In this document: in pieces, positions 1 through 64,000 of the stretch
Layout: every line of letters starts with the position of its first letter
Numbering within the stretch: position 1 is the stretch's first letter
Virus record (IMG/VR): IMGVR_UViG_3300019776_000564
Coordinates: 1-64,000 of that record
Reading direction: 5' to 3' (one strand)
DNA from: a virus
Length of the DNA stretch: 64,000 nt
Made by a program: the position numbers and the translations under genes
The notes under the pieces: generated by a model
Told to the model about the DNA's origin: nothing
The model's database searches: none
What the model saw: only the letters and a program-made list of their open reading frames with translations

Positions 1-1
1 C

Positions 2-1006
2 ACTGAGATCACCCTGATTAACAGCGAAGAAGAGGTTGCAGTATGCAATCTTGGCTCTATCGTTCTGCACAAGTTTATCCGTCATGACGGCCGGCTCGAC
101 AGCGAGAAGCTTCAGAAGGTAGTTAATACCGCTGTTCGTATGTTGGACAACGTAATCGACCTGAACTACTACCCAACAGAGACATCCAGACGCAGCAACC
201 TACGTCACCGTCCAATTGGACTGGGTGTAATGGGCTATGCAGAGGCTCTGCTGAAGTGTGGCATCGATTGGGAAACCCAAGATCACTTGCAGTGGGCGGA
301 CGAGACTTTCGAGGAGATTAACTACTACTCGATCAAGGCTTCGATGAACCTTGCCAAAGAGCGTGGTGCCTACGAGACGTTCAAGGGCTCCCTGTGGTCT
401 CAAGGCAAGCTGACCATCGATACCGCTGTGGATCAGCGTATGAACGTGTTCAGCCCTATGGAATGGCAATTGCTGCGTGAGGACGTGATGCAGTACGGTA
501 TGCGTAACAGCAACCTTACCGCCATCGCACCGACTGCAACTATCGCCAACATCGTTGGTACAACTGAATGCACCCAGTTGATCAACGAGCGAGTCCTCGA
601 TAAAGAGAACCTCTCCGGGCGGTTCACTCAGATCAACCCGCTTCACAAGTACGGCAAGCCGGAACTGATCAAGACTGTGTGGGAAGTTGATCAGTTGTGG
701 TCTGTAAAGGCTAACAACCGTCGTCAGAAGTGGATCGACCAAGCTCAGTCTCTGAACCTGTATCGTAAGCAGGGCGTTAAGGGTCGCGAGATCGATACTT
801 GGTACACCGAAGCATGGCTTGGTGGTAGTAAGACCACTTACTACCTCCGTAATCAGGGAGCAGAAGATGGTGCCGGCCGTATCGAAGACAAGGTTGCTCA
901 AGAGTACGTTGCTCCTGAGCCTGAGATCGCTACCACTTACTTTGAGTACGTTGCTCCTGAGCCTGAGATCGCTACCACTTACTTTGAGTGCGAGGCTTGC
1001 CAATGA
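2..1006 (+). CDS. nrdA: Ribonucleoside-diphosphate reductase large subunit, C-terminal part
   Basis: The reading frame is open from base 2, so only the last 334 codons are here and the start lies outside the window. The class I reductase large subunit binds NDPs and allosteric nucleotides and reduces NDP to dNDP with the NrdB radical. Visible signatures are EVAVCNLGSI near the left edge, the RNSNLTAIAPTAT loop, a KTTYY element carrying the paired tyrosines of the radical-transfer path, and a C-terminal CEAC pair expected to re-reduce the active-site disulfide. A 14-residue block just before that pair is duplicated exactly. NrdB follows 1.8 kb downstream on the same strand. Confidence 0.95.
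   Translation, partial: TEITLINSEEEVAVCNLGSIVLHKFIRHDGRLDSEKLQKVVNTAVRMLDNVIDLNYYPTETSRRSNLRHRPIGLGVMGYAEALLKCGIDWETQDHLQWADETFEEINYYSIKASMNLAKERGAYETFKGSLWSQGKLTIDTAVDQRMNVFSPMEWQLLREDVMQYGMRNSNLTAIAPTATIANIVGTTECTQLINERVLDKENLSGRFTQINPLHKYGKPELIKTVWEVDQLWSVKANNRRQKWIDQAQSLNLYRKQGVKGREIDTWYTEAWLGGSKTTYYLRNQGAEDGAGRIEDKVAQEYVAPEPEIATTYFEYVAPEPEIATTYFECEACQ
902..985 (+). repeat. Exact 42-bp tandem duplication inside nrdA
   Basis: Bases 902-943 and 944-985 are identical and in frame. They duplicate 14 residues (EYVAPEPEIATTYF) in the flexible C-terminal tail that carries the redox cysteines. Perfect identity at synonymous positions implies a very recent duplication or an assembly artefact. Confidence 0.95.
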
Positions 1007-1075
1007 TCGACGTTCGTCCTGATATCTAACGGTAAGTAGCGCAGGGAAGCGCTTAACCCGTCAAACCCCTACTTT

Positions 1076-1104
1076 AGAGCGCTAACATTAGCGCTCTAAT
1101 TCTT
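1076..1104 (+). terminator. Hairpin terminator after nrdA
   Basis: AGAGCGCTA at 1076-1084 pairs perfectly with TAGCGCTCT at 1089-1097 across a 4-nt loop and is followed by AATTCTTT. It sits between nrdA and the next gene. The T-run is short, so termination may be partial. Confidence 0.6.
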
Positions 1105-1123
1105 TATAAAGAGTGAAAGCGCA

Positions 1124-2029
1124 GTGACTAACGAATTTAAATCGAAAACCGTCGAAGTTAACCCAGCCGATTTCACCAAAGAGAAGTGCTGGGAAAAGCT
1201 TGAGAATCTTGCAGAGATCTTGAGCGTCCCGGGTCTTCTTCAGGCAGAACTGAAGCTGAGTCCTAAGTTCGGCAAAGCCTTCGACGACAAAAGCAAAGAA
1301 CTTCTTCACCTGATCGTCGATAGCTTCGACATCGCAGAGCGCGGCACCGACGAGTCGGTCGAAAAGATCTCCAAAGCCATCAACGATATTCGGAAGATCA
1401 AGTTTGACCACTTGATCGAAGAGGTTTCTATCGGTGCTCTGGCCCTTCAGAACCTCGATATCAGCGAGGTCATTATCCATATGGAGAAGGCTGAAGAGTC
1501 TGATCTTCCGGCGGGTGATGTTGATCGCGTCAGAAAGTTTGCCGAAAACCTCGACATCGACAATGACTCCATCGCCATTGCGAAGATCCACCCAACCATT
1601 TCAAAGATCATCCGTGCCGGCGTGTTTGCAGCCGGCAGTGAAGCTGCGTTCACTGAAATGCAAATGTCCGCAATGATGGCTATCCCCGAGAGCAGCCGTG
1701 AAAATCCTTCGGTAGTTCTTGCAGGGCAAATCACCGGCGCTCTGACGAAGGCGATCATTTCCAAAGCCATTGAAGAAGATATGGTTCGAGTTACGGCTCG
1801 CTCTATCATCGAAATGGTTATCGGCGCCAAGCAAGCGATCTGCATGGATCTCATTGCACCGTTCCAACTGAGTCCGGAAAACATGATCGATTCGCTTCAC
1901 GCCAGTGTGAAGCGCAGCATCCTTGATAATGGCGAGGAGGTTGAAGAGGTTGAAGAGGACGAGTCTCAGAACATGCCTTCTATCAAAGAAACCTCCCAAG
2001 TTTTCTCTGGCAACGGAACTGTGAACTAA
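1124..2029 (+). CDS. Hypothetical protein, 301 aa, acidic C-terminus
   Basis: I do not recognise a family. The start is GTG at 1124. The protein is mostly helical by composition, with an acidic stretch (EEVEEVEEDES) about 25 residues from the end. It lies between the two reductase subunit genes with two coiled-coil proteins, and its stop is 1 nt before the next start, so the three genes are probably cotranscribed with nrdB. A role in nucleotide metabolism is only an inference from position. Confidence 0.8.
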   Translation: MTNEFKSKTVEVNPADFTKEKCWEKLENLAEILSVPGLLQAELKLSPKFGKAFDDKSKELLHLIVDSFDIAERGTDESVEKISKAINDIRKIKFDHLIEEVSIGALALQNLDISEVIIHMEKAEESDLPAGDVDRVRKFAENLDIDNDSIAIAKIHPTISKIIRAGVFAAGSEAAFTEMQMSAMMAIPESSRENPSVVLAGQITGALTKAIISKAIEEDMVRVTARSIIEMVIGAKQAICMDLIAPFQLSPENMIDSLHASVKRSILDNGEEVEEVEEDESQNMPSIKETSQVFSGNGTVN

Positions 2030-2030
2030 G

Positions 2031-2396
2031 ATGAATGCCAAGCAGCGCAAAATCGCAGCCAGAATGCGTGAACGTGCGCTGCTTGACTCGGATGAGAAGC
2101 TTCGGAAGATAGAGGCTTCTCTTCGCGAGTTGGCAGCGGAACGTCAAGAGTTCGAGGAGAATTGCCGTTCGGTAAAGGAAACTCTCGCCGATCAAATCAA
2201 CAAGCACAACAAAGAGGTAACTGAGTTCCGCGAAGAGCGAGCAAACGCTATGAAAACTTGGCTAGAAGAAACTGGCCGACTGGAGAACGTTAACATCGTT
2301 CGTGAGGCTCTTCTTCAACTAGAGTTGGATGTAGACCCAGCGGAAATTGCTCTGGGTATCCGAAAGCAGCTTGGACTGATAATCCCGGAGTGGTGA
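2031..2396 (+). CDS. Hypothetical coiled-coil protein, 121 aa
   Basis: The start codon lies 1 nt after the upstream stop. Residues about 20-85 are almost all charged or helix-forming with heptad-like spacing (EKLRKIEASLRELAAERQEFEE), so a long coiled coil is likely. The C-terminal 35 residues (LLQLELDVDPAEIALGIRKQ) look like a small helical end piece. The next gene has the same plan (coiled coil, then LMLELEADKDEILKMAIEK), which suggests the two are diverged paralogues. Function unknown. Confidence 0.8.
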   Translation: MNAKQRKIAARMRERALLDSDEKLRKIEASLRELAAERQEFEENCRSVKETLADQINKHNKEVTEFREERANAMKTWLEETGRLENVNIVREALLQLELDVDPAEIALGIRKQLGLIIPEW

Positions 2397-2397
2397 T

Positions 2398-2721
2398 GTG
2401 AATAGCATTTTAGAGGATGAGGTTCTTCAAGAGACAAAACGACTTAAAGCCCTCAATAAAGATCTCGTTAATTGGTCGCAAGAGATCGAAAAGAAAGAGG
2501 TCGAGCTTTACGAGCTTCGTGACTCTCTTGAGTGCCGAGAGTTCACGGTTGATGATCGAATTGAAAAGCTCAAGAAGGCTGAGACTCAAATGAGGGCGAT
2601 TAACAAGCCTGTCATCGACCTGATCAACGAGGTTATCCTTATGCTTGAGCTTGAAGCAGACAAGGATGAAATCCTCAAAATGGCAATCGAAAAGCGAAAA
2701 GCGTTCGACATAAATTGGTAA
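2398..2721 (+). CDS. Hypothetical coiled-coil protein, 107 aa, paralogue of preceding gene
   Basis: GTG start, 1 nt after the preceding stop, with GGAGTGG just upstream as a ribosome-binding site. Residues 1-65 form a charged coiled coil and residues 70-105 resemble the tail of the preceding protein. Function unknown. Forty nucleotides separate it from nrdB. Confidence 0.75.
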   Translation: MNSILEDEVLQETKRLKALNKDLVNWSQEIEKKEVELYELRDSLECREFTVDDRIEKLKKAETQMRAINKPVIDLINEVILMLELEADKDEILKMAIEKRKAFDINW

Positions 2722-2761
2722 ACTCGGGCGCTAACGTCTAATCCAGTAAGAGAAATATCAA

Positions 2762-3814
2762 ATGACCAAAATCATCAAAACGCCTGGCGATTTCGATTTC
2801 GACAAAGGCATCACCGCTCAAGAGCGTGCGCTGAAGGTCATCAACTCTCGCCGTGTAATTCTCGGCCCAAATGATGATCTGATGTCCCCATCGCCAAAGA
2901 AATACGATATGCCGATGCGTATTCTGGATAAGGCTCTGCGTGACGACTGGAAGCACTGGCACGTTTCGCTGGTAGACGACCTGCGAGACTTCCGTACTCT
3001 CGATTCAAAGGTTCGTCGCTCTGTTCAGATGAACCTGGGTTTCCTGTCGAACCTCGATGGCATCCAGTTGAGCACGCTGGCAAACAACATTCAGGCTCAC
3101 ATCACAGCGCCGGAATATCGAATGGCTCTGACTCGTCAAGCCTACGAGGAGTTGGTTCACGTTCTGACCTACGACCACATGATCACGTCGTTGGAGATGG
3201 ACCCAATCGAAACCTACAATCTATTCATGACTGACGAGATTCTCGAAGCCAAGAACAGACACATCCTCAAGATGGCAAACCTGTTGGGTGACGACTTCAC
3301 TGGCGAGAACTTTGTTCGCGCTATCGTTGCCAACCAAGCTTTGGAAGGCATCTACTTCCAAATGGGCTTCAAGCGCTTCTACATCCTGCATAAACGCGGT
3401 CTGATGGCCGGCTGTGCGCAGGATATCCGCTACATCCAGCGTGACGAAGGTTCTCACCTGCAAATCTTCAACAGCATGTGGCGAGACGTTCGTAAGGAAA
3501 ACCCAGAACTGTTCACCCCGGCCGTCATGAAAGATTGCAGCGAGATCCTGCGCGTGGCTGGTGAAATGGAGATGGTCTGGAACCGCCATGTGAATCAGGG
3601 TGGTCAGTTGGGTATCACTGACGAGATCAGTGATGGCAGCATCATGTTCGGCACCAACGGCGTTGCGCGAGCAGTGGGCATCGAAGAGCCTTTCCCGCAA
3701 GTCAAGAAAGACCCTCTCGCGTGGACAGACGCCTATCTCAAAGAGCATGGCGTGGAGTCGAACTTTTTTGAAACCAAAGTCCTTGACTATGAAGACAAGG
3801 GTTTGGAGTGGTAA
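2762..3814 (+). CDS. nrdB: Ribonucleoside-diphosphate reductase small subunit (radical-bearing)
   Basis: The 350-aa product has the usual length for NrdB, which holds the di-iron centre and tyrosyl radical needed by NrdA. Visible metal ligands are E130xxH133 (EELVH), E195 and E229xxH232 (DEGSH). Tyr137 lies four residues after the first histidine, where the radical tyrosine of E. coli NrdB (Tyr122) sits relative to H118. The family assignment is therefore firm. The gene follows two coiled-coil genes and ends in a strong terminator at 3834. Confidence 0.95.
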   Translation: MTKIIKTPGDFDFDKGITAQERALKVINSRRVILGPNDDLMSPSPKKYDMPMRILDKALRDDWKHWHVSLVDDLRDFRTLDSKVRRSVQMNLGFLSNLDGIQLSTLANNIQAHITAPEYRMALTRQAYEELVHVLTYDHMITSLEMDPIETYNLFMTDEILEAKNRHILKMANLLGDDFTGENFVRAIVANQALEGIYFQMGFKRFYILHKRGLMAGCAQDIRYIQRDEGSHLQIFNSMWRDVRKENPELFTPAVMKDCSEILRVAGEMEMVWNRHVNQGGQLGITDEISDGSIMFGTNGVARAVGIEEPFPQVKKDPLAWTDAYLKEHGVESNFFETKVLDYEDKGLEW

Positions 3815-3833
3815 CGCCAAGTAGCTGAACAAG

Positions 3834-3860
3834 ACCCGGCTTAATCGCCGGGTTTCTTTT
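3834..3860 (+). terminator. Rho-independent terminator after nrdB
   Basis: ACCCGGC (3834-3840) pairs with GCCGGGT (3847-3853) around TTAATC, followed by TTCTTTT. Confidence 0.85.
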
Positions 3861-3992
3861 GGCTAAATTTCAGTAAATCGCGGCAAAAATTTAGGACGGA
3901 TAGAATTTTAACCTTACACATAAGCCGACAACTGCCTTGTTCTACGTGACAGAATCATCTTGAGCTAAAAACGTATAGCGAGGTGATTAAGG

Positions 3993-4331
3993 ATGCGCTT
4001 TGTGAGAGCTTTAAAGACGTTATCCGCTGTTATGCTGATCTCTAGCGCTGCAATGCTCGCAAGCGTCTCAGAGAGCGTTACAGCGTCTTCCCAATGCGAT
4101 CATGAGCATCATCATGATCATGATCACGACGACGATAGCGATACCGACTACAAGCACCCGCATATTCACGCAAAGCCGGATCGATACGTCAGACCCTATT
4201 CAAGCAGTCAAGGCATAAGAGGCGACTTTGACCCCTATAATGTCTTCCGCAGCGAAGACCAAGAATCAGATTACGACCGCGATCATGGTCGTAATATGTA
4301 CGACGAATATCCCGATGAACCAGAAGAGTGA
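3993..4331 (+). CDS. Secreted His/Asp-rich protein, candidate metal binder
   Basis: The 112-aa protein begins with a typical Sec signal (positively charged MRFVRALK, then a hydrophobic stretch to about residue 25, A-x-A-like site near 32). The mature part opens with a dense His/Asp tract, about residues 35-50 (HEHHHDHDHDDD), followed by an Asp/Tyr/Arg-rich tail. His/Asp tracts commonly bind Zn, Ni or Cu, so a periplasmic metal-binding role is inferred. It is oddly placed between nrdB and thyA with its own upstream gap of about 130 nt. No family recognised. Confidence 0.75.
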   Translation: MRFVRALKTLSAVMLISSAAMLASVSESVTASSQCDHEHHHDHDHDDDSDTDYKHPHIHAKPDRYVRPYSSSQGIRGDFDPYNVFRSEDQESDYDRDHGRNMYDEYPDEPEE

Positions 4332-4339
4332 AATGAAAC

Positions 4340-5302
4340 ATGGCTAATACGCACGACTCTACCTATCTTCGACAGGTAAAAGGTCTGCTTGAGTACGGTC
4401 GAAAAAGCAGTGATCGAACTGGCACTGGCACAATCAAAGCTGCCGGCCTGTCCATGCGATTTCATATGGACAACGGCTTCCCTCTGCTGACCAGCAAATT
4501 CACCAGTATGCGGTTCATCGAACTGGAACTTCGCATGTTCCTGAACGGTATCACGGACAACAAGTTCCTGGCTGATGAAGGTGTCAATATCTGGACGCCG
4601 TTCGCCAACGAAAACGGCGATTTGGGGCCTATCTACGGTTCTATTTGGCGCGGCATCGATAGCGACGAGCAGCCTGTGGATCAGATCACCGAGCTAATGA
4701 AAGGCTTGCGTGAGAACCCAATGAGCCGCCGGCATATCGTTACTGGCTGGATTCCCAAGCTTCTGCCTGTCGAAGGTCGAAGCCACGCTGAAAACGTCAA
4801 TAACGGTCTGCAAGCGCTCCCACCGTGTCACACCATGTGGCAAGTTCACTGCTGTGAGTTGACGGTAGAAGAGCGTGAAGAGCTGGCTCAGAAGTCGCAC
4901 AAAACCTACCCGGTTCTTGAAAGCGATGAGCAGCGCAATTGCGTATTCGATAACCTGAATATCCCACGTTACGGCGTCAGCTTGCAGCTCTATCAGCGTT
5001 CGGCCGACATGTTCCTGGGTGTGCCGTTCAACATCGCTTCTTATAGCCTGCTGCTGCATTACATCGCGCACAGTCTGAATATGAAGCCTATGGAGTTCAT
5101 CTGGAACGGTGGTGACTGCCATATCTACAACAACCACATCGAGCAGATGAATCTGCAAATCTCCCGAGAGGAAGAAGCGCCGGCCTCTCCGACCATTCGC
5201 TTCGCGTGTGCTCCTAAAAATATCTGGGACTATACGGCTGATGATTTCGAGATCGTCGGCTATAAGCACATGGGCAAAATTCAAGGAGACATGGCTGTAT
5301 GA
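4340..5302 (+). CDS. thyA: Thymidylate synthase, folate-dependent (ThyA type)
   Basis: Converts dUMP to dTMP using methylene-tetrahydrofolate. The 320-aa sequence has the N-terminal RTGTGT loop that binds phosphate, catalytic Cys163 in LPPCH, and the QRSADMFLGVPFNIASY block. N231 in VPFN is the residue that marks dUMP rather than dCMP specificity in the ThyA / dCMP-hydroxymethylase superfamily. A lineage-specific insert of about 30 residues follows the PCH motif (about 175-205). The DHFR-like gene starts inside its last codons (ATGATG), so the two are translationally coupled. Confidence 0.95.
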   Translation: MANTHDSTYLRQVKGLLEYGRKSSDRTGTGTIKAAGLSMRFHMDNGFPLLTSKFTSMRFIELELRMFLNGITDNKFLADEGVNIWTPFANENGDLGPIYGSIWRGIDSDEQPVDQITELMKGLRENPMSRRHIVTGWIPKLLPVEGRSHAENVNNGLQALPPCHTMWQVHCCELTVEEREELAQKSHKTYPVLESDEQRNCVFDNLNIPRYGVSLQLYQRSADMFLGVPFNIASYSLLLHYIAHSLNMKPMEFIWNGGDCHIYNNHIEQMNLQISREEEAPASPTIRFACAPKNIWDYTADDFEIVGYKHMGKIQGDMAV

Positions 5303-6144
5303 TGCTCAAGCAAATTTCGCTGTCTATGACAGATAGCGGCGCGATAGGTGTTGGTGACAATCTCCTGTTCTTGTCGAAGGCTGATCTTTTAAGATTCTCC
5401 AAGTTCACTGCCGGCACTGTGATGATTGCTGGGTTTAATACCGCTCAGCAGATGATCTCCGGCGGCGCGAGAATCACTAAAAGCCGACCACTTGTGGTTA
5501 TCACTGAAAGTCGCCATATTTCCTTTCGCCTAAACAGCGAAGAGGGCTATGTCTACTACGCGTCCAGCCTGAAAGAGGCTATCAGTCTCTCTTCGGTGCT
5601 CTGCGAAGAGTATGGTCTTAACGGATATACGATTGTAGGCGGCGTGACCGTGTACAACGATTATCTTGAAATGGTCGACTTGGGCAAAGAAAGGCCGAAT
5701 AGCGCCTATATCTTCAAGCATGAGCTTGATCCATCTAAGCCTGTTCATCCTGAAACGCGCAGCATCAAGCTGGACTTTAAGCGGGTTCTTAAGTTGCTTG
5801 AAGCGCGCATGGTTGACCCGGCGATCAGTTCGATAAAGGCTGACATTCACGGCGGCACTTACAGCGCTCAAACCCGAAGCAAAGGTGGCGAGATCATCAC
5901 CATCTATGACCAAGACTGTATTGACCCAACCTGCGCTCGCAAGATTGGCAATCAGCTTCGCATCAAGTCGGACGCTTCGACGGCGACCATTCGCACTCGC
6001 TCCATCGCCGGCTGGCACGTAAGACGAGATATTCAGTCTGTGGATATCTGGCTCGAAAGCGGTGAAAGCGTTACCTTACGCACAAGCAGTAAGTCCGGGT
6101 TGAACTCCCTGATTTTTGAATTGAACATGACTGCGTTCGACTAA
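5299..6144 (+). CDS. Dihydrofolate reductase-like protein with C-terminal extension
   Basis: Residues 5-130 follow the DHFR pattern: SMTDSGAIGVGDNLLF at the N-terminus, ADLLRFSKFTAGTVMIAGFNT in place of the helix and 'xxMGRxTWxS' strand, and TIVGGVTVYNDYL matching the GG-x-x-[VI]-Y nucleotide-binding loop. DHFR regenerates tetrahydrofolate used up by thymidylate synthase, whose gene overlaps the start codon. The residual similarity is weak in places, so activity is not certain. Residues about 150-281 are an extra domain that I do not recognise. Confidence 0.7.
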   Translation: MMLKQISLSMTDSGAIGVGDNLLFLSKADLLRFSKFTAGTVMIAGFNTAQQMISGGARITKSRPLVVITESRHISFRLNSEEGYVYYASSLKEAISLSSVLCEEYGLNGYTIVGGVTVYNDYLEMVDLGKERPNSAYIFKHELDPSKPVHPETRSIKLDFKRVLKLLEARMVDPAISSIKADIHGGTYSAQTRSKGGEIITIYDQDCIDPTCARKIGNQLRIKSDASTATIRTRSIAGWHVRRDIQSVDIWLESGESVTLRTSSKSGLNSLIFELNMTAFD

Positions 6145-6152
6145 ATCAACTA

Positions 6153-6177
6153 AAGGCTCAGCGTGTTGCTGAGCCTT
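6153..6177 (+). terminator. Strong hairpin between DHFR-like and Nudix genes
   Basis: AAGGCTCAGC pairs perfectly with GCTGAGCCTT around GTGTT. There is no T-run (TCCA follows), so it may act as a processing or attenuation hairpin rather than a full terminator. The next ribosome-binding site (AAAGGA) begins just after it. Confidence 0.55.
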
Positions 6178-6194
6178 CCACCAAAGGAAATACC

Positions 6195-6842
6195 ATGCCT
6201 CATCCTCAGTTTATCCTCGCCGTAGAAAACGAAACTCTGATCAAAGCAGGTCTCACCGGAGTTGAGCAGGAGCTTCACGTTCTACAGGTTCAGGATTTCC
6301 TACCTCATATCCAAGGTGGCATCGTTATTGGACAGCGCGAAGCGCTTGAGGTTGACGAGTCCAAGCGTCAGATCCTCCCGTACATCACTCTGACCAAGAA
6401 GATCGACGGCGTGCAGAAGTTCTTCGCATACCGTCGCGGTAAAGGCGTTGGTGAAAGTCGTCTGAGCGGCAACGTCAGCATCGGTGTAGGCGGTCATATC
6501 GATCTCGCCGACGTTGTTCATACCGGCAGCGTTATCGATACCATGAGCACTGTCATCACCGCAGTGACCCGTGAACTTGGAGAGGAGATCGAGTTCACTG
6601 GCGACGGTGATGTTGGATTCAACAGCATCGGTGCAATCGTAGAAAACACCAACGCTGTTGGTCGAGTTCACATGGCTCTGTCCATTCTCGGTATTGTTTC
6701 AGAGGACACAGAGGTCAAGTGCGCAGAAGAAGAGTTGGAAACGCTTGGCTGGTTTACCGCAAAAGAGCTTCTGAACTCCGGGTTGCCTCTCGAAAACTGG
6801 ACAAAGATTCTCTGCAACTTCCTCGCGGAGAATGAAGAGTGA
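6195..6842 (+). CDS. Nudix-domain hydrolase-like protein
   Basis: 215 aa. The Nudix core is seen as GGHID at about 99-103 and RELGEE at 126-131, with a longer spacer between the two than the canonical GX5EX7REUXEEXGU box. The Arg-Glu and Glu-Glu metal-binding pairs are kept. Nudix enzymes hydrolyse nucleoside diphosphate-X compounds. The neighbours (thyA, DHFR-like, nucleotide kinase) suggest a nucleotide-pool substrate, but this cannot be read from sequence. Overlaps the next gene by 4 nt (GTGA). Confidence 0.75.
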   Translation: MPHPQFILAVENETLIKAGLTGVEQELHVLQVQDFLPHIQGGIVIGQREALEVDESKRQILPYITLTKKIDGVQKFFAYRRGKGVGESRLSGNVSIGVGGHIDLADVVHTGSVIDTMSTVITAVTRELGEEIEFTGDGDVGFNSIGAIVENTNAVGRVHMALSILGIVSEDTEVKCAEEELETLGWFTAKELLNSGLPLENWTKILCNFLAENEE

Positions 6843-7429
6843 GCAAACTCATTGGCGTTGTAGGTGTAATGGGAACGGGTAAAACCACTCTCTGCGCTGA
6901 GAGCGGCTATGAGTTCATCAAGACCGACGTGTCCGGGATATATAAGCGAAACAACCTTGATCCTAAGGTGTTTATGGATTTCGATACTCGTCTGCGGATT
7001 CAGGAAGAGATTCTTGAGTACCACAGCGATATCTGGATGAAGGCTAAAAATGACTCGATGACGGTCATGATCACTGACAGAACGCCGCTTTGTTTCATGG
7101 CGTTCACCCTTGCAGAGATTAGCGGTTATGGATCGCTAACAGAAAAGCAGGATCAGGATCTAAAGAGCTACATTCATCGGTGCTGGTTGGCTATGAAGCT
7201 TTTCGACGGCATCGTGTATCTCAGTCAGTCATTCACGCCTCCTGTAGACCTCTCTGGGAAGGTTCGAGCCTCTATGTCATATGGTTATCGAGAACACTAC
7301 GATAACCTTCTGAAGGGGCTTATGAGCGACATGGATGCTTATCTGGCTAAGTGCGACACATCCGATAAGATTGCAAGGCTTTCGCGCCTTCATCGGTTTG
7401 TTCGCTATGTGAACTGGGTATCGACTTAA
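6839..7429 (+). CDS. P-loop nucleotide/nucleoside kinase-like protein
   Basis: 196 aa, GTG start overlapping the upstream TGA. A Walker A motif (GVMGTGKT, residues 9-16) is at the very N-terminus, as in deoxynucleotide kinases. ITDRTPLCF near residue 80 resembles the DR-containing substrate lid of thymidylate and dNMP kinase families. Located at the end of the dNTP-supply cluster, so a dNMP or nucleoside kinase is the best guess. A generic AAA NTPase cannot be excluded. Confidence 0.65.
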   Translation: MSKLIGVVGVMGTGKTTLCAESGYEFIKTDVSGIYKRNNLDPKVFMDFDTRLRIQEEILEYHSDIWMKAKNDSMTVMITDRTPLCFMAFTLAEISGYGSLTEKQDQDLKSYIHRCWLAMKLFDGIVYLSQSFTPPVDLSGKVRASMSYGYREHYDNLLKGLMSDMDAYLAKCDTSDKIARLSRLHRFVRYVNWVST

Positions 7430-7459
7430 CGCCCATGTAAGCCCTCAGTAGAAAAGTTA

Positions 7460-7492
7460 GACTGTCAGCTATCAAAGTGACAGTCTTTTTTA
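7460..7492 (+). terminator. Rho-independent terminator closing the nucleotide-metabolism cluster
   Basis: GACTGTCA (7460-7467) pairs with TGACAGTC (7478-7485), followed by six T's. The next ribosome-binding site (AAGGAG) starts just beyond. Confidence 0.85.
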
Positions 7493-7509
7493 TTGAAGGA
7501 GAACAAGCA

Positions 7510-8205
7510 ATGCCAGCAGCTAAACCAGCAGTAAAGAAAACTCCGCTGACAACCAAGCAAAAAGAAATCATCACCAACTCTGTGTGCATGGCCCTGTCCA
7601 AGCAGGTTCACGCGGAGACCTGGGAAAATGTCTGCAATGCCTTCGATCGTGGCTTCAAAACGTTCTTTGACGAGATCTACAAGACGCCGGATCAGAAGGC
7701 TGCAATCGAAGTTCTTGTCAGGGATAGCCTTGTAGAAATTATCCCGAGCGTAGAAATCAGGGACTATGTGAATTTCCACATCGTCACCATTGACGCCGGC
7801 ATTGAAGAGTTCAGCGTCGAGACGGGCATCGGCTGCGGCAAGAACTACAGCAAAGGCAAGACGATCATCAGCGGGCGATCAATGGTAGGTATGAAGGGTA
7901 AGTGGCCCAACTTCATCTCCGAAAAGATCAAGTACGCAGGCGATGAGTACGAACCGCTTCGTAAAGCGATGCTTGAGGATGTGACCAAGCAGCTTCTGCC
8001 TTATAAGAAGTATGCCCATGTTGCTCGCGTAACCAGAGCTACTGTTCACGGCTCTAAGTACGTTGAGGATCTCAAAGCCGACATGCCGGAGATCGCTGAT
8101 CTCATCAATGAAGTAACCAAAGTACCTCCACCTGTGCCGACAGTTATCAGCCCTGCAATCAGCGCCTCTCTGTCCTCCCTGTCGCCTATTCGAGTTTGCG
8201 AATGA
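7510..8205 (+). CDS. Hypothetical protein, 231 aa
   Basis: I chose ATG 7510 because AAGGAG lies 9 nt upstream; an in-frame GTG at 7477 falls inside the terminator hairpin. The N-terminus is Lys/Ala/Pro-rich (PAAKPAVKKT) and the C-terminal 35 residues are Pro/Ser-rich, framing a central folded part with a Gly-rich stretch (ETGIGCGKNYSKGKTIISG). No family recognised. Overlaps the next gene by 4 nt. Confidence 0.75.
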   Translation: MPAAKPAVKKTPLTTKQKEIITNSVCMALSKQVHAETWENVCNAFDRGFKTFFDEIYKTPDQKAAIEVLVRDSLVEIIPSVEIRDYVNFHIVTIDAGIEEFSVETGIGCGKNYSKGKTIISGRSMVGMKGKWPNFISEKIKYAGDEYEPLRKAMLEDVTKQLLPYKKYAHVARVTRATVHGSKYVEDLKADMPEIADLINEVTKVPPPVPTVISPAISASLSSLSPIRVCE

Positions 8206-8597
8206 AACGTTTATTTAAGGATGTTCAATTGGTTCTGACATCGGCGATCACCCTGGCAATCGGTCTGGCTTTTGGTGCTGTAATTGGCTCAGCGCTTGTA
8301 GATAAGCCTAACGAAAACGAAACGAGGGCGGCTCAGAACGAGCTTTGCCTCAAGGCCAACATGAAGCCTATTCTCGAAAAAGGCGAAATCGTCTGCTCTC
8401 CAAGTGAGGGCATTCAGTTGATCCGCGACTTCTTTGACACAAAGATGGCTAGCATTGTGATCGCTGAAAAGCTGCGACAAGAAGGCTTCCGCCCTAAAGG
8501 TGACGTGAACTGGCCTTCTGATAAAAAGGAAGACTTCAGGAAGCTGAACCCAATTGACCCAAACAGCTTTGAAACCAAGTCTAAGGTCACTGAGTAA
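8202..8597 (+). CDS. Small membrane-anchored hypothetical protein, 131 aa
   Basis: ATG 8202 overlaps the upstream stop (ATGA). A single hydrophobic helix spans about residues 10-32 (LTSAITLAIGLAFGAVIG) after a basic N-terminus, and the remaining 100 residues are hydrophilic. It could be a membrane anchor or an uncleaved signal. Function unknown. The next ATG shares one base with its stop. Confidence 0.75.
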   Translation: MKRLFKDVQLVLTSAITLAIGLAFGAVIGSALVDKPNENETRAAQNELCLKANMKPILEKGEIVCSPSEGIQLIRDFFDTKMASIVIAEKLRQEGFRPKGDVNWPSDKKEDFRKLNPIDPNSFETKSKVTE

Positions 8598-8959
8598 TGA
8601 ACGCATCTGAAGCCTTTTTGAAGTTCTGCAAGAAGAAAGGTATCAAGCCTAACGGTCAATTTGCTGAAGAGAATGGCTATCTATTCGTTGAGGGCTACAA
8701 GGTCGGTCACAAGACTGCAAGCGACCGAGTGCTGAAGTTCCAGCGCATGAGCAAAAAGGCTTCTCAAATGCAGCTTGAGGAGCACACAGAGGTTCTTGAG
8801 AAGTTCCTCAGGGTTTATCAGGCCGCTATTGCAGTCGTCAAAAGTGAAATTGCGGATGTAGCTGTTCATCCGTGTGACGAGAACAATGAAGAGGTGAAAG
8901 CTAAAAAGCTCCCACCTCTTCTTTCCGACCTTTACGAAGCGCTCAAGGATGTCCCTTGA
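8597..8959 (+). CDS. Hypothetical protein, 120 aa
   Basis: The start TAATG overlaps the upstream stop. Lysine-rich N-terminus, with a helical central part containing QMQLEEHTEVLEKFLRVY. No recognised domain. Part of a chain of six tightly packed genes from 7510 to 9818. Confidence 0.75.
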   Translation: MNASEAFLKFCKKKGIKPNGQFAEENGYLFVEGYKVGHKTASDRVLKFQRMSKKASQMQLEEHTEVLEKFLRVYQAAIAVVKSEIADVAVHPCDENNEEVKAKKLPPLLSDLYEALKDVP

Positions 8960-8980
8960 GCATTACAAGTGGAGATGAAA

Positions 8981-9178
8981 ATGAGCAAGCTTAGTCGTAG
9001 CCGTAAGCGTGAGATCCGGGAGAAAGTTCGTGAAGCTGTAGCTTGCGAGATTCGCGATCTGGACGCAAAGGTGTTTGAAAACATCGCGGAGAACGAAGAG
9101 GAACAGGCTTACGTGATGAAGGAGCGTGAAGAGATTGCCGCTCGCATCAACTATAAGCCGACAGGTGATAGCGAGTGA
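8981..9178 (+). CDS. Small highly charged helical protein, 65 aa
   Basis: Start taken at ATG 8981, with GGAG 7 nt upstream; GTG 8969 and ATG 8975 are in-frame alternatives. Arg/Lys-rich at the N-terminus (KLSRSRKREIREKVREAV) and Glu-rich after it. Probably one long helix. Function unknown. Confidence 0.65.
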   Translation: MSKLSRSRKREIREKVREAVACEIRDLDAKVFENIAENEEEQAYVMKEREEIAARINYKPTGDSE

Positions 9179-9384
9179 GCCAAACAAAGCTGCAATCTCT
9201 GAAAGAGACGCTATCCAACACTTTCATTGGCATGTTGGGTAGCTGGCTGATTGTTCTCACCTGCATAACCTACATTCAAAACAACCTTGTAGCGGCAACA
9301 ACCTCGACCATCCTTTGCACCTTTTGGAGCGTTGGTCGGGGTTACTGTGTTCGCCGCTACTTCAACAAACGAGAGACAGCATGA
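9175..9384 (+). CDS. Small two-helix membrane protein (DUF7220-like)
   Basis: 69 aa, GTG start overlapping the upstream TGA. Two hydrophobic segments (about 18-36 and 40-55) are followed by WSVGRGYCVRRYFNKRE. The N-T-F-x-G-x-x-G-S-W start and the W-S-x-x-R-G-Y-x-x-R-R-Y-F ending match, from memory, a widespread phage family of unknown function (DUF7220). Likely inner-membrane. Confidence 0.7.
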   Translation: MSQTKLQSLKETLSNTFIGMLGSWLIVLTCITYIQNNLVAATTSTILCTFWSVGRGYCVRRYFNKRETA

Positions 9385-9818
9385 AAAAGCTTACAGACAA
9401 GGTTCAGAAACTCGAAGCTCGGGCTAAGCGAACCCTTGCGAAGAAACAGGCAAAGAAGCTTGAGCATCAGGCGGCAAAGTTCCGAGAGGACAGCTTGAAG
9501 CTTGGCTCGCAGCTTTCGGTTGCAGGTCAAAACATCTACAAGATCAACCATCCGGCGTATGAGGAGCTTATCCTCCCGCTTCTTGAACGAGCAGCGTCCA
9601 TCGCAGCGTTCTATGGCTTCAACGCGCTGTTTCAGGTTCATACGCCATTTGAAGAGCAGCCTCTGTTCACCAGTTGTATTGGTACGTTAAACGAAGAAAC
9701 CATTACCCCGACAATGCGCGGCTGCATCGAACTGATCGAGAAGCGCCCTGTCATTGGCAAGGTCAATGACGAGCTTATCTCTAAGCCTCGTACTGAACCT
9801 CTGATCCCCAAAGAATAG
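9381..9818 (+). CDS. Hypothetical protein, 145 aa, basic N-terminal coiled coil
   Basis: ATG 9381 overlaps the upstream stop by 4 nt and is preferred over an earlier in-frame codon at 9315 that would overlap the membrane-protein gene. Residues 1-50 are Lys-rich coiled coil (KVQKLEARAKRTLAKKQAKKL); residues 60-145 form a separate, probably folded part. No family recognised. Confidence 0.75.
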   Translation: MKKLTDKVQKLEARAKRTLAKKQAKKLEHQAAKFREDSLKLGSQLSVAGQNIYKINHPAYEELILPLLERAASIAAFYGFNALFQVHTPFEEQPLFTSCIGTLNEETITPTMRGCIELIEKRPVIGKVNDELISKPRTEPLIPKE

Positions 9819-9852
9819 CTGCGATAATCACTGCTCATTAGTGAGGTGTTAA

Positions 9853-10296
9853 ATGAGCGACGAATACTGCCTTGATGACGAACTCACCCGTAAAGCGGGT
9901 GAGGCTGCGTTATGGCTTGATGGGGAGATCAAGCGAGGAGGTCTTACACGATTTGAGGCTTACAACGCCCTTATCGTGTTCGATATGATCACGCTTGGCT
10001 TGATAGACCCGAAGTTCAACGACTGGGCGCGTGAAGAGCGAAACAAGGCTGCTATTGCCTATCCCGACAAGGTTGTTATGCACGCATACAACGCAAAGGG
10101 AGAGGAAACAGTTATTTCCGTTTCTCTTCGCCGTTCTGTGGGTGAAGTGGTCGTAACGCAACTGACCAGAAACCCGGAGTTTACATCGAAGACTCATACC
10201 TTTGATAACGAACCCGATCCCGTAACTGCTGCTTGCAAAGGCTATCTCGATATCATCGATAGGCTCAAAAGCAAGGGCTGTGTGGTGGTAGCCTAA
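9853..10296 (+). CDS. Hypothetical protein, 147 aa
   Basis: Preceded by GAGGTG 7 nt upstream and by a GATAAT-containing element (9825) like those before several other gene groups here. No recognisable domain. The second half reads as alternating beta strands (VVMHAYNAKGEETVISVSL). One nucleotide separates it from the exonuclease gene, so cotranscription is likely. Confidence 0.75.
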   Translation: MSDEYCLDDELTRKAGEAALWLDGEIKRGGLTRFEAYNALIVFDMITLGLIDPKFNDWAREERNKAAIAYPDKVVMHAYNAKGEETVISVSLRRSVGEVVVTQLTRNPEFTSKTHTFDNEPDPVTAACKGYLDIIDRLKSKGCVVVA

Positions 10297-10297
10297 T

Positions 10298-10864
10298 ATG
10301 TCCTGGAAAGTGCTTGCGTTTGGAGATATTGAAACCACAGGACTTAAGCAGGAGGATGGTCATCGAATCATCGAAGTTGCTTTGTCCTGCTGGGGATTCA
10401 ATACGGTAACTGGCGAAAGAAGAAAGATTGGTAAGCCTTACATTCAGCGAATCAACCCGGAAAGGCCGATCGATCCGGGCGCTGAGGCTGTTCACAAGAT
10501 CAGTCTGTCTGATCTTCGCGGCAAGCCAAAGTGGAAAGCAGTAGCGCCGATCGTCAGCAACATCCTCAGCAAGACCGATATCTTTGTTGCCCACAACGCT
10601 CAGTTTGACGCTCCATTTTTGGCGCTTGAGCTTGTTCGTGAGGGCTTGCCGATGCCTACTTTTGGCGTCTACTGCACTATGGATAACGGTCGAAAGGCTA
10701 CCGGGATGGGTAAGGTGCCTAATCTAGGTGAGCTTGCTTACGCATGTGGTATCGATTACGACGCGGACGCTGCTCACAGCGCACTCTATGACACTCAGCT
10801 TTTGGAAGAGTGTTACTGGATAGGCGTTGATCGTGGCCTGTACAAGAGTCCGGCTGATCTGTAG
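10298..10864 (+). CDS. DnaQ-like 3'-5' exonuclease (DEDDh)
   Basis: 188 aa, close to a bare DnaQ exonuclease domain. The metal-binding acidic residues are visible: D10 and E12 in FGDIETTGL (Exo I), D104 in VAHNAQFD (Exo II), and H160 with D165 in HSALYDTQLL (Exo III, the 'h' type). Such enzymes degrade single-stranded DNA or RNA ends in proofreading, repair or host nucleic-acid turnover. No polymerase is linked to it, so which role applies is unknown. Confidence 0.88.
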   Translation: MSWKVLAFGDIETTGLKQEDGHRIIEVALSCWGFNTVTGERRKIGKPYIQRINPERPIDPGAEAVHKISLSDLRGKPKWKAVAPIVSNILSKTDIFVAHNAQFDAPFLALELVREGLPMPTFGVYCTMDNGRKATGMGKVPNLGELAYACGIDYDADAAHSALYDTQLLEECYWIGVDRGLYKSPADL

Positions 10865-10881
10865 CTGCCGACTCTTTCCTG

Positions 10882-10907
10882 TGTGCGCTGCGTAAAATCA
10901 GCGCACA
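10882..10907 (+). promoter_or_regulatory. Dyad surrounding a TAAAAT box
   Basis: TGTGCGCTG (10882-10890) and CAGCGCACA (10899-10907) are perfect inverted arms around CGTAAAAT. The TAAAAT resembles a -10 box lying 33 nt before the lipoprotein start. Similar dyads occur at 12385 and 15324, so I read this as a recurrent promoter/operator. No clear -35 box is visible. Confidence 0.5.
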
Positions 10908-10930
10908 ATCAACAACATAGAGCGCACAAC

Positions 10931-11260
10931 ATGCGGCTTAGCAAATTAGCGTTAGTCCTCGCTGCAAGCATGGCCCTCGCAGGCTGTGATAAAGCAGTCA
11001 TGATCTCCGAGAAACGTATCATTGTTGAAGTGGTTAGCGTTTCGCTTAGCTCCAAGTCAAATAGTCGGGTTACTCTGCGTGAGTTGCCATACGGCTATAT
11101 GTGGGAGGATCAGCGTCTGTCTTGCAGTAACAGTCGCGCTCGCCACGTCGAAGTTGGCAAAAGATGGGAAGTCACTGAGGCCCGCTACGAATACTCCGAA
11201 AGCAAGGGTCAGTTCTCCCGTCTTCTCGGCATCCCTTCAATCTGCGATCAGAGCAACTAA
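10931..11260 (+). CDS. Small lipoprotein
   Basis: 109 aa starting at ATG 10931. MRLSKLALVLAASMALAGC is a classic lipoprotein signal with lipobox LAGC, cleaved before Cys19 and expected to be lipidated and held in the periplasm. The mature part of about 90 residues contains three further cysteines (in RLSCSN and SICDQ, with TLRELPYGYMW between), and a disulfide-stabilised beta fold is plausible. Phage lipoproteins of this type often act in superinfection exclusion or the cell envelope, but nothing here proves it. Confidence 0.75.
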   Translation: MRLSKLALVLAASMALAGCDKAVMISEKRIIVEVVSVSLSSKSNSRVTLRELPYGYMWEDQRLSCSNSRARHVEVGKRWEVTEARYEYSESKGQFSRLLGIPSICDQSN

Positions 11261-11262
11261 TC

Positions 11263-11754
11263 ATGGCTAGCATCTATCAAGACATCGACGGGTCTGGTAT
11301 CGGTTCCAAAACCTGGGAACAAAAGAAAGACAGCCCGGAGTGGACTCTGAAAGAGTACCGCAATGACAAGATCTGGGTTCGTCTCCACTGGATCGGTAAG
11401 TACGATAAGAGCCTGCCGGCCGAGTATCGTCACAGTCACGGTATCCAGGTTTACAACCGACTCATCGTCAAGAAGACCGAGTGGGAGGAAGAGACTTTCG
11501 AGGACAAAGGCTGGATTATCGACCCCGCTGCAACTCAAACCTTCCGAACCAAGTCTGCTGCCGAGTCTGCCTATGAGGATATGCTGCTTCTCTATACAGA
11601 GTGCAGCATTGACGTTGACGAGGATGGCGAAACTATCTTTGTTGAGGCAGGTAATCAGCTTGCGCCAGTTGTAGCTGGTAGCAGCTTGATTATGGATGAG
11701 GAGCAGATTGCTGCCGCTGCTGAAAAAGGCGTTTCGGTTGGCGGCTGGTCTTGA
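11263..11754 (+). CDS. Hypothetical protein, 163 aa, ends in GGWS tag
   Basis: Begins 2 nt after the lipoprotein stop. Acidic, with Trp-rich first half (SKTWEQKKDSPEWTLKEYRNDKIWVRLHW). No known domain. The last four residues GGWS fit the G-x-W-S C-terminal tail shared by about ten other small proteins in this window. The next gene starts within its stop (TTGA). Confidence 0.75.
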   Translation: MASIYQDIDGSGIGSKTWEQKKDSPEWTLKEYRNDKIWVRLHWIGKYDKSLPAEYRHSHGIQVYNRLIVKKTEWEEETFEDKGWIIDPAATQTFRTKSAAESAYEDMLLLYTECSIDVDEDGETIFVEAGNQLAPVVAGSSLIMDEEQIAAAAEKGVSVGGWS

Positions 11755-12344
11755 GTCATTACTTTGAACTGGAAGATGCGCCGGACTATCTGGCGCATTT
11801 CCCTGTGCTGCGCGGTAAAGCACAGTTAGGTCGTGGCGAATACTCTGTTGTATTTGAGGGTTGCTGCCCTAAAACCGTACTAAAGCTAACTGTGGATGAA
11901 ACTACGGTTAACTTCCTGCTTAACAGTCGAATCTTAGGCTGTGAGGGTCTTGTGGAGTTCGTTGAGTATCACGGCTCTATGAAATCCCCAGAGCATGAGA
12001 ATGGAGTACACCTCGTTGAGCTAAAAAGGCTTTACCCAATAGAGCCTGATGCTCACAGATCCCTCTACTGGGAAAGAGAGTCGGTCATTGCGGCGATCCG
12101 TCATCGGATAATTGAGAGTGATCGGTTCGAGGGAATCATCCCGGCTCAAGAGCGTTATGCAGGCGCAATTTACGAGCTTGCGTCCTCTAACCTTTTCAGC
12201 CAGTCAATATCAAAAGCGCTTCACTGTATCAGCCAGTTCATGAAAGCCAGCAGCTTGGATCTTCTTCATGATCTGTGTAACCCCGCAAACTATATGACCG
12301 ATGGTTCTCGGCTCATAATCACCGACCCCCTAGTCACTGTATAG
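11751..12344 (+). CDS. Protein-kinase-like protein
   Basis: 197 aa. A degenerate kinase layout is seen: Gly-rich loop LGRGEYSVVFEG (26-37), VLKLT with candidate ATP-lysine K45, an HDLCNPANYM catalytic-loop-like segment (173-182), and IITDPL (189-194) in the place of DFG. Small phage kinases commonly show D-L-x-x-x-N-x-M followed by ITDP, which is why I favour this call. The N-lobe is short and spacing in the catalytic loop is one residue longer than HRDLKPxN. The start is probably TTG 11751, overlapping the upstream TGA; the next in-frame option is GTG 11805. Confidence 0.55.
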   Translation: MSHYFELEDAPDYLAHFPVLRGKAQLGRGEYSVVFEGCCPKTVLKLTVDETTVNFLLNSRILGCEGLVEFVEYHGSMKSPEHENGVHLVELKRLYPIEPDAHRSLYWERESVIAAIRHRIIESDRFEGIIPAQERYAGAIYELASSNLFSQSISKALHCISQFMKASSLDLLHDLCNPANYMTDGSRLIITDPLVTV

Positions 12345-12384
12345 GTTGACTAGAGGCTCCCGCATCAAAGCCACACTCTGCCTT

Positions 12385-12410
12385 GTTGCGCTCTGTATCA
12401 TGAGCGCAAC
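12385..12410 (+). promoter_or_regulatory. Dyad surrounding a TATCAT box
   Basis: GTTGCGCTC and GAGCGCAAC are perfect 9-bp inverted arms around TGTATCAT. Same design as the elements at 10882 and 15324. It lies in the only sizeable gap between 11751 and 13354, 84 nt before the next start codon. Confidence 0.5.
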
Positions 12411-12493
12411 AGCTAAAACGCTAAGTAGCTGATTCGATTAGCTTTATATTTAGCGGTACTCACTCAAATATCAAAATCAAATAGGTGATTCGC

Positions 12494-13354
12494 ATGGCAG
12501 GCAAAAGCGCACTTCAGCAAGTAGAACAAGAACTTCCTATTGGTGAAACAGGCGTAGAAGAGATCGTAATCGGCGCTACAAGCGATACCGGCCTCGATGC
12601 TCTGGATGCGCTTGACGCAATGTTCGATCAACTTGGCGAAGGTGTTTCTACCGAAAGCATCGTTGTGAGCGGCCTGCCTTCTGTAACGGAAGCTGCAACC
12701 GAAAAGCAGATGATCGAAGCAGGTCATGCTGTGAACACCGAAGAGCTTAAGAAGATGGCTCTCGAAGAACTGGACGAGCAATCGCAGCCGGCACCTGACA
12801 ACGTTCAAGCGCCAGCTCCAGTAGCAAAGCGTCAAGCTCCAGTTACCAAGCGCATCAGCACCGTCGGTATGGCAAAGTCTGAAGCTCTGGCTGTTGCACT
12901 TGGTGACAAGCTTGATGACCTTCTGACCATCGACACCAAAGACCTGGCGATGAGCGATGAACAGCGCTTTGATAAGCGCGTTGCCTTGCTTGAGCAGATC
13001 GACAAGATGCCTAAGAAGATCGGCGAGAAAGCGACCAACCTTTTTGCGCACGTCTCCAAAGGCGCAGCGTTGTCCAACTACACCCGGATCGCAATCAACT
13101 TTCTGGTTCAGAACGACGAAATGTCCAGCAAGCAGTTGAAAGACGCCTATCTGAGCCGGCCTTATAGTGAGGGTACTTCCTCCAGCCAATGCACTCAGTT
13201 GATGCACCTTCTGCCTGCACTCGGTATCGCAATCAAAAGTGGCGGTCGACTGATCCCCAACCCAACCTCTACTCTGCTGCCTCTACTGACAGCGCTGAAT
13301 CAACCCGGCCCAACCACCGGCCCGGTAGAGACTGAAGAAGACTCGGCTGAGTAA
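12494..13354 (+). CDS. Hypothetical protein, 286 aa, flexible N-half and folded C-half
   Basis: ATG 12494 has AGGTGA 6 nt upstream and is preferred over GTG 12485. Residues 1-115 are acidic, with a Pro/Ala linker (QPAPDNVQAPAPVAKRQAPV). Residues about 170-265 look like a compact helical domain possibly of winged-helix type (SSKQLKDAYLSRPYSEGTSSSQCTQLM), which could bind DNA. This is a weak impression. Monocistronic, with an upstream dyad element and a strong terminator after it. Confidence 0.75.
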   Translation: MAGKSALQQVEQELPIGETGVEEIVIGATSDTGLDALDALDAMFDQLGEGVSTESIVVSGLPSVTEAATEKQMIEAGHAVNTEELKKMALEELDEQSQPAPDNVQAPAPVAKRQAPVTKRISTVGMAKSEALAVALGDKLDDLLTIDTKDLAMSDEQRFDKRVALLEQIDKMPKKIGEKATNLFAHVSKGAALSNYTRIAINFLVQNDEMSSKQLKDAYLSRPYSEGTSSSQCTQLMHLLPALGIAIKSGGRLIPNPTSTLLPLLTALNQPGPTTGPVETEEDSAE

Positions 13355-13371
13355 TTCGGTTTCCCCACCTT

Positions 13372-13393
13372 GCCCGCTTAGGCGGGCTTTTTT
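13372..13393 (+). terminator. Rho-independent terminator
   Basis: GCCCGC (13372-13377) pairs with GCGGGC (13382-13387), followed by six T's. Confidence 0.88.
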
Positions 13394-13406
13394 ATGGAGA
13401 GTAGAA

Positions 13407-13616
13407 ATGAGCAGTCTTCCTGATTGTGACCGTGATGTATACGAGCGCGGCGAAGTTGTCGGCGTATACAATATGCCCAAAGAAGAGGCTGAAGCTCTTC
13501 GTCATAGGCTCACCAAAGAAACTGGCAACTTGCATGACTGGCACTACTCTGGCGGTCGCGTTGTTATGAAGGTTCTGCTAGAGCCTAAAGAGAGAAAAGA
13601 GGGTATCTGGGCATGA
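13407..13616 (+). CDS. Small hypothetical protein, 69 aa, ends in GIWA
   Basis: Start ATG 13407 with GGAGAG upstream, immediately after the terminator. Contains YNMPKEEAEALRHRLTKETG. The C-terminal GIWA is a variant of the shared tail. Overlaps the next small membrane gene by 4 nt. Confidence 0.7.
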   Translation: MSSLPDCDRDVYERGEVVGVYNMPKEEAEALRHRLTKETGNLHDWHYSGGRVVMKVLLEPKERKEGIWA

Positions 13617-13723
13617 GCAAGGTTATGAAGTGCTTAGGATTTTGCATGATGATTGTAGGCAGCCTGGCTCTCGTTTACTGCATGGTTAACTTGATTCTTT
13701 TGGCTCAGAGTACAGGTAACTGA
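13613..13723 (+). CDS. 36-aa single-pass membrane peptide
   Basis: ATG 13613 overlaps the upstream TGA. After MSKVMK the rest is hydrophobic (CLGFCMMIVGSLALVYCMVN), a clear transmembrane helix of about 24 residues. The 4-nt overlap upstream and the HNH gene starting 1 nt after its stop support translation. Confidence 0.6.
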   Translation: MSKVMKCLGFCMMIVGSLALVYCMVNLILLAQSTGN

Positions 13724-13724
13724 A

Positions 13725-14279
13725 ATGACAAACCCTTTTCATCCGTACCCGGAGCCAAAGCTGACCATTGAATTGGTTCCATCCAGTCAATGGGGTGACA
13801 ACCTTCGCAGTCATCTGAAGCCTTTGCAGTGGGATCTTCTTCGTCAAGCCTGCTATGTTCGTGCTGATAACCGCTGCGAAGTATGCGGCGGTCGTGGGCA
13901 CAAGCACCCGGTCGAGTGTCATGAAATCTGGGAGTACAACGACAGTGCCCGGATTCAGAAGCTGCTTGGATTGGTTTCGCTGTGTCCAAGCTGTCACAAG
14001 GTGAAGCATATCGGCTTTGCTTTGACACAGGGTCAGGACTCTTTCATGAGATCGCTAGGTCAGTTGGCTACTGTGAATAAGTGGCCTATGGAGTTGGCTA
14101 TTGAGTATGTCGATCGCCAGTTTCAGATTCACAAGATCAGAAGCCAGTGGAAATGGCAGATTGATCTTAGCTGGCTGAACGATGTTGAGCAGTACATCGA
14201 AGAGTCTGAAACCAAACAGCGGGAAGCTCGCTCAGAGCGCGCACAAGACGTTTTATTGAACATGACACGCAAGCGCTAG
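13725..14279 (+). CDS. HNH-fold nuclease-like zinc protein
   Basis: 184 aa. C51EVC54 and C87PSC90 form a likely structural zinc site, VECHEIWEY (H66) supplies the first catalytic His, and HKVKH (91-95) the terminal part of an HNH module. Similar small HNH proteins in phages are homing endonucleases, packaging nucleases or inactive DNA-binding forms. It sits away from the terminase genes, inside an accessory operon. Its C-terminus is a basic helix. Confidence 0.7.
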   Translation: MTNPFHPYPEPKLTIELVPSSQWGDNLRSHLKPLQWDLLRQACYVRADNRCEVCGGRGHKHPVECHEIWEYNDSARIQKLLGLVSLCPSCHKVKHIGFALTQGQDSFMRSLGQLATVNKWPMELAIEYVDRQFQIHKIRSQWKWQIDLSWLNDVEQYIEESETKQREARSERAQDVLLNMTRKR

Positions 14280-14291
14280 AGTCTGTCGATA

Positions 14292-14360
14292 GCGCAGCTT
14301 ATACGAGCTTGTAGGCATGGCTTAAGTCACAGACTGCCGGGATAAGCCTATAAGCTGCGC
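14292..14360. ncRNA. Candidate structured RNA or leader, about 69 nt
   Basis: Perfect 12-bp outer arms, GCGCAGCTTATA (14292-14303) and TATAAGCTGCGC (14349-14360), enclose an inner GGCTTA/TAAGCC pairing. The element fills the gap before the zinc-ribbon gene at 14398 and is followed by GTAGAATC, similar to the -10-like boxes elsewhere. It contains a 17-mer (14298-14314) found again exactly at 27619. Function unknown. Confidence 0.4.
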
Positions 14361-14397
14361 GTAGAATCTAAGCATGTAGATCTATAGGAGTTCCAGA

Positions 14398-14679
14398 ATG
14401 TCCAGAGGAAGAAAGAGCGAAGCTATTCAGGCTCTCGCGGATAAAAGAAAGAGTGACCTGTGCAAGGTCATGAACTCGTTTAGCCGCACCTGCTCCAAAT
14501 GCAAAACGGCCGGAAGCAAGCGAAGGCTGTTTGACCTTGAAGATGGCCTGCTGTGCTTGTTCTGTCTTCCTGAAGGCGTAAATGGCGTCATCGCTTCGGA
14601 GCTTGAAAGGGAAAATAAAGAGCGGCTTGAGTTGGAGAAAAACAAGCCGAAGCCAGAGAGCTATGGTGAATGGTCATGA
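14398..14679 (+). CDS. Zinc-ribbon protein, 93 aa, ends in KPESYGEWS
   Basis: CSKC at about 34-37 and CLFC at about 53-56 form a four-cysteine zinc ribbon. Basic N-terminus (MSRGRKSEAIQALADKRK) and Glu/Lys-rich tail. Its C-terminus KPKPESYGEWS is one of the clearest examples of the shared tag. Translation is coupled to the next gene (TGGTCATGA). Confidence 0.75.
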   Translation: MSRGRKSEAIQALADKRKSDLCKVMNSFSRTCSKCKTAGSKRRLFDLEDGLLCLFCLPEGVNGVIASELERENKERLELEKNKPKPESYGEWS

Positions 14680-14900
14680 ATAACAATGCGGAGTATTGGG
14701 AAGAAGAGGCCGTTTCGCAAAAAGAGGATATGAAGAAAAAGATCGACCTCTTTATCCAGATGGCGAAACAAAGTAACCAAGTCGGAGTTGAGCGAACCAG
14801 AAAATTGGTTTCGGAATCTGAAAAGAAAAGGCTTGAAATGGATGTTGAAGAGTTGCTGGCAGAAGAGCAACGATCAACCGTCATGGGTACATGGGCGTGA
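14676..14900 (+). CDS. Small acidic coiled-coil protein, 74 aa, ends in MGTWA
   Basis: ATG 14676 overlaps the upstream TGA; ATG 14670 is an alternative. Nearly all helix-forming charged residues (ESEKKRLEMDVEELLAEEQR). The C-terminal MGTWA matches the shared [YFM]-G-x-[WF]-[SA] tail. No other feature recognised. Confidence 0.7.
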   Translation: MNNNAEYWEEEAVSQKEDMKKKIDLFIQMAKQSNQVGVERTRKLVSESEKKRLEMDVEELLAEEQRSTVMGTWA

Positions 14901-15286
14901 GATACGAAATCACTAATATGGCGGATGACAGTCTTTATCAATACTTAAAAGGGGACGATAACAGCAAGAAAGAAATGTATGAAGCGATAGTCGCCATGAT
15001 TAAGGCTGAAGAGGAGATTGCAAAAGCAAAAGCGCTTAAAGAAAAGCTGGAAGAGGAAACGGAGGCTGAAAACACCGCATGGTCTAACGTTATGATCGAG
15101 GCGATTGATAGCGGGGTGGTCGACGCAAGCGAAATCACCGAAGAGATATTCAAGATGCGCCGTAATGGTATGTCTATAGGCGCAGCGAGAAGAATGGTTA
15201 AGTCAATTATCAGCCATGAAAGAAGCAAGTTAGCGGAGCTTAAAAAGCTAGAGCCAAAACCTGAAGGCTACGGTTTGTGGTCTTAG
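14897..15286 (+). CDS. Helical protein, about 129 aa, ends in KPEGYGLWS
   Basis: I take GTG 14897 (GTGA overlap with the preceding stop, as elsewhere in this phage); ATG 14891 and ATG 14918 are in-frame alternatives. Charged helical N-half, then SITEEIFKMRRNGMSIGAARRM-like segment that could be a small helix-turn-helix. Ends PKPEGYGLWS. Here the last codons are followed by a plain TAG and no overlapping gene, so the tail is not merely a by-product of coding for a neighbour's start. Confidence 0.7.
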   Translation: MRYEITNMADDSLYQYLKGDDNSKKEMYEAIVAMIKAEEEIAKAKALKEKLEEETEAENTAWSNVMIEAIDSGVVDASEITEEIFKMRRNGMSIGAARRMVKSIISHERSKLAELKKLEPKPEGYGLWS

Positions 15287-15323
15287 TCTAGGCTAAATTC
15301 TGGCGCCCAAATAAAACCTCAAC

Positions 15324-15345
15324 GCGCTCTGTAAAATCAGAGTGC
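15324..15345 (+). promoter_or_regulatory. Dyad surrounding a TAAAAT box
   Basis: GCGCTCTG (15324-15331) and CAGAGTGC (15338-15345), 7 of 8 complementary, flank TAAAAT about 37 nt before the start at 15374. Same family as 10882 and 12385. Confidence 0.5.
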
Positions 15346-15373
15346 AAACAACAACTTAGTGAGAGTCCAAGCA

Positions 15374-16042
15374 ATGAAAGTTATCGGCAACGCAAAAGGC
15401 AAAGCACCTAAAGGCTGGTGCTTGATGAAGAACGCAAAAACTGGCTTCTTCTATGTCGGCTATGACGGCGACTGGCCTATTCATGGCGGCTACGAAGAAG
15501 TTCTTCACAAGGTAAAGGTCTTCAAAGATGAGCTGGCTGCTCAAGGCGATCGTCCAGTAGTTCTGCCTGAAGTTCCCTGCCCTGGCTATCTGGACTTTCG
15601 GATCGACCGCAAGACCCTGCCTCAAGAAACGCAAGATGCTTACAGCGCATACGAGGCGTACAGTAACTCGGTCTATCTCGCTGACCAGTGGGACAAGTTG
15701 GAAGAAAAGACTCACGTCGTGCCTTTCGACCACATGCCGCTGTTTGAAGCAGAGCTTCGTTTTGTTGGCTACACACGAGGCCGTAGCTCAGTAACCATGA
15801 AGTTTGAAGCAGAAAACGGCCAGATCATTGAGTTCGGCCCATCCGGCATCGACGGTCTGATTCAGGGCATTATCGATGGCAAGTGCGAAACCTGTGAACT
15901 GACAGGTAAGTACGAAGAGGAGACCTGGGATGAGATTAAACAGGAATATATCTGCACCATGATCCCGCGTGGTAAAGGCATCAAGGCCCGCTTCAAGTTC
16001 GCGAAGAAGGGTCAAAACACCTACGCTGAACTGTCGGAGTAG
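15374..16042 (+). CDS. Hypothetical protein, 222 aa
   Basis: ATG 15374 preferred (GAGAG about 9 nt upstream) over in-frame GTG 15359. Beta-rich with many Lys/Gly (MKVIGNAKGKAPKGW), a CETC pair near residue 178 and a basic end (GIKARFKFAKKGQNTYAEL). The C-terminal half (about 125-222) may be an independent domain. No family recognised. Begins a new transcription unit downstream of a dyad promoter-like element. Confidence 0.75.
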   Translation: MKVIGNAKGKAPKGWCLMKNAKTGFFYVGYDGDWPIHGGYEEVLHKVKVFKDELAAQGDRPVVLPEVPCPGYLDFRIDRKTLPQETQDAYSAYEAYSNSVYLADQWDKLEEKTHVVPFDHMPLFEAELRFVGYTRGRSSVTMKFEAENGQIIEFGPSGIDGLIQGIIDGKCETCELTGKYEEETWDEIKQEYICTMIPRGKGIKARFKFAKKGQNTYAELSE

Positions 16043-16047
16043 TAGCC

Positions 16048-16254
16048 ATGACTCTCGTCATTGTTGGCTGGGTAGCAATCCTGCTTATCACTGCATACCT
16101 GCTTTTCTCCAGCTTCGCAATTTTCGTTGGTGGGCTTGGTCTGACAGGCAAAGTTCCGGGTGAGTTCTACTTCTTTGTGGTTCTAACAGGGCTTATGGTT
16201 TGGCTCTGCTATCACACTTGGCCCTTTGAAGTAGCTATTAAGGCCACGCAATGA
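16048..16254 (+). CDS. Small two-helix membrane protein, 68 aa
   Basis: Hydrophobic segments at about 3-30 (VIVGWVAILLITAYLLFSSF) and 40-57 (FYFFVVLTGLMVWLCY) connected by GLGLTGKVPGE. Starts 5 nt after the preceding stop and overlaps the next gene by 4 nt. Inner-membrane location likely; role unknown. Confidence 0.75.
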   Translation: MTLVIVGWVAILLITAYLLFSSFAIFVGGLGLTGKVPGEFYFFVVLTGLMVWLCYHTWPFEVAIKATQ

Positions 16255-16502
16255 TTTGGCTGAAGCGGCTTTTCAACTTGCCAGCCCTTGTGTGCCTCCA
16301 CGTCCAGCACTCAAAGCAGTATATTCGTGTTCAGAAAGCGCAGAGCGACTTACATTGGGCTTGCGATCAGTGTGAAGACCCTAACAGCATGGCTGTTAGA
16401 AGCTTCACCCGCAGTCTGGAGCTTGAGCTTGAACGGATGACTGAAATTGACGAAAGGATCTATAAGCTATGGTCGAAGGGTCGAGGTTTGAAGATCGACT
16501 AA
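16251..16502 (+). CDS. Small hypothetical protein, 83 aa
   Basis: ATGA overlap with the preceding gene. Contains a CDQC pair plus CLHVQH, so a metal site is possible, then a Glu-rich helix (RSLELELERMTEIDERIYKLW). The following gene starts 34 nt inside its end. Confidence 0.65.
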   Translation: MIWLKRLFNLPALVCLHVQHSKQYIRVQKAQSDLHWACDQCEDPNSMAVRSFTRSLELELERMTEIDERIYKLWSKGRGLKID

Positions 16503-16651
16503 CCGACATTGCCCGGGCAGAGTTTTGTGCTCTGCTCAAGGCAAGGGTTTGGCAGTTGGAAGTTGAAATCGCAGAGCAGTTGGAAATCGAAGAAGCTTTG
16601 ATGGTCGAGTTCCAAGTCGAGAATCGCAAAATTATGGGAGGTTGGGCATGA
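16469..16651 (+). CDS. Small helical protein, 60 aa, ends in MGGWA
   Basis: Start ATG 16469 with AAAGGA about 9 nt upstream; overlaps the previous gene by 34 nt in another frame. Acidic amphipathic helix (LLKARVWQLEVEIAEQLEIE). C-terminal IMGGWA fits the shared tail. The GGGAGG inside its end is the ribosome-binding site of the next gene. Confidence 0.65.
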   Translation: MVEGSRFEDRLTDIARAEFCALLKARVWQLEVEIAEQLEIEEALMVEFQVENRKIMGGWA

Positions 16652-17226
16652 AAGGTTTTTTGAAGCGTAAAGTTGGCAAGCTGTTTGGTTTCTCGAAAGA
16701 GATCGAGCGTCTGGAAATGGCTTTGGTTGCTGTAAGCGTTGCTACTCAGGCAAACACTCGTCAGGCCGCAATTCAGCAGCGTCTGTCGGAAGACAGCCCC
16801 TGGTTCTGCGCAGCAGTTGCCGATGTTCATCATGCAGTTAACCGTGAGATCGCTCTCCGTGAAGAACTTCAGGCTGCTAACGAACGTTTCAGCTTTTCGA
16901 TCAGTGCCCGTGACAACCTCCGCGAAGCACTGCGACGCAAGTCCGGCGAGTGTGAGGATCTGAAAATCAAGATCATTGAGCTTGAATCCTTAGGCTCTAA
17001 ACTCACCCTCATCGACCCTCTGTCAACCAAGAACTGCATCAAGTGCGGTAGCGAAATGATCCCTCTTCGCAGCGAGGACAAAAAGCTGTGCAGTAACGGC
17101 GCTTGTGGTCATGAGATCGAATGGCTTCTCGAAGAGGGTCAGGAGTACATGCACAAGCGCAACGTGGAACCGTTCGTGGAAGATCGCTCCAACGTATCTC
17201 TTCGCCGTGAAATCGAAGAAGAGTGA
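16648..17226 (+). CDS. Coiled-coil zinc-ribbon protein, 192 aa
   Basis: Start ATG 16648, with GGGAGG 6 nt upstream. Basic N-terminus (MKGFLKRKVGKLFGF), central coiled coil (about 70-125), then a C-terminal zinc ribbon, NCIKCGSEMIPLRSEDKKLC...GACG (cysteines about 130-150). A nucleic-acid or protein-binding adaptor is plausible. No named family. Confidence 0.75.
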   Translation: MKGFLKRKVGKLFGFSKEIERLEMALVAVSVATQANTRQAAIQQRLSEDSPWFCAAVADVHHAVNREIALREELQAANERFSFSISARDNLREALRRKSGECEDLKIKIIELESLGSKLTLIDPLSTKNCIKCGSEMIPLRSEDKKLCSNGACGHEIEWLLEEGQEYMHKRNVEPFVEDRSNVSLRREIEEE

Positions 17227-17230
17227 TCCC

Positions 17231-17344
17231 ATGAACAGGATCATGAAATTGATCTCTGAAGACGTAGACGGCGCAGTTATTGTTGCCGTCGTTTCTCTCG
17301 TAGCGGTGCTCATAGCAATAGTTGCTTTGGGCTATTTGAAGTAG
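17231..17344 (+). CDS. 37-aa single-pass membrane peptide
   Basis: ATG 17231, 4 nt after the preceding stop. MNRIMKLISEDVDGA is followed by a 20-residue hydrophobic helix (VIVAVVSLVAVLIAIVALGY). Similar in plan to the 36-aa membrane peptide at 13613. Confidence 0.6.
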   Translation: MNRIMKLISEDVDGAVIVAVVSLVAVLIAIVALGYLK

Positions 17345-17353
17345 GGGGTAAGC

Positions 17354-17683
17354 GTGGCGATCCATATCAAGACAGATATGCTTGCAACGGTTGTAAATCA
17401 GCAGACTAACCCGGATATGTTTGCAGGTTCGGGTGACGGTGGCATGCACCTCAAGGCTATGCGCAGTCTGGTTGGCGGCGACATTCAGATTATCAGTCTG
17501 AAAAAGCCTCTGATCATGGATGGTGTTACTTACACCTGCATGGGTATGAACGAGGAAGGCAAGTTCAGCGGCCTCAAGATCAACATGGTTGCAACCAAGA
17601 TCGCCAAAGAGCATACGTCGATTGCACATGACGATGTGATCGTTGGTGATGCGGTTCTTTTTGAAGCAAGTGAGGTGCTGTGA
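17354..17683 (+). CDS. DUF3846-like protein, 109 aa
   Basis: GTG start (17354) with GGGGTAAG just upstream. The pattern GGDIQIISL ... MNEEGKFSGLKINMVATKIA ... DDVIVGDAVLF matches, from memory, the DUF3846 family common in phages and plasmids, whose function is unknown. The start of the next gene overlaps the stop (TGATG). Confidence 0.65.
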   Translation: MAIHIKTDMLATVVNQQTNPDMFAGSGDGGMHLKAMRSLVGGDIQIISLKKPLIMDGVTYTCMGMNEEGKFSGLKINMVATKIAKEHTSIAHDDVIVGDAVLFEASEVL

Positions 17684-17850
17684 TGGCTCGTCTCATCACC
17701 GAAGAACAGTTGGCGGAAATCATCAACGATCTTCGCAGCCAACCCGGCTGTGTCTCCAGCGAAAGCTATAACTTTGGTTCAGACCATGCTTCTGAGCTAA
17801 TCATCAACAAGCTCAAAACTCTGCCGAAATACGAGGAGGTAAAAGAATGA
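17683..17850 (+). CDS. Small hypothetical protein, 55 aa
   Basis: ATG 17683 overlaps the upstream TGA and its own TGA overlaps the next ATG, so both junctions support a gene. Sequence MARLITEEQLAEIINDLRSQ, then a short central turn and a helical end. It carries GAGGAGG as the ribosome-binding site of the next gene. No family recognised. Confidence 0.6.
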   Translation: MARLITEEQLAEIINDLRSQPGCVSSESYNFGSDHASELIINKLKTLPKYEEVKE

Positions 17851-18197
17851 GCCAGTACAGCACCGTAACTCACGTTTCGCCGCACAAACTCGGCTGGTTC
17901 CGCAAATTTGCAAATATGCTGACTGGCTGCCGCTTCCACTACCAGATCGATCTGGTCTATTACTACGAGCAGGATGAAGATGGCTGCTTCGTAGACAACA
18001 AGTTCTACAGCCACACCACCCAAATCAGCGTTATCGACCCGAAAGCCCTCGACTACGATCAACGCCGGACCCTCCATAAGATGCTGTTCCCGAAATTCAT
18101 CAAACGCATCAAGGGCTACGGCGGTGGTAATACGCTCAAGGGCGGCAAGACCAATAGTATCCGCATCGAGAACATCCAGTATCTGGGTTACTACTGA
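17847..18197 (+). CDS. Hypothetical protein, 116 aa
   Basis: ATGA overlap, with strong ribosome-binding site GAGGAGG. Aromatic and basic (HYQIDLVYYYEQDEDG ... FPKFIKRIKGYGGGNTLKGG). No known domain; a beta-rich fold is likely. Confidence 0.75.
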   Translation: MSQYSTVTHVSPHKLGWFRKFANMLTGCRFHYQIDLVYYYEQDEDGCFVDNKFYSHTTQISVIDPKALDYDQRRTLHKMLFPKFIKRIKGYGGGNTLKGGKTNSIRIENIQYLGYY

Positions 18198-18209
18198 TCG
18201 GAGATCAAA

Positions 18210-18476
18210 ATGGCTTCAATGATCCGAGTCAAATGTGAATACTGCGGCAACGGCATTGAAGTTCGTGAGGCTGATCGAAAGCGTGGCTGGGGAAGGTTCT
18301 GCAACAAGTCGTGCAAAGCCGCTCACCAGTCATTCGGGCCAAAGTACCCAGCCACGCCCAAGCCCAAATCTACAAAGCCGACGCCCAAGAACATGAAGAA
18401 GGGCGGCGTGATACCTCCACCGCGTGAATCAATGAAAAGCACGCCAAAGCCAGAGAACTACGGAGGATGGTCATGA
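18210..18476 (+). CDS. Zinc-finger protein, 88 aa, ends in KPENYGGWS
   Basis: CEYC (about 9-12) and FCNKSC (about 30-35) form a treble-clef-like zinc site (VKCEYCGNGIEVREADRKRGWGRFC). A Lys/Pro-rich linker (PKPKSTKPTPKNMKKGG) leads to the shared C-terminal tail PKPENYGGWS. Coupled to the next gene by ATGA. Confidence 0.75.
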   Translation: MASMIRVKCEYCGNGIEVREADRKRGWGRFCNKSCKAAHQSFGPKYPATPKPKSTKPTPKNMKKGGVIPPPRESMKSTPKPENYGGWS

Positions 18477-18784
18477 TCAGCATCGGCATTCTTGAAAGAC
18501 ACGACGTGATTCGCGCCGACGACTATGTTCGCTGTACGAGCATTCAGTTATTTGGTCAGAGCGACACCGTTATGACCCGGGCGACATACGGCGGCGCCCC
18601 GCTCAACTATTTCCGCTGGCTGACTGTCGAGCAGTCGATGATGTTCCACTTCATCGGCAAAACCGTTGGCTACGTCAACAAGACAATGAGCAAGATGACC
18701 GGCAACGAAGAGCCTCACTACGAGTTTGCACGCGGTCAGATCCCTGATGCTCACAAAATGACCCTTAGAAAGGAAGGCTGGTAA
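18473..18784 (+). CDS. Hypothetical protein, 103 aa
   Basis: ATG 18473 overlaps the preceding TGA, with GGAGGATGG upstream. Contains RWLTVEQSMMFHFIGKTVGYVNK. Ends ...LRKEGW, a possible degenerate form of the shared tail. Function unknown. Confidence 0.7.
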   Translation: MISIGILERHDVIRADDYVRCTSIQLFGQSDTVMTRATYGGAPLNYFRWLTVEQSMMFHFIGKTVGYVNKTMSKMTGNEEPHYEFARGQIPDAHKMTLRKEGW

Positions 18785-18803
18785 TGGACAAGGGGCAATT
18801 GAA

Positions 18804-19235
18804 ATGGCTGTGAAGTCGGTCGAAGCCAAAATTGACCAGCGAAGCATCATGCCTGCGCCTACAAAGTGCCGGTTTTGCAAATCTAAGGTCGAGTATGTAA
18901 GCCATGCAAAGATCTATGGAGGAAGAACCTTCAGCGATTGGCCTTATATCTACCTCTGCACTAATTCTGAATGCGGCGCTTCTGTAGGTGTTCATGCTGG
19001 CACAGAACATCCACTTGGCACGCTTGCAGACCAGACTACAAAGAACGCCCGTAAGGCTGCACACGCTGCCTTTGATCCTATCTGGAAGTCCGGTCAGATG
19101 AAGCGCTCTGAAGCCTATAAATGGCTTGCAGATCATCTGGATATCGAACGTTGGCGCTGTCACATCAGTTGGTTTGATACAGAGGTTTGCAACAAGGTTG
19201 TAAAGATCTGCATGAGCAGAAAACCCTCCAACTAA
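18804..19235 (+). CDS. Zinc-finger domain protein (DUF3268-like), 143 aa
   Basis: CRFC near residue 23 and LCTNSEC near residue 52 make the zinc site, followed by GASVGVHAGTEHPLGTLAD and a helical RKAAHAAFDPIWKSGQMKRSEAYKWLADHL. This order matches the phage/plasmid DUF3268 zinc-finger family from memory. Proposed nucleic-acid binding; no proven role. Ends at a strong hairpin. Confidence 0.7.
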   Translation: MAVKSVEAKIDQRSIMPAPTKCRFCKSKVEYVSHAKIYGGRTFSDWPYIYLCTNSECGASVGVHAGTEHPLGTLADQTTKNARKAAHAAFDPIWKSGQMKRSEAYKWLADHLDIERWRCHISWFDTEVCNKVVKICMSRKPSN

Positions 19236-19236
19236 T

Positions 19237-19266
19237 AAGTTTGGCTGTCAAATGGCAGCCAAACTT
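19237..19266 (+). terminator. Hairpin terminator
   Basis: AAGTTTGGCTG (19237-19247) pairs perfectly with CAGCCAAACTT (19256-19266) around an 8-nt loop. The T-run is weak (ACCTATC follows), but it lies right after a stop codon and before a new promoter-like GTAGAATC at 19279. Confidence 0.65.
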
Positions 19267-19336
19267 ACCTATCTCAAAAGCTCGTAGAATCAACGCTCAA
19301 ATCAATGACTTACGTTAGCGCGTAACTTGAGCGAGG

Positions 19337-19882
19337 ATGTCTCAGATGAGCTTACAGAAGCTCCCCAGTCAATCTAACGTGCTCTTTTCAGAAGAGTTTA
19401 AGCTGATTCGCAAGCACTACGGCAATCGTGTAGCGAAGCGCAGCCAGTTACCGCTGATCAATCATATCCTCGAAGGCTTGGATATGATGGATCGTATGAG
19501 TGCAAGCCAAGAAGCAAAGAAAGCTTTCTGCCTGCATCCTCTCATTCAAGACGACAGAGCGCTTGAGAAGAACTGGGAGAAGACTGTCAACAACCCGAAC
19601 GTATGCCGGGAGTCTCTCAGCCTGGCTATGAAGTATAGTTCTGCCGCAAACGCCTATATGTGCTGGCCTAGCACCGATAACTTCACTCTTCTTGATCTCA
19701 AGGTAAAAGTTGGCCCGTTGAATCAAGACCTGATTCACATGCTGGTCGCAGACAAAATCCAGAACGAAAAGGATTTTGAGATCCACCACAAGAAGACTCA
19801 TCACCGTAGTAAGCAGTTGGCTCGATACTACGATCTGTGGCTTCAGTACCTCGATATTTGCGAGGCTGAGTTGCCAAAATGA
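19337..19882 (+). CDS. HD-domain-like protein, 181 aa
   Basis: RSQLPLINHILEGLDMM (H43) and KKAFCLHPLIQDD (H67, D71/D72) resemble the HD-type arrangement found in phage proteins containing INHxxEGL...CLHPL. I recall that family from other phages but not a proven function. A phosphohydrolase is possible. The start could be ATG 19337 or 19346 (GAGG lies 9 nt before the latter). Overlaps the next gene by 4 nt. Confidence 0.6.
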   Translation: MSQMSLQKLPSQSNVLFSEEFKLIRKHYGNRVAKRSQLPLINHILEGLDMMDRMSASQEAKKAFCLHPLIQDDRALEKNWEKTVNNPNVCRESLSLAMKYSSAANAYMCWPSTDNFTLLDLKVKVGPLNQDLIHMLVADKIQNEKDFEIHHKKTHHRSKQLARYYDLWLQYLDICEAELPK

Positions 19883-20343
19883 AGCGATACATCTGTCGTG
19901 CTTGCGGTAAATTTGCCAACCCACCTAAAGGCTCAAGCGACGTTGAGTGCCCTCACTGCGGTGCTATCACCGGCAACCCAGAAATTCGCACCGAATCGGT
20001 GATGCCAGCCGCAAATGTTGAGCGTATTGGCAAAGATGAAGTTGCCAAAATGAAGTATCCAAATGGCCGGCGCTATCCTAAGAATGACGGAAGTAAAAGC
20101 TATCTGACTGTACTTTGGAACAAACCTGCCCATGAGGAGGTTGATCTTCAGTATTACTGGCGCATGAGCAACGACCACTTCAACTCACCTAACCGTCCGG
20201 TGATGAAGCCGGATATTAACCTTCTGATGCACCATTTTCAGTCGCTGAAAGGCTATTCGGGAAGAACCCTTGTCGAAGAGCTTGTTCATCGCGGCTATGA
20301 CATCAGTACCCTGAAATTCACCATCGAGAAATTAAAACCATGA
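19879..20343 (+). CDS. Zinc-ribbon protein, 154 aa
   Basis: An N-terminal zinc ribbon (CRACG at 6-10, CPHCG at 24-28) is followed by a region of about 110 residues with YYWRMSNDHFNSPNRPVMKPDINLLM and SGRTLVEELVHRGYDISTLKF. The tail reads like a small helical module that could recognise nucleic acid or protein. ATGA overlaps at both ends. Confidence 0.7.
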   Translation: MKRYICRACGKFANPPKGSSDVECPHCGAITGNPEIRTESVMPAANVERIGKDEVAKMKYPNGRRYPKNDGSKSYLTVLWNKPAHEEVDLQYYWRMSNDHFNSPNRPVMKPDINLLMHHFQSLKGYSGRTLVEELVHRGYDISTLKFTIEKLKP

Positions 20344-21710
20344 CAACGGCATACCGTGTGTTTCTGTACAGCAGCGATGTCGGTCGGCTGACGTTTGAGA
20401 GCGACTTCGCCACCGAAGAAGAAGCAAACGCCAGTGTCCAGCGGTGGATAGGCGACCGTGACTGGGGTGAAGAGTTGGAACGTGGCATGTTCCAGATTCA
20501 GGTTCGCAATAACAGCCATCTGAAAGGCTATTACGGCGCCTATGCTCACGCCTATCCGATCATCGAAAAGCCAAAGCATAAGAAAGGCGATAGTCTTGAA
20601 GTCTTCAACGAGAAGAACAAAAAGTTCCAAACGGAACTTCAGGTTAAATCTCGTCCGATTCTGAGTCATGTGCCGTACCCAACCCGAGAATGCGCTGAGT
20701 TGGCTATTGACCGCGCTGTCGCTGAGTTGGCTCAAGATCTGGATATTCGGCTTTACAGTCGCATTCAGCGCGAGCAACGAGCGGCCGGCATTCATGAGCG
20801 GTTTATCACTGATCTCACGCCGTTCGGCTTCAAAGTCTATCGTGGGGAGAGTGGCACCAAGTTCTCCTACGACGAGAGCGTGACAGTAGAAGATCTGAAG
20901 AATATGGTCTTCCCGGAGCCACGTACCGTTCTGTCGAAGAAACTGCCTTTCAGTGTGCTATCCGGTGCGCTGCGAGTAACTGACCCGTGCTACAGCATGG
21001 ATACATGGTGTGCCGGCACTACTCGCAACGTCATGAACGGCAAGTGGTTCGCACAAGTTGGTCAACATACCGAAGCTGTAGATGGCTTTACCAAAGAGCG
21101 CTTCGATAAAGAAATAGCCGAGCTTGAGAACCCAGAAGAGTTGTCTCGGGTTAAAGAACTGCGGGAAGCTATCAAGAACCTCAGCGGCCTTGAGCTTGAA
21201 GAGACTGAGAAGAGTCTTAATAACCTGCTGAACTTCCACAAGAGCCACATGCTGCGCGAGTTCGGCCGTTGCTGGGGTAATCCCGACGATTGGAATGGTC
21301 GAGTGTCCTTTCTGCACATCCGGCATGAGTCTGTAGTCGAAGAGGCTATCAACCCATCAACCTTTGTTAAGAACGAAGAGATTCATGTCGGCGTTGACAG
21401 CGGTCAGGCCGGGTTCTTTGACCTTGAAGCCTTCGAGAAGGTTGCGACTCACAAAGACCACAAGAACAGTTCTCAGCATGAAGCCTTCTATGAGGCTTGT
21501 GGTGATAAAACTCTGGGTTCTGAAATGTGGGGTGCGGTCAACAGCATGGGTTGCGTTAGCAGCAGCGGCTATGGTGATGGCGGCTACTCACTGTACGAGC
21601 GTCGTAACGAAGCTGGTGAGCTTATCGAGGCTCGCATCGTGTACATGCTTGAAGGTAGCGAAGCATTCTCGGGTGTTAGCGACGAAGACGAAGAAGGTGA
21701 AGAAGAATGA
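20340..21710 (+). CDS. Large hypothetical protein with DUF4241-like C-terminal domain
   Basis: 456 aa, the largest accessory protein here. The N-terminal 180 residues are unrecognised. The C-terminal half carries VLSGALRVTDPCYSMDTW, GKWFAQV, VGVDSGQAGFFD, GCVSSSGYGDGGYSLYERR and RIVYML, matching from memory the DUF4241 layout (a beta domain with D-P-C-Y and G-V-D-S-G-Q-A-G motifs). It ends in an acidic DEDEEGEEE tail. A charged helix of about 60 residues (GFTKERFDKEIAELENPEEL on) is inserted in the domain. Confidence 0.7.
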   Translation: MTTAYRVFLYSSDVGRLTFESDFATEEEANASVQRWIGDRDWGEELERGMFQIQVRNNSHLKGYYGAYAHAYPIIEKPKHKKGDSLEVFNEKNKKFQTELQVKSRPILSHVPYPTRECAELAIDRAVAELAQDLDIRLYSRIQREQRAAGIHERFITDLTPFGFKVYRGESGTKFSYDESVTVEDLKNMVFPEPRTVLSKKLPFSVLSGALRVTDPCYSMDTWCAGTTRNVMNGKWFAQVGQHTEAVDGFTKERFDKEIAELENPEELSRVKELREAIKNLSGLELEETEKSLNNLLNFHKSHMLREFGRCWGNPDDWNGRVSFLHIRHESVVEEAINPSTFVKNEEIHVGVDSGQAGFFDLEAFEKVATHKDHKNSSQHEAFYEACGDKTLGSEMWGAVNSMGCVSSSGYGDGGYSLYERRNEAGELIEARIVYMLEGSEAFSGVSDEDEEGEEE

Positions 21711-22006
21711 CCTGCTCAATCTCACTCATTCTTAAATACTCGCGTCGGCTTTGCACGATGAATAAGAGCCAGATCATGCACGCTATCACCGAAGAAACCG
21801 GTGAGCTTGCAACTGAGGTCGCTATCGATGCAGGCTACAAGAAGCGTGAGCATGGTAAAGACGGCATTATCGGGGAGGCTGTTGATGTGATTGTGTCGGC
21901 CGTAGATATGATTTATGCCGAAAATCCGCATATTACTGCGGAGGAAATCCATACTCTAATTTCTGCAAAGCGTGGAAAGTGGGCATATAACATCGAAAGG
22001 GGTTAA
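21707..22006 (+). CDS. MazG-like nucleotide pyrophosphohydrolase
   Basis: EETGELATEVAIDAGYKKREHG ... IIGEAVDVIVSAVDMIY carries the MazG signature (E-E-x-x-E, then E-A-x-D about 25-30 residues on) that binds Mg and hydrolyses (d)NTP to (d)NMP plus pyrophosphate. ATG 21707 overlaps the upstream TGA and gives 99 aa; ATG 21758 would give 82 aa and still keep the catalytic core. Small MazG-like proteins are common in phages, where they may tune dNTP pools or ppGpp responses. Confidence 0.75.
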   Translation: MTCSISLILKYSRRLCTMNKSQIMHAITEETGELATEVAIDAGYKKREHGKDGIIGEAVDVIVSAVDMIYAENPHITAEEIHTLISAKRGKWAYNIERG

Positions 22007-22010
22007 CAAG

Positions 22011-22403
22011 ATGGCTACGCTAACCCAAAAGCTGATCGCAAAGGCTCAGCAAGCGTGCGTAGCCTTCTACCACGTCGCAACCGACTACGATGACTGGGGG
22101 ACAATACCCGAACACTGGCTTCAGATTCACGCTGAGAGTCCTGCGCCGGGTTATATCAACAGATACTTCGTCCGAGTCAAGAGCACCAGACGCTTCGAGC
22201 ACCAGACGGATGCGTTGAGTGATATCGACCGAACTAGAGGCGTTGTGTGCGTCACCTTTCTGCACGGGGCGATCACGGCTGACACCGAATGGTATGTGAA
22301 GCCTAGTGGTCGCCATGCAAATCCACTGGAAAACTATCAATATAGAGACGCGCAAGAAGAGATTGAGGCTAACAAGCCAGAGGGGTATGGAAATTGGGCA
22401 TGA
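22011..22403 (+). CDS. Hypothetical protein, 130 aa, ends in KPEGYGNWA
   Basis: ATG 22011 has AAGGGG 9 nt upstream. Contains VRVKSTRRFEHQTDAL and DTEWYVKPSGRHANPLENYQY. The C-terminal NKPEGYGNWA belongs to the shared tail set. Overlaps the next gene by 4 nt. No family recognised. Confidence 0.72.
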   Translation: MATLTQKLIAKAQQACVAFYHVATDYDDWGTIPEHWLQIHAESPAPGYINRYFVRVKSTRRFEHQTDALSDIDRTRGVVCVTFLHGAITADTEWYVKPSGRHANPLENYQYRDAQEEIEANKPEGYGNWA

Positions 22404-22828
22404 ATGTTGAAGAGTGCAAGTCGCTGATTTGCCAGATTATGAAAAATCTGATTTCCAAAGTGTCTGACGATGATCTGAAAGAACTCGGTACGGAAGAGAC
22501 TTTACGTCTTAGCGATGTTCTGGATGAGAAAATGTGGAAAGAGTCGAGCAAGAGAACCTCATCAAAAGATGGTGTTACTCGCGTTTTTTCCAACATATCA
22601 ATTGACGCCAAGATTACGCTGCAAGAAATCCCTAACGCTGATGGCAATTCTCACGTTGAAGTAAATATGACCAAGATACCGAACATACTTCAGCGAGCGG
22701 TGGATGCGGTGGATCAGATGGATCTGCCGGGTAGCGGAAATGTTGGCCCATCAGTAGCTCGACGTACTGAAGAAATTCCATCAATGAAAGAGGGGCCAAA
22801 GCCAGAAGGCTTTGGGATGTTCTCATGA
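22400..22828 (+). CDS. Hypothetical protein, 142 aa, ends in KPEGFGMFS
   Basis: ATG 22400 overlaps the upstream TGA. Acidic; helical N-half (LICQIMKNLISKVSDDDLKEL), flexible Pro-rich linker (VGPSVARRTEEIPSMKEGPKPEG) and the shared C-terminal tail with Phe replacing both aromatics (GFGMFS). The tail is preceded by a long linker, as a tethered binding motif would be. Confidence 0.72.
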   Translation: MNVEECKSLICQIMKNLISKVSDDDLKELGTEETLRLSDVLDEKMWKESSKRTSSKDGVTRVFSNISIDAKITLQEIPNADGNSHVEVNMTKIPNILQRAVDAVDQMDLPGSGNVGPSVARRTEEIPSMKEGPKPEGFGMFS

Positions 22829-23097
22829 CCGTTCGCACGCTTGTAGTACGAGAGGATGAGAAAGGACTGTACGTTAGCTATAAGGATATGGATCAGCGCA
22901 TCACCATACGTCCCGGTACTATTACTGACGCTGACAAGATTGGCCTCTATAGCAAAGGCGAAAAGATAAAGGTTCATCACTGGAACAAGATGATGGGCTA
23001 CCTCATGGTTAGAAAACATGGTGGCTACTTGGCGCAGTGTGTATGGCAAGGGCCACGTTACGACAATCAATCCCGCAAATGGGTATATGACAAATGA
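22825..23097 (+). CDS. Hypothetical protein, 90 aa
   Basis: ATGA overlap with the previous gene. Beta-rich (TVRTLVVREDEKGLYVSYKD ... GGYLAQCVWQGPRYD). No known domain. Confidence 0.7.
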   Translation: MTVRTLVVREDEKGLYVSYKDMDQRITIRPGTITDADKIGLYSKGEKIKVHHWNKMMGYLMVRKHGGYLAQCVWQGPRYDNQSRKWVYDK

Positions 23098-23261
23098 AAA
23101 CCGTATTCGATAAAACCTACAGCGCCGAAGAACTGGCTGATGTCGACCGCGATATCTGCGAAGCCTTTGATGACAATCCTGTGGTCGAAGAAATTCCCGT
23201 CGATGAAAAGGGCTTTCAAAAGGGTACCTTCAAAGTAACCATCACCTGGACTCCAGAATAA
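23094..23261 (+). CDS. Small hypothetical protein, 55 aa
   Basis: ATG 23094 overlaps the upstream TGA, and the stop shares one base with the next ATG (TAATG). Acidic N-half (YSAEELADVDRDICEAFDD), then a beta-like FKVTITWTPE end. No family recognised. Confidence 0.6.
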   Translation: MKTVFDKTYSAEELADVDRDICEAFDDNPVVEEIPVDEKGFQKGTFKVTITWTPE

Positions 23262-23464
23262 TGAGTAAGGTTGAAGCTCTAATTCTGGTAGACACTTTGG
23301 GTGGAGAGTTCGAGGCTTCGATAGAAGTCTTTGAAGAGCCGGCAGAGAGAACGATCTGCATTACTATCGATGATGAGCCTCAAAGTTTTCATTCTGCCAA
23401 TTTGGGGTGGGAGGAAGCAAAGGCGTTGCGTGATTGGCTGAATGAGGCGCTGAAAGATGACTAA
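23261..23464 (+). CDS. Small acidic hypothetical protein, 67 aa
   Basis: TAATG junction upstream; ends with DWLNEALKDD. Contains GWEEAKALRDWLNEAL, a compact helix after a beta region. Overlaps the next gene by 8 nt. Confidence 0.65.
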   Translation: MSKVEALILVDTLGGEFEASIEVFEEPAERTICITIDDEPQSFHSANLGWEEAKALRDWLNEALKDD

Positions 23465-23825
23465 GTTCAACCCATACAGGCTCAAGAAGCCATGTGCAAA
23501 CTGCCCGTTCCTAAAGGACACCAGCAAAGCTATCAGGCTTAGCTCTGATCGAGTGCCAAGCATCATAGAGGATCTTCTCTCTGGCGAAACTACAGGCTTC
23601 ACCTGTCATAAGACTCTCAAGGGTCAATACCAAGAGTCTGACGATGATTACGGTGAAGTCTACGTTCCTGGCGAAAACGAACAGCAGTGTGCCGGCGTTC
23701 TTGCTGTCCTCGAAAAACTGAACCACCAAACTCAGCTAATGCAGGTTATGGGTCGCTTAGGCTTGTATAACCGCGATACTTATCGAGCGCTGTCTGACGT
23801 GGTGATCGACTATGAGCCAAAATAA
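23457..23825 (+). CDS. Cysteine-motif protein (DUF6283-like), 122 aa
   Basis: KPCANCPFLKD near residue 12, FTCHKT near residue 48 and QQCAGVL near residue 77 fit from memory the DUF6283 pattern (C-x-x-C-P-F ... C-H ... C-x-G), a phage-encoded putative metal-binding family of unknown function. Overlaps the next gene by 14 nt. Confidence 0.65.
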   Translation: MTKFNPYRLKKPCANCPFLKDTSKAIRLSSDRVPSIIEDLLSGETTGFTCHKTLKGQYQESDDDYGEVYVPGENEQQCAGVLAVLEKLNHQTQLMQVMGRLGLYNRDTYRALSDVVIDYEPK

Positions 23826-24072
23826 CAATCCTTTGATCGAAAGAATAAAAAGAGAGGGGTGCTACCTCGACATAAAAGAGCTGGAAGACGGGACGATAGT
23901 AGCCATCGGTGAGCTTATGTTCACCAGAGCGATCTATTGGGATTGCGATATATGTGGCTGGGGAAAGCGATTCTGCTATGAGGATCGTGATCTTGCGACG
24001 GCTCAGTACGCCTTAGCAAAAGATGGCGACGAGTACCCAACAGGTTGGATTGCAACTCGACCAGAGCCTTAG
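23812..24072 (+). CDS. Small hypothetical protein with CDIC motif, 86 aa
   Basis: WDCDICGWGKRFCYED provides three cysteines in a short loop, perhaps metal-binding together with the earlier GCYLD. No family recognised. Last gene of the overlapping chain that begins at 22011. Confidence 0.65.
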   Translation: MSQNNNPLIERIKREGCYLDIKELEDGTIVAIGELMFTRAIYWDCDICGWGKRFCYEDRDLATAQYALAKDGDEYPTGWIATRPEP

Positions 24073-24114
24073 GCGTGATAAAGTGAGGCTTTGATAAATC
24101 AGAGGGCTTTAAAC

Positions 24115-24756
24115 ATGAGCAACAAGCTGAATGTCTCCAATTTCAACCTACAAATCGGCAACGATGAAGTGGTAGAAGCGAGCAAGGTTGCAAAGTTCAA
24201 AAGCGGCAACTTCGCGGTAGTTAAAGACACCGTTCGGATGTCAGTTGTTGGAGAAATGGGCAAGCCGGCATGTTTGCTTATTGAAGACTCCAAGAGCGGC
24301 TGGAAGCCAAAAGAGTCAGACTGCAACATCCTATGCTTCGATGTAACCATCAACGAACCCGGGCCTGATCGTGAGGTTATTCTGGCTCAGGTTGTTACGG
24401 TCAGCGGTATTGCGGCCGCCCAGATCGTTTGGATGGATCATGAGGCAACAGGTAAGGGTAAGGTTGTTCTCCGAGTCAAAGAGTACATGCCCGTAAATCC
24501 TGTCGATGTGGTCTTAAAAGGTGAGGTTGAGATTGGTGAAGAGATTTCGCTGATCCTCAGCCTTAAAAAGGACTCGAAGATTGAAGTGGCTACTATTGGC
24601 AGTCGGCTTAGCGTGGATTCGTTCCAGCTTAACGCTCAGTCGTATTCCAATGAGTCATTCAGGTTTGTAGTTGGGCCTCAAATCGAAGAAAACGATGACG
24701 GTCTTGCCTCAGTCGTCTTCACGACAATTGGCGTTCTCCATAAAGAAGCCCAGTAA
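24115..24756 (+). CDS. Hypothetical beta-rich protein, 213 aa
   Basis: Start ATG 24115 with GAGGG about 9 nt upstream. Two similar halves of alternating strands (ILAQVVTVSGIAAAQIVWMD; VVLRVKEYMPVNPVDVVLKG) with few cysteines, consistent with a beta-sandwich. No family recognised. Monocistronic, bounded by GATAAATC at 24089 upstream and a hairpin downstream. Confidence 0.72.
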   Translation: MSNKLNVSNFNLQIGNDEVVEASKVAKFKSGNFAVVKDTVRMSVVGEMGKPACLLIEDSKSGWKPKESDCNILCFDVTINEPGPDREVILAQVVTVSGIAAAQIVWMDHEATGKGKVVLRVKEYMPVNPVDVVLKGEVEIGEEISLILSLKKDSKIEVATIGSRLSVDSFQLNAQSYSNESFRFVVGPQIEENDDGLASVVFTTIGVLHKEAQ

Positions 24757-24761
24757 GAAAG

Positions 24762-24792
24762 AGCGGCTGTCGGTATTTTATTGGCAGCCGCT
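24762..24792 (+). terminator. Hairpin after beta-rich gene
   Basis: AGCGGCTG (24762-24769) pairs with CAGCCGCT (24785-24792). The loop contains TTTTA and no T-run follows, so this is a weak terminator or a processing hairpin. Confidence 0.45.
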
Positions 24793-24855
24793 TCCTGCCT
24801 CTATTTATAGCTTAAAATTCGCATGTGTTAATAACAACGCATGAGAGTAGAAAGC

Positions 24856-25425
24856 ATGAGCAAAGATAACCACGAACACAACCCAGAGTGCAGCCACTGT
24901 CAGATGCTCGCATCTGGCATGACTGAAGAGCAGGTTCGCGAAGCCTCCATTCAGCAAATCAAGGAAATGATCGAACGAAGCGGTATCGCGATCATTGGCG
25001 TTTCGCATGATGCCGAAAACAATGTTCCGGCATTCTTCTACACCGTTGGCTTTACTGACATCGGTATGCCAGAAGTGATTCTGTTTGGCCTGCCTGAAAA
25101 ACATGCTCTGCCAGCGATCAATCGCTACTTCAGTGAAGTCAAAGAAGGCACTCGCCCGAGTGGGCCTAGCCTGATCGATGACTACTTCAACCTGCCTGTC
25201 CAGATCATCAACGCAGACGCCGAAATTTCTTTGGGGATTGCGAGCGATACGGTCGCCTACTACGAGAATCAGGGTAAAGACTTGAAGCCAACCTTCGTTC
25301 AGTGGGTGCTGTCTGACAAGAATGGCGAGTTTCCCTGGAGCGAGAACTTCGAGCCTCACTTCTATCAGCCAGTAATCGGCCTTCCGCCGACTGAAGATCA
25401 GGCTTCAGACCGAGTTCTGCACTGA
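24856..25425 (+). CDS. DUF4262-like protein, 189 aa
   Basis: ATG 24856 preferred over ATG 24841, since GAGAGTAGAAAG lies just upstream. An N-terminal His/Cys patch (HEHNPECSHCQM) precedes the domain: GIAIIGVSHDAENNVPAFFYTVGF ... GMPEVILFGLPEKHALPAINRYF. The 'YTVG ... PE-hydrophobic-GLP' pattern matches DUF4262 from memory. Function unknown. Confidence 0.65.
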   Translation: MSKDNHEHNPECSHCQMLASGMTEEQVREASIQQIKEMIERSGIAIIGVSHDAENNVPAFFYTVGFTDIGMPEVILFGLPEKHALPAINRYFSEVKEGTRPSGPSLIDDYFNLPVQIINADAEISLGIASDTVAYYENQGKDLKPTFVQWVLSDKNGEFPWSENFEPHFYQPVIGLPPTEDQASDRVLH

Positions 25426-25458
25426 TAACCATAAACAAATTCTGATCATGTGGTGAAA

Positions 25459-25839
25459 ATGAAAAGCCTCGAAACGTTGGTTGAAGTCCCGGAAGAGTTG
25501 AAGGGTATCTACTCTTCATTGGAAGAGTTGAAAGCTGAGTTGGCGATCGTTGCGCCAAACAGCGAGCGCAACGATGTTCTCATGGGTAAGATCTTTGAGA
25601 AATTGACCACTGCTGAGGCAGAAGAGGTCAAGAAAGAGATCACGGAAATCGCCGTTGCGATGAACGATCTGATGAAAAAGCGTTTCGGTGAACCAACGCC
25701 AGAAGCAATTACTGGCCTCATCGTGTTCTCCGACTTGCTGCACGAATACTGCGAACCGCCGGCACTATCGTCTGAGCAGTTTCACGTACTTGTGGATTCA
25801 GGCGCCTTTGACGAACTGATGACGGGTACAGGCAAGTAG
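25459..25839 (+). CDS. Hypothetical helical protein, 126 aa
   Basis: ATG 25459 preferred; GTG 25450 and 25453 are in frame upstream. Glu-rich helices (EVPEELKGIYSSLEELKAEL; TTAEAEEVKKEITEIAVAMNDLMKKRFG). No family recognised. Right after its stop begins a copy of the TAGTAAGCGCTTGC motif (25840). Confidence 0.7.
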   Translation: MKSLETLVEVPEELKGIYSSLEELKAELAIVAPNSERNDVLMGKIFEKLTTAEAEEVKKEITEIAVAMNDLMKKRFGEPTPEAITGLIVFSDLLHEYCEPPALSSEQFHVLVDSGAFDELMTGTGK

Positions 25840-25853
25840 TAGTAAGCGCTTGC
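25840..25853. promoter_or_regulatory. Copy of the 14-bp pseudo-palindrome
   Basis: TAGTAAGCGCTTGC, one mismatch from TAGTAAACGCTTGC, the inverted orientation of the motif found before genes at 31270-33337. Confidence 0.5.
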
Positions 25854-25874
25854 AAAGTCCAACACCTGCCACTC

Positions 25875-25929
25875 GCTCTCTCGTAAACTAGCTTTAACGC
25901 AGCGCAAAAGCTGCGATTTACGAGAGAGC
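25875..25929 (+). promoter_or_regulatory. Leader stem-loop that covers the ribosome-binding site
   Basis: GCTCTCTCGTAAA (25875-25887) and TTTACGAGAGAGC (25917-25929) are perfect 13-bp inverted arms. A second hairpin CGCAGC/GCTGCG lies inside (25898-25915). The right arm contains GAGAGAG, the probable ribosome-binding site 7 nt before ATG 25936, so the stem would hide it. The left arm also holds a TAAACT -10-like box, so the element might instead act as an operator. Confidence 0.55.
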
Positions 25930-25935
25930 TTTCCC

Positions 25936-26583
25936 ATGACCGACAAGAATATCCACCTCGCCAGCAATAAACTGATCGCCGCAGCTTTTGAAGCGGCCGC
26001 TGTTGGAGAACCCGGGCAGTGTGTTATCGGGGTTTTCAAAGGTCTCGCCATCACAGCCTTAAAGTTTGAAGCTGTGACAGAGCGAGAAGGTATTGTTCGA
26101 GCCATCTGCACTGGCCCAGATAACAGTATCGTGGGGATCTGCGAAGCCAAAAAGTTTGAAGATATCCACGACTACCTAATAACCCGGTGTCAGCTAGCTC
26201 CTGCTCGCGTGAACTATGAGTGGAGCAAGTTCATCACCGCGAATGAAGCCGCTCTCCCCTACAAAACTCGCTTTGAAGAGGCTGAGTTGTTCAACAAGGC
26301 CAGCGAAGAAGCATCTCTAGGAACGATGGGTCAGTTTGAAGCTAATGGCCTCATGTACAGCATCGTTCACAATTCCGCGTTTCGCATCGTCGATAAAGAC
26401 GCCAGCAAAGATAGAACCAATCCAGAGTTCTATACCGTGTACATCCAAAACTCATCCGTGCAAGACCCTGATGAGTGTCTGGTCGACACAGAGTCGTTCG
26501 ATACCACGTTTGAAGCGATTGTGTTCATTCGCAACCACATTGAAAAGTCCCTGATGAAAGAATTTATGCCGAAAATGTTCTAA
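25936..26583 (+). CDS. Hypothetical protein, 215 aa
   Basis: Downstream of a strong leader stem-loop. No recognised domain; mixed alpha/beta with QCVIGVFKGLAITALKFEA near the start and HIEKSLMKEFMPKMF at the end. First gene of a three-gene unit that ends at 27302. Confidence 0.75.
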   Translation: MTDKNIHLASNKLIAAAFEAAAVGEPGQCVIGVFKGLAITALKFEAVTEREGIVRAICTGPDNSIVGICEAKKFEDIHDYLITRCQLAPARVNYEWSKFITANEAALPYKTRFEEAELFNKASEEASLGTMGQFEANGLMYSIVHNSAFRIVDKDASKDRTNPEFYTVYIQNSSVQDPDECLVDTESFDTTFEAIVFIRNHIEKSLMKEFMPKMF

Positions 26584-26610
26584 CTCACACAACCAGTTGG
26601 GGTGAATAAC

Positions 26611-26964
26611 ATGATCCAGAAAAAGATAGGCAAAATTACCTTCGGTGCCGGAATCATGAGCTTTGTGCCGGCCGACATAGACACCAGTCTCAGCGATGAG
26701 GTCGTTTATATGGCTGCTCTGGGTGACGCCATCAACAACGCAGGTGGTCACCGAAGCTTCATGCGAGAAAATGGCTTTGTCCGTCGCAACACACTCGGTC
26801 ATATTCAGATTCAGGGAGAAGGCTGGATCATCGATTTCAAGAGCGAAGAGTTTATTACCGAGTTCAATCGCCTCAAAGACTCGAAAGACTGGGTAGCTTT
26901 CGCCGCACTGTCTCAGTTCGACACAGTGACCTCGTTCGATAACAAGGGAAATAAGAAGCCATGA
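26611..26964 (+). CDS. Hypothetical protein, 117 aa
   Basis: ATG 26611 with GGGGTG upstream (GTG 26602 is an alternative). Contains MRENGFVRRNTLGHIQIQGEGWIIDF. Overlaps the next gene by 4 nt. No family recognised. Confidence 0.7.
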   Translation: MIQKKIGKITFGAGIMSFVPADIDTSLSDEVVYMAALGDAINNAGGHRSFMRENGFVRRNTLGHIQIQGEGWIIDFKSEEFITEFNRLKDSKDWVAFAALSQFDTVTSFDNKGNKKP

Positions 26965-27302
26965 GCCGCATTGACCTGATCAAACAAAAGCTTGGCGAAC
27001 CTACCTTGATTCACACAACCTGGGGTGTCGCAGAAAAGTGGCTGTTAGGCGCTCGCGTATCTCTGATCAATTGGCCTGAGAATGCCGGGACGTATCTGTG
27101 CTTTATCCCAACTCAACAGCAAGACTCTCGGCAGCTTGAGTGGCGTGCGGGAGATCAAGCTGCATGGTTCAGAGAACTGTACCCACAGTTCGATAAGATC
27201 AGCCTGTCTCACAGTCAGACCATCAGCAGAGAAGGCTTTGATGAGTGGCTAGATAAAGTGATCGCAGCTATGGCGCTCATAGCAACAAAGGGCACGCTGT
27301 AA
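26961..27302 (+). CDS. Hypothetical protein, 113 aa
   Basis: ATGA overlap. Trp-rich (TTWGVAEKWLLGARVSLINWPENAG; WRAGDQAAWFRELYPQFD), helical end. No family recognised. Followed by the 14-bp pseudo-palindrome and a strong terminator. Confidence 0.7.
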   Translation: MSRIDLIKQKLGEPTLIHTTWGVAEKWLLGARVSLINWPENAGTYLCFIPTQQQDSRQLEWRAGDQAAWFRELYPQFDKISLSHSQTISREGFDEWLDKVIAAMALIATKGTL

Positions 27303-27307
27303 TTATC

Positions 27308-27321
27308 TAGTAAACGCTTGC
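27308..27321. promoter_or_regulatory. Copy of the 14-bp pseudo-palindrome
   Basis: TAGTAAACGCTTGC, exact reverse complement of the GCAAGCGTTTACTA copies at 31209, 32248 and 33275. It lies right before a terminator, not before a gene, which argues against the motif being a simple promoter. Confidence 0.5.
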
Positions 27322-27323
27322 AC

Positions 27324-27352
27324 AAAAGCCTGCTCTAAGCAGGCTTTTTATT
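27324..27352 (+). terminator. Rho-independent terminator
   Basis: AGCCTGCT (27327-27334) pairs with AGCAGGCT (27338-27345), followed by TTTTA and TTT. Confidence 0.88.
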
Positions 27353-27391
27353 TGGTGAACATAGCGCCTTGGAATCGTGAACATGTGTAAA

Positions 27392-27483
27392 CCATTAACA
27401 TTCTGATGCACAACCTTAGGCGCGACAAAAGCCAACAAACATAAGGGTGAAAAGCCTGTTTACCCGTGTTCGAATGTTAATGG
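27392..27483. ncRNA. Candidate structured non-coding element
   Basis: CCATTAACATTC (27392-27403) and GAATGTTAATGG (27472-27483) are perfect inverted arms 68 nt apart, directly followed by a small GGGTTGTTAATACCC hairpin. There is no gene from 27303 to 27799 that I can support well. Candidate RNA or regulatory fold. Confidence 0.3.
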
Positions 27484-27496
27484 GTTGTTAATACCC

Positions 27497-27715
27497 ATGC
27501 AGAGACGAGACAGCGATCAGCTAAGACAGAAATTTGTCTCTGGGAAGACGTCTGAGAGCTTCTACAAGACGAGAACCGGATATAAACAAGTCAGCGTACT
27601 GCTCAAACATTCCCATCGCTTATACGAGCTTGTAGAAGCTCGACCATTTTACGAAAACAGAACTTTAGGACTCCGGGTTAGTTACCTGTTTGGGAGCCAA
27701 CTCTTCCCTATTTAA
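27497..27715 (+). CDS. Doubtful small basic open frame, 72 aa
   Basis: The frame starts ATG 27497 and encodes a basic, Arg/Lys/Tyr-rich peptide (MQRRDSDQLRQKFVSGKTSE). There is no clear ribosome-binding site. It contains the 17-mer also found in a non-coding element at 14298, and its 3' end lies in a large inverted repeat. More likely this is non-coding DNA; listed with low confidence. Confidence 0.25.
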   Translation: MQRRDSDQLRQKFVSGKTSESFYKTRTGYKQVSVLLKHSHRLYELVEARPFYENRTLGLRVSYLFGSQLFPI

Positions 27716-27760
27716 TAACTAGATAATACAAGCTGAAGTATTAAATAAGGGAAGGGTTGG
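27697..27760. repeat. Long inverted repeat
   Basis: A 21-nt arm at 27697-27717 is complementary to 27739-27760 except for one bulge and one mismatch (CCAACTCTTCCC against GGGAAGGGTTGG, then the TATTTAATA part). The 21-nt loop contains CTAGATAATACAAGC. The right arm ends 40 nt before ATG 27800, so it may be a leader hairpin or a terminator lacking a T-run. Confidence 0.6.
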
Positions 27761-27799
27761 ATGAGGCTCTTACCCTAGAAGCCAAAGAGAGGGAGTTGC

Positions 27800-28141
27800 A
27801 TGATCAACCCGGAACAAGAGCAGTTTCTGTCGACCATCTCGGCGCTTGCTCACAGCCTAAGAGGCCAAACTTTGACCGACTTGCAGTTGGATCAGCTTCA
27901 GATTGTGGAGCGTCTTCTGACCAACCTTGCTGTTCAGAAAGCAACTGAAAAGCCGGAAGCAAAGCCAGAGCCTGTCGAGTATCAGATCGGTGAACAGGTG
28001 ATGCTTGAGATGCCAACAGGTATGCAGCTAACAACGGTCATCGATAAGGTCGCTGCGGATACAGGCTACGAGTACAAGACCGCTGCTACTGGTCGCACCC
28101 TCTGGATTGGCACTCGCAGACTGCAAAAGGTGAGCAAATGA
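27800..28141 (+). CDS. Hypothetical protein, 113 aa, SH3-like C-terminal part
   Basis: Good ribosome-binding site (GAGAGGGAG). A helical N-half (FLSTISALAHSLRGQTLTDLQ) is followed by a Pro/Glu linker (KPEAKPEPVEY) and a small barrel-like region, YQIGEQVMLEMPTGMQLTTVIDKV. The last part suggests an SH3/Tudor-like fold, but no family is recognised. Overlaps the next gene by 4 nt. Confidence 0.7.
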   Translation: MINPEQEQFLSTISALAHSLRGQTLTDLQLDQLQIVERLLTNLAVQKATEKPEAKPEPVEYQIGEQVMLEMPTGMQLTTVIDKVAADTGYEYKTAATGRTLWIGTRRLQKVSK

Positions 28142-28674
28142 ATACCGAGTCTGAGTTCAAAGGCTTTCGATGGATCAAGTTCCATGAAACCTTGAAGATC
28201 ATGGGTTGGGATATGGCATGGGATCTGGACAACAATCTCAAGAATGAAGACCGTGTGGGAATCGTTCGCATTCTCCCGTCTATCAGGCTCTGCCCAGAAG
28301 GCTATGTAGCTATGCACCCGGAGCAAGAATCTAAAACGATCGCTTCAAAGCTGACCAAAACAGGCCATCTAGCAAGGCTCGTATCTATCAAGAGAGAAGG
28401 GTCTGCAAGATACGCAATAGAGATCTGTAACGTAGTCTCAGGGCGCAATTCTGCTGGCTATCCTGTTACCTACAACTGGGCCAACCTCGACGGCAAAATC
28501 CAAGAGCATACCCCTTACGTAAGCCTGTCTGAGGCTCTTGAGCAGTTCGCTGTAGATTGGGCAGGCAATATAGAAACCCCAATAGACTACGCAAAACTGG
28601 TCAAAAACAAGCCTATCGAGGCTCCTGTTGTGTCCCGGGCTGAGATCTATCAAGACTTCGGTACGTGGTCTTAG
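28138..28674 (+). CDS. Hypothetical protein, 178 aa, ends in DFGTWS
   Basis: ATGA overlap. Middle region ARLVSIKREGSARYAIEICNVV and NWANLDGKIQEHTPYVSLSEALEQFA look like a mixed fold; then a linker (NKPIEAPVVSRAEIYQ) and the shared C-terminal tail FGTWS, followed by a plain TAG with no overlapping gene. No family recognised. Confidence 0.72.
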   Translation: MNTESEFKGFRWIKFHETLKIMGWDMAWDLDNNLKNEDRVGIVRILPSIRLCPEGYVAMHPEQESKTIASKLTKTGHLARLVSIKREGSARYAIEICNVVSGRNSAGYPVTYNWANLDGKIQEHTPYVSLSEALEQFAVDWAGNIETPIDYAKLVKNKPIEAPVVSRAEIYQDFGTWS

Positions 28675-28836
28675 ATACGGCTACCGCTTAACCCAAGCAC
28701 GTATCCCGTGTAACCCCATAGCTGTCTAGCTAGACTACACACAAGCGCACACAGATAGCGCTACGCAAGACCATTGGTAATGAAACAAGCAAGTCATGGA
28801 AGTCAACAAGCCCTTAAACCAAGTGGAGTGTTAACG

Positions 28837-29121
28837 ATGTCCAGTCAAGCTCGTATCAACAAAACCAACAGCGTCGTAGTCCCGCTAGTACAGACGAACA
28901 AGGCAGTATTGTCGTTCTCTGATCTGGTAGTAGGTGATCGCTTTCAACCCGTGTACGCAATCGGGAAAGGTTTCCCCGTATACACGAAAACCCGGCATGA
29001 CCAAGCGCGCTGTCACAGCCTTGAGTCGATAGAACTGAAGAAGAACAGCTATGGCTATCTCGAAGATCCAATCGTAGCCGTAGCTGCAAATGAGAAGGTT
29101 CGTTTTCTACCCGTCGAGTGA
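28837..29121 (+). CDS. Hypothetical protein, 94 aa
   Basis: ATG 28837 with GGAGTG upstream. LSFSDLVVGDRFQPVYAIGKGFPVYTKTR suggests a small beta barrel. Stands alone between the non-coding stretch 28675-28836 (no feature seen there) and a strong terminator. Confidence 0.65.
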   Translation: MSSQARINKTNSVVVPLVQTNKAVLSFSDLVVGDRFQPVYAIGKGFPVYTKTRHDQARCHSLESIELKKNSYGYLEDPIVAVAANEKVRFLPVE

Positions 29122-29143
29122 GCTTCGACGTGGTAAAGGCTGT

Positions 29144-29186
29144 AGTGACCGTAAAGCTTTCTTAAGCCTCTTACGGTCACTTTCTT
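29144..29186 (+). terminator. Rho-independent terminator
   Basis: AGTGACCGTAA (29144-29154) pairs perfectly with TTACGGTCACT (29171-29181), followed by TTCTT. Confidence 0.75.
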
Positions 29187-29236
29187 AAAACCGTTTTAAC
29201 CAAGGCAAACCTAAAGAAAAGCAGGAGCACACAAGT

Positions 29237-29569
29237 ATGTCCATCAAGCCACAAATCAAACCATGCAAACTCCCGGAGAACATCTATCTGCTTCTAGAGA
29301 ACGGCAAATACGTAGGCCGCACAACCGATCTCAAGAACGTCATCCATTTCGCAGAGCGTACTAGCCAAGGCAAGCTCAAGGTAGAAGTAGATCTGCTCAC
29401 TGATAACAGCCTTGAGAAGGTAGATCTAGAGATGCTTAAAAGTCTGCTCAAAAAGGAAAACTACAAAGCCGGCGTAGAGAAACGTCAGGCCACTTTGGCT
29501 AAAAAGAAACTCGAAGCCAAAGCCTCTGTTAACGGTCTTCCTGCAGGCTCTTACGGGATTTTCTCATGA
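29237..29569 (+). CDS. Hypothetical protein, 110 aa, ends in SYGIFS
   Basis: GCAGGAG ribosome-binding site. Short beta N-half (ENIYLLLENGKYVGRTTDLKN), then a Lys-rich helix (KRQATLAKKKLEAKA), then linker VNGLPAG and the shared tail SYGIFS. Overlaps the next gene by 4 nt. Confidence 0.7.
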   Translation: MSIKPQIKPCKLPENIYLLLENGKYVGRTTDLKNVIHFAERTSQGKLKVEVDLLTDNSLEKVDLEMLKSLLKKENYKAGVEKRQATLAKKKLEAKASVNGLPAGSYGIFS

Positions 29570-29853
29570 TCATTCGCAAACCACCTAAGGGTGAACCAAT
29601 CCCAGAAGCTTTGTTGATTCACAAAGAGAAATCCCTTAAAGGCCAAATCAAGAAAGCAGAACGTGACCTCAAACGTGTAACCACAAGAAAGAACCAACTG
29701 GGTAAACACGTCGTAGAAAGATTTCAGAAATACCTAGACCAACAGTTCACCACTCTCTATCAGTTTACAGAGTACCTAGAAACCAAAGACCTCGATTCTA
29801 TAAGCCTCAAGCAGAAGCAACCCGGATACCAAGACTGGGGAGGTTTCCAGTGA
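29566..29853 (+). CDS. Basic coiled-coil protein, 95 aa, ends in DWGGFQ
   Basis: ATGA overlap. Strongly basic helix (KSLKGQIKKAERDLKRVTTRKNQL). The C-terminal YQDWGGFQ looks like a diverged version of the shared tail (aromatic-G-x-F). Nucleic-acid binding is possible from charge alone. Confidence 0.65.
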   Translation: MIIRKPPKGEPIPEALLIHKEKSLKGQIKKAERDLKRVTTRKNQLGKHVVERFQKYLDQQFTTLYQFTEYLETKDLDSISLKQKQPGYQDWGGFQ

Positions 29854-30077
29854 GCAAGAGAAACCCCAATAAATACAAACCTAAGTACAACCAATCACCT
29901 CTGTCCAAATTTTACAAAGAGGCTACCAAGGAAGAACGAAAGAAGGTTTTCCTAGAGGTAGCAAGAAAGGCAATAGAGAAACAGAACCAGATAAAGGATA
30001 GAGGTATACAGATAACCTTCATGGTCATAGATGAAATGACAGAGTACACAGGAGAGACAGTGACAAACCCGGGATAG
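29850..30077 (+). CDS. Small basic protein, 75 aa
   Basis: GTG start overlapping the upstream TGA. Very Lys-rich N-half (SKRNPNKYKPKYNQSPLSKFYKEA). No family recognised. Last gene before about 1.2 kb without convincing genes. Confidence 0.6.
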   Translation: MSKRNPNKYKPKYNQSPLSKFYKEATKEERKKVFLEVARKAIEKQNQIKDRGIQITFMVIDEMTEYTGETVTNPG

Positions 30078-31208
30078 AGGATAGAACCACATAGGGAATG
30101 CGTAGAGGTGTAGAGAGGTATCTGTAGAGAACCATAGAGATATGCAGCGTAAGAAAGACCTGTAAGGAAGGGCGTGGTTCCTATAGAGGTGTAAGGGGTT
30201 GATGTAAGGAAGGAGGGGTGGTGTGTATTCAATTCACTGTCTCTATCTACCATCACAGGCCAAACCTTACAGTCTGAGTACGGTCTATCTAGCTCAGGCA
30301 CACATGACGGTCCACCTAATCCCGGCACACAGACACACCTACGCGTGATAAGCAGAACCTTCTGATAAGTACAGAGGAAGCCATCCGGTAGCCTCTGTAC
30401 CTCTAACACTTACCTCTCTTCTCTCTATAGACTTCACTCATCAGCTAGAAACAAGCGTAGACAAGCAGCTAGCAGACACAGTGGGAAGCGCTCTGAAAGC
30501 TCGCACAAGCGACGAACCAGATTTACAGATATCAGAGCGTAGACAAGCAGAAGAAAGAGCTTCCCAGCGTGTTACAGAATCGAGCCAGGATAGGGCGCAT
30601 ATACTATCCCTCTCTCTTACTCCGCCTGAGGAGTATTCAAGACCACAGTCATTCCCTCTCCTTTATGACTGTGGTCTCTTTTTATCAGCAAGCCCGGGAC
30701 TCCACGGGCGCCGCGGCTTTAACAAACACCATCTCTACCCAATAAGACCCAAGCCCCAACAGTGCCGCGGCTAGCTTTAATAAACGCCGGGCCGTGGGAC
30801 ACCGAGTCCTTGGTAAGATTGGAGCCGCGGCAAGCCACTCTATGGATAGATTTGGGAGAACCAGAAAAAGGCTATAGGTGCCGTTATATATCACCAAGGT
30901 GCGTGTTTACCGCGGGGATAAGAGATAGGCATTACCAAGAGATAGGTAAGAGGCTTGCCAAGGCGTTTAGCCGCGGGAGCCATGTTTACAAATGTTGGTT
31001 TATTCACCGTCTGCCAAAATTTCTCTTACACAGGCACAGAGGTTAAACACGGCTTATACGGTGATAGAGGTGAAAGCAGGCTGAGATAGGTCTACCGCGG
31101 CGGGTATGATGCCTAACCTTGGTTGTTTGAACCACCCGGTATGCCGCGGCTCGGCGGTGTTAAAAACCATAAAACAGGTACTAAACAGGCTACCGGATAA
31201 CACCACTT
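30078..31208. other. About 1.1 kb non-coding, repeat-rich tract
   Basis: I see no gene with a ribosome-binding site here. The left part (30078-30240) is purine-rich with many TAGAGG/GTAAGG repeats. A GTACAGAGG/CCTCTGTAC hairpin lies at 30369-30400 and a strong terminator at 30641. From 30711 on there are seven CCGCGG sites. Two phrases recur in the gap at 34.1-34.7 kb: CATGACGGTCCA plus CCCGGCACACAG (30303-30332 and 34114-34143), and an AAAAAGGCTATAGGTGCCG phrase (30865 and 34684). Confidence 0.7.
30641..30684 (+). terminator. Strong rho-independent terminator
   Basis: GACCACAGTCAT (30641-30652) pairs perfectly with ATGACTGTGGTC (30665-30676), followed by TCTTTTT. It lies in non-coding DNA, so it must end either the 29237-30077 transcript or a non-coding RNA. 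Confidence 0.85.
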
Positions 31209-31222
31209 GCAAGCGTTTACTA
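31209..31222 (+). promoter_or_regulatory. 14-bp pseudo-palindrome before gene 31270
   Basis: GCAAGCGTTTACTA, followed by TGAATC, 61 nt before the start codon. Exact copies lie at 32248 and 33275. The TTTACTATGA end could contain a -10 box, but no -35 box is seen at the right distance. Confidence 0.55.
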
Positions 31223-31269
31223 TGAATCAACTCAGAGCAACAGACTCTGGGAACACTGAGAGAGCACCT

Positions 31270-31617
31270 ATGAAAGACCTGAACGTTTTGCTGAAACAAA
31301 TGCAGGCGCACGAAAACGGTATGACTCTTGAGCAGTATCTGGGTCACTTCACCGAAGTCACCAAAGAACAGCGCCTGTTCAAGCTTGAAAGCTGTGAAGG
31401 TGACACCGGGTTTCTGCTGCGCAACGAAGATGGTTGCTATCACATCTGGTACGTGAGCACCTCTACTTCTCCCCTCTATGAGGGTGAGCGTTACCACGTT
31501 ACAGAAACCGGAAGCTGGTATCCCAATCAGCTCAACGAGGCCATGACTGACCTCATGCTGCAAATGAAGATCGATTGTGCGGGGTTGATCGAGCGTAACG
31601 GGGTGAAAATTCGGTAG
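31270..31617 (+). CDS. Hypothetical protein, 115 aa
   Basis: ATG 31270 with GAGAGAG 8 nt upstream, the same ribosome-binding site style as the next single-gene units. Mixed alpha/beta (MTLEQYLGHFTEVTKEQRLF ... DTGFLLRNEDGCYHIWYV). No family recognised. Single-gene unit between a 14-bp motif and non-coding DNA. Confidence 0.7.
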   Translation: MKDLNVLLKQMQAHENGMTLEQYLGHFTEVTKEQRLFKLESCEGDTGFLLRNEDGCYHIWYVSTSTSPLYEGERYHVTETGSWYPNQLNEAMTDLMLQMKIDCAGLIERNGVKIR

Positions 31618-31698
31618 AGATGAAACATAGGGGCTTCTGCCCCTTTCTTGTAGATAGGTTTACCGCGGCGATTTTATGACTCCCGACACATACCTAAA

Positions 31699-31712
31699 GC
31701 AAGCGTTTACTC
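31699..31712 (+). promoter_or_regulatory. 14-bp pseudo-palindrome before gene 31743
   Basis: GCAAGCGTTTACTC, 13/14 identical to the consensus, 44 nt before the start codon. Confidence 0.55.
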
Positions 31713-31742
31713 TAATGTTCTACGCACATGAGAGAGTAACCG

Positions 31743-32069
31743 ATGAACAAGCTCAACTTCGCCGCATACCGGTATGCGCTGAACAACGCCAAAGAAGAAG
31801 TGCAAGATGGCCGTTACTTTGGCGTTAACTGTGTAATGGTTGAACTGGTCAGCATCGACCAAGATGACTATCTGGTGATCTACAGCGCAGTAGAAAACAC
31901 TGGACCAGATACGGCCAACATTTTCTACAACGGTGAGCACTGTGCTGGTGTTATACACATACCCGGCGATCAGTGGTCTAAAGCAAACACCGTATTCACA
32001 GAGTTGTTTGGTGTAGCTCTGAAAGACGGTTTGCGAGGTGTGAAAGCGTATTATGACTCAGTAGCGTAG
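31743..32069 (+). CDS. Hypothetical protein, 108 aa
   Basis: GAGAGAG ribosome-binding site. FAAYRYALNNAKEEVQDGRYFG then beta strands (VMVELVSIDQDDYLVIYSAVE). No family recognised. Single-gene unit. Confidence 0.7.
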   Translation: MNKLNFAAYRYALNNAKEEVQDGRYFGVNCVMVELVSIDQDDYLVIYSAVENTGPDTANIFYNGEHCAGVIHIPGDQWSKANTVFTELFGVALKDGLRGVKAYYDSVA

Positions 32070-32101
32070 AAATACGCTCACGGTATAGCGCTGTGAGCTT
32101 C

Positions 32102-32184
32102 TATAACGCGTTTTGAGAGCTTTACCGCTATAAAGATGAGTCGATGTACTGCTTGTCTTGGGAAAGCGCTCAAAACGCGTTATA
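32102..32184. ncRNA. Candidate hairpin RNA or large inverted repeat
   Basis: 22-nt arms at 32102-32123 and 32163-32184 are complementary at 21 positions (core AACGCGTTTTGAG / CTCAAAACGCGTT) around a 39-nt loop. A smaller GCTCAC/GTGAGC hairpin precedes it near 32076-32098. The element fills the gap 32070-32247. A related GCGCTCAAAACGC stretch occurs at 41982. Confidence 0.4.
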
Positions 32185-32247
32185 CGAGCTTCTAGATAAG
32201 CCGTGGCAAACGTCTGTCCCAGTACCTATTGCCAACAAGTGCCAATT

Positions 32248-32261
32248 GCAAGCGTTTACTA
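32248..32261 (+). promoter_or_regulatory. 14-bp pseudo-palindrome before gene 32308
   Basis: GCAAGCGTTTACTA followed by TGATC, 60 nt before the start. The leader after it contains nested arms CTCAGT...ACTGAG and GCAGC/GCTGC ending at the GAGAGAG ribosome-binding site, similar in plan to the leader at 25875. Confidence 0.55.
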
Positions 32262-32307
32262 TGATCTCAGTGAGCAGCGACACAGCTGCCGTTACTGAGA
32301 GAGTGAT

Positions 32308-32553
32308 ATGAAAACCACAGACTTCAAGGTGCTAGCGCCGGTTGCAGTGAAGGGTAAGAGCCTTCGTGAGCTTCAAAAGGCTTTCGTGGCCTATCGTGAC
32401 GACAACGATCTCGGTTCTCGTGACCTGAAACGCTATGACGGCTGTGTGTATCGCAGTGGTGTGCTTGTAGGCTACTTCTCGTACAACGGTCGCTTCTGGC
32501 GTAAAACGATTCACGGTCAACCACTTCACGTCACTTCGTATCACGGGAGCTAA
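32308..32553 (+). CDS. Small basic hypothetical protein, 81 aa
   Basis: GAGAGAG ribosome-binding site. KSLRELQKAFVAYRDDNDLGSRDL, then a beta end (VGYFSYNGRFWRKTIHGQPL). No family recognised. Four nucleotides separate it from the next gene. Confidence 0.68.
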   Translation: MKTTDFKVLAPVAVKGKSLRELQKAFVAYRDDNDLGSRDLKRYDGCVYRSGVLVGYFSYNGRFWRKTIHGQPLHVTSYHGS

Positions 32554-32557
32554 CGCC

Positions 32558-32743
32558 ATGCAAAAGTACCAAATTCGCTACACAATCGGTGACAGCGCTC
32601 GCTGCCGTTACTTTGAAGGTGAATACGAAAGCGAAGGTGAAGCTATCGAAGACTGGGAAGACTACTGCGAGCGCTTCGACGACGGTGTTGATTTCATCGA
32701 TTGCCGTGAATTTGCAGAAAACGGTAAAGAGTTTATCGAATGA
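32558..32743 (+). CDS. Small acidic protein, 61 aa
   Basis: Start 4 nt after the previous stop, overlap of 4 nt with the next. YQIRYTIGDSARCRYFEGEY then EGEAIEDWEDYCERF gives a beta-beta-alpha arrangement like the C-terminal half of the following protein, so the two may be related. Function unknown. Confidence 0.65.
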   Translation: MQKYQIRYTIGDSARCRYFEGEYESEGEAIEDWEDYCERFDDGVDFIDCREFAENGKEFIE

Positions 32744-33147
32744 ACAAGCTTGAACTCCGGGAGTTTCTGGAAAAGAAGGCCGCTGAGTACGCCTCGCGTA
32801 ACCCTATCTATACCCATGCAGAGAGCTTTGACCAAGAAAAGCGCCTCAAAGCCAAGATTGAGACCCGTAAGAAGCCTGCAAACCTCACACAAGACGGTTA
32901 TGTGGTGTATCTGAACGAGCTTAAAGTCGGCACTCACAAGACAGAGGTTAAGCCTTCAGAAGACTTGTGGGACGTAGAAATGCCCCGTTATGAGGTTCGC
33001 TACAAAGAAAGGGGTAGTACGGTAATCAAGAGATGGCGCTGCTATGCCCAAGATGCAGACGAAGCCATTGAAGACTTCAAGCACCTGTACAAGAAAACAA
33101 GCGTGGTGAAAGCTTGGATCATCGAGGCTATTAAAATTAGCGAATAG
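32740..33147 (+). CDS. Hypothetical protein, 135 aa
   Basis: ATGA overlap. Lys-rich helical N-half, then PRYEVRYKERGSTVIKRWRCYAQDADEAIEDFKHLY, which resembles the whole of the preceding 61-aa protein (R-Y strand, then A-I-E-D helix). No family recognised. Ends at a strong terminator. Confidence 0.68.
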   Translation: MNKLELREFLEKKAAEYASRNPIYTHAESFDQEKRLKAKIETRKKPANLTQDGYVVYLNELKVGTHKTEVKPSEDLWDVEMPRYEVRYKERGSTVIKRWRCYAQDADEAIEDFKHLYKKTSVVKAWIIEAIKISE

Positions 33148-33159
33148 CCATAAACAAAA

Positions 33160-33189
33160 AAGCCACTTCTTGTTAGAAGTGGCTTTGTT
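33160..33189 (+). terminator. Rho-independent terminator
   Basis: AAGCCACTTC (33160-33169) pairs with GAAGTGGCTT (33176-33185); flanking A's and TGTT allow function on either strand. Confidence 0.8.
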
Positions 33190-33274
33190 CGTCGGGTATA
33201 GGCATAGCCTATACCCTAGAACGGTAGATTGTCAAGAGCCGCGGCATAGGTTTGTTTACCAACATATGCCAATA

Positions 33275-33288
33275 GCAAGCGTTTACTA
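33275..33288 (+). promoter_or_regulatory. 14-bp pseudo-palindrome before gene 33337
   Basis: GCAAGCGTTTACTA followed by TAAC, 62 nt before the start. A CGAAG/CTTCG leader hairpin and the GAGAGAG ribosome-binding site follow. Confidence 0.55.
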
Positions 33289-33336
33289 TAACAACAGATC
33301 GAAGCAAACGACTTCGACAGTAGAGAGAGCTTTACC

Positions 33337-33600
33337 ATGATTGATTCCCAGATTCTCGCCGGATTATCCGAAGAGCACCGTGAGCGTGTTCTGAACATGA
33401 ACCGTGTAACACCGTTCTTGATGATGTGTGAAGCTGTAGGTTCAGAGGCTCTACCGTCGCAGATTGCTCGCCTCGAAGAATCTGCCAAGAAAATGTTTGC
33501 ACCTGAGTATCGCTTCTATGCTCACCGCGCTGCCGAACTTTGCGGCATCAAGCTGAACCTCGAACGCACCGAAACTGATAATGACGGTATCCCACTATGA
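33337..33600 (+). CDS. Small hypothetical helical protein, 87 aa
   Basis: GAGAGAG ribosome-binding site. Helical (SQILAGLSEEHRERVLNMNR; PSQIARLEESAKKMFAPEYR). No family recognised. Overlaps the next gene by 4 nt. Confidence 0.68.
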   Translation: MIDSQILAGLSEEHRERVLNMNRVTPFLMMCEAVGSEALPSQIARLEESAKKMFAPEYRFYAHRAAELCGIKLNLERTETDNDGIPL

Positions 33601-33815
33601 TCGCCACAGCAGTTGTTCAGAAAACCGTGTTTCTCGTAATCATGGCCTGCACAGGCATGAGAGATACAGCCTGTGATGATTCTGTCTATGCCGAATCTTG
33701 GTATGGCCCAGAAAGCAAAGAAGAGTGCGAAACCTTTATCCACCGTAAAGAGTTCGACCCCAGTGACTACCTTACTCTGGGTAATCATGAATACTACGCA
33801 GTGAGGTGCGAGTGA
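33597..33815 (+). CDS. Small protein with N-terminal signal or anchor, 72 aa
   Basis: ATGA overlap. MIATAVVQKTVFLVIMACTGM is a hydrophobic N-terminal segment with an uncharged start, compatible with a signal peptide or a weak lipobox (IMAC). The rest is acidic with four cysteines (TAC, EECE, VRCE), so it may act in the periplasm. No family recognised. Confidence 0.6.
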   Translation: MIATAVVQKTVFLVIMACTGMRDTACDDSVYAESWYGPESKEECETFIHRKEFDPSDYLTLGNHEYYAVRCE

Positions 33816-34042
33816 TGAACAACTACGGCTATGAAGTGAAATACTGGGATGCAAACGGGAATCTTCTCTGTGTAGAGGTAGTCGTAGCTGCACCCGAAGA
33901 CTGGCGCTATGCAGAGCGCATGGTTCTAGAGCAGTCTCATGTGACCACTGTAGAAAGCTCTGTGTTCCTGGGCATGACCGACACTGCACCCGGCATTCAA
34001 GAATCAACCGTTCTTGTACTGAGAGAAGCAGAGCCAGAGTAA
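33815..34042 (+). CDS. Small hypothetical protein, 75 aa
   Basis: ATG 33815 (TGATG junction, GAGG 7 nt upstream); GTG 33812 is an alternative. YGYEVKYWDANGNLLCVEVVVAAPEDWRYAERM again has the strand-strand-helix plan of 32558 and 32740. Function unknown. Confidence 0.65.
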   Translation: MNNYGYEVKYWDANGNLLCVEVVVAAPEDWRYAERMVLEQSHVTTVESSVFLGMTDTAPGIQESTVLVLREAEPE

Positions 34043-34309
34043 TCTGGCTTTTAAACACAGCCGTGCCGCGGCAAACCTATAGTAGAGGTAGTCCACGGTC
34101 TATAGGCACTAGGCATGACGGTCCATGGACTCCCGGCACACAGGTCATGCGTGTATGGTTCTCTTAAGCCGTTCTAAGAGGTTTACCGCGGCGCGTCCTT
34201 GGGCCGACCCGGGTTAGTCTTCTAAACGCCTCCTAGTGCCTCTCTGAGAGCTTTAAACTGCTTGTATAGCAGCGTCAGACTGCTACCAGACATTGAGAGA
34301 GGCTCCACC

Positions 34310-34600
34310 ATGAAATTGATCTGCAACGGGTTCAAAACCACTGGTACAGACAGTGAAGACCATATCTACTTCTTCAAAGCCACTTTCAGCGGTGAAGACC
34401 TGTTTTTCGAGCTGACCAACAGTGAAATCGCCGAAATCACTGATGACGGTGATTACCAGCTCCCACCACGCTTCGATTTTGGTTTCCGTGAACCTATGAT
34501 CTGCCAGCTTCTTCACTGGATGCATACCGTCTACTGGAAAGACGAAGACGGGATTCTCGAAGGTTGCACCATCGAAATGACTCGACCAGAAGGTGTCTAA
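34310..34600 (+). CDS. Small acidic hypothetical protein, 96 aa
   Basis: ATG 34310 with GAGAGAG about 9 nt upstream and an AGCAG/CTGCT leader hairpin before it. Beta-rich acidic N-half (EDHIYFFKATFSGEDLFFEL), Trp/His segment QLLHWMHTVYWKDEDG. No family recognised. Monocistronic, with a strong terminator. Confidence 0.7.
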   Translation: MKLICNGFKTTGTDSEDHIYFFKATFSGEDLFFELTNSEIAEITDDGDYQLPPRFDFGFREPMICQLLHWMHTVYWKDEDGILEGCTIEMTRPEGV

Positions 34601-34607
34601 CCAGAGC

Positions 34608-34631
34608 AGCCCGGTTACACCGGGCTTTCTT
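34608..34631 (+). terminator. Rho-independent terminator
   Basis: AGCCCGG (34608-34614) pairs with CCGGGCT (34620-34626), followed by TTCTT. Confidence 0.82.
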
Positions 34632-34761
34632 AGCTATCTCAGAGCCGCGGTAAGCCGATCTCAGCCAATATCAACCTTGGTCCAAAAAAGGCTATAGGTG
34701 CCGAATATAGGTATAAGGCGGGCTTTGGACATATGTGGTGTAGTCCCGCGGCGCTCTCAAA

Positions 34762-34979
34762 TGAGAATCATTCTCAGGGGCGCTGCGAATCGTTCTCATT
34801 CGCGACCGCGGTTGAGACGCATTCTCAAATGCAAATGATTCTCATTCTCAAATACGAATGATTCTCATTTCACTCAAATGAGACGCATTCTCAAATGCAA
34901 ATGATTCTCATTTTCAGACAATAATCGTTCTCATTCTCAAACAAGAATTTATCTAATTCTCAAGTGCGAATGATTCTCA
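34762..34979. repeat. Array of ten Fur-box-like 7-1-7 palindromes
   Basis: Each copy has the form TGnnAAT-n-ATTCTCA. Centres are near 34769, 34791, 34820, 34837, 34860, 34886, 34903, 34926, 34955 (degenerate) and 34972. The first is perfect: TGAGAAT C ATTCTCA. Spacings run 22, 29, 17, 23, 26, 17, 23, 29, 17, so triplets of boxes repeat; 34813-34846 and 34879-34912 are identical over 34 bp. The form resembles the bacterial Fur operator (TGATAAT-n-ATTATCA). Confidence 0.85.
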
Positions 34980-35088
34980 ACACCTGTCTTCTCTTATTAC
35001 ATGCGCACGCGCGCAAGTAGCACAGCAAATTAGAATGAGCAAGAATTTTTTAGTTATATGCTTATGCTTTTCCGATCTATCAAATATC

Positions 35089-35102
35089 TAATAATCGCTT
35101 GC
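35089..35102. promoter_or_regulatory. Degenerate copy of the 14-bp pseudo-palindrome
   Basis: TAATAATCGCTTGC, 12/14 identical to TAGTAAACGCTTGC. It overlaps the -35 box of the next feature. Confidence 0.4.
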
Positions 35103-35126
35103 ATCAAAATCTAGTTAGTCTAATAT
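35099..35126 (+). promoter_or_regulatory. Sigma70-like promoter before gene 35207
   Basis: TTGCAT (35099-35104), 16-nt spacer, TAATAT (35121-35126). The leader is then about 75 nt. Position and strength fit an early gene transcribed by host RNA polymerase. Confidence 0.65.
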
Positions 35127-35206
35127 TCAACTCAAGCGACGCAACAACGCGACGCTAACGAAGTAGCTCAATAACGAAGCTACTCACTTCTAGAGAGAGA
35201 TATAAA

Positions 35207-35761
35207 ATGACTCAAGTTAACGCTAAAGCTGTAGCTAACAAAGAAGCTTTTGAAGTTGTTGCAGCTGAGTTTGCTGCAACTAAAGAGCAAGCAAGTGCGC
35301 AAGCTGCTCAAGCTCAAAACGACGAAGAGCGTAAAGCGTTTGCAGATGCTGCTAAAACAGCGTCTACACACGAACGCTACACTAACGCACTTGCTAACAT
35401 GAGCGAAAAAGCGCTCGCAAGTTTGAACAAGTACAAAATCAACGCTACTGAACTTGCTAAACAATCGCGTGAACTGAAAAAGCGCTCTATTGCGATCATC
35501 GAAGCGATTGTAACTAAGCAACGCGTTAACGATCGCGCACTTGACGCAGTGTTACAGTACATCGTCGCTAAAGACGCTGCGAGCATGACGCTTGAGCAAG
35601 TGCGCACGCAAATGCAGCACGAAACTACTACGCAAGCGCAATACTTCAAAACTTGCGCAATCTTTTTCAACTTCGCGCAGTACTCTAAGTCTGAAAAGAC
35701 TATCAACTTCAACAAAGACGCTACTGTCTTGAAAGAGTTGATCGCGATCTACACTGTGTAA
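35207..35761 (+). CDS. Gly/Pro/Trp-free helical protein, 184 aa
   Basis: Coding inside the GG/CC-free island, so it has no Gly, Pro or Trp at all. Ala is very frequent and the protein is predicted almost wholly helical (EAFEVVAAEFAATKEQASAQ; HERYTNALANMSEKALASLN). The ribosome-binding site is AGAGAGA, lacking the usual GG. Own promoter upstream and terminator downstream suggest strong, separate expression. No family recognised; composition would hide homology. Confidence 0.85.
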   Translation: MTQVNAKAVANKEAFEVVAAEFAATKEQASAQAAQAQNDEERKAFADAAKTASTHERYTNALANMSEKALASLNKYKINATELAKQSRELKKRSIAIIEAIVTKQRVNDRALDAVLQYIVAKDAASMTLEQVRTQMQHETTTQAQYFKTCAIFFNFAQYSKSEKTINFNKDATVLKELIAIYTV

Positions 35762-35771
35762 CAGTGTGCGC

Positions 35772-35806
35772 AAGCGCTCTAGAACGTCTCTAGAGCGCTT
35801 TTCTTT
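35772..35806 (+). terminator. Rho-independent terminator without GG or CC
   Basis: AAGCGCTCTAGA (35772-35783) pairs perfectly with TCTAGAGCGCTT (35789-35800), followed by TTCTTTTC. The stem is built from alternating GC and CT/AG steps, so even the terminator keeps the island's rule. Confidence 0.88.
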
Positions 35807-35829
35807 TCTAGTCTGAGTGAGACAACGCA

Positions 35830-36129
35830 ATGAACAAGCAAATCGCTGTAAACGCGCTACAGAGCGCTACAGAGCAAGCGCTGCTAGACGTGCAAGCTAG
35901 CGTGCTGCATATGCTACAGAATCGTAGTGCTGAGACGTACTATCAGCACGCACAAGCGCTGCGACATACGCTCACATACGCTAGCACTGAGTATGTGTTT
36001 AACGCTGTTAAACGACACGTGCAGCGCACTACAGCGCAACGTGTGAGCATGAAGCAAAGTATCAGTGTATTGCGCAGTGATATACGCGCTGCTATGCGTG
36101 CAGATAAGTATTCATTGTTTGCACACTAA
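35830..36129 (+). CDS. Gly/Pro/Trp-free basic helical protein, 99 aa
   Basis: No Gly, Pro or Trp. Rich in Gln, Ala, Arg and His (RHTLTYASTEYVFNAVKRHV; QRTTAQRVSMKQSISVLRSD), net basic, probably all helical. The region before ATG is GAGTGAGACAACGCA, a ribosome-binding site without GG. A small basic helical protein could bind nucleic acid. No family recognised. Confidence 0.8.
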   Translation: MNKQIAVNALQSATEQALLDVQASVLHMLQNRSAETYYQHAQALRHTLTYASTEYVFNAVKRHVQRTTAQRVSMKQSISVLRSDIRAAMRADKYSLFAH

Positions 36130-36170
36130 GTTATTTAAACTTTTCTCTTCTTACTTGTGAGTATATGCAA

Positions 36171-36497
36171 ATGACTAAAGTATCGTTCTCTAACGTTATC
36201 GCTGACGCTTTCAGCGCTGAACAAATGCAAGATATCAGCAAAGCAGACTATAACAATCTGCTTTCTATTCTCGACATAAAGTCAAAGTATATCGAGTTTG
36301 TTAATAACGCTGAGTGCATGCACTTGCTTATTGTGCATGATGCGCGCAATAACAAGTATGAAATTGTTAGTGTGTATATCAGCGCTAACTTAGAGCATTA
36401 TCAAGTAACGTTAGTTGATACTTGCGATACACTGTCAGACGCATATAACGAACTGCATAATTCGTTGCAACTTCTACTCAGTGAGTGCGACAACTAA
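36171..36497 (+). CDS. Gly/Pro/Trp-free acidic protein, 108 aa
   Basis: No Gly, Pro or Trp. Start ATG 36171 chosen because GTGAG lies 9 nt upstream; ATG 36165 is only 3 nt from it. Unlike its neighbours it is acidic with beta-forming stretches (MHLLIVHD; YEIVSVYISANLEHYQVTLV), so a folded alpha/beta protein is built without Gly or Pro. No family recognised. Ends just before a 20-bp hairpin. Confidence 0.8.
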   Translation: MTKVSFSNVIADAFSAEQMQDISKADYNNLLSILDIKSKYIEFVNNAECMHLLIVHDARNNKYEIVSVYISANLEHYQVTLVDTCDTLSDAYNELHNSLQLLLSECDN

Positions 36498-36505
36498 GTT
36501 AGTTG

Positions 36506-36555
36506 CTTACTTACACTTTTCTAAGTTGTCAAAGTCTTAGAAAAGTGTAAGTAAG
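36506..36555 (+). terminator. 20-bp perfect hairpin at the island's right edge
   Basis: 36506-36525 and 36536-36555 are perfectly complementary over 20 bp (core TTACACTTTTCTAAG / CTTAGAAAAGTGTAA), loop TTGTCAAAGT. There is no T-run. The first CC appears 7 nt later, so the hairpin marks the island's end. Confidence 0.6.
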
Positions 36556-36599
36556 ACGTGACCCTACTCCCTTCTAAATCCCGGATACCTGCACTCTAA

Positions 36600-36684
36600 C
36601 CTTACACAGGTAGGTAGGAAGTTCCCACACGCTCTCCTTACACAGGTAGGAACAGGTTCACAATACAATCCCTTACACAGGTAG
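36600..36684. repeat. Three iteron-like direct repeats
   Basis: CCTTACACAGGTAG occurs at 36600-36613, 36636-36649 and 36671-36684, spaced 36 and 35 nt, all in the same direction. The 36498-36779 gap has no gene. Confidence 0.85.
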
Positions 36685-36779
36685 CCTTACGCTCCCAACG
36701 TCTTACGCACATACTTGATAAACAGTCAGCGCTGATAAGCAGCTAAGCACTTAACCACTAAACACTTAAGGAGTTACCC

Positions 36780-37466
36780 ATGACAGCAAAGTCCAATAAT
36801 CCAAACCAACCCGGTTCCGTGCCGCCTGCGGCGGACGCAACCTGGCTATCCAAGCTGTTTGACAGAATCAACAAGAGGCTTAACCTTTCTTCGTGCCCAG
36901 AAGACCTTGCTGCTTTCTTTGAGCAAATTAACCAAGAAGCGGAAGACCTTAAAATCCAGGAGTTCAATGAGATTTACCTGCACAAGTACGTGATGTTTAT
37001 CGCGCCTATTAAAAATCAGCGGTTAACCGGGATTGTTAACAAGATTGAGCACGCTGAAAGCGGTGTGACGTTCACTATTAACCGTGTTGTGTTGATCGCT
37101 GGTGAGCTTCTGGAAACAAACGAGGTGTTTGACAACGTACCTCTGACGGCAAGCTTTGCCGTATTCAGGAACAAAGAAAGCTGCATCAACGACATCAAAG
37201 AGACGAACAGAGCCAGAGCCAAAGCGAAAGCTGTTAGGCAAGAGGTTGAAGAGCGTCTTAAAAACGACCAAGAAATAGAGCGCAGGAAAGAAATCAAAAA
37301 GATCGCAGAGCAGATCTTGGTACAGCGTGCAGCTAACGGTGAGATTTGGGCAGTGTTTGACAATGCAGACGTTAAGGCAGTGTTTAGACAGGCAGAGAGT
37401 ATTGTTGATGGTCTTAAGAGCCTAGACCCAAGTAAACAAGACAGCGAAAACACCGACACCCGGTGA
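36780..37466 (+). CDS. Hypothetical protein, 228 aa
   Basis: AAGGAG ribosome-binding site 7 nt upstream. Normal composition returns here: the N-terminus holds QPGSVPPAADATW. A middle beta region (YLHKYVMFIAPIKNQRLTGIVNKI) is followed by a long charged helix (RARAKAKAVRQEVEERLKND). No family recognised. Strong terminator follows. Confidence 0.75.
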   Translation: MTAKSNNPNQPGSVPPAADATWLSKLFDRINKRLNLSSCPEDLAAFFEQINQEAEDLKIQEFNEIYLHKYVMFIAPIKNQRLTGIVNKIEHAESGVTFTINRVVLIAGELLETNEVFDNVPLTASFAVFRNKESCINDIKETNRARAKAKAVRQEVEERLKNDQEIERRKEIKKIAEQILVQRAANGEIWAVFDNADVKAVFRQAESIVDGLKSLDPSKQDSENTDTR

Positions 37467-37490
37467 AATGTAAGTCTCTTTCCGCTTAAT

Positions 37491-37522
37491 AAAAGCCCAG
37501 ACCATGAATCTGGGCTTTTATT
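37491..37522 (+). terminator. Rho-independent terminator
   Basis: AAAAGCCCAGA (37491-37501) pairs with TCTGGGCTTTT (37509-37519), then ATTT. Confidence 0.85.
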
Positions 37523-37546
37523 TGGCAGTCTGTACTTGCCATAGAT

Positions 37547-37560
37547 GCAAGCGTTTAATA
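37547..37560 (+). promoter_or_regulatory. 14-bp pseudo-palindrome before gene 37622
   Basis: GCAAGCGTTTAATA, 13/14 to the consensus, 75 nt before the start codon. Confidence 0.5.
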
Positions 37561-37621
37561 GACAACTAGAAACGACGCACGCTCTTTAACAGACAAAGCA
37601 GTTGATAGATAGGTATTGGAG

Positions 37622-37960
37622 ATGACTTCTATTGGAGATGTTTGGGGAGCTAAAGAAGAGCCTATAACGGTAAACGTTACCAATACTGGAGACAGCAACC
37701 CGGCAGTTGAAAGGTTTGTTGCAGACATCATGGAAGAGAAAGCTAGGCTTCTGAAAAGAATAGACGCCTTCTTTATAAATGGGCAACACGAACTGATGAG
37801 CCGCGAAATGATGCTCTACGTCATGGACGTAGGCTCAAATGACCTTGATCTTATGATTGTTGGCAATATCGAGGACATCTCGCTGACCGTCATGCGTAGA
37901 GCGGTTTACAGGCTTAACAGATTTGAAAACGAAAGGAAGATTACCTTAAGTGTCCTATAG
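37622..37960 (+). CDS. Hypothetical protein, 112 aa
   Basis: ATG 37622 with GATAGG about 9 nt upstream; TTG 37616 is in frame. Helical C-half (LMSREMMLYVMDVGSNDLDL). No family recognised. Overlaps the next gene by 11 nt. Confidence 0.65.
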   Translation: MTSIGDVWGAKEEPITVNVTNTGDSNPAVERFVADIMEEKARLLKRIDAFFINGQHELMSREMMLYVMDVGSNDLDLMIVGNIEDISLTVMRRAVYRLNRFENERKITLSVL

Positions 37961-38171
37961 TGCGATTGAGAGTCAGGCGAGAGAGCGAAAGCTTCAAAAG
38001 ATGGAAGATTTCGAGCGTGATGCCTTGAACATTGGTGTTATCAACCAGTGTGAGTGTCACCGTAACCCGGAAGATGAAACGAAGTGGTCTATGGTTCACA
38101 TGGATCGCTTGTACAGGCTTTGGCAAGCAGGAGCGAGATACGGACAGGATCAATTGAACACTTCTAAGTAG
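37950..38171 (+). CDS. Small hypothetical protein, 73 aa
   Basis: GTG start inside the end of the preceding gene. Charged helix (ESQARERKLQKMEDFERDA), then CECHRNPED and LYRLWQAGARYGQD. The ending resembles YELWLSGHCQGVVD in the next protein, suggesting distant relationship. Function unknown. Confidence 0.6.
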   Translation: MSYSAIESQARERKLQKMEDFERDALNIGVINQCECHRNPEDETKWSMVHMDRLYRLWQAGARYGQDQLNTSK

Positions 38172-38181
38172 GCGATAACCC

Positions 38182-38409
38182 ATGAACAGCGACAGCGGTT
38201 TAGATGAAAGACAGGTAAAGCCAGCACGTCTACAGTGCCTCTTTGAGCACTGTTATCTAAACACGATTAAGCACACGCCGGACTTTGCAAAAGATGAGGC
38301 CGGCAATTACATCAACCAAGAAATGCAGGATCACTATGAGCTATGGCTTAGCGGACATTGCCAGGGTGTAGTCGATCATGCTGTTTATACCGGAGAAGTG
38401 AAGCTGTGA
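38182..38409 (+). CDS. Small hypothetical protein, 75 aa
   Basis: Cys/His-containing (LQCLFEHCYLNTIKHTPDF), so a metal site is possible. Overlaps the next gene by 4 nt (GTGA). No family recognised. Confidence 0.65.
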   Translation: MNSDSGLDERQVKPARLQCLFEHCYLNTIKHTPDFAKDEAGNYINQEMQDHYELWLSGHCQGVVDHAVYTGEVKL

Positions 38410-38927
38410 CCGAAGTTAAAACAGATTGCCGTAGTTTTGATGGAATAACCGTAGGGCTGATCGACAGCATTATTACCGCAGCCCGGGTGTTGGTAGATCG
38501 TCCGCAGTGCGCCGATAGCGTACAGGAGGCGCTGAAAGACCTGCGTAGTGATACCGACGTTCGCTACCTTCTGTTGCAGGAGAACACGGATCAGAAGAAA
38601 AGCGAAAGCGCCTTTTATCTGAACCAGTTCTATAAGCGAATGTGCGCCGCGCTTGATCTGGAAGATGACCCTGTTGTCACAAGCTGGCACGAAATCATCG
38701 GGCGAGCGGAAATCAGACTGCTTCGAGCCAAAGAAAAACCCCAGTACCCGATCATTCATCGTCACGACACTATTCAGGGAATGGTGATCCAGTACGACGA
38801 GAACGTCTTTATCTGGCATACGCTGCCAACGAAGACCCGCAAAGCAGAGCAGCGCGTTGCCAGCAGTCTGAAGAAAGCTTGGGCATATCGCGCTAGCCAT
38901 CTTCGTGTAGTGAAGGAGGTGGTATGA
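38406..38927 (+). CDS. Hypothetical protein, 173 aa
   Basis: GTG 38406 overlaps the preceding TGA and is preferred over an earlier in-frame start at 38358 that would lie inside the preceding gene. Helical first half (DGITVGLIDSIITAARVLVD), a central HRHDTIQGMVIQYDENVFIWH strand region and a basic helical end. No family recognised. Overlaps the next gene by 4 nt. Confidence 0.7.
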   Translation: MTEVKTDCRSFDGITVGLIDSIITAARVLVDRPQCADSVQEALKDLRSDTDVRYLLLQENTDQKKSESAFYLNQFYKRMCAALDLEDDPVVTSWHEIIGRAEIRLLRAKEKPQYPIIHRHDTIQGMVIQYDENVFIWHTLPTKTRKAEQRVASSLKKAWAYRASHLRVVKEVV

Positions 38928-39289
38928 AAAAGCTCACCGTGAAGGAGCAGATGGCTTACTCGACAATTGCACAGCTTGAGGGGAAAGTTGCAACACTCAA
39001 GAATGTCTTATCCAGCGAACTGCACCGATACAACCAGGCCAGTGACACCATCAACTATCAGGCTGCGCAGATCGAGAAGCTGGAAGAGCGGCTGAATAAG
39101 CTTCAGGCTGATGCAGATCGCTATCAGTTCCTCAAAGATCACTGCGGCGAAGTAGACTACGATGGCGGTTACACTCTGTTCTATCGGTTCCCGCAACTGA
39201 ATCGTGAACTCGACGACAAGAGTCTGCCGATTGATCACCGCTACTTCACCAATATCGACGCCTGCGTCGATCACCACAGGAATAAATAA
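38924..39289 (+). CDS. Coiled-coil protein, 121 aa
   Basis: GGAGG ribosome-binding site inside the upstream gene's end. Residues 5-70 form a coiled coil (AQIEKLEERLNKLQADADRY) ending in the 'DADRYQFLKDH' segment often seen in phage proteins of this type, followed by a short aromatic/charged tail. Function unknown. Shares one base with the next gene. Confidence 0.72.
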   Translation: MKKLTVKEQMAYSTIAQLEGKVATLKNVLSSELHRYNQASDTINYQAAQIEKLEERLNKLQADADRYQFLKDHCGEVDYDGGYTLFYRFPQLNRELDDKSLPIDHRYFTNIDACVDHHRNK

Positions 39290-39573
39290 TGAAGCTGTCA
39301 GAACTGAAACTGCTGGTCGACAAAGCGACTGAACGAGCTAACAAATTTGGCTTTGATCCGTTGGTCTGCACTGTGGACTTCCGCATGGGACAGACTCGGG
39401 CTAACGAATCCGGCCCGGGTGAAGAACTTCGCCACGTCAACGAAGCATGGTTGATCGAAATGCGTAGTCTGGAGCCTAGTTGCTCTAGCCTTGAGTTCGT
39501 TGCTCGCGAGGGTATGTTCGCCAATCACCCGATCTTCTACATTACTGCCGACGACACAACGGGGATTCTCTGA
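39289..39573 (+). CDS. Hypothetical protein, 94 aa
   Basis: TAATG-type junctions at both ends (stop and next start share bases). Acidic, with LSELKLLVDKATERANKFGF, a helix, then mixed strands. No family recognised. Confidence 0.7.
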   Translation: MKLSELKLLVDKATERANKFGFDPLVCTVDFRMGQTRANESGPGEELRHVNEAWLIEMRSLEPSCSSLEFVAREGMFANHPIFYITADDTTGIL

Positions 39574-40067
39574 TGCCACAAATTTTTATCCCGCCATTGG
39601 GCACTGTTATCAAACTCACCGAAGACTGGCACTTCAGCCTGTACAACGAGGGCCGGAACGAGAAGCTCCAGCAGATTACGGGCCTTTTACCACCATTTCG
39701 CGCGCTCACTGGTGGCCTGTACGAATGGCGTCAACTGAGCCTTGCTGAGCGCCGCAAACGTATCGACGAATCGGTTTGGACGCATGTGCCGGTCTGGGAC
39801 AAGGAAAGAACTGATCTCTGGGGTGGCGATTGGCATACGCCGTTTGTGTTCCGTGCCGAAACCGAGCTAAAGATCGACCGCATCTACATCCGGCAGGGTC
39901 AGAGCGATTACGACAGCGTTAGTTTCCGTACCGACTGCTGGGTGTCTAACATCGGAGATCCTTTGTTCACCAAGAAGTACGTGAACGGTCGCAAGATCAA
40001 GAGCCTGCGGTTTTGGGCGAAATTGGAAGACGTGAACAAGATAGTTGGCAACATTATTGCCCGATAA
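39573..40067 (+). CDS. Hypothetical protein, 164 aa
   Basis: Starts at the preceding stop (TGATG). PPLGTVIKLTEDWHFSLYNEGRNEKL at the N-terminus resembles a type of conserved phage protein I have seen before without function. Trp- and Arg-rich beta-like body (SVWTHVPVWDKERTDLWGGD; LKIDRIYIRQGQSDYDSVSF). Ends at a strong terminator. Confidence 0.72.
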   Translation: MPQIFIPPLGTVIKLTEDWHFSLYNEGRNEKLQQITGLLPPFRALTGGLYEWRQLSLAERRKRIDESVWTHVPVWDKERTDLWGGDWHTPFVFRAETELKIDRIYIRQGQSDYDSVSFRTDCWVSNIGDPLFTKKYVNGRKIKSLRFWAKLEDVNKIVGNIIAR

Positions 40068-40070
40068 GCT

Positions 40071-40112
40071 AAAAAGCCCTTGAATTGTCATACGGCAGTC
40101 AAGGGCTTTTTG
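40071..40112 (+). terminator. Rho-independent terminator
   Basis: AAAAGCCCTTGA pairs with TCAAGGGCTTTT around a 15-nt loop, then T's. Symmetric A/T flanks allow use on both strands. Confidence 0.85.
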
Positions 40113-40131
40113 TTGGCTAACTTGAAAAATC

Positions 40132-40145
40132 TAGTAAACTCTTGC
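40132..40145. promoter_or_regulatory. 14-bp pseudo-palindrome before gene 40185
   Basis: TAGTAAACTCTTGC, 13/14 to the inverted consensus, 53 nt before the start. Here the motif is reversed relative to the gene, yet lies at the usual distance. Confidence 0.5.
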
Positions 40146-40184
40146 ATACTTTACACATAACAGACGTACAGCGAGACACGAATA

Positions 40185-40787
40185 ATGGCTATGCCAAAGA
40201 CAATCGAAGTAGGCGGCGTTGTGATGCCTTGTCGCCAGATTAACGTCGGGACAAGCATCCTTGATGTGCCCAAAGGCATTGGTCGCAACAATCGGAACAA
40301 GTGCTGGCAGATAAAGATCATTCGCAAAGGCGAAGTTCTACTCTCCGGGCAGTTCACTGACGCTCAATATGGTGGCGCTCAGAAGTCGCTCGACGCCGCA
40401 CTCAAGCTTCTGGCCGACTCGAAGCTGGTTGAAGCGCCTAAAACACTGAAGCTAAGTGCCAGACTGTCATTATTCTGGGCTTTTAGCAGTGCGAACGTGC
40501 TGAGCTTGAGTGCAAGCTTGTACAACCAGAACACCGGCCGTAGTCACACGACCTACCTTATCAGCCACCATAAGCTGAAGTCTGGCAAGATCGACGGTCT
40601 TCATGAGAAGTTGTTAGGCGTTTACGTGAGAATGTGGGCTGAGGTGAACAACCTCAAAACGAGCGACGTCCCGGTCTTGCGAAGAATTGAGCTGGTTAAA
40701 ACCGTTGGCGACGTAATGAAGAGCAAAGAGTGGGAAGACTTCATGAGCTTGGGCGCTGAGTTAGCCGCCCAGAAAGAAAAGGCTTAA
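40185..40787 (+). CDS. AP2-like DNA-binding domain protein, 200 aa
   Basis: Residues 30-75 (GIGRNNRNKCWQIKIIRKGE ... GQFTDAQYGGAQKSLDAALKLLAD) follow the AP2/integrase N-terminal pattern: W-x-[IV]-x-I, a charged hairpin, F-x-D-x-x-Y-G-G and an A-L-x-A-A helix, a three-strand-plus-helix DNA-binding fold. The rest is a helical region of unknown type. No catalytic part is seen, so a DNA-binding regulator is possible. Its 3' end touches the convergent leftward gene. Confidence 0.5.
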   Translation: MAMPKTIEVGGVVMPCRQINVGTSILDVPKGIGRNNRNKCWQIKIIRKGEVLLSGQFTDAQYGGAQKSLDAALKLLADSKLVEAPKTLKLSARLSLFWAFSSANVLSLSASLYNQNTGRSHTTYLISHHKLKSGKIDGLHEKLLGVYVRMWAEVNNLKTSDVPVLRRIELVKTVGDVMKSKEWEDFMSLGAELAAQKEKA

Positions 40788-41005
40788 AGCGAATCCAGAG
40801 AAACCAGATACTTGCTTTCCAAAGCAACGTTTCCAAACCCATCAACTAAAAACCCCGCTCTCAATGCCTTGTCATCAATAATGACTGGCTGAGAAGCGGG
40901 GTTTTCTTCTTGTGCATCTGCAATCAACGAGAAAAGGTCACTCTGGCGATCACTTACGTCGATCAGTTTGAAGCCTTTACCGTCATCTACTATCAGGTAG
41001 TACAT
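40784..41005 (-). CDS. Small hypothetical protein, 73 aa
   Basis: Leftward. ATG at 41005 with GAGGAG upstream is preferred over a TTG at 41020. MYYLIVDDGKGFKLIDVSDR, then a helix and VIIDDKALRAGFLVDGFG. No family recognised. Its stop overlaps the end of the rightward AP2-like gene by 4 nt. Confidence 0.65.
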   Translation of the reverse strand: MYYLIVDDGKGFKLIDVSDRQSDLFSLIADAQEENPASQPVIIDDKALRAGFLVDGFGNVALESKYLVSLDSL

Positions 41006-41043
41006 ATGGCGTCTCCTCAAGAGTACGCCATTAACGTATCACA

Positions 41044-41304
41044 TCAGCCAATCTTCCGAAGATTAATACCTTCAGTATTCAGATGGTTAACGAGATCTTT
41101 GTAGCCACCGACGTGATACTGCCCGGAAGCATTGTCCATGATGATCTGGGGTAGTGTTCTTACCGGGCCGACCTTTTCTACAAGCTCTTGAGGCGTGAAC
41201 TGAGTAACCTCACTGAACTCCAACCCCTTCCGAGTCAGCAAGTCCTTTGCGTTCTTGCAGTCTGGGCAATTTGGCATGGTGTAAACGATATACAGAGCGG
41301 TCAT
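41044..41304 (-). CDS. Glutaredoxin-like thiol-disulfide protein
   Basis: 86 aa, glutaredoxin size. Active site CPDC (C13-C16) after an YIVYTMPN strand, cis-proline in RTLPQIIMD, and HVGGYKDL near the end match the NrdH/phage NrdC type. These proteins pass electrons to ribonucleotide reductase, whose genes are at the left of the window. Together with the next leftward gene it forms a short unit. Confidence 0.85.
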   Translation of the reverse strand: MTALYIVYTMPNCPDCKNAKDLLTRKGLEFSEVTQFTPQELVEKVGPVRTLPQIIMDNASGQYHVGGYKDLVNHLNTEGINLRKIG

Positions 41305-41382
41305 GGTGAAGTCCTATTGGTTTGAGCTAAATGTGGGTCTATGATAATGCTCGCACGATATAAAATCGACGGGGAAGTAGAT

Positions 41383-41892
41383 ATGACCACTATTGCTTAT
41401 GATGGGCGTTATTTGGCTGCCGATGGTCGTATGACCTGCGGGAATATCATCACCGGACACCAAGCGAAAAAGCTTCATCCGGTAACGATCTTTCTGCGAG
41501 GTGAAGAGCAGGAGGCAGTTGTATCTGGTAGCGGTAGCTATGCCGATATCATGAGTGCGGTTGAGTGGTTCAAACAGGGCTTTGACCCTGTAAGTTTCGA
41601 CGCTGAACAAGTCCGGCCGATGCTTGAAAAGGGTGAGGTCGACCTGCTGTTGCTGACAAGAAGCGGCGAACTGTATGGCGTAGATAGCTCGCTTCAAATC
41701 ATGCCAATGGAGTATCCGTACTCAAGCGGTTCGGGTATGCCCTTCTCGATGATGGGTATGCGCCTCGGTATGAACGCCGTTCAGTCTGTATACGAAGCCA
41801 TGAAGCATGACTGTGGCACTGGAGGTAAAGTAGCCTGCTTTGACACCGAAATCTGGGACTTCATCGACCCGGATACTGTGTGGAAGGAATAG
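41383..41892 (+). CDS. Proteasome beta / HslV-like Ntn-hydrolase
   Basis: 169 aa. MTTIAYDGRYLAADGRMTCG matches the start of proteasome beta and HslV subunits: after removal of Met, Thr2 would be the nucleophile, with D17 (LAADG) near the active site. Later YSSGSGMPFSMMGMRLGMNAVQSVYEAMKHDCGTGG matches the G-S-G ... A-V-x-x-A ... TGG part of the fold. Phage members are known but their substrates are not. ATG 41383 is chosen so that the nucleophile follows the initiator Met. Confidence 0.7.
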   Translation: MTTIAYDGRYLAADGRMTCGNIITGHQAKKLHPVTIFLRGEEQEAVVSGSGSYADIMSAVEWFKQGFDPVSFDAEQVRPMLEKGEVDLLLLTRSGELYGVDSSLQIMPMEYPYSSGSGMPFSMMGMRLGMNAVQSVYEAMKHDCGTGGKVACFDTEIWDFIDPDTVWKE

Positions 41893-41919
41893 CTTCTAGC
41901 GTTCCTGGCAAGCTTCTCT

Positions 41920-41946
41920 AAAGCACGCTAATAGCGTGCTTTTTCT
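41920..41946 (+). terminator. Rho-independent terminator
   Basis: AGCACGCTA pairs with TAGCGTGCT around a single A, followed by TTTTTC. Confidence 0.8.
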
Positions 41947-42555
41947 TTAGCGCTATGCTGATACTCAGATATCTATAAAAGCGCTCAAAACGCACTACAG
42001 ACAGCTTCCCAATGAATAGATAATGCTCTGTTCTGAGTGCTTTTTAACAGACAACAAAAAGCCCTCTTTCGAGGGCTTTGGTTTCTGCTAGGAGTCGTTC
42101 CCTTCAGAAGGCAGGGTTAGAGGAGATCACAGATTTTGAGAGTTAGACGGAACCACAGCAGAATCTAACCCCTCGACAGGCTCTGCGAATTTCGTAGTGA
42201 CTCTCACGACCCACGGAGACTTGTCACCGCTACTTATTCACCTGTCGAACCCAAGCAACACAACAACGCACAGCAGGAAACTTGACACTCAGAGATTACG
42301 ACAACTCTTTTCGATTTGCCATAAAAATCTTCACTCAGAACGACACGGTTTACAATCCACCACCCGAAAGTGTTTGTCGTGTGGCCGAAACTTACGACCG
42401 GGGATCAATCCGGCGCTATACAATCGGCTCTGACCGCAATCTCGGGAGTGTCTAGAATCCCAAGATGTTTTGGTCAACAAGGCTGCGTACTGAAACACCG
42501 CTAGCCGTGTCGTTCTGAGTGAAGACTTTTCAGTCTTCACCTTACAACTTACAAC
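41947..42555. other. About 600 bp non-coding with two long-range inverted repeats
   Basis: I see no credible gene. A second terminator lies at 42058-42079 (AAAGCCCTC / GAGGGCTTT). Perfect 21-nt arms at 42328-42348 and 42505-42525 (core CACTCAGAACGACACGG) are 156 nt apart, and the right arm runs into a GTGAAGACT/AGTCTTCAC hairpin (42519-42540). The interior has GCTATACAATCGGC- and ACCGGGGATCAATCCGG-type local pairings. Candidate structured RNA of about 200 nt, either strand. Confidence 0.6.
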
Positions 42556-42942
42556 TTACTTGCGCAGGCTTTTGGTCAGATAACCGCCAATTGCCATAGC
42601 GGAAGCTTCAAAGTTGCCGGCCCATTCCCACTCACCCAAAACCCACCGCTTGAACGTTTGTTCGTCCAGTTCAACCTGAGCTTGAACCGACATTTCGATC
42701 ATGGCGATAGCACGCTCGAAATCTTTCGAGAAGTTGCCGGGTTGTTGCAGACGAAAGTGGATATCGGACAGATCACCAGTCTTGGCGCGCTCGACAGCCT
42801 GTTCCAGAAAATCGACCGCAGCCTGCTTGAATCCGGCATCAGCGATCTTGAACTCGGCCTGATGCTTTTCCAGACCAGCGCGAAGCTTCTCCAGAAGATC
42901 AGCCTTGTTAACAGTAATCTTGCGGTCGTTACCTACAAACAT
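42556..42942 (-). CDS. Hypothetical protein, 128 aa
   Basis: Leftward, with GGAG 8 nt before ATG 42942. Helical, acidic/basic mix (VNKADLLEKLRAGLEKHQAE; AAVDFLEQAVERAKTGDLSD), ending GEWEWAGNFEASAMAIGGYL. No family recognised. Preceded on its strand by a 125-nt structured leader. Confidence 0.72.
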   Translation of the reverse strand: MFVGNDRKITVNKADLLEKLRAGLEKHQAEFKIADAGFKQAAVDFLEQAVERAKTGDLSDIHFRLQQPGNFSKDFERAIAMIEMSVQAQVELDEQTFKRWVLGEWEWAGNFEASAMAIGGYLTKSLRK

Positions 42943-42963
42943 GGTCTAACTCCGATGGTTTGT

Positions 42964-43088
42964 GAAAACTTAGGTCTGAACCATCGTATTGATCAGCGTT
43001 TCGTCACTGACATACGGGATTCCACTGTGGCCACAGTCCGCGTCTTTACCTTTAGACGACAATGCAAATGGCTCAGACCTAAATTTTC
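42964..43088. ncRNA. Candidate structured RNA, about 125 nt
   Basis: Outer 16-nt arms at 42964-42979 and 43073-43088 are complementary at 15 positions (core TTAGGTCTGA / TCAGACCTAA). Inside lie a perfect 14-bp palindrome ACTGTGGCCACAGT (43024-43037) and a CGTCT/AGACG hairpin (43041-43058). A terminator-like hairpin follows at 43090. On the minus strand it would be a leader of gene 42942; on the plus strand an independent small RNA. Confidence 0.45.
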
Positions 43089-43089
43089 A

Positions 43090-43122
43090 AGAAAGCAGGC
43101 TCGCGCCGGCGGCCTGCTTTCT
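43090..43122. terminator. Hairpin terminator
   Basis: AGAAAGCAGGC (43090-43100) pairs perfectly with GCCTGCTTTCT (43112-43122). It separates the leftward units 42556 and 43208-44390, or ends a rightward RNA from 42964. Confidence 0.65.
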
Positions 43123-43207
43123 AAGTCATCAATTCTATATTCATCGCCTCGCTTAGAGGTCGGCTCGGAGGTTTAACGGGCCTCTGCTCGACCTCTAACG
43201 AGGCAGT

Positions 43208-43405
43208 TCACTCCTTTGGAGTGGTTTCGGCGCTAGGTTTGGTTTTGATCAAAGGCAGGATCAAAACCAGAAGAAGAACTGCAAGGAACCCGTCTGCGCA
43301 CACGCTGATGATCCGGGATACGCTATCGATCACCACAATGCCAGCAAGAAGGATCATGATGAGAATCGCCCGAAGGCGACTCCCGATCTCTGTGACCCAG
43401 GCCAT
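43208..43405 (-). CDS. Small two-helix membrane protein, 65 aa
   Basis: Leftward. Two hydrophobic segments (AILIMILLAGIVVIDSV and GFLAVLLLVLILPLI) followed by a hydrophilic TKPSAETTPKE tail. Its start codon overlaps the stop of the TerB-like gene, so the two are coupled. Confidence 0.7.
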   Translation of the reverse strand: MAWVTEIGSRLRAILIMILLAGIVVIDSVSRIISVCADGFLAVLLLVLILPLIKTKPSAETTPKE

Positions 43406-43851
43406 CAGTCTTCAAAGTCCTTCAGGTTCAGGCCCATCCACTTGGCAGCCTGTTCCAGAGCTTTGCGCTCGCCTTCGTCGATGCCGCCTTCGTCGGCGAT
43501 GGTCAGCATGATGTTCATGACGGTCTTGGCTTCTTCCGGGCTGTGCTTGAGATCGCTCAACTCTTTCTCGGCGTTCTGACGCAGAATGCGACGACCACCA
43601 TCGCGGAAGTCAGCTTCAGCGCGGTCGATGGTGTCGGACAGTTCAGCACCGAAGCCTTTCAGCATAGGGTTGTTAGCGATCAGCTTTTCGGTCTTTTTCA
43701 GTTCTGTCTCGCTCAGATCGCCATCAGCAGCAGCGACGAAGACTGCACCGTAGACGACGCCCTGCATCAGATCGCGGTTCATGTTTTTAGCCATCGCTGC
43801 CTGAGCTTCTGCGGTGGTCTTTTTGAATTTCTTGCCGAACATGCCGAACAT
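43405..43851 (-). CDS. TerB-like (tellurite-resistance family) protein, 148 aa
   Basis: ATG at 43851 with TAGGAG upstream. Residues about 45-140 follow the TerB helical pattern: VYGAVFVAAADGDLSETELKKTEKLIANNP and, later, VMNIMLTIADEGGIDEGERKALEQAAKWMGL, each with the D-G-x-x-x-x-x-E metal-binding type turn. TerB proteins are linked to membrane stress and phage-defence modules in bacteria. It is coupled to a small membrane protein, which fits a membrane-linked role. Confidence 0.75.
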   Translation of the reverse strand: MFGMFGKKFKKTTAEAQAAMAKNMNRDLMQGVVYGAVFVAAADGDLSETELKKTEKLIANNPMLKGFGAELSDTIDRAEADFRDGGRRILRQNAEKELSDLKHSPEEAKTVMNIMLTIADEGGIDEGERKALEQAAKWMGLNLKDFED

Positions 43852-43865
43852 TGTGAATCTCCTAA

Positions 43866-44390
43866 TTAACGAGTCCATGACTCGATCTTTACCCTGTCTT
43901 GCGGAATTGCAAGGTTCAGAGTAAGCACACCAGCCTTTTTAGCGGTTCTGATGTACCTTTCAACGTGATCGCCGGGTTCAGACCAGCAAATCAGCATCTT
44001 TGCAACGCTCACTCGGTCAAGACCGTAAATCAGTGAGTTTGAAACTATCTCCCACTGTCTCTCTGACAAAGGAAGCATCAGAAAGCCCGGGTTTATTGAG
44101 CGAGCAAAGGTGGCATCACCACTCGACGGAGAAGTATCCGAAGGTATGGCCCAGGGAGAGTACGACTTTACAATCGCATCATCCCGGTCAAGCGATTCGT
44201 CTATGAATCCACACGGCACAAACGAATGAAACATGCCCATAGAACCACTGATGAACGCTTTGTCTGCGTTATTCTGCTCGCTGCATCGAAGCATGATGCC
44301 TTTACCTCGCATCACTTTAGCCATTCGAGTCATAAGGCTGAGAACGTCAGAAGGAGTGTTGCTTGAACCACCTGCTGCATAAGCTCTCAT
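43866..44390 (-). CDS. SLOG/DprA-like nucleotide-binding protein, 174 aa
   Basis: MRAYAAGGSSNTPSDVLSLM, then ADKAFISGSMGMFHSFVP and KMLICWSEPGDHVERYIRTAKKAGVLTLNLA. This is the phage SLOG-like layout (G-S-x-x-T-P, G-A-D-x-A-F, I-C-W, then a strand and P), a Rossmann-type fold that binds nucleotides. The glycine-rich motif (LRSGGAxGAD in relatives) is altered here to LRCSEQNNADKAF, so binding may differ. First gene of a three-gene leftward unit with the TerB-like and membrane proteins. Confidence 0.65.
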   Translation of the reverse strand: MRAYAAGGSSNTPSDVLSLMTRMAKVMRGKGIMLRCSEQNNADKAFISGSMGMFHSFVPCGFIDESLDRDDAIVKSYSPWAIPSDTSPSSGDATFARSINPGFLMLPLSERQWEIVSNSLIYGLDRVSVAKMLICWSEPGDHVERYIRTAKKAGVLTLNLAIPQDRVKIESWTR

Positions 44391-44425
44391 CTTTATTTCT
44401 CTTGTCGCTGCGTTTCGATGAGTGA

Positions 44426-44454
44426 ACTTTATAGACGCTGTGTAAGGTTAGCAA
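44426..44454 (-). promoter_or_regulatory. Sigma70-like promoter for the leftward SLOG/TerB unit
   Basis: On the minus strand TTGCTA (44454-44449), 17-nt spacer, TAAAGT (44431-44426); the start codon is 36 nt further. A degenerate AAGCGCTTGC copy overlaps the -35 box. Confidence 0.6.
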
Positions 44455-44510
44455 GCGCTTTGTGTAAGTTTTTTATTGAAGCCCACTTAAGATGATTGGA
44501 TAAAAATCTC

Positions 44511-44540
44511 TTGCAAACCTTTCAGACGCTCGGATAGTAT
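44511..44540 (+). promoter_or_regulatory. Sigma70-like promoter for the tRNA cluster
   Basis: TTGCAA (44511-44516), 18-nt spacer, TAGTAT (44535-44540), about 12 nt before the first tRNA. Confidence 0.7.
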
Positions 44541-44552
44541 CCACTTCGTTGA

Positions 44553-44629
44553 TGCGGGTTAGCTCAGACGGTCAGAGCGGCGGACTCATAATCCACAGGT
44601 CACTGGTTCAAATCCAGTACCCGCATCCA
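44553..44629 (+). tRNA. tRNA with CAT anticodon (Met, or Ile2 if modified)
   Basis: Acceptor TGCGGGT/ACCCGCA, D-stem GCTC/GAGC, T-arm ACTGG-TTCAAAT-CCAGT, encoded CCA. Anticodon CAT at 44587-44589 in loop CTCATAA. The anticodon stem has a C-A mismatch and the discriminator is T, unusual for Met. Identity between elongator Met and lysidine-modified Ile is open. Confidence 0.88.
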
Positions 44630-44635
44630 GTTTCT

Positions 44636-44711
44636 TGGGGTATAGCTCAGTTGGTAGAGCAAACGGCTGTTAACCGTTAGGTCACTGGTTCGAGTCCAGT
44701 TTCCCCAGCCA
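44636..44711 (+). tRNA. tRNA-Asn (GTT)
   Basis: Anticodon GTT at 44669-44671 in loop CTGTTAA, stem AACGG/CCGTT, T-arm ACTGG-TTCGAGT-CCAGT, discriminator G as expected for Asn, encoded CCA. One T-T mismatch in the acceptor. Confidence 0.92.
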
Positions 44712-44714
44712 AAA

Positions 44715-44808
44715 GCGAGAATCTCGGTGTAATCCTCAGAAAGGTCTGTTGATTCACAGCGAGAGTCGAGAAATCAACCGGCGTGGTGCCGCCGTTCTCG
44801 CAGCACCA
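44715..44808 (+). ncRNA. tRNA-like structured element, about 94 nt
   Basis: GCGAGAA (44715-44721) pairs perfectly with TTCTCGC (44795-44801) and is followed by AGCACCA. Spacing fits a class II tRNA, but I find no proper TTC-type T-arm (a CGGC-GTGGT-GCCG hairpin is there instead) and no clear anticodon loop. It lies exactly between two tRNAs. A decayed tRNA or a tRNA mimic. Confidence 0.4.
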
Positions 44809-44815
44809 AGATTTC

Positions 44816-44900
44816 GTCGTTTGATTCCACTCTGGGAAGTGGTAGGGGCTGTAACCCCCGAGTCGTTGACTGCGTGGTTCGATTCCATCAAACGGCACCA
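44816..44900 (+). tRNA. tRNA-Tyr-like (GTA), unusual fold
   Basis: 85 nt, the length of tRNA-Tyr, with anticodon GTA (44851-44853) in loop CTGTAAC on a GGGG/CCCC stem, a variable arm AGTC-GTT-GACT, and 3' end AAACGGC-A-CCA. The T-stem pairs poorly (one mismatch, one G-T), and the 5' GTCGTTTGAT can pair over 10 bp with the 3' ATCAAACGGC. The D-arm is ambiguous. May be functional or decaying. Confidence 0.65.
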
Positions 44901-44905
44901 AATAT

Positions 44906-44982
44906 TGGTGATTAGCTCAGTCGGATAGAGCATCCGCCTTCTAAGCGGATGGTCACAGGTTCAAGTCCTGTATCACCAACCA
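44906..44982 (+). tRNA. tRNA-Arg (TCT)
   Basis: Acceptor TGGTGAT/ATCACCA, anticodon stem TCCGC/GCGGA, anticodon TCT at 44940-44942, T-arm ACAGG-TTCAAGT-CCTGT, discriminator A and encoded CCA. Reads AGA, a codon common in phage genes but rare in many hosts. Confidence 0.93.
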
Positions 44983-44986
44983 GACA

Positions 44987-45013
44987 AAAGCCCCTTAAGT
45001 AAGGGGCTTTTTG
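44987..45013. terminator. Bidirectional terminator after the tRNAs
   Basis: AAAGCCCCTTA pairs with TAAGGGGCTTT, with A's before and T's after. It serves the rightward tRNA transcript and the convergent helicase gene. Confidence 0.88.
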
Positions 45014-45031
45014 TTGTCTGAAAATCACTGC

Positions 45032-46726
45032 TTATATAGAGAGCTTTTTCAGACCAAAGGATTCAAAGTCGAACGACTTTACGATGTTCTCCCCAAATCC
45101 CGGCGTCTCCTGAATGATTCTCAGGCACTCTCTGCTGTGACTGTTAGTGTGGTTGTTCCAGTTGTCGTTGAACATGACGACAAAGCACACGTTCGGGCCT
45201 GATTTTTTAGAGCGAAGACCTCGACCGATTCTCTGGCGAACAGCCACTTCCGCTTTGCCGCCTCCAGCGAGAATAACCATCCCAACGGATGGAACGTCAA
45301 CGCCGACATCAAGAATGGTTGTACCGATCAGAACATCAAGCTTGCCGGCTCCGAGCATATCCAGAGCTTTCTGACGTTCCTCCTGCGAGTCCTCACCTCT
45401 AATGAACTCAGCACGAAGACCTGCCGCTTTGAGAAGATTCTTGAGGATGTCGCCGTGATCAGTGCGCTGGACAAGAATCATGGTGGTCAAACCATATTTC
45501 TTGGCCTCAATTGCGTGCTTCAGGATCTGGGTATTCCGACCCGGGTTCTTAACGATCCCGCGCTCGTAAGCTACAGGGAAAGCAGAGCCTCTGTTTACGC
45601 CCGCGCATGGAGTGCTATCAACGAACTTGAAGTATGGCGTGGCGAGAATGCCCTTATCGATAAGCTCCTTCTCCGAGACTCGAATGCCGATCGTACCTGC
45701 GACGGCTGCCAATCTCATGTTCGCTTCCTGCGAATCCTTCATGTTTGGGGTCGCAGTAAGTGCCAGGCGATAGTTGGCGTTCGTCATGGCATTACAGAGG
45801 TCGAAGAACCCGGTGCCGGATACTTCATGAGCCTCTTCGAGGGTCAGAAAGCCTATGCACTCAAGGAACTTAACCGTTTCGGCTCTTACCTTGGCTTTCT
45901 TGTCTGCCGTCGCTTGAGCCTTCGTTCTTACCTCGCGCTCATCAATGGCATACTTCTCGTTTACCTTTTTCTTGAGATATTCGATCTTGTCCAGAACGGA
46001 TTTATCGGCTTTTCTCAGAAGGGCCGGGTTGACTGGAAGGTTTGCCTTTTTCAGAACCTCTTCGATCTTCTTATCCAGCATAGAAACATGCTTGTCCAAG
46101 AGTCGGTTTAGCTCGATCTCAAACGAGGACTCTTCCATTCTTGATACGAGGGTATCAACGATGGCGAAGTTCACGCCATTTGGTTGAGGGTTCCAGTGAC
46201 CATCACCTAGAAAACCGATCGGTCTAGATGATTTGACCGATTTGTACCCTTTAGCCATCTGGTACATAAGCGATTTTCGAGTGGTGATGAACAGTGTGGG
46301 TAGATTCAAGCGCTCACAGCACAATTTAAAGATCTCAGACTTACCCCCACCCGTTGCCACTTGCGCTGTCATGCGCTGTAGCTGCACCAGACGCTGCATC
46401 GTCTTCGTTTGATAGTCGTATCGCGGGTCAGCAGGGAAGTCGCTCACAACGGGCTGTAGAGGGCCGGCAGGGTCTGGAACGACTTTGCCTTTTACGATCA
46501 CTCTGTAGCCATGTTTCTCCAGAGTATTTCTTACCAGTCTAACGAAGCCGGTAGGGAAGAAGTCTTTGCTCATATCGAACATTGAGCCATGAGCTACGCC
46601 CATGCCTTTGATACCACTCTCAATCTTGTAGGAGAGCAGTTCGTTCACGATAAGCCTTGCATTGCGATCTGGCTCGATCAGTCTCGCCCGCACAGCGTTG
46701 TGGACGATTTTCAAAGTTTTGGACAT
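45032..46726 (-). CDS. SF2 helicase (DEAD/DEAH, UvsW-like)
   Basis: 564 aa, leftward. Walker A VATGGGKSE (about 123-131), motif II LEEAHE (a DEAH variant), motif III LALTATP, and C-terminal QRIGRGLRSKKSGPN (motif VI). The 120-residue N-terminal part with RYDYQTKTMQRLVQLQRM just before the P-loop is a Q-motif-like region as in UvsW and type III restriction-type helicases. Expected to unwind or branch-migrate DNA during replication and repair. It is single-gene, convergent with the tRNA cluster and divergent from the ParB cluster. Confidence 0.88.
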   Translation of the reverse strand: MSKTLKIVHNAVRARLIEPDRNARLIVNELLSYKIESGIKGMGVAHGSMFDMSKDFFPTGFVRLVRNTLEKHGYRVIVKGKVVPDPAGPLQPVVSDFPADPRYDYQTKTMQRLVQLQRMTAQVATGGGKSEIFKLCCERLNLPTLFITTRKSLMYQMAKGYKSVKSSRPIGFLGDGHWNPQPNGVNFAIVDTLVSRMEESSFEIELNRLLDKHVSMLDKKIEEVLKKANLPVNPALLRKADKSVLDKIEYLKKKVNEKYAIDEREVRTKAQATADKKAKVRAETVKFLECIGFLTLEEAHEVSGTGFFDLCNAMTNANYRLALTATPNMKDSQEANMRLAAVAGTIGIRVSEKELIDKGILATPYFKFVDSTPCAGVNRGSAFPVAYERGIVKNPGRNTQILKHAIEAKKYGLTTMILVQRTDHGDILKNLLKAAGLRAEFIRGEDSQEERQKALDMLGAGKLDVLIGTTILDVGVDVPSVGMVILAGGGKAEVAVRQRIGRGLRSKKSGPNVCFVVMFNDNWNNHTNSHSRECLRIIQETPGFGENIVKSFDFESFGLKKLSI

Positions 46727-46806
46727 AGATCACTTCCACTATTAGGTGTCAACCGCTATTGTACAACCACTGTAAGGTTATCAACCAACACTAACAAGGC
46801 AAACCA

Positions 46807-47592
46807 ATGATTGACGACGATTTCTCCGATCTTGACGACCTGGAAATGAACCTCAACGACCTCGCCGCTGTAAATGAGGCAATCGAAAAGGCCAAGATCG
46901 TACCTACAACAGAGATGGACGTTGAGTATGCAAACCCTCACGACCTTCTACCGAACCCCTGGAATCCAAACTCTGTAGACCCGGTAAACCAAGCAAAGCT
47001 TGAGAACTCCATCAAGCGTGATGGCATCAAGCGCCCTATCGTTGTTCGTCAGCTTGATAACGGCGATTTCCAGATCATCGGCGGTCAGCACCGAACAGAA
47101 GCAGCTATTGAGCTTGGCATGAAGAAAGTGCCAATCATCAACAGAGGCAAGATCAGCGATGCAGAGGCGAAGAAAGAAACGCTTCTGGACAACTATCGAT
47201 ACGGCTCAGACAACCTTGATCGACTGTCCGCCCTTCTGAGTGACCCTGAGATTGGCGACGCCGCTACCCTGCTCGACACTATGCCTATCGATGAAGAGGA
47301 ACTGGCCGAATACTTCAGCCACGTAACCTCTGAAAACATAGATATGGAGATCGAAGACGCTTTGGATGACGGCACAAAATCGGACGATGAAGACGACGAT
47401 GTTGTAGATTTGAGTACCGGCAAGCCTCTGAGAACTCACCAGATTATTCGGTTCCGCGTTTCAATCGAAGATCAGACAAAACTGGCTGAACTGCTGAAGA
47501 AGGTAAAGATTGACGAGGGCTATGTGACCTCAGACGACCTTACCAATGATGGTGACGCTTTGATTCACATGCTGAGAGATCAGTTTGAATGA
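46807..47592 (+). CDS. ParB-like nuclease-domain protein (first of two)
   Basis: 261 aa. Residues 40-125 are a ParB/Srx-fold N-domain: DLLPNPWNPN, NSIKRDGIKRPIVVRQLDNGDF, IIGGQHRTEAAIELGMKKVPII (GGQHR at 92-96, the CTP-binding motif). The C-terminal half is acidic (DEDDDVVDLSTG) without the ParB helix-turn-helix core. Such truncated ParB domains in phages are tied to DNA binding, nuclease or modification functions. It starts a rightward unit with two small genes, a second ParB-like gene and an ABC ATPase. Confidence 0.85.
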   Translation: MIDDDFSDLDDLEMNLNDLAAVNEAIEKAKIVPTTEMDVEYANPHDLLPNPWNPNSVDPVNQAKLENSIKRDGIKRPIVVRQLDNGDFQIIGGQHRTEAAIELGMKKVPIINRGKISDAEAKKETLLDNYRYGSDNLDRLSALLSDPEIGDAATLLDTMPIDEEELAEYFSHVTSENIDMEIEDALDDGTKSDDEDDDVVDLSTGKPLRTHQIIRFRVSIEDQTKLAELLKKVKIDEGYVTSDDLTNDGDALIHMLRDQFE

Positions 47593-47756
47593 CCAATCAA
47601 AGCGAAAAGAACTCGGTAGAAGAAAGAATACGCCGGCGAGAAATTATCGAAAAGGCGGCTCAGAAAGCCAGAGAAAAAGAAGAACGAAGACCGATGAACC
47701 CGGACTACGACTTCTCCTGGGAAAACACCAATTTCGAGAGAAACGACTATGACTGA
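47589..47756 (+). CDS. Small charged protein, 55 aa, between the ParB genes
   Basis: ATG 47589 overlaps the preceding TGA, and the next ATG lies 8 nt before its stop. Highly charged helix (NSVEERIRRREIIEKAAQKA), then an aromatic acidic tail (PDYDFSWENTNFERNDYD). Could be a partner or linker of the ParB proteins. No family recognised. Confidence 0.6.
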   Translation: MTNQSEKNSVEERIRRREIIEKAAQKAREKEERRPMNPDYDFSWENTNFERNDYD

Positions 47757-48441
47757 AGCCTACCAAAAGAAAGACGAGATCTGGTCTATTGACCGCCTTG
47801 TCCCTTATGCAATGAACAGCAAGAAGCACGACCCTAAACAGGTCGCTAAAATTGCTGCGTCCATCAGCAAGCACGGGTGGACTACAAGGATCATCGTTGA
47901 GCCGGATGGGACGATCATTGCGGGCCATGGTCGACGACTAGCGGCAATCGATCTGATGCAGGAGAAGGTTCCAGTTACAGTCCTTCACGGTATCAGCAAG
48001 GAGCAAGCAAAAGCTCTGCGGATCATCGACAACAAGACGAACGAAGGTGGTCACGACACTGCGATCCTCAGTCAGGAGCTTAAAGAGCTTATTCTGGAAG
48101 ATGGCATTGATATGAGTGACTTCTTCGATGTCCGGGATCTGAGCTTCGCCATTGAAGATCTTGGCGAACTGGATATGGAAAGTCTCAGTCCTGATATCAC
48201 ACCAGAAGTTGCTGAGCAAACCACCAGAACCGAGCAGCAAATCGAAGAGACTGATGAGAACGAGGTTAGCCTTACAAAGGCAATCGGCATCAGCAGAATC
48301 AGTGGTTCGCAGGCGAGAGAAATGAAGCGCTATGTCGGCTTTGCTCAGGACTACTACAACTGCGACCCAGCAGAAGCGATGCTGAGAGCGTTGGAAGACT
48401 GGTATAGCGGCAATAAGCTGGATGAGGATGACTGCAAATGA
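47749..48441 (+). CDS. ParB-like nuclease-domain protein (second)
   Basis: 230 aa. ParB/Srx core in residues 10-85: WSIDRLVPYAMNSKKHDPKQ, SISKHGWTTRIIVEPDGTII, AGHGRRLAAIDLM (GHGRR at 59-63), VPVTVL. The following helices (LRIIDNKTNEGGHDTAIL) match the usual ParB-like N-x-x-xDxA segment. A C-terminal region of about 100 residues is unknown. Overlaps the ABC ATPase gene by 4 nt. Confidence 0.85.
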   Translation: MTEAYQKKDEIWSIDRLVPYAMNSKKHDPKQVAKIAASISKHGWTTRIIVEPDGTIIAGHGRRLAAIDLMQEKVPVTVLHGISKEQAKALRIIDNKTNEGGHDTAILSQELKELILEDGIDMSDFFDVRDLSFAIEDLGELDMESLSPDITPEVAEQTTRTEQQIEETDENEVSLTKAIGISRISGSQAREMKRYVGFAQDYYNCDPAEAMLRALEDWYSGNKLDEDDCK

Positions 48442-49073
48442 CCACATATACAGTAAACAAGTCCTTTTCCAGCAACGTTGTTCGTAGCCGGCGTGTCCTT
48501 GAGGTTGCAGAAGGCTTTGGTCTTGGCCTTGAGGACAAGGACTTTACCGTATACAAGGACTTCAAGATCGATGTCAGTCAGGGTGATGTTGTGTATATCA
48601 CAGGGCAGTCTGGTTCGGGTAAGTCTCTCCTGCTTAAGGAGCTTGCAAAGCAGATCTCCGAAGAGCAGTCGGTAGCAGATATCGACCTCGTTAAGTACCA
48701 AGAGATCCCTTTGATTGACCAAATCGGTTCGAGCACCGATGAAGCCATTCAAATCCTCAGCCTAGCCGGCCTGAACGACGCATACCTGCTTGTTCGTAAG
48801 CCAAGCGAGTTGTCTGACGGGCAGCGCTATCGCTTCCGTATCGCGCTCCTGATGCAGTCAGGTTGCAAGGTCTGGATTGCAGATGAATTTGGCGCTGTTC
48901 TCGACCGTGTAACCGCTAAGGTTGTGGCTTTTAACCTTCGCAAGCAGGCTGCAAAGGTTGGGGCTACAGTGATCGTTGCTACCACACACAAAGACCTCAG
49001 AGACGAGCTTGCGCCCACTATCTATGTGGACAAACGTTTCAAGGACAAAATCAACGTTGAGGTGGCGGAATGA
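48438..49073 (+). CDS. ABC-type ATPase without membrane partner
   Basis: 211 aa. Walker A GQSGSGKS (56-63), signature ELSDGQRYRF (124-133), Walker B KVWIADEFGAVLD (144-156) and H-loop ATTH (181-184) are all present. No transmembrane permease is nearby, so it is not a normal transporter; soluble ABC ATPases act on DNA or in protein complexes. Its gene is fused by 4-nt overlaps to a ParB-like gene and to the next gene, and lies near a GNAT enzyme. Confidence 0.85.
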   Translation: MTTYTVNKSFSSNVVRSRRVLEVAEGFGLGLEDKDFTVYKDFKIDVSQGDVVYITGQSGSGKSLLLKELAKQISEEQSVADIDLVKYQEIPLIDQIGSSTDEAIQILSLAGLNDAYLLVRKPSELSDGQRYRFRIALLMQSGCKVWIADEFGAVLDRVTAKVVAFNLRKQAAKVGATVIVATTHKDLRDELAPTIYVDKRFKDKINVEVAE

Positions 49074-49423
49074 AATTTCGCAAAAAGCCTGTTGTGATTG
49101 AAGCAACTCAGTGGTTCAAGAACGGCGATCACCCGCTTGATCATGACCCTATCGGAATCGCCAACCCGTCAAGCGTGGACTTGGCTAAGTACGACGAATA
49201 CAAGCAGTTTGAAGGCAAGGTTGTTCGCTATTTCAGAGATCCATATACCGCTGGCAGCAGCATTTGTAAGCACTGCGGTGAAACCATGCACAATCATGGT
49301 TGGATCGATACTTTGGAAGGCGGTCACATCGTCTGCCCGGGTGACTGGATCATCACCGGAGTAGCGAACGAAAAATACCCGTGCAAACCTGACATTTTTG
49401 AAGCCACATACGAGAAGGTATGA
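49070..49423 (+). CDS. Conserved phage protein of unknown function, 117 aa
   Basis: MKFRKKPVVIEATQWF ... WIDTLEGGHIVCPGDWIITGVANEKYPCKPDIFEATYEKV. The N-terminal KKPVVIEA-x-Q-W and the 'W-I-x-T-x-E-G ... GDWIITG-v ... YPCKPDIF' ending are a phage-wide family that I recall without function. CKHCGETMHNH in the middle may bind metal. Overlaps neighbours by 4 nt on both sides. Confidence 0.78.
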   Translation: MKFRKKPVVIEATQWFKNGDHPLDHDPIGIANPSSVDLAKYDEYKQFEGKVVRYFRDPYTAGSSICKHCGETMHNHGWIDTLEGGHIVCPGDWIITGVANEKYPCKPDIFEATYEKV

Positions 49424-49704
49424 TCATGAAGCACGAAAAATTCGCAATCTGGCTGTCCGGGTTTACCGATCTGAACATGGGCAATGTGCCAACAAAAGAA
49501 CAGTGGGATCTGATCACTGAAAGGCTGGCGGAATGCTTTGACGAAGTTCAGGAGCTTTCCGTAAAGCAGCAGTACCGTTCTCCAACCTATGGGTTATTTG
49601 CAGGTCAACCTTCTGACGCTCTCTTGAGAGCTACCTCAGTGGCTGATGCGATTTCACTGGCTGCATCAACTGCCTCTGCTGTCACAAATACTGCCAAACG
49701 ATAG
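49420..49704 (+). CDS. Hypothetical protein, 94 aa
   Basis: ATG 49420 overlaps the upstream TGA; ATG 49426 is in frame. FAIWLSGFTDLNMGNVPTKEQWDLITERLAE, then an Ala/Ser-rich end. Resembles small phage proteins with a 'W-L-x-G-F-x-D-x-x' start. Function unknown. Terminator follows. Confidence 0.68.
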   Translation: MIMKHEKFAIWLSGFTDLNMGNVPTKEQWDLITERLAECFDEVQELSVKQQYRSPTYGLFAGQPSDALLRATSVADAISLAASTASAVTNTAKR

Positions 49705-49730
49705 GCAAAACTTACACAAAGCCTAATCAA

Positions 49731-49757
49731 AAAGGTACTCTTTACAGAGTACCTTTT
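49731..49757 (+). terminator. Rho-independent terminator
   Basis: AAAGGTACTC pairs with GAGTACCTTT around TTTACA, followed by T's. A new unit starts at 49778. Confidence 0.75.
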
Positions 49758-49777
49758 CCGTATCTGGAGCAGAGCAA

Positions 49778-50116
49778 ATGTCAGAACTAATCAAAGTGGA
49801 TTTCAAGGAACGCAAGGTTGTCAATCGAGTAGACCTTGAAGCTCCGGTGCCGGAGTGGTCTGCTAAGAAAGATCCATACTTCAAGGGTTTCATTGAAGGC
49901 ATCATCCTTAGCGCAGAAGAAATGCACAAAAGCGGTGGTGATTGGCGTCGAATGGTCATCGTGCTTCAGGATGAAACGTCTTTAGAGGGCGATGTGTGCA
50001 TTACTCTTTGGGACAAGAACGTTGTTACGGATGAGCAGGCTTCGGATATTCTGATGATTGCCTGTAACAAGATCGACATCAGAGCGGAGGAGAAAGCCTC
50101 ATATGAAGAATCCTGA
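49778..50116 (+). CDS. Hypothetical protein, 112 aa
   Basis: Short beta start (MSELIKVDFKERKVVNRVDL), then FIEGIILSAEEMHKSGGDWRRMVIVLQDE. No family recognised. It overlaps the GNAT gene by 14 nt and carries its ribosome-binding site (GGAGGAG). Confidence 0.68.
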   Translation: MSELIKVDFKERKVVNRVDLEAPVPEWSAKKDPYFKGFIEGIILSAEEMHKSGGDWRRMVIVLQDETSLEGDVCITLWDKNVVTDEQASDILMIACNKIDIRAEEKASYEES

Positions 50117-50984
50117 ATTTGAAACGGTAATCGAGCTTAACCCGTCCGCTAAACCAAGATTTTCCTTGCTTGATGGGATGCGAGTAGAGAGAGGAACAAA
50201 AGATGATTGGGCGATGCTTCATGACCTTCATTACAAGGCTGAGAACCTACCTGCCGGCCCTCGTTTTTGGCGCTGCGTCACTGCTGATGGCGACCTCGTT
50301 GGTATCGTTGTGCTTAGCACCGTCAGCCTACTACTCGCCCCGCGTCATCAGGTATTCCCGAAGCTCAAACCTGGCAAAGACAGCCATTTTACTAACGTCC
50401 ACCGGGCCACGTTTCTAAACGCGAACTTTAAGCGAGCAGCAAGGATCGTTACGGACACGATGTACCGCGGTATTGGTGTTGCATACAGAATGGTAAACCT
50501 TGCCATGAGGATGGAAGGGATGAGGTTCATCGAGATTCAATCCTCGATGTCCAAGTTCAACCCATTCGATGTAAAGGCCGGGTTCAAGCACGCTCACCTG
50601 AAACCAGCGGCAGCTTATGAGCAGGGTCTGAAATTCATGCGATCCCAGTTCAAAGCTCACCCTGCGGATCATCAAGCGATCATGACCGAGCTTAATAGCT
50701 TCAGTCCTGCTCACCAGAAGCGTGTGATGACAGCCATGCAAGAGTTCTATTACCGCCACAGCGCGCGTGAGAAGACAGGGAGCAACCTCAATGCGGGTAC
50801 GAGTAAAGTACAAGCGATGGCCGCCCCACACCTTCTCAGGGAGCTTCAGCAGCTTGTGTTCGCGAGTCCAGTTTATGGGATCTGGGAGAACCCGGATCTA
50901 GGTAAAGAAATTCCACAATCGCTTCCACTCCGGGCTTTTGATTTGCAAGGCCCGAATCAACCACTGAGGTTAGATCTGCTATGA
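50103..50984 (+). CDS. GNAT-superfamily protein (acetyltransferase-like), 293 aa
   Basis: ATG 50103 with GGAGGAG 11 nt upstream. The N-terminal 170 residues follow the GNAT fold: MLHDLHYKAENLPAGPRFWRCV, DLVGIVVLSTV strand, NANFKRAARIVTDTMYRGIGVAYRMVNLAMR (R-G-x-G-x-A, the acetyl-CoA loop, about 130-145), then IEIQSS. The C-terminal 120 residues are unknown. Proximity to two ParB-like proteins and a soluble ABC ATPase recalls DNA-modification modules; phage Mu Mom, which modifies adenine, also has a GNAT fold. Confidence 0.65.
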   Translation: MKNPEFETVIELNPSAKPRFSLLDGMRVERGTKDDWAMLHDLHYKAENLPAGPRFWRCVTADGDLVGIVVLSTVSLLLAPRHQVFPKLKPGKDSHFTNVHRATFLNANFKRAARIVTDTMYRGIGVAYRMVNLAMRMEGMRFIEIQSSMSKFNPFDVKAGFKHAHLKPAAAYEQGLKFMRSQFKAHPADHQAIMTELNSFSPAHQKRVMTAMQEFYYRHSAREKTGSNLNAGTSKVQAMAAPHLLRELQQLVFASPVYGIWENPDLGKEIPQSLPLRAFDLQGPNQPLRLDLL

Positions 50985-51322
50985 AACCGTTGACCACAAA
51001 ACAGCGTCACCTGATTAAAGTGATCGTCATGGGGAACCTTGATGTATCGGGGAACCGGATCTCGAATGTGGATATCTATCAGATCCAATCGAGGGTTCCG
51101 TATCAGACAACCCGGGAGTCACTGATGTGCAGCCTACCTATCCTTGAGAAGCAGGGATGGATAGTGAAGGCAGGTAAAGATAACCGGGACGGTAGAATGA
51201 AGCAGACCTGGGAACCAACAGCTTTAGCTATCCGGGTTGTTAATCCATCTCCAGTTTCTAAGGAACCGGAGTATGTAGAGATCGATGGGGATGATGATGT
51301 GGTTTTGTTGGAACTGACTTGA
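50981..51322 (+). CDS. Winged-helix-like small protein, 113 aa
   Basis: ATGA overlap with the GNAT gene. Residues 1-80 resemble a MarR/DprA-type winged helix (TTKQRHLIKVIVMGNLDVSG; QTTRESLMCSLPILEKQGWI, then VKAGKDNRDGRMKQTWEPT as the wing). The rest is a Pro-rich acidic tail (IDGDDDVVLLELT). A DNA-binding regulator is plausible. Last gene before the packaging module. Confidence 0.6.
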   Translation: MKPLTTKQRHLIKVIVMGNLDVSGNRISNVDIYQIQSRVPYQTTRESLMCSLPILEKQGWIVKAGKDNRDGRMKQTWEPTALAIRVVNPSPVSKEPEYVEIDGDDDVVLLELT

Positions 51323-51399
51323 TCCGGGTGCCTGCTTTCCCTTTATTAAGCTTGTTCTTTTAAGCTTGTATCTTACAAGTTGTTAAAAGGGACAAGCAG

Positions 51400-51405
51400 T
51401 ATAAT
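51400..51405 (+). promoter_or_regulatory. TATAAT box upstream of the packaging genes
   Basis: A perfect TATAAT lies in the only gap (51323-51575) before the terminase genes. The upstream segment can fold (GCTTGT/ACAAGC and CTTGT/ACAAG arms, 51350-51398). A convincing -35 is not seen at 16-18 nt; TTGTTA is 14 nt away. Candidate late-region promoter. Confidence 0.4.
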
Positions 51406-51539
51406 CTTACAGAGCAAGGGCTAAAGCAATAGGTACTTGAAATAAAGTCTGAATCCCGACGAAATACCTGCAAATGGCTCTCATTTGACAATTCCGGGAT
51501 CGGCTGATCCAATGATGGCCATTACTTAAGTGATCCATT

Positions 51540-51573
51540 AGGCAGAGAGCCATACCCTCTGCCTACCTTTTTG
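51540..51573 (+). terminator. Hairpin just before the small terminase gene
   Basis: AGGCAGAG (51540-51547) pairs with CTCTGCCT (51557-51564), followed by ACCTTTTT. It may insulate the packaging module from the preceding unit. Confidence 0.6.
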
Positions 51574-51575
51574 CG

Positions 51576-52298
51576 ATGGATACCATGACAGAAAACACAG
51601 AAAAACCTGCATCCGGCGTTGATGATGACGAAAAGTCCAAACGCCTGACGCCTCGCGAATACGCCAGAGCCAAGCAAATGTGGCAGTCCGGCGATTACAG
51701 CCTCAAGGAAATCTCCGACACCGTTGGCGTAAGTGCCACTGCTCTCAGTCGCCGGTTTAAGCGAGACAGCGTTTCCAAAGGCTCTGATGCCAAAAAGGTT
51801 TCGGCCGCAGTCAAGCGCGCCATCGAAAAGACCAGTGCGGCTCAGGCTGAAGAACTGGCTTCTACGGCGCACGACATCAAAATGTTGGCTCTGAAATCAA
51901 TCGAGCTATTCAACAAGAAGAACTATGCGGACGTAGTTGCCTGTATTAAGGCGAATCGACCATTGGCCGAAATTCAGGGCGACTTGAAAGCTTTGAAAAT
52001 CGCCTCTGAAATCGTCAGCATGAACTACGGCACCGGTGCCAGGATTCTGGGTCTCGACCAAGACCTCAATTCTGACGACCAACTGCCGGAACTCGTCATT
52101 AACCTGATGACCGAGAATGATGTCGCCGAGCTTCGTGAGCAGCAGCGCCGTGAAGAGTTGGAGGCAAACGGTGAAATTGATGACGATGACCTGCTCGGTA
52201 CAGAGCTAAGCTCGGACGATCTTGATGCACTTGATGCGGCGCTTGACGAGGACGATGACGACATTGTTGTCGAAGGCGACGACCCGGCGGTGACCTAA
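51576..52298 (+). CDS. Terminase small subunit (putative)
   Basis: 240 aa directly before the large terminase with a 1-nt overlap. Residues 25-60 contain a helix-turn-helix (YARAKQMWQSGDYSLKEISD; TVGVSATALSRRFK) like small terminases that recognise the packaging site. A central helical stretch follows, then a very acidic C-terminus (DDDLLGTELSSDDLDALDAA). ATG 51585 is an alternative start. The small subunit binds viral DNA and hands it to the motor. Confidence 0.8.
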   Translation: MDTMTENTEKPASGVDDDEKSKRLTPREYARAKQMWQSGDYSLKEISDTVGVSATALSRRFKRDSVSKGSDAKKVSAAVKRAIEKTSAAQAEELASTAHDIKMLALKSIELFNKKNYADVVACIKANRPLAEIQGDLKALKIASEIVSMNYGTGARILGLDQDLNSDDQLPELVINLMTENDVAELREQQRREELEANGEIDDDDLLGTELSSDDLDALDAALDEDDDDIVVEGDDPAVT

Positions 52299-53566
52299 TG
52301 AAGATCACTAACGCCTCGCCTCAGTTAACACCTCTTGCGCTGAAGATCGGTCTTCATCCAAAGCAAGCAGAGGTGTTCCTTGATACGACTCGATTTCGAG
52401 TCGTAGTTGCCGGCCGTCGTTGGGGTAAAACTGCCCTAGCTAAGACGGAGATGATTCAACGAGCCAAGATACCCGGTCAAAAGATTTGGTACATCGCCCC
52501 GACATACCGGATGGCGAAGCAAATCATGTGGAACGACCTTAAAGCCTCTATCCCTCGAAAGTGGATTATTCGAGAGCATGAGACTGAAATGTCCATTACG
52601 CTCCGAAATGGCTCGATCATCGAATGCAAGGGCGCAGATAACCCTGACACTCTTCGAGGCGTTGGTCTTAACTTCGTGGTAATGGACGAGTTCCAGGACA
52701 TCCGTCCTGACACTTGGACTACGATTATCCGTCCTACTTTGGCTAAAGACCGCGGTGAAGCTCTATTCATCGGTACGCCAAAGGCTTACAACCAGTTGTA
52801 TGAGGTTTATCAGTTCGGACAAGACCCTGCTCGCAAGGCATGGTCTAGCTATCAGTTCCCAACCATCACCTCACCTTTCATCCCTGAGACGGAGATCATC
52901 GAAGCTCGCAGGGATATGGACCCTCGGACATTCAGACAGGAGTTTGAGGCGTCCTTTGAAACTATGAGTGGTCGAGTCTACTACCCGTTCGATCGTCGCG
53001 AGCATTGCAGCACAGACATCAAGTTCAACCCGGGTCGACCTATCTATGTTGGCGTGGACTTTAACATTGACCCAATGTCCGCTTGCATTATGCAGCCCCA
53101 AACAAACGGCGAACTCTGGGTGGTTGATGAGATCTTCCTTCATAACTCCAACACCCTTGAGGTTTGTGAGGAACTGGAGAGAAGGTATTGGCGATATATG
53201 AGCCAGATCACAATCTTCCCTGACCCGGCCGGCGCTGCACGTCAGCACGCTCGCGGTGAATCTGACCTTGAGATCTTCAGGCAGAAAGGATTCAATCGGA
53301 TTAAGTTCCGCAGAAAGCACCCGCTTATTGCAGACCGTGTTAACAGCGTTAACCGTTTATTAAAGGACGCATCCGGCAAAATCACCCTTAAGGTGAATAC
53401 TGGATGTACAAACGTAGTCCAGTCTCTTGAGCAAACCCTGTACAAGGCAGGCAGTCGAGATATCGATAAGGCCGCAAGTATGGAGCACATCACTGACGCT
53501 ATGGGCTACTGCATTGAACTGGAACATCCGGTCAAAAAAGTTGTTATCGTCGGACACTCTCTATAA
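52298..53566 (+). CDS. terL: Terminase large subunit
   Basis: 422 aa. ATPase part: Walker A AGRRWGKT (38-45), Walker B FVVMDE (126-131), coupling motif FIGTPK (157-162). Nuclease part: GVDFNIDPMS with D254 and later acidic residues of the RNase H-like fold (TIFPDPAGAARQHAR). This packaging motor and headful/cos nuclease is well conserved. It precedes the portal, as usual. Confidence 0.93.
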   Translation: MKITNASPQLTPLALKIGLHPKQAEVFLDTTRFRVVVAGRRWGKTALAKTEMIQRAKIPGQKIWYIAPTYRMAKQIMWNDLKASIPRKWIIREHETEMSITLRNGSIIECKGADNPDTLRGVGLNFVVMDEFQDIRPDTWTTIIRPTLAKDRGEALFIGTPKAYNQLYEVYQFGQDPARKAWSSYQFPTITSPFIPETEIIEARRDMDPRTFRQEFEASFETMSGRVYYPFDRREHCSTDIKFNPGRPIYVGVDFNIDPMSACIMQPQTNGELWVVDEIFLHNSNTLEVCEELERRYWRYMSQITIFPDPAGAARQHARGESDLEIFRQKGFNRIKFRRKHPLIADRVNSVNRLLKDASGKITLKVNTGCTNVVQSLEQTLYKAGSRDIDKAASMEHITDAMGYCIELEHPVKKVVIVGHSL

Positions 53567-53574
53567 ACGCTTGC

Positions 53575-53603
53575 ACTATGGTAAATAAGTCATTTACCAT
53601 AGT
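53575..53603 (+). promoter_or_regulatory. 12-bp perfect hairpin before the portal gene
   Basis: ACTATGGTAAAT (53575-53586) pairs with ATTTACCATAGT (53592-53603) around AAGTC. A copy of the TAAACGCTTGC pseudo-palindrome (53562-53574) is immediately upstream. The hairpin lacks GC strength and a T-run, so an operator or a leader fold is more likely than a terminator. Confidence 0.5.
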
Positions 53604-53626
53604 GCCATTCAAATGTGGATACGCCC

Positions 53627-55216
53627 ATGCCAGTTGACAGTAAGACCGCCAAGGCGATAGTTGAGAGAAAGCACCCTCTTTACGAAGAGCTTGTGCCTCA
53701 CTGGGATTTCCTTGAGGCCAGTTACAGGGGTGGGCGTGGGTGGTTCAAGAACAACATCTTCCGCTACATCAAGGAAGGTGATCGCGAGTACAAGGATCGC
53801 GTAGAGCGAGCCTATCGATTCAACCATACTCGCGAAACAGTTGATCTGGTCAATAAATATCTTTTCCGAGCACCTATTGCCCGAAACTTTGATGATGCTC
53901 CCGAGAGCGTCAGAGAGTTCTGGAATGATGTGGACGAAACCGGCCTCAGCATTGACGAGTTCATGCGGATCGTTTCGCTCAAGCAATCCATTTTCGGCAG
54001 ACCTTGGATCGTAATCGATAACAGAGTTACCGATATCCCTGAGAACGCCAGCAAAGCTGACACCAAAGGTGTTGATCTTTACGCCTATATGGTTCCGCCT
54101 CAGCAGGTTCCAGACTACGCTTTCGATGAGTGTGGTGAACTGTTGTGGGTATTGATCGAGGAGCACATCCGAGACGACCAAGACCCTATTAACGGCACAG
54201 GTGACGTTTTCAAGAGATATCGCTTGTGGACTCGCACTGACTGGATGCTGTTTGAGTTCAAGAAGGGTTCCGGCAAGTCTGGCGGTAGATGGGAACAGGT
54301 CGACGAAGGTCGCCATGATCTCGGTCTTGTTCCAGCCATTCCCGCAAACAACAGCGTAATCAACGATAAGTGGGACTGCCCGGCTCTGATTGCTGAGGTT
54401 GCCTACCTAGATCGCGCAGTCTCCAACTACGCGAGTAACCTTGATGCCATCATTCAAGACCAGTCGTTCTCACAGCTTGCGATGCCGGCTCAGGGCGTAT
54501 TACCTGGCGATGACGCTTACAACAAGGTTCTCGAAATGGGGACTAAACGAGTGTTTCTGTATGACGGAGAAGCTGGAGCCGCTCCACAGTTCCTCTCTCC
54601 TGATCCGAGTCAGGCATCGCTTATCCTTTCTGCCATTGGTCAATTGATCAACGAGATCTACCATTCGGTTGGTCTTGCAGGTGAAAGAACAAAGCAGGAC
54701 AACAGCAAGGGTATCGATAACAGTTCCGGCGTTGCTAAGGCTGTGGACTTTGAAAGGGTAGTTGCATTACTCTCGTCCAAAGCAGATGCTTTGGAAGTTA
54801 TCGAAGCCAAGATGCTGAAAATTATTTGTGCGTGGTCTGGTGAAGAACTGCCAGATGATGTAGAACTTGTTACCTACCCAGTAGAGAGCCAGTTTGACGT
54901 TCGCACTCTGTACGACGAGATCGATATTGGCATGAAGCTTCGTCTTATGGGCTTGCCGCCAATGATCCTCGAAGAGCAAGTAAATCGCCTTGTAACTAAA
55001 CTCTTCCCGGGTCTAGGTGAAAAGGTGATTGAATCGATCAAAGCAGAAGTTAAGCAATGGGCAAATGAGCCACCACCGGGAGAGACTCCGGCTGGCAACA
55101 AACCCGGAAGCGACGCTGCCGCTAAGGTCGTAGAGGAAGCAAAGCGCAATCGCGCAGCGGCCTCTGAAAAGAAAACCGCCACACAAAGCCGAGAGACTGG
55201 CAAAACCAACGGCTAA
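53627..55216 (+). CDS. Portal protein
   Basis: 529 aa from ATG 53627 (GTG 53615 in frame). The family type is suggested by VERKHPLYEELVPHWDFLEASYRGG and DLVNKYLFRAP at the N-terminus, a beta-rich middle (GRPWIVIDNRVT; GLVPAIPANNSV), a long helix (AEVAYLDRAVSNYASNLDAI) and a Lys/Ala-rich disordered tail. It forms the dodecameric ring at the capsid vertex through which DNA is packaged and lies between terL and the scaffold gene, as expected. Confidence 0.85.
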   Translation: MPVDSKTAKAIVERKHPLYEELVPHWDFLEASYRGGRGWFKNNIFRYIKEGDREYKDRVERAYRFNHTRETVDLVNKYLFRAPIARNFDDAPESVREFWNDVDETGLSIDEFMRIVSLKQSIFGRPWIVIDNRVTDIPENASKADTKGVDLYAYMVPPQQVPDYAFDECGELLWVLIEEHIRDDQDPINGTGDVFKRYRLWTRTDWMLFEFKKGSGKSGGRWEQVDEGRHDLGLVPAIPANNSVINDKWDCPALIAEVAYLDRAVSNYASNLDAIIQDQSFSQLAMPAQGVLPGDDAYNKVLEMGTKRVFLYDGEAGAAPQFLSPDPSQASLILSAIGQLINEIYHSVGLAGERTKQDNSKGIDNSSGVAKAVDFERVVALLSSKADALEVIEAKMLKIICAWSGEELPDDVELVTYPVESQFDVRTLYDEIDIGMKLRLMGLPPMILEEQVNRLVTKLFPGLGEKVIESIKAEVKQWANEPPPGETPAGNKPGSDAAAKVVEEAKRNRAAASEKKTATQSRETGKTNG

Positions 55217-55239
55217 GAGAACAGCCAAAGGAGTAATAA

Positions 55240-56139
55240 ATGCACCGCTATATGATCAAGCTCTTGGGTCGCGCAGGCGTCTATCTGGACGATAACGATG
55301 GTAACGGCAACGATCTTCCAGGCGGTTTGACCGCAGAAGAAATCGCCGCTGCCGCAGCAGCGAAGGCTAAAGCCGATGCAGATGCAGCAGCCGCTGCCGC
55401 TGAGGAAGAAGCCAAACGCATCGCAGCAGATAAGGCAAATAAAGACCAAGACGGTAACAAGCCATCCGATACAGAAGCCAAGCTTCTGAAGGAACTGATG
55501 GCTCTGAAGGCCAAGCAGAAAGAAGCTGATGCTGAACTGAAGGCGTACAAAGACGCTGCCGGGGAAAGCAAGCCTGATGAGTTGAAGGCGTTGATCGATG
55601 CCAAGAAAGAAGCCGACCGGCAGGCACTCGAAAAGCGCGGCGAGTACGACCGTATCCTTGAGCAAGTGAAGACCGAGCATACGAAGGAGATCGAAGCTCT
55701 GAAGGCAGAACTGGAGGCTACAAAGCTTCTGGTGTCTCAGAAGGACGATAACCTTGTGGAACTGACCGTCGGCCGAGCTTTCAGTGAAAGCGCGTTCATT
55801 CGCGAGAAGTCCGTAATCCCGGCATCGATTGCCCGGAAAGAGTTTGGCTCTTACGTTGACATCGTTGATGGCGCAGCCGTTGTGTACGACAAGCCTCGCG
55901 GCGCAGCCGAACGCACCCCGATTGTTGGTGCAGACGGCAAGCCTAAAAGCTTTGAGGATGGTATTGCGGCACTGTATGCTGCACATCCTGAAGGCGCGGG
56001 TCTGATCAAAGCACAGGGCAAGCCCGGTGCAGGTTCGCAGAACGTTGATTTGGGCAACAAGAAGCCTGATGACAAGTCGAAAGATTCCGTCTCCGGTGTT
56101 GGCCGAATCGCTCTGGGTCTGAACAAGAAGAATCAGTAA
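55240..56139 (+). CDS. Scaffold protein (putative)
   Basis: 299 aa. AAAGGAG upstream. Ala/Lys/Glu-rich with a long coiled coil (EEIAAAAAAKAKADADAAAA; KAKQKEADAELKAYKDAAGE; KTEHTKEIEALKAELEATKL), then a Gly/Pro/Lys tail. This composition and its position right before the capsid gene fit a scaffolding protein that guides capsid assembly. The first 35 residues include an unusual DDNDGNGNDLPGG stretch. Confidence 0.8.
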   Translation: MHRYMIKLLGRAGVYLDDNDGNGNDLPGGLTAEEIAAAAAAKAKADADAAAAAAEEEAKRIAADKANKDQDGNKPSDTEAKLLKELMALKAKQKEADAELKAYKDAAGESKPDELKALIDAKKEADRQALEKRGEYDRILEQVKTEHTKEIEALKAELEATKLLVSQKDDNLVELTVGRAFSESAFIREKSVIPASIARKEFGSYVDIVDGAAVVYDKPRGAAERTPIVGADGKPKSFEDGIAALYAAHPEGAGLIKAQGKPGAGSQNVDLGNKKPDDKSKDSVSGVGRIALGLNKKNQ

Positions 56140-56214
56140 GAGCCTGACAAGGGCGGTGCTTTACTGGTACTGTGAAGAACTCATGTTTTAAAAGCTAACT
56201 AAGGAGTTAGTAGA

Positions 56215-57120
56215 ATGCCACTGTTGCGCGAAGTTGCAGAAACGCTGTCCCAAGAGGACATGCTCCGCGGCGTAATCGAAGAGATCATCCATCGTGACGA
56301 TCTGCTCGGCTTGCTGCCATTCAGCCGCACCGACGGTAAAGCGTTGGTGTATATCCGTGAACTGACCAACAGCGAAGGCACCTTCCTGGAAGTCAACGAT
56401 GTTGTGCCAGAAGGCACCAGCACCGTGGAAGAAGTCGTCACCAAGCTGCGAATCATCGCCGGCGACGTGGACGTTGACAAATTCCTGGACGAAACCATGA
56501 GCGACAAGAACAGCCAACTGGCTCTTCAAATCGCCATGAAAGCGAAGGGTATGGCTACCACCTTCCGTCGCGCTCTGGTTCTGGGCAACAACACCGTCAA
56601 TCCGAAAGAGTTCGATGGTATCCAGAAGCTGGTTGCTGACACCGGCAACTTCTTCGAGGCAGGTGTAAATGGCGCGGCTATTTCCCTGTCGATGCTGGAC
56701 GAACTGATCGACAAGCTGCAAGGTCGTCGCCCTGACGCTCTGATGATGCGTACCGGCACCCTGCGTGCTCTGAAGGCTCTGTGGCGCGCAGCCGGTGGTA
56801 ACACTGGTGGCATGATGCAGATCGACAACTTCGGTCTGTCGGTTCCTGCTCATGACGGCGTACCGATCATCCTGAACGACTTCATCCCTGTTGTCGCTCA
56901 TGGCACCGCGCCTTCGACCTGCTCGATCTACGCTCTGCGTCTGAACGAAGTTGATGGTCTGCACGGCCTGTACGGCGGTGAGTCTGCCGGTATCCGTATC
57001 GAAGATATCGGTACTGTGCAGAACAAAGACGCCACCCGTACCCGCCTGAAGTGGTACTGCGGTCTGGCTCTGAAGTCCACTGTATCGCTGGCCGCCGTTG
57101 TTGGCGTAACCAACGTGTAA
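56215..57120 (+). CDS. Major capsid protein (HK97 fold, putative)
   Basis: 301 aa. AAGGAG 9 nt upstream. Sequence runs EVVTKLRIIAGDVDVDKFLD, ARRALVLGNN, LSMLDELIDKLQGRRPDALM, FGLSVPAHDGVPIILNDFIP and RTRLKWYCGLAL, a layout typical of HK97-fold capsids: an early helix, a central P-domain helix and a C-terminal strand. It has a regular codon bias, strong ribosome-binding site and an own strong terminator, as for the most abundant virion protein. No prohead protease is seen. Confidence 0.85.
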   Translation: MPLLREVAETLSQEDMLRGVIEEIIHRDDLLGLLPFSRTDGKALVYIRELTNSEGTFLEVNDVVPEGTSTVEEVVTKLRIIAGDVDVDKFLDETMSDKNSQLALQIAMKAKGMATTFRRALVLGNNTVNPKEFDGIQKLVADTGNFFEAGVNGAAISLSMLDELIDKLQGRRPDALMMRTGTLRALKALWRAAGGNTGGMMQIDNFGLSVPAHDGVPIILNDFIPVVAHGTAPSTCSIYALRLNEVDGLHGLYGGESAGIRIEDIGTVQNKDATRTRLKWYCGLALKSTVSLAAVVGVTNV

Positions 57121-57150
57121 GTGGAAGATTGCCTCGGCAATCTGCTATAA

Positions 57151-57180
57151 AGGGGCTTGGGAAACCAAGCCCCTTTTTTA
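57151..57180 (+). terminator. Strong terminator after the capsid gene
   Basis: AGGGGCTTGG (57151-57160) pairs with CCAAGCCCCT (57165-57174) with a GAAA loop, then six T's. A second GATTGCC/GGCAATC hairpin is at 57127-57142. Confidence 0.9.
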
Positions 57181-57202
57181 ATACCTCAATTAAGGTAATC
57201 AA

Positions 57203-57898
57203 ATGAAAATTCGCATTCTGGACAAAGGCTTCGCAAACCTCACCGGCCCATTCGGCACTGTCGAATTTGTTGACGGCGTTTCCGTTGACGAAGTTTCTGC
57301 CGCCGAAGCTGCGCGTCTGGGTACTATTCTCAGCGTCGAGTGTGTCGATAGCGGCAAGAACCCTTCGACCACTCAACTGATGGTTGATATCCACGCCAAG
57401 AACACAGAAGAGCTTGGTATCAAGGCTGCCGGTCTGCGCAAAGCCACCACCGTTCAGCCACAAGTTGCTGACAACCAACCTGAGAGCGTTCCTCAGGCGA
57501 GTCATGAAACGGTAAAAGCTGTTCTCGAAGGCACTCCGGCGCTCAAGTATGACTATGACGTTGAGCAGCTTGACGCTCTGGTCAAACGTGAAGGCATTGC
57601 TGGTCTGCGAGCGTTTGCAAGCGCGTATGCAGTTAACGGTCAGAGCGTTGCAACCATCATCAAGAAGCTGATGGAGCTTAAAGCCGAGAACGTTAAGCCT
57701 GAACAGGAAGAGCCAAAGAAAGAAGAGCCTACCGCTGAAGAAGTGGAAGAAGCTCGCAAGGCTGAGATCCTGGCTGAACTGGAAGCTCTCGGCAAACGAG
57801 CAATCGCTATCGCCAGCAATTCTGAACTGACCGAAGAAGAGAAGTTGGCTCAGTTGGCTGAAGTAGATGCGGCTATCGCTGCTTTCGAGCAGGAGTAA
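57203..57898 (+). CDS. Virion or head-associated protein, 231 aa
   Basis: N-terminal 50 residues (MKIRILDKGFANLTGPFGTV) resemble small phage head proteins with an 'x-G-x-F-G-x-V-x-F-x-x-G-v-S' beta start. The remainder is a helical, Glu/Ala/Pro-rich region (QEEPKKEEPTAEEVEEARKA). It follows the capsid gene, where decoration or head-completion proteins lie. Exact function not known. Confidence 0.6.
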   Translation: MKIRILDKGFANLTGPFGTVEFVDGVSVDEVSAAEAARLGTILSVECVDSGKNPSTTQLMVDIHAKNTEELGIKAAGLRKATTVQPQVADNQPESVPQASHETVKAVLEGTPALKYDYDVEQLDALVKREGIAGLRAFASAYAVNGQSVATIIKKLMELKAENVKPEQEEPKKEEPTAEEVEEARKAEILAELEALGKRAIAIASNSELTEEEKLAQLAEVDAAIAAFEQE

Positions 57899-57904
57899 TA
57901 GGTA

Positions 57905-58729
57905 ATGGCGAGTGTCATCAATAGTGGCGCCGCCATCACTTTCCCTGTAACTCCGGGACAGAACTCGTTTCCAGCTTCAGCGGGTTCTGTATCCCTTCAG
58001 GTTACAATCGGTGATGTCGTTGTCTGGGAAGACCATACTAAAGTCCTGTGGGCTGATGCGCTGGTAAGCGGCGTAACATTCCCCTCAGCCTCTTCCGTAA
58101 TTGCAGAGCCGCAAGCCTTTGCAAAGTATTCGATCCTTCTTTGGGACGATCTCGATCAACCTCTAAACCCGGGCAGCGTCTCGTTTGAGGTTATCATCGA
58201 GTCGACCGATCTTCTTCGCGTTCTCGAAAACAGCTTTGGTCAGTGGGGAGAGTTATCGCTGCTGGCAAGAAACATGGTCAGTCTTAAGTCGTATCAGTTC
58301 GCCCAACCTGACGAACAGAAAGCGGCGTTGATTAACGCGTTCCATAATATCGCTGACGTGCATGTAAACTTCTGCCCGCCTCACAGCAGAGCGCGATGGC
58401 ATAACCAGTCTCAAATGTGGGACGGCGAGGGCGTATTCGAGGATGCTCTTGAGGGAATCTACTCAACCCGGCAGCTTACCGATGTGATTTGGGCAAAGCT
58501 CAAACCTGAAGTAAAAGACAAGCTGATGCGGGCACAGTTGATTGAGGCTAACTACCTTCTTTCGGATCAGACTCCTGAGAAGCAAAGACTTGCCGGCCTT
58601 CTGTCTCACTCTGCTGGCGAATCTGCGCATTTCTACCGAACCGTAAAACCGCTCGAACTGCCTGTCAGTAGAGCTACAGCATTGGCTTTGAAAGGAATTA
58701 TCAGCTATGTCGTTCGTATCGGCGGATAA
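57905..58729 (+). CDS. Head-tail connection protein, 274 aa (unidentified)
   Basis: The first 100 residues are beta-rich, Thr/Ser/Val-rich (INSGAAITFPVTPGQNSFPA), then a helical C-half (LIEANYLLSDQTPEKQRLAG; LELPVSRATALALKGIISYV). The helical half with ALKGI...YV is typical of gp6-like head-tail adaptors. Overlaps the next gene by 23 nt. Confidence 0.6.
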   Translation: MASVINSGAAITFPVTPGQNSFPASAGSVSLQVTIGDVVVWEDHTKVLWADALVSGVTFPSASSVIAEPQAFAKYSILLWDDLDQPLNPGSVSFEVIIESTDLLRVLENSFGQWGELSLLARNMVSLKSYQFAQPDEQKAALINAFHNIADVHVNFCPPHSRARWHNQSQMWDGEGVFEDALEGIYSTRQLTDVIWAKLKPEVKDKLMRAQLIEANYLLSDQTPEKQRLAGLLSHSAGESAHFYRTVKPLELPVSRATALALKGIISYVVRIGG

Positions 58730-59411
58730 CAAAGAGATCACGGACTCTGTATCCCGGATCAGTTCGGGCTATGCAGCTTTTGAGACGACTCTTCGCGGAG
58801 CAGTTGCAGAGGTTCTCAATGGACTCGGTAACGGCCTGTACAGTCTCTCCAATATGATTCAGCCAATTGAGTCTGTAGCTCAGCGATATCTAAGCTCAGT
58901 GAGAGAGCAGACGCTTGAAGACCTCGGGAACGTGTCTGAGAGAGCGCTGAAGACCTCCGGGGCAGAACTAGACCCAAGTGTAGCGAGTAAAGCTATAACA
59001 GTCGCTGATGCGCTTTATAAGGGCTTTGGCGTAGAGGTTGAAAACTCTATCGAGAGAGCGGTTGCCAAAGACGTTAAAACCGCTTTGGACTTCATCCGAC
59101 TACAGGTTGCTCAGGGAAGGTTTCTAGCAACTACAGATCAGCTAACCCACGACCTCGAATTTACAGTTACAGGTAAAACCAGAATTGGATCAGTTGATTT
59201 CGTTACCAGAGAAGTTAATTGGGCTTATCGTCAACAGTACAACACAATCATGGTTCACGTTCTTAGCGAGCGGGGCATCGACAATGCCGTTGTTAATGGG
59301 GGTAGTTCTGACGGCATGGTTGTAAGATTGGATATTTATGACCAAATTCAGGCAAAAATATTCCATCACAACTCGAAAAGCCTTCTACAACCCCTTGACG
59401 TAGGAATATAA
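58707..59411 (+). CDS. Hypothetical structural-module protein, 234 aa
   Basis: ATG 58707 lies inside the end of the previous gene. Helical N-half (AAFETTLRGAVAEVLNGLGN; SSVREQTLEDLGNVSERALK) and a beta C-half. No family recognised; by position it is a neck or minor capsid protein. Confidence 0.6.
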   Translation: MSFVSADNKEITDSVSRISSGYAAFETTLRGAVAEVLNGLGNGLYSLSNMIQPIESVAQRYLSSVREQTLEDLGNVSERALKTSGAELDPSVASKAITVADALYKGFGVEVENSIERAVAKDVKTALDFIRLQVAQGRFLATTDQLTHDLEFTVTGKTRIGSVDFVTREVNWAYRQQYNTIMVHVLSERGIDNAVVNGGSSDGMVVRLDIYDQIQAKIFHHNSKSLLQPLDVGI

Positions 59412-59418
59412 TGTTGTC

Positions 59419-59769
59419 ATGAGCGCATTTATTCCAACTACCGTAGGTTACATTCGCCGCGCATCCGATACGTTTTCGGTTACTGGCGATAAGACCTACG
59501 GAGATCCGATAAAAGTAGGGCTGTCCGTCGTCAGAATGGTTGACGGCTCACAGCCTACTTCCGTTCGCGCTGACACATCCGGCTCAAAGTCGTTTGCCAA
59601 CGAAAACGTTGAACAGGGAAGAGCGCTTATTCACCCTAGAGTGACCCCTAAAATTGGGGACATTCTTATTGTTGGTCAACAGCAGCTTGAGATCCAAGCT
59701 GTTAGACCGCTGTTCGATATGTACGGCGGCGTAGATCACTATCAGGTTGAGTTAACAACGTGGGTCTAA
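59419..59769 (+). CDS. Head-tail joining protein, 116 aa (putative)
   Basis: VGYIRRASDTFSVTGDKTYG ... VRMVDGSQPTSVRADTSGSK ... RVTPKIGDILIVGQQQLEIQ. Beta barrel-like, in the place where siphoviral stopper proteins are coded (before the HK97 gp10-like gene). The final D-I-L-x-V-x-G-x-x-x-E-I pattern fits a stopper. Overlaps the next gene by 10 nt. Confidence 0.6.
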   Translation: MSAFIPTTVGYIRRASDTFSVTGDKTYGDPIKVGLSVVRMVDGSQPTSVRADTSGSKSFANENVEQGRALIHPRVTPKIGDILIVGQQQLEIQAVRPLFDMYGGVDHYQVELTTWV

Positions 59770-60212
59770 CAGTCAAAGGGCTGCCGGCCGTTCAAGCTAG
59801 AATCTCCCGAACGGAGACGAAGGTTATGGAAGGCTCTCTAAGCGCTTTGCGAGCAATGGCTAAGCTGGTTGTAGCAGAAGCTGTTCGTAACGCACCAGTA
59901 GATACTGGAGAGCTTGAGAACGCTATTGTTGCGATAGAAGAGCGAAGCAGAACAGACCTTGGTCAATTCGGTCAGATCACGATCAGAGTTGGTGTTGACG
60001 TAACCAAGCTTGACCTTGAAGCTCATGGCGGTTACGACTACTCGATCAGGATGCACGAAGACCCAAATTACAACCTTGGCCCCAAGTCAGAAGCGAAACA
60101 GGCTGGTCAAGGCAATACCGTTGGCTACAAGTATCTTGAGCGCGCACTGAAGGACACTCAGGAAGAAATTCGCAGACGCGTAGAAAAAGCGATTAAAGAG
60201 GGTATCCAATAA
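59760..60212 (+). CDS. HK97 gp10-like tail completion protein, 150 aa
   Basis: GTG start. MGLTVKGLPAVQARISRTET, ARLVVAEAVRNAPVDTGELENAI (the characteristic A-x-x-A-P-V-D-T-G-x-L motif), then R-V-G and H-E-D-P. This motif is diagnostic for the HK97 gp10 family of neck/tail-completion proteins. Stop and next start share one base. Confidence 0.82.
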   Translation: MGLTVKGLPAVQARISRTETKVMEGSLSALRAMAKLVVAEAVRNAPVDTGELENAIVAIEERSRTDLGQFGQITIRVGVDVTKLDLEAHGGYDYSIRMHEDPNYNLGPKSEAKQAGQGNTVGYKYLERALKDTQEEIRRRVEKAIKEGIQ

Positions 60213-60592
60213 TGAAACTGGAAGACGCTCTGATCAGCCATATTTCAGCAAACGCACCCGGCTTAGTACAGGGCGTTTCGCTGTTTCACTCTCACATGCC
60301 AGCGGGCATCGCATCTGGAGTTCTTGTGATGACCCGTGTACCGATCGAAGTTGGTCTATACACTGGTATGCGAAATGGCACCTTCCAGGTAGTATGTCGC
60401 GACGTGAGTATTCCATTGGCTCATGATAAAGCCAGTGAAATAATCAAGGCGATATCTTCCGAAGGGGTAAGGGTAGGTACGGTGAACTTCCGGTTCATCA
60501 AACCTCAACATGAACCACTGGTGTTTCCACGCACCGAAGGCGCTCAATTTGAGGCAGCCGTGAATTACATTTTTGCAGCTAACTGGGAGTAA
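60212..60592 (+). CDS. Tail terminator protein (putative), 126 aa
   Basis: Starts at the preceding stop (AATGA). MKLEDALISHISANAPGLVQ, VLVMTRVPIEVGLY, GTFQVVCRDVSIPLAHDKAS, FIKPQHEPLVFPRTEGAQFE. Size, strand pattern and the place between gp10-like and tail tube genes match the DUF3168/minor-tail terminator group that caps the tail tube. Confidence 0.65.
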   Translation: MKLEDALISHISANAPGLVQGVSLFHSHMPAGIASGVLVMTRVPIEVGLYTGMRNGTFQVVCRDVSIPLAHDKASEIIKAISSEGVRVGTVNFRFIKPQHEPLVFPRTEGAQFEAAVNYIFAANWE

Positions 60593-60598
60593 ACCAGA

Positions 60599-61138
60599 AT
60601 GACGAGTTCTACCGAAAACATCCGAATGGGCACCTGCCGTATTCTTTATGACGGCGTTGACCTGGGCTTCACCACTGGCGGTGTCGAAGTTACTGTCGCG
60701 ACTACTACCAAAGAGATCAAGGTTGACCAGTACGGTGACACCTTGGCAAACGAGTACATCATGGGTCGAACCATCAGCGTAAAAGCGCCGTTGGTGGAAA
60801 CTACCATCGATAACATGGCTAAGATAATGCCCGGTGCAGATCTGGTTGTGGACAACACCGACCCTCTGAAGCCTAAGAAAAAGGTTGTTGCAAAATCGGG
60901 CACCGGCATCTCTTTGCTGTCGATGGCTAAAGAGCTGGTACTGCACCCAATCGCAAATGCCGAGAATGACAAGTCGGAAGACCTGACCATCCCTCTGGCT
61001 TCTACTGCGGGTGCAATGAACTTCGCCTACAAATACGATGCAGAGCGCGTGTTTGACTGCGAGTTCAAAGGCTACGCTGACGCAGAAACCGGCGTCCTGT
61101 TCATCTATGGCGACAAGGCTGTTACTGCCCTGCCATAA
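60599..61138 (+). CDS. Major tail tube protein (putative), 179 aa
   Basis: Starts 6 nt after the preceding stop. MTSSTENIRMGTCRILYDGV ... GGVEVTVATTTKEIKVDQYG ... ISVKAPLVETTIDNMAKIMP. The beta-barrel pattern with D-x-G-x-T-x-G-G and TKE-I-x-V-D-Q is typical for siphoviral tail tube proteins. No sheath gene precedes it. A hairpin follows. Confidence 0.78.
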   Translation: MTSSTENIRMGTCRILYDGVDLGFTTGGVEVTVATTTKEIKVDQYGDTLANEYIMGRTISVKAPLVETTIDNMAKIMPGADLVVDNTDPLKPKKKVVAKSGTGISLLSMAKELVLHPIANAENDKSEDLTIPLASTAGAMNFAYKYDAERVFDCEFKGYADAETGVLFIYGDKAVTALP

Positions 61139-61170
61139 TCTGGTACATTCACCGCAGTAGATCACAAATA

Positions 61171-61192
61171 AGCGTCCTCACTTGAGGACGCT
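61171..61192 (+). terminator. Hairpin after the tail tube gene
   Basis: AGCGTCCTCA (61171-61180) pairs with TGAGGACGCT (61183-61192). No T-run follows, so it may be an mRNA-stability or partial-termination element that keeps tube protein in excess. Confidence 0.5.
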
Positions 61193-61209
61193 GCACTGGA
61201 GCTTTAAAA

Positions 61210-61602
61210 ATGAACCTGCTTAATATTGACGAGTTATCCGGCCCAGAACGTTTTGTAACTATCCGCGGTATCCAATATCCGGTTGTTGATCGCAGCGTTG
61301 GTTTGATGCTCGATAGCATTCAGGCTGTAAAACAGCAGTCGAAGCTGAACGGTAAGGGCAAGGGCGCCCATGTCGATGAAGAAGTTTTCTTCTCCAACAT
61401 CATCAAGACCCTGAGAACAATTCTGCCAGAGTGCCCGGAAGAAATTGTTCGAGGTTTGAGCATGGTTCAGATGATGGCTATTCTGGACTTCTGCAACCAA
61501 GACCCGAACAAGATGGCTGAAGACGCAATCAACGAAGCCAAGAAGTCTGGTAACGAAGGCGATGTTAACGACAGCAAGGTAGTAGAAGAGGGAAAAGTCT
61601 AA
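61210..61602 (+). CDS. Tail assembly chaperone, short form (G-like)
   Basis: 130 aa: LNIDELSGPERFVTIRGIQY, RSVGLMLDSIQAVKQQSKLN, IIKTLRTILPECPEEIVRGL, MVQMMAILDFCNQDPNKMAE. Position between tail tube and tape measure, and the frameshift site in its last codons, identify it as the analogue of lambda gpG. It binds the tape measure protein during tail assembly. Confidence 0.8.
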   Translation: MNLLNIDELSGPERFVTIRGIQYPVVDRSVGLMLDSIQAVKQQSKLNGKGKGAHVDEEVFFSNIIKTLRTILPECPEEIVRGLSMVQMMAILDFCNQDPNKMAEDAINEAKKSGNEGDVNDSKVVEEGKV

Positions 61603-61931
61603 CCGTCGAAGCGATAGACTTTTCATACGTCTTCTCACGTTTCTGCTGGTTCTACGGTTGGACTGATACTCATGTGCTGGCAATGCCAGCACGTAGGTTT
61701 TGGATGATGGAGCGCCAGATAGATCGAATCCAAGCGGAACAAGAAATCCGCAAAATTCAGTTCTCCACACTCATCTGTCCACCTAAAACCAAAGACGCAT
61801 TCAAGGCAATCACCGAGCACATCGGCCGGTTGACTCTTGAGATAGGCGAGAAAGTTACGGTTCGACGGAACATCATTGTCGCCCCCGAGCCTGGCGCCGC
61901 CGCAAAATTCGCAAAACTGTCCGGGGGTTAA
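61210..61931 (+). CDS. Tail assembly chaperone, long frameshift form (GT-like)
   Basis: A -1 slip at G-GGA-AAA (61590-61596) joins the 0 frame to the frame that continues with AGT CTA ACC at 61596 and runs to 61931. The fusion is 129 + 111 = 240 aa. The T-like part (SRFCWFYGWTDTHVLAMPAR; RQIDRIQAEQEIRKIQFSTL) has no start or ribosome-binding site of its own at the frame's beginning. This is the classic G/GT arrangement before tape measure genes. Confidence 0.8.
61590..61596 (+). promoter_or_regulatory. Programmed -1 ribosomal frameshift site GGGAAAA
   Basis: The heptamer reads G GGA AAA in the zero frame, matching X XXY YYZ, 4 nt before the zero-frame stop TAA. It is one base from the lambda site (GGGAAAG). 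Confidence 0.82.
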
Positions 61932-61935
61932 AGAA

Positions 61936-64000
61936 ATGAGTTTGGGCCAACTGGTTCTGGATCTGAAGCTCAACGGCAACGAATTTACCGTGGGGCTGAA
62001 ATCAGCTTCAGGTCAATTGGGTCAATTCGTTGCTGGCGCTCAGCGCGCTAACAGTGTCATCAAGAGCGCTGAGCGCTCCACTTATTCGTGGGGCAATGTC
62101 ATTAGAGATACGGTTATTGGGCTTGCTCTTGCCCGTGACGCTGTACGTACTCTAAGCGCAGTTACATTTGGTTGGCAGAAGGCTATCGTCGGTGTAAACA
62201 GCGATATGGAGAGATCCATCGCTCTGATGAAAAACTTCTCGAAAGAGACCAACTCCGTAAAAGCTACATCCGAAGCCGTCTCTGACGTTAACAAGCTTCT
62301 GGAAAGAGCATCAACATCCCCATTCTCTCTCACCGCTATTACCGACGCCTTTGTTAAGCTGCGCGTTGGTGGCGTTGAGCCTGTATTTAAGTCGATGGAC
62401 ACCCTTGTGGACTCAGTGTCTGCATTTGGTGGTAGCGGCGAAAACCTTAAGCGTGCCGGCGTTGCTATTCAGCAGATGGCAGGTAAGGGCGTTGTCTCTA
62501 TGGAAGAGCTTCGTCAGCAACTTGGTGAAGCTGTCCCGACTGCAATTAACGCAATGGCTGCCGGCCTTGGTACAACTTACTCGAAACTGGTTAAAGAGAT
62601 TAGCCAGGGTAAAGTTCTATCTAAGCCAGCGATCATCGCAATGATGCAACAGATGGAACTCCAATTTAAGGGTTCCGCCGCAAACATGATGAACACATGG
62701 GGCGGCGCTGTTGCTCAGTTTGAAACTGATGCCAAGAAACTAGCCGTAGCATTCGGTGGTCTTGGTAAAGATGGCTACGAAGAAGGCGGCTATCTAAAGA
62801 CGATCACGAAGGAACTCAAAGGCCTTAACGAGGTTCTTTCAGACCCGGAGATCATCAACAGCGCCAGAGATATCGGTAAGGCTGTTGGTGAGATGATCAC
62901 AAGCCTTGCAAACGGTACAAAATGGGTTATTGCTCACCGTGAGGCGATCTATGAGTGGGGTAAGGCTCTTCTTTATCTCTGGGCTGCGTACAAAGGCGCA
63001 TCGATTGTAAGTGGGGTTCTGAAGACTGCTGGCGCAGCAACAGAAACTCTTGCAATGAAACTCATTCAGATGAGGATGCAAGGTCAGAGCGTAACGACCG
63101 CGATGGGCGGTATGGTTAGCTCTATGAGTGGCTGGAACAGCACAGCGGCTATTGCAGCGGGTGGCGCTACAAGAATCGCAACCGGGTCTAACGCTGCCGG
63201 CGTAGCCGTTCGGGCGCTTGGTGGCGCCATTGGCATACTCGCAGGCCCAATCGGTCTTGCCGCAACGCTCGCTGTCAGCCTTGGTATGGCTTACTTTGAG
63301 TCAAAAAGAGGCGCGGATGCAGCTAGAGATGCCGTTCTGGGCCTCAATGGCGCTCTGACTGATTACAACCAGCTTTCGATTCTTGGTCAGGCCAGAAACG
63401 ATAAGAGAAAGTCTTATGAAGAGCTGTACGGCCCGGAAGCTGAAAAGAACCTTGCTTACCAAAGTAAGGAATACGTAGAGCAGTACAAGAAGGAAAAAGC
63501 GGCAGCGAAAGCTGACCTTGATAAGACCGATAGCGATCTGCTTAAGGCTCGCCTGAACGTTGCTCGGACTTATGCAAATACTGAGGCTCAAGGTGTTATC
63601 TCGGCAAACTCTGCCGCAATCGCTGAGATCTCCAAGTCATACAAAATTGACTCTGCTGCCATCTATGAGCAGTTCGAGGAAGAGGCCAAGAAGAGCGGCA
63701 AGGCTTTCGACGAGGCCGGTTACAAGAATGCCTTGAAGCAACGAGGCAGCATCAAGTACCAAGAAGAGATTGATACCTACGTAGAGGCAAGAAACCAAGC
63801 TATCGAGGCTAAAAACAAGCTTGTAGCGGAGAACACGGATTCAAAAGGAAGGCTGATTGTTGATGATGAAAAACTCAAGCAGCTTGAAACCGCAAAGACT
63901 CTGATCTCCAGCTTCGATGAGAAAATCGCAGATACCAAACTCTCAATGCAGGAGCTTGGTAAATATGATCTCGCCTCTACTCTTGTAAATGGCCCAGGCG
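61936..64000 (+). CDS. Tape measure protein, N-terminal part
   Basis: Frame open from ATG 61936 to the window end (688 codons visible). MSLGQLVLDLKLNGNEFTVG and a long helical body. Residues about 80-260 contain KNFSKETNSVKATSEAVSDV, STSPFSLTAITDAFVKLRVG, GENLKRAGVAIQQMAGKGVV and SMEELRQQLGEAVPTAINAM, the tape-measure N-domain; hydrophobic segments come later (AIAAGGATRIATGSNAAGVA; LAGPIGLAATLAVSLGMAYF-type). It sets tail length and helps DNA delivery. The rest of the gene lies outside the window. Confidence 0.88.
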   Translation, partial: MSLGQLVLDLKLNGNEFTVGLKSASGQLGQFVAGAQRANSVIKSAERSTYSWGNVIRDTVIGLALARDAVRTLSAVTFGWQKAIVGVNSDMERSIALMKNFSKETNSVKATSEAVSDVNKLLERASTSPFSLTAITDAFVKLRVGGVEPVFKSMDTLVDSVSAFGGSGENLKRAGVAIQQMAGKGVVSMEELRQQLGEAVPTAINAMAAGLGTTYSKLVKEISQGKVLSKPAIIAMMQQMELQFKGSAANMMNTWGGAVAQFETDAKKLAVAFGGLGKDGYEEGGYLKTITKELKGLNEVLSDPEIINSARDIGKAVGEMITSLANGTKWVIAHREAIYEWGKALLYLWAAYKGASIVSGVLKTAGAATETLAMKLIQMRMQGQSVTTAMGGMVSSMSGWNSTAAIAAGGATRIATGSNAAGVAVRALGGAIGILAGPIGLAATLAVSLGMAYFESKRGADAARDAVLGLNGALTDYNQLSILGQARNDKRKSYEELYGPEAEKNLAYQSKEYVEQYKKEKAAAKADLDKTDSDLLKARLNVARTYANTEAQGVISANSAAIAEISKSYKIDSAAIYEQFEEEAKKSGKAFDEAGYKNALKQRGSIKYQEEIDTYVEARNQAIEAKNKLVAENTDSKGRLIVDDEKLKQLETAKTLISSFDEKIADTKLSMQELGKYDLASTLVNGPG

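Follow-up and report, generated by a model that had tools for sequence, protein, structure and literature searches.

The C-terminal tip of bacterial SSB is a short docking peptide with a terminal aromatic residue, which SSB alone carries and many partners read. In the eukaryotic ribosomal P-stalk, an aromatic-G-x-F chemistry is found at the end of several proteins, and encapsulin cargo peptides sort their cargo into shells of the HK97 fold, a short C-terminal x-G-x-hydrophobic peptide being a known cargo signal. The bacteriophage T4 proteins gp43, gp55, and gp33 are described as having highly similar, interchangeable hydrophobic C-terminal motifs that bind the sliding clamp, the motif of gp55 being attached via a divergent linker (PMC2988020).

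We analyzed a window of 64,000 nucleotides from a 108-kb phage contig that groups with Pseudomonas syringae phages of the genus Nickievirus. The original prediction, that eleven unrelated small proteins share a C-terminal G-x-[WF]-[SA] and that a twelfth has a diverged version, is borne out for every one of these ends. All twelve carriers are encoded on the plus strand. The 163-aa protein at 11263–11754 (tail SVGGWS) has tblastn matches in six Nickievirus records only, and its family is tailed in 7/7 Nickieviruses. The 69-aa protein at 13407–13616 (KEGIWA) has orthologues that end in GEWA, SPWA, or SDWA, so that G-x-W fits three of seven family members and the tail glycine is not absolute. A 93-aa CxxC protein at 14398–14679 (KPESYGEWS), possibly a zinc ribbon, has weak Pfam and PHROG matches only and is tailed in all seven orthologues. 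It is followed by a 76-aa protein at 14670–14900 (VMGTWA; the true start may be 14676), for which no relative was found among the 14 other genomes clustered, and by a 131-aa protein at 14891–15286 (KPEGYGLWS). The 60-aa protein at 16469–16651 (IMGGWA) is tailed in 6/6 family members, and an 88-aa zinc-finger-like protein lies at 18210–18476 (KPENYGGWS). Two open reading frames of 143 aa (21972–22403, KPEGYGNWA) and 144 aa (22394–22828, KPEGFGMFS; the start may be 22400) belong to families of six, the first with three members that fit G-x-W-[SA] and three that end in YGAWE, the second tailed throughout. The remaining carriers are a 178-aa protein at 28138–28674 (YQDFGTWS; 7/7 family members tailed), a 110-aa protein at 29237–29569 (GSYGIFS), and the diverged case, a 95-aa protein at 29566–29853 (YQDWGGFQ) that keeps the aromatic-G-x-aromatic core and has Q as its last residue. 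The window carriers could not be assigned a function by comparison with Pfam, PHROGs, NCBIfam, and PADLOC, beyond weak zinc-finger-like matches and one marginal PADLOC row.

These endings far exceed chance. Across the contig, the ending G-x-[WF]-[SAG] is found on 15 of the 767 open reading frames of at least 40 aa, comprising 14 plausible genes and one antisense frame; among the 138 genes called by a simple in-house caller, whose first run lacked the true carriers at 16469, 18210, and 21972, 12 have the tail where 0.105 are expected. Three further tailed genes, a WGR protein at contig positions 84732–85508 and the genes at 103813–104613 and 104604–105476, had been missed earlier because they lie outside the window. 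In unrelated phages the ending is absent from the 53 called genes of lambda and from the 84 in the first 50 kb of T4. The tail follows a K/P/E-rich or helical linker on unrelated small proteins, and the predicted enrichment of these residues is seen at positions −20 to −6 (K 0.099 vs. 0.070, P 0.109 vs. 0.045, E 0.190 vs. 0.081). The final S or A is a lineage feature and the core is aromatic-Gly-x-aromatic, which either ends at the free carboxylate or is separated from it by one small residue; by this definition, the 250 distinct ends collected have W or F as the last or next to last residue.

The tail recurs in related phages. Each of seven Nickievirus-type genomes has 12–14 genes with the ending G-x-[WF]-[SAG] among approximately 150 called, with approximately 0.1 expected per genome. 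The tail extends beyond Nickievirus: across 27 relatives, [WFY]-[GA]-x-[WF], with or without a final S, A, or G, closes 158 of the 3841 genes called, where its frequency inside proteins predicts 3.1, and these tails are concentrated on small proteins (157/3127 below 300 aa vs. 1/714 longer). Unrelated proteins of one phage lineage share a tail dialect: Stenotrophomonas phages use YG-x-W, Rhizobium phages N-[FY]-G-R-F, and SSU5 W-A-T-W. The independent lineage G002 has three tails, all with an extra glycine; G009 is an exception, with two tails that lack the extra glycine and one that has it.

Relatives that keep the body and lack the tail would weigh against a signal. Within the group, the tail is kept in 80/80 members of 13 Nickievirus families, the contrary case being one family tailed in one of four members (hairong 94037–94543). 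Outside the group, the body of the 18210–18476 protein has other endings in the five genes that were read; residues 1–43 are widespread in unrelated phages and the tail is not. This body matched 53 phage records, none over more than 80% of its length, and the 25 matches listed cover 36–47%. The untailed bodies fit a widely shared body that gained the tail by grafting and would not refute the signal.

Two carriers are near-universal: a WGR-domain protein encoded just after the primase gene, here called X, and a protein encoded after SbcC, here called Y. Because the members of the X and Y alignments had been picked by their tail core, the invariance of the tail glycine there is in part a product of that choice; the unbiased figures are counts at the loci themselves. 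Primase loci could be counted in 70 of 80 cases and SbcC loci in 78 of 80, the rest having no match or too little downstream sequence; the loci include near-duplicates, and genes were called with the in-house caller. Selected by position alone, the first gene after primase is tailed in 69/70 loci, and the tail is found on 46/78 first genes after SbcC and within three genes or 1.6 kb in 67/78. Stenotrophomonas phage ANB28 is an exception, with many tailed proteins and none directly after primase.

The assignment of X as a WGR protein is supported by matches of 25/42 members to PF05406 and by the X profile, which in the PDB finds the WGR domains of PARP proteins (best E 1.8e-9). PF05406 itself scores below the cut-off in Nickieviruses and SSU5-like phages; the Nickievirus X aligns to the WGR X profile with a profile–profile probability of 82.9. 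The X of the contig matched 3 of 11 records, all Nickieviruses, and a single-protein scan with it found no viral relative. The structure model of X is of low quality outside the WGR region (mean pLDDT 57.4), and the PDB entries ranked first for it are PARP1 structures containing WGR, with E values no better than 0.02. The fold of Y is a different one, modeled with confidence (pLDDT 94.6), in which the last helix ends at residue 161 and is followed directly by the NPNFGRF tail. No confident relative of Y was found among solved structures (lowest Foldseek E 0.20; top VIA-align Z 4.0, with rmsd 3.2 over 63 residues), and BFVD yields a match to a single phage protein, itself of unknown function (E 1.1e-5). 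From genome to genome, the tails of X and Y vary together, with 57 matches compared with 33.6 after shuffling (20 pairs) and agreement in the presence or absence of the extension in 20/20 pairs, although shared ancestry inflates this agreement.

We find these patterns best explained by selection that keeps the tail on unrelated bodies and by one common partner. The original interpretation, a short docking, sorting, or degradation signal read by one partner, is partly supported. At a probability of roughly one half, we favor the reading that the tail serves as a docking peptide at the C-terminus, recognized by a single shared hub of DNA replication and recombination that is probably encoded by the phage. 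A single pocket encoded by the phage, belonging to the replication–recombination machinery or attached to it, would take all tails, gripping the two aromatic side chains across the glycine turn together with the nearby carboxylate. Accessory DNA proteins, including X, Y, zinc-finger proteins, and other early proteins, would thereby be tethered at the sites of phage DNA copying or repair, and new accessory genes could join by gaining a tail. The DNA-related role is suggested by X and its position, the position of Y, and the zinc-finger-like bodies, because the other window carriers are without assignable function. The conserved window gene at 12494–13354 was considered as a receptor; its relatives share mainly a C-terminal region, which looks winged-helix-like by eye.

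A host replication, transcription, or repair protein could instead be the partner, which we regard as unlikely. We detected no phage sliding clamp with PF09116 or PF02768 (each 0/8 genomes, with models that can miss a diverged clamp and without a gp45-bearing positive control), so host factors may be used, and X and Y adjoin replication and recombination genes. However, the dialect follows the phage lineage (YGxW, NFGRF, WATW, YGxWS) and one form would be expected if the pocket were a conserved one of the host, an argument that is only indicative because the host genera differ too.

That the tail is a C-terminal degradation signal, by which an unfoldase–protease clears early proteins on time, seems to us improbable. 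The tail is strictly C-terminal on small, mostly early-region proteins, and an HslV-like peptidase is encoded in Nickieviruses and Rhizobium phages (phrog_1040, 7/12 records), but the gene is absent from two tail-rich Stenotrophomonas phages and three SSU5-like phages, and we reject this peptidase as the general reader given that it is missing from two lineages. The tails do not resemble the LAA or AA ending of ssrA, and the group-wide use of X and Y fits a constant function better than removal.

Sorting into the virion for injection, in the manner of encapsulin cargo, would be consistent with the conserved major capsid protein of the group, yet the carriers that can be placed sit in early and replication modules and, as regards virion proteomics, the term "mass spectrometry" is absent from the main text of PMC11256456 and PMC8537276; we give this explanation little credence.

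We dismiss a by-product of translational coupling, in which the next ATG comes from [TG]CA-TGA and a ribosome-binding site from the glycine codon, as having almost no chance of being correct: 10 of the 12 window tail stops overlap a possible next start (NTGA) and 66/98 tails in seven Nickieviruses end in this four-base overlap, but 371 overlapping genes carry no tail, the genes ending at 15286 and 28674 stop in TAG with no overlapping start, as originally claimed, 27/98 Nickievirus tails have no overlap of any kind, so that overlap fails to explain the tail, glycine codons are mixed (GGT 31, GGA 26, GGG 24, GGC 17 in the 98 tails), and relatives keep the same core without any S or A codon.

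The docking reading matters given that most early proteins of such phages are without assignable function, and a shared address would make one testable system of a dozen of them. It names X and Y as core members in approximately 100 relatives and offers the tail as a peptide bait for the hub. More tentatively, at somewhat less than even odds, we posit that a superfamily of tailed phages of approximately 100–120 kb uses a private address code, NPx[WFY]-G-x-[FW], with lineage dialects, and that one phage-encoded receptor, neither a known clamp nor SSB, gathers a changeable set of up to approximately 15 unrelated small proteins at the replication–recombination machinery; the address would then show at sight which hypothetical genes cooperate. 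If true, a short C-terminal motif would here have been recruited onto new bodies repeatedly and on an unusually large scale.

Compared with known systems, the tail resembles the SSB tip in being a short C-terminal peptide with an aromatic residue, but here many proteins carry it. Mimicry of the SSB tip with 84732–85508 as the SSB was rejected, this gene encoding the WGR protein and the SSB lying elsewhere; the gp32-like SSB has an acidic, D/L-rich end without the core in 26/26 genomes where it was found (of 27). The P-stalk shares the end chemistry but is an unrelated system and serves as an analogy only, a weak match of the Y profile to P2 (E 0.049) not being significant. X shares the WGR domain of PARP1–3 (PF05406) but is a small phage protein that ends in the aromatic tail, and nothing in it was seen to match the catalytic part of PARP. 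A sliding clamp was considered as the receptor and provisionally set aside, with none detected by the two models in the eight genomes and the DnaE-type polymerase ending without the core in 27/27 genomes as called (p4727 being a shortened call). A further likeness is to the T4 clamp-binding ends, similar C-termini on proteins of different function (PMC2988020), but T4 has three carriers that include the polymerase, whereas here there are up to approximately 15 small carriers and the polymerase is not among them. By this analogy, the best reading is that docking would work as it does for the clamp-binding C-termini of T4, in a different system.

The window covers bases 1–64000 of a viral contig of 108,018 bases. 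Among named phages, those of Nickievirus, which infect Pseudomonas syringae, are its closest relatives. The twelve protein endings listed in the original prediction were all found at their positions. Across the whole contig, the shared C-terminal tail G-x-[WF]-[SAG] terminates 15 of 767 ORFs of at least 40 aa, one antisense and 14 plausible as genes; among the 14 are three outside the window (84732–85508, 103813–104613, and 104604–105476). Tailed called genes number 12/138 in the contig, 14/159 in phiK7B1, 13/156 in nickie, 14/161 in hairong, 14/149 in Nican01, 13/153 in ZY21, and 13/158 in the IMG/VR contig G001, with 0.105 to 0.130 expected from composition per Nickievirus genome. The proposed comparison with unrelated phages bears out the specificity of the tail, which ends none of 53 called genes in lambda and none of 84 in the first 50 kb of T4. 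A broader core, [WFY][GA].[WF][SAG]?, ends 158 of 3841 called genes in 27 genomes, where its rate in protein interiors predicts 3.1. The carriers are small proteins: 157 of 3127 called proteins shorter than 300 aa have the tail versus 1 of 714 longer ones. Amid the tailed early region, the window also encodes a 286-aa protein (12494–13354) conserved in 24 of the 27 genomes, to which no function is assigned.

In a clustering of 15 genomes, 13 Nickievirus families with at least four members are tailed throughout (80/80 members). Three families are mixed: orthologues of 13407–13616 end in GIWA, GEWA, SPWA, or SDWA, those of 21972–22403 in GNWA, GSWA, GTWA, or GAWE, and one hairong protein is tailed while three relatives lack the tail. 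The window carriers starting at 14670, 14891, 18210, 29237, and 29566 have no relative in this clustering. The zinc-finger body of 18210–18476 matches 53 phage records, none across more than 80% of its length (36–47% coverage among the 25 matches listed), and the five phage relatives whose genes were read all have different ends. Given that this body is common and its relatives end differently, a widespread body appears to have gained the tail in this lineage.

The capsid gene ties Nickievirus to Stenotrophomonas phages, Rhizobium phages, SSU5, Cyrano, and Klebsiella phages. The gene order is broadly common across this group: helicase, primase, X, ligase, CobT, CobS, DnaE, SSB, exonuclease, RecA, SbcD, SbcC, Y, and RuvC. 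X and Y, the proteins following primase and SbcC, both carry the tail in Nickievirus, Rhizobium phages, and SSU5-like phages. In Stenotrophomonas phage ANB28 (PQ434692.1), the gene after primase has no tail and eight successive genes (100370–102740) end in YG-x-W; the run of small genes with aromatic tails extends to nine (100370–103066), the last ending in YDSIW. In the best 80 primase loci and the best 80 SbcC loci from IMG/VR, taking downstream genes solely by their place, the core ends the first called gene at 69 of 70 countable primase loci, with a nearby ORF carrying it at the remaining one, and at 46 of 78 SbcC loci; allowing three genes or 1.6 kb raises the SbcC count to 67 of 78. In 250 distinct ends chosen by this core, Gly is present in 241, the leading aromatic is W in 99, F in 96, and Y in 55, the second is F (134) or W (116), 183 terminate at this second aromatic and the other 67 are extended by A, S, or G, and the most frequent residues at −3 and −2 from the first aromatic are N and P.

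Judging from sequence profiles, X is a WGR-domain protein. PF05406 matches 25 of 42 X members, which were chosen by their tail; a profile of X retrieves PARP WGR domains in the PDB, and Nickievirus X aligns to it, PF05406 alone giving no match in Nickieviruses or SSU5-like phages. The high-confidence model of Y (pLDDT 94.6) predicts a small sheet flanked by helices, the final helix stopping just before the tail, and has no confident relative among solved structures. None of the core enzymes inspected, namely DnaE, primase, helicase, RecA, and SSB, has the tail.

X and Y tails of the same genome share 57 feature matches over 20 genomes versus 33.6 when shuffled, a comparison that overstates significance because the genomes are related; collapsing identical pairs leaves 15, with 45 matches versus 28.1, and the conclusion is unchanged. 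X and Y agree on whether the extra last residue is present in 20/20 genomes. In an independent lineage (G002), three tails have the extra residue (NWGAWG, NWGTWG, and TYGTWG); G009, with two plain tails and one extended, is a counter-example. A single co-evolving receptor would give such concerted dialects on unrelated proteins, and the dialects favor one encoded by the phage.

Other endings recur in these genomes. AA ends are very frequent in RHph_Y2_11 (29/160), RHph_X66 (28/146), RHph_N1_10 (19/163), and IMG/VR contigs G018 (31/159), G019 (27/145), G002 (19/159), G014 (19/142), and G017 (17/151), with about 2 expected per genome; RecA is among them in several, and more than half of the pooled genes have no overlapping start. 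Nickieviruses have 0–3 such ends and lambda 8/53. Preceding NrdB (2762–3814), small proteins at 2031–2396 and 2398–2721 end in PEW and INW, akin to the LEW end of NrdB; similar ends occur in 5/7 other genomes (phiK7B1, nickie, hairong, Nican01, and ZY21), the remaining two having no match entry. These proteins may bind NrdA at the place where it recognizes the NrdB C-terminus.

Our best reading is that the tail would be a docking signal for a putative replication and recombination hub. A packaging signal is possible. So is a degron, against which stands the lack of an HslV-like peptidase in the tail-rich Stenotrophomonas phages; of the phages searched, Nickieviruses and Rhizobium phages encode it (phrog_1040, 41347–41892 in the window) and the Stenotrophomonas and SSU5-like ones do not. 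A by-product of gene overlap is rejected, as the original prediction had argued: the 98 tails in seven Nickieviruses comprise 66 at NTGA overlaps, 5 of TAATG type, and 27 with neither, 371 other genes in these genomes have the NTGA overlap and no tail, relatives retain the core though coding context differs, and YG-x-W lies immediately 5′ of TAA, TGA, or TAG in the Stenotrophomonas phages ANB28 and BUCTxx99, with Rhizobium phages ending in N-[FY]-G-R-F or a close variant.

We found no earlier description of the tail in literature searched by title and the start of the abstract, chiefly outside subscription journals and preprints, or in passages of PMC11256456, PMC8537276, and PMC2988020. The phage SSB (97373–98203, outside the window) is gp32-like and has its own acidic, Leu-rich C-terminus, conserved in kind across the group, which makes it a second candidate for docking through the C-terminus. 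We do not claim membership in the T4 gp45 system, given that the polymerase of these phages lacks the tail and that searches of 8 genomes turned up neither gp45 nor a beta clamp; the proposed docking of different proteins on one hub would resemble that in T4, where interchangeable C-terminal motifs dock gp43, gp55, and gp33 onto gp45 (PMC2988020).

Follow-up and report, generated by a model that had tools for sequence, protein, structure and literature searches.

A conserved phage operon free of GG and CC dinucleotides, with variants of the rule among its relatives

The operon and its surroundings

The window, i.e. the whole 64-kb stretch of DNA analysed, is part of a 108,018-bp virus record and carries a small operon of three genes on the + strand, from which the dinucleotides GG and CC are missing. 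The features of the locus are listed below, GGB standing for GG followed by C, G or T and VCC for its reverse complement.

34755 to 34979, no strand: eight repeats of about 22 bp, TCTCAAATGAGAATCATTCTCA-like, in the left flank, upstream of the operon
34983 to 36560, no strand: longer stretch free of GGB/VCC (first tier of the rule), 0 against 122 expected
35074 to 36561, no strand: GG/CC-free island (strict rule), 0 GG and 0 CC, about 137 expected
35099 to 35126, + strand: sigma70-like promoter TTGCAT-N16-TAATAT, assigned by eye; position conserved in relatives
35207 to 35761, + strand: ORF1, 184 aa, without Gly, Pro or Trp; helical hairpin and predicted C-terminal winged helix (residues ~110-183)
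35773 to 35809, + strand: intrinsic terminator downstream of ORF1, AGCGCTCTAGA/TCTAGAGCGCT with a T tract, GG/CC-free; same place in relatives
35830 to 36129, + strand: ORF2, 99 aa, basic, 27-31% identical to the ORF2 of relatives
36171 to 36497, + strand: ORF3, 108 aa as translated (110 aa from an alternative ATG two codons upstream, at 36165)
36506 to 36555, + strand: right-edge inverted repeat with perfect 20-bp arms (36506-36525 and 36536-36555), enclosing the end motif
36528 to 36540, + strand: end motif GTCAAAGTCTTAG, conserved where strict islands end on the right
36600 to 36684, + strand: three CCTTACACAGGTAG copies, 35-36 bp apart, in a GG/CC-containing leader beyond the island

Recounting gave zero GG and zero CC at 35074-36561, against about 137 expected from the island's own base composition, in line with the initial annotation, which had put the expectation at about 140. 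The GG/CC-free run comprises 1490 bases, bracketed by CC at 35072 and CC at 36562, and its runner-up in the 64-kb window measures 173 bp. As had also been claimed, the three proteins (184, 99 and 108 aa) contain no Gly, Pro or Trp, and both the terminator and the AGAGAGA ribosome-binding site conform to the rule. As a synonymous control, the codons of the three proteins were redrawn 2000 times according to the codon usage of this phage. ORF1, ORF2 and ORF3 were then expected to contain 41, 20 and 16 GG/CC, and the minima over all draws were 26, 8 and 7, whereas none was observed. This supports strong purifying selection acting, as had been proposed, below the codon level.

The flanks return to normal at once, as initially described: the 200 bp to the right of the island show an observed/expected ratio of 0.99 in the window, and they are GG/CC-rich in most relatives (1.2-1.6 vs about 0.8 genome-wide). 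To the left, a GG/CC-rich non-coding stretch lies 200-600 bp away, and CCRYGG palindromes reach 31-fold over the genome in the left flank. We considered these palindromes as ORF1 operators and rejected them, because other non-coding gaps of the early region are full of them too; being unspecific, they were not used as operator evidence. Their clusters lie in non-coding early gaps of the window (30702-31144, 34066-34186 and 34645-34806), often with AAAAAGGCTATAGGTGCCG-like elements, and at 7274-7611, 8589-8699 and 9174-9296 of L002.

Some further observations concern the neighbourhood. The repeats at 34755-34979 consist of TGAGAATNATTCTCA-type inverted halves and are Fur-box-like; their counterpart in the related contig L014 has TGCGGATNATCCTCA-type repeats, a similar element with GG/CC. 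A boxA-like GCTCTTTAACAGA is found at 37581 of the window, in the leader of a downstream gene. Many genes of L011 and L012 (ZY21) are strongly depleted of TA, down to 2 vs 29-30 expected per 700 bp.

Conservation and variation of the rule among relatives

Searches with ORF1 matched the Pseudomonas phages ZY21, phiK7B1, Nican01, nickie and hairong (all Nickievirus) as well as IMG/VR contigs. By core genes and gene order the phage of the window belongs with Nickievirus (terminase 94%, DNA polymerase 83%, many early genes shared), and its ORF1 is 74-78% identical to that of Nickievirus. Ten phages, comprising Nickievirus members and IMG/VR relatives, have a strict island of 876-1490 bp at the equivalent position; nine islands contain no GG/CC and one, in L016, contains a single exception, ACC in codon 5 of ORF1. 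Besides that of the window, the GG/CC-free runs measure 1108 bp in ZY21, 1115 in phiK7B1, 1083 in Nican01, 1137 in nickie, 1125 in hairong, 1072 in L013, 1069 in L014, 1292 in L015 and 876 in L016. Island coordinates differ between phage records; Nican01 has been classed as long DTR (PMC11256456).

The layout of the strict islands is constant: a promoter of the TTGCAC-N16-TAGAAT type, a leader, ORF1 and an intrinsic terminator come first, then another small ORF (two in the window, which also has ORF3), a hairpin and the end motif GTCAAAGTCTTAGA, past which GG/CC returns within a few to a few tens of bases. Conservation across lineages does not extend to ORF2, and ORF3 was not seen in the islands of relatives. 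The 3' UTRs obey the rule up to the terminal hairpin (0 GG/CC in 514 nt in total, 30 expected), Nican01 and L013 having one GG each in the hairpin loop. For the terminal hairpin, Rfam returned chance matches only. The island is one transcription unit, from promoter to terminator or end motif.

We also inspected the end motif by eye for an antisense promoter and saw no convincing -10. To the right of the island, the relatives have CCTTACACAACC-type repeats spaced by 36-41 bp, and a conserved element (...GTGGCCCTATTGGCGCC..., a possible RNA hairpin) precedes these repeats past the end motif (e.g. L013 1727-1775); the equivalent region of the window had no match in Rfam.

We then placed the observed ORF1 differences at random, in comparisons with 70-231 differences. 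Random placement predicts 19-50 new GG/CC, and 0 or 1 were observed, although ORF1 diverges among relatives by up to 231 of 546 bases, with identities down to about 47-55%. The rule is therefore kept through synonymous and amino-acid change alike: it is maintained by selection over a long divergence and is not a frozen inherited sequence. The purge thus reflects conserved selection, not chance.

The rule is tied to ORF1. SSU5, of a phage-plasmid group that has its genome backbone in common with the window phage (terminase, CobS/CobT-like, Pol III alpha, ParB-like and ABC proteins), has neither ORF1 nor the island. A plasmid search yielded no ORF1 homologue, and the search of host chromosomes yielded one, the only homologue found in a cellular genome: a decayed copy in Halomonas (L068), which is not purged of GG/CC. 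L068 (Halomonas sulfidaeris AP019514.1, ~1.92 Mb) is a prophage-like remnant whose copy of ORF1 is frameshifted. The genomes scanned held no other comparable runs, except a 331-bp GG-free run in the AT-rich T5.

When the GG/CC words were split by their third base, two tiers were recognized; promoters were assigned by eye in this analysis, so that the left edges are post hoc. In strict islands the span free of GGB/VCC starts 40-304 bp ahead of the -35 and lasts until the operon ends; about 99-129 are expected per island (L016 being the one exception). The corresponding span of L020 is likewise free of them (83 expected). GGA/TCC, on the other hand, are barred only downstream of the -10: in the ten phages, 20 occur upstream of or inside the promoter (about 35 expected) and 2 downstream of the -10 (about 235 expected). 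At the left edge GG/CC reappears already in the promoter spacer. Across 34983-36560 of the window a single GG/CC occurs, a TCC at 35071 that lies ahead of the promoter. GGB is thus avoided more strongly than GGA, and sensitivity is greater in the transcribed part. The simpler notion of an exempt promoter, with a rule limited purely to the transcript, was dropped, because GGB/VCC avoidance covers the promoter and upstream DNA.

That the strictest part begins close to the -10, at the opening of the transcription bubble, and that untranslated parts are affected too, would suit a mutational origin, i.e. a process that mutates GG/CC in a highly transcribed unit. We nevertheless hold this to be the least probable reading of all, since no other phage operon is affected on both strands and since C and G are retained in GC and CG contexts (GC observed/expected 2.1 in the island).

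The rule itself varies with ORF1 lineage. In L018, whose ORF1 is about 27% identical to that of the window and which retains the AAAGTCTTAGA core of the end motif, GGC, GGG and GGT together number 0 vs 55 expected and ACC, CCC and GCC 0 vs 59, while GGA (12 vs 15 expected) and TCC (15 vs 14) are normal: its rule excludes GGB/VCC from both strands and demands nothing further. In its sister L019, GGB is avoided in the mRNA sense (3 vs 52 expected), with VCC at 42 vs 68. L020 and L063 are nearly strict, and their 2 and 4 exceptions, like the one in L016, indicate that a single GG/CC is not lethal. One-sided avoidance was also found in genes other than ORF1: a 78-aa gene adjoining the island of L014 has 0 GG and 18 CC, as does its apparent homologue in L063, and a leftward (divergent) 97-aa gene of L020 has 0 GG and 6 CC in its own sense. 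The 78-aa genes (L014 3983-4355, L063 3720-4124) follow the one-sided rule in a second transcription unit, the GG-free stretch of L014 extending to the terminator. The strand symmetry initially ascribed to the rule is thus true of the window and of strict islands but not of the family; the symmetry of the window is one state, and other lineages depend on the third base or on the transcribed strand.

These variants bear on what the purge might escape. Word avoidance is in itself known, for restriction sites, PAMs, T5 and mRNA interferases. The initial annotation had suggested escape from an attack on early DNA, which could be mounted by the host through a CC/GG PAM (type I-F, NGG Cas9) or a restriction or nicking enzyme. 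T5 offers a precedent: its first-step-transfer DNA, an early-expressed segment, is purged of EcoRI sites, a word attacked before the products of the segment act. T5 differs, however, in missing a single 6-bp site, whereas here the word has 2-3 bp and the boundary is that of an operon; the first 14 kb of T5 contain no GG/CC-free island. GG is also the PAM of several type II systems and of type I-F (PMC4246573), but PAM depletion in phages is reported as a weak, genome-wide shift (PMC4246573), against a local zero here. Moreover, GG/CC-dense DNA lies immediately beyond the island, the boundaries are operon-shaped, L018 tolerates GGA/TCC, and L019 and the three neighbouring genes are one-sided; PAM or restriction avoidance would deplete the words regardless of transcription units and on both strands. 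Defence nucleases and CRISPR therefore do not fit, and we consider host attack quite improbable. A DNA-entry segment, also suggested, found no support either, as the purged DNA coincides with one promoter-to-terminator unit.

A somewhat better candidate, though still unlikely, is a chemical modification of GG/CC in phage DNA that would hinder RNA polymerase, leaving the first operon, free of targets, readable by the host enzyme. It would account for the double-stranded symmetry and for the lineage-specific third-base rules, and base modification decides which DNA is transcribed in T4 (PMC2988021). The strand-specific cases argue against it, as does the fact that no modification enzyme was recognized in ZY21: none was found among its 93 proteins in Pfam, nor among the best 25 families listed in PHROGs and NCBIfam, and its thymidylate synthase looks canonical.

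The ORF1 protein

Among the early genes of ZY21, only ORF1 occurs in each of the five carrier lineages examined while being absent from SSU5. Pfam and PHROGs gave no significant match for ORF1-3, and ORF1 has no sequence relative in the PDB, so that none of these searches placed it in a known winged-helix family at the sequence level. An AlphaFold2 model built with nine family members (pLDDT 95) predicts a long helical hairpin at the N terminus, then a helical middle part with an invariant SRE-KKR and, from residue 110, the topology H-S-H-H-S-S-H, which contains the H-S-H-H-S-S wing topology of winged-helix DNA-binding proteins; the helix at 142-153 carries an invariant TxTQAxYFK. Consistent with this, Foldseek retrieved MarR, SarA and ArsR-type winged helices at the domain level (MepR, Rot, HmgR, CadC and SarA; probability 0.80-0.98, no E below 0.3, TM at domain level only), and a single full-length match, an uncharacterised viral protein (E 5e-4, TM 0.5). 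ORF1 is thus predicted to hold a winged helix. The net charge of this segment is only about +1, which is atypical of a general DNA coater.

A weak fold match of ORF1 to a RepL-domain viral protein and the direct repeats on both sides of the island could be taken to indicate a special replication segment, for instance one without primase start sites or with an origin inside a rep-like ORF1. This is very improbable in our view: the boundaries track promoter and terminator, and one-sided avoidance takes its sense from the direction of transcription, as in the leftward gene of L020.

An exemption at the RNA level deserves more weight, while remaining rather unlikely: a phage or host ribonuclease or RNA-binding factor would attack GG (in most lineages also CC) in RNA, and the mRNA of the operon would be purged to survive this global attack. 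Self-exemption of this kind is known from mRNA interferases (MazF and MqsR, for example): their target word is scarce in, or absent from, the transcripts that encode them. The mRNA-sense GG avoidance in L019 and the neighbouring genes of L014, L063 and L020 would follow, and the boundaries agree with the transcript, 3' UTR included. However, GGB/VCC avoidance reaches 40-300 bp upstream of the promoter, and the exact reverse-complement symmetry of L018 (GGB and VCC zero, GGA and TCC normal) suits double-stranded DNA. MazF and MqsR act on RNA words of 3-7 nt, whereas here the word is GG/CC and upstream DNA is included; no RNase signature was recognized in ORF1, and its model resembles a winged helix and not a known RNase fold. 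The RNA version is better than a DNA version on the one-sided genes and worse on promoter-upstream DNA and L018 symmetry.

A possible self-exempting operon

The operon probably has to escape something that acts on GG/CC. The agent in question must recognize GG (GGB most readily), act on the operon, be coupled to transcription and shift its specificity with lineage; that it would attack every transcription unit with GG/CC and spare this one alone is best explained if the unit encodes it or must work during the attack. Perhaps it is the operon's own DNA-binding protein. Since ORF1 is the constant gene and a predicted DNA binder, we propose ORF1, or a partner, as the GG reader; this role, its effect on transcription and the purpose of shut-off are what we infer from the comparisons above.

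The explanation that we put first, tentatively, is that of a self-exempting early operon: its product, or a factor working with it, would block transcription by way of the GG word, and the operon itself lacks that word. Our reserve concerns this mechanism and not the phenomenon. ORF1, a small and probably strongly expressed protein with a predicted winged helix, or its partner factor, would recognize GG on DNA in an orientation-dependent manner, best when followed by C, G or T and less well as GGA, and would block or arrest transcription through GG-bearing DNA, with the outcome that host and probably other early transcription would be shut off. As GG occurs every ~20 bases per strand of ordinary DNA, only a word-free operon would be fully expressible; because this operon would have to stay expressible from promoter to terminator, GG and CC, and with them Gly, Pro and Trp, would be excluded. 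Arrest instead of termination, in which a stalled polymerase holds up those behind it, would explain why the 3' UTRs are purged.

In favour of self-exemption we count the strict islands in ten phages, the operon boundaries, the shift of the rule with ORF1 lineage, the presence of ORF1 in all carriers and its absence from the island-less SSU5, and the predicted winged helix. An rRNA-like boxA (GCTCTTTAA; GCTCTTTAACAAT-like) in the ORF1 leader of L014, L016, L019, L063 and L068 would also fit a unit built for transcription under obstruction; the leader of the window and of close Nickieviruses has no such GCTCTTTAACAAT-like boxA. Other results are less readily accommodated: the winged-helix segment has little net charge, L016, L020 and L063 carry exceptions to the rule, GGA/TCC is tolerated in the promoter but barred from the transcript, a difference that simple occlusion would not predict, the one-sided GG avoidance in the non-ORF1 genes of L014, L063 and L020 points to the RNA or the non-template strand, and self-exemption gives no account of how the other phage genes are expressed.

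The agent proposed here would resemble Alc of T4, an early protein that halts RNA polymerase at frequent sites when the DNA is of one class but leaves another class alone (PMC2988021). Alc tells the two apart by the modification of cytosine, whereas here a sequence word would make the difference. A literature search found no precedent for such an island, in agreement with the initial annotation. What is new, i.e. not described in anything found or known to us, is a conserved, operon-bounded near-zero of two dinucleotides, with three amino acids lost and with evolving variants of the rule; nor did we find any description of a rule that mutates along a phage lineage, from GG to GGB and from two-stranded to one-stranded.

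Whatever its identity, the agent recognizes a word of two or three bases, in DNA or RNA, very faithfully, and its action is linked to transcription. That a phage protein reads GG on DNA as a genome-wide stop for RNA polymerase, its own operon being immune solely through its rewritten sequence, is doubtful but conceivable; if true, self and non-self would be encoded in sequence at dinucleotide resolution. If ORF1 is the agent, it would represent a new class of transcription shut-off factor with a sequence-based self-mark, and its natural variants would allow its specificity to be mapped directly.
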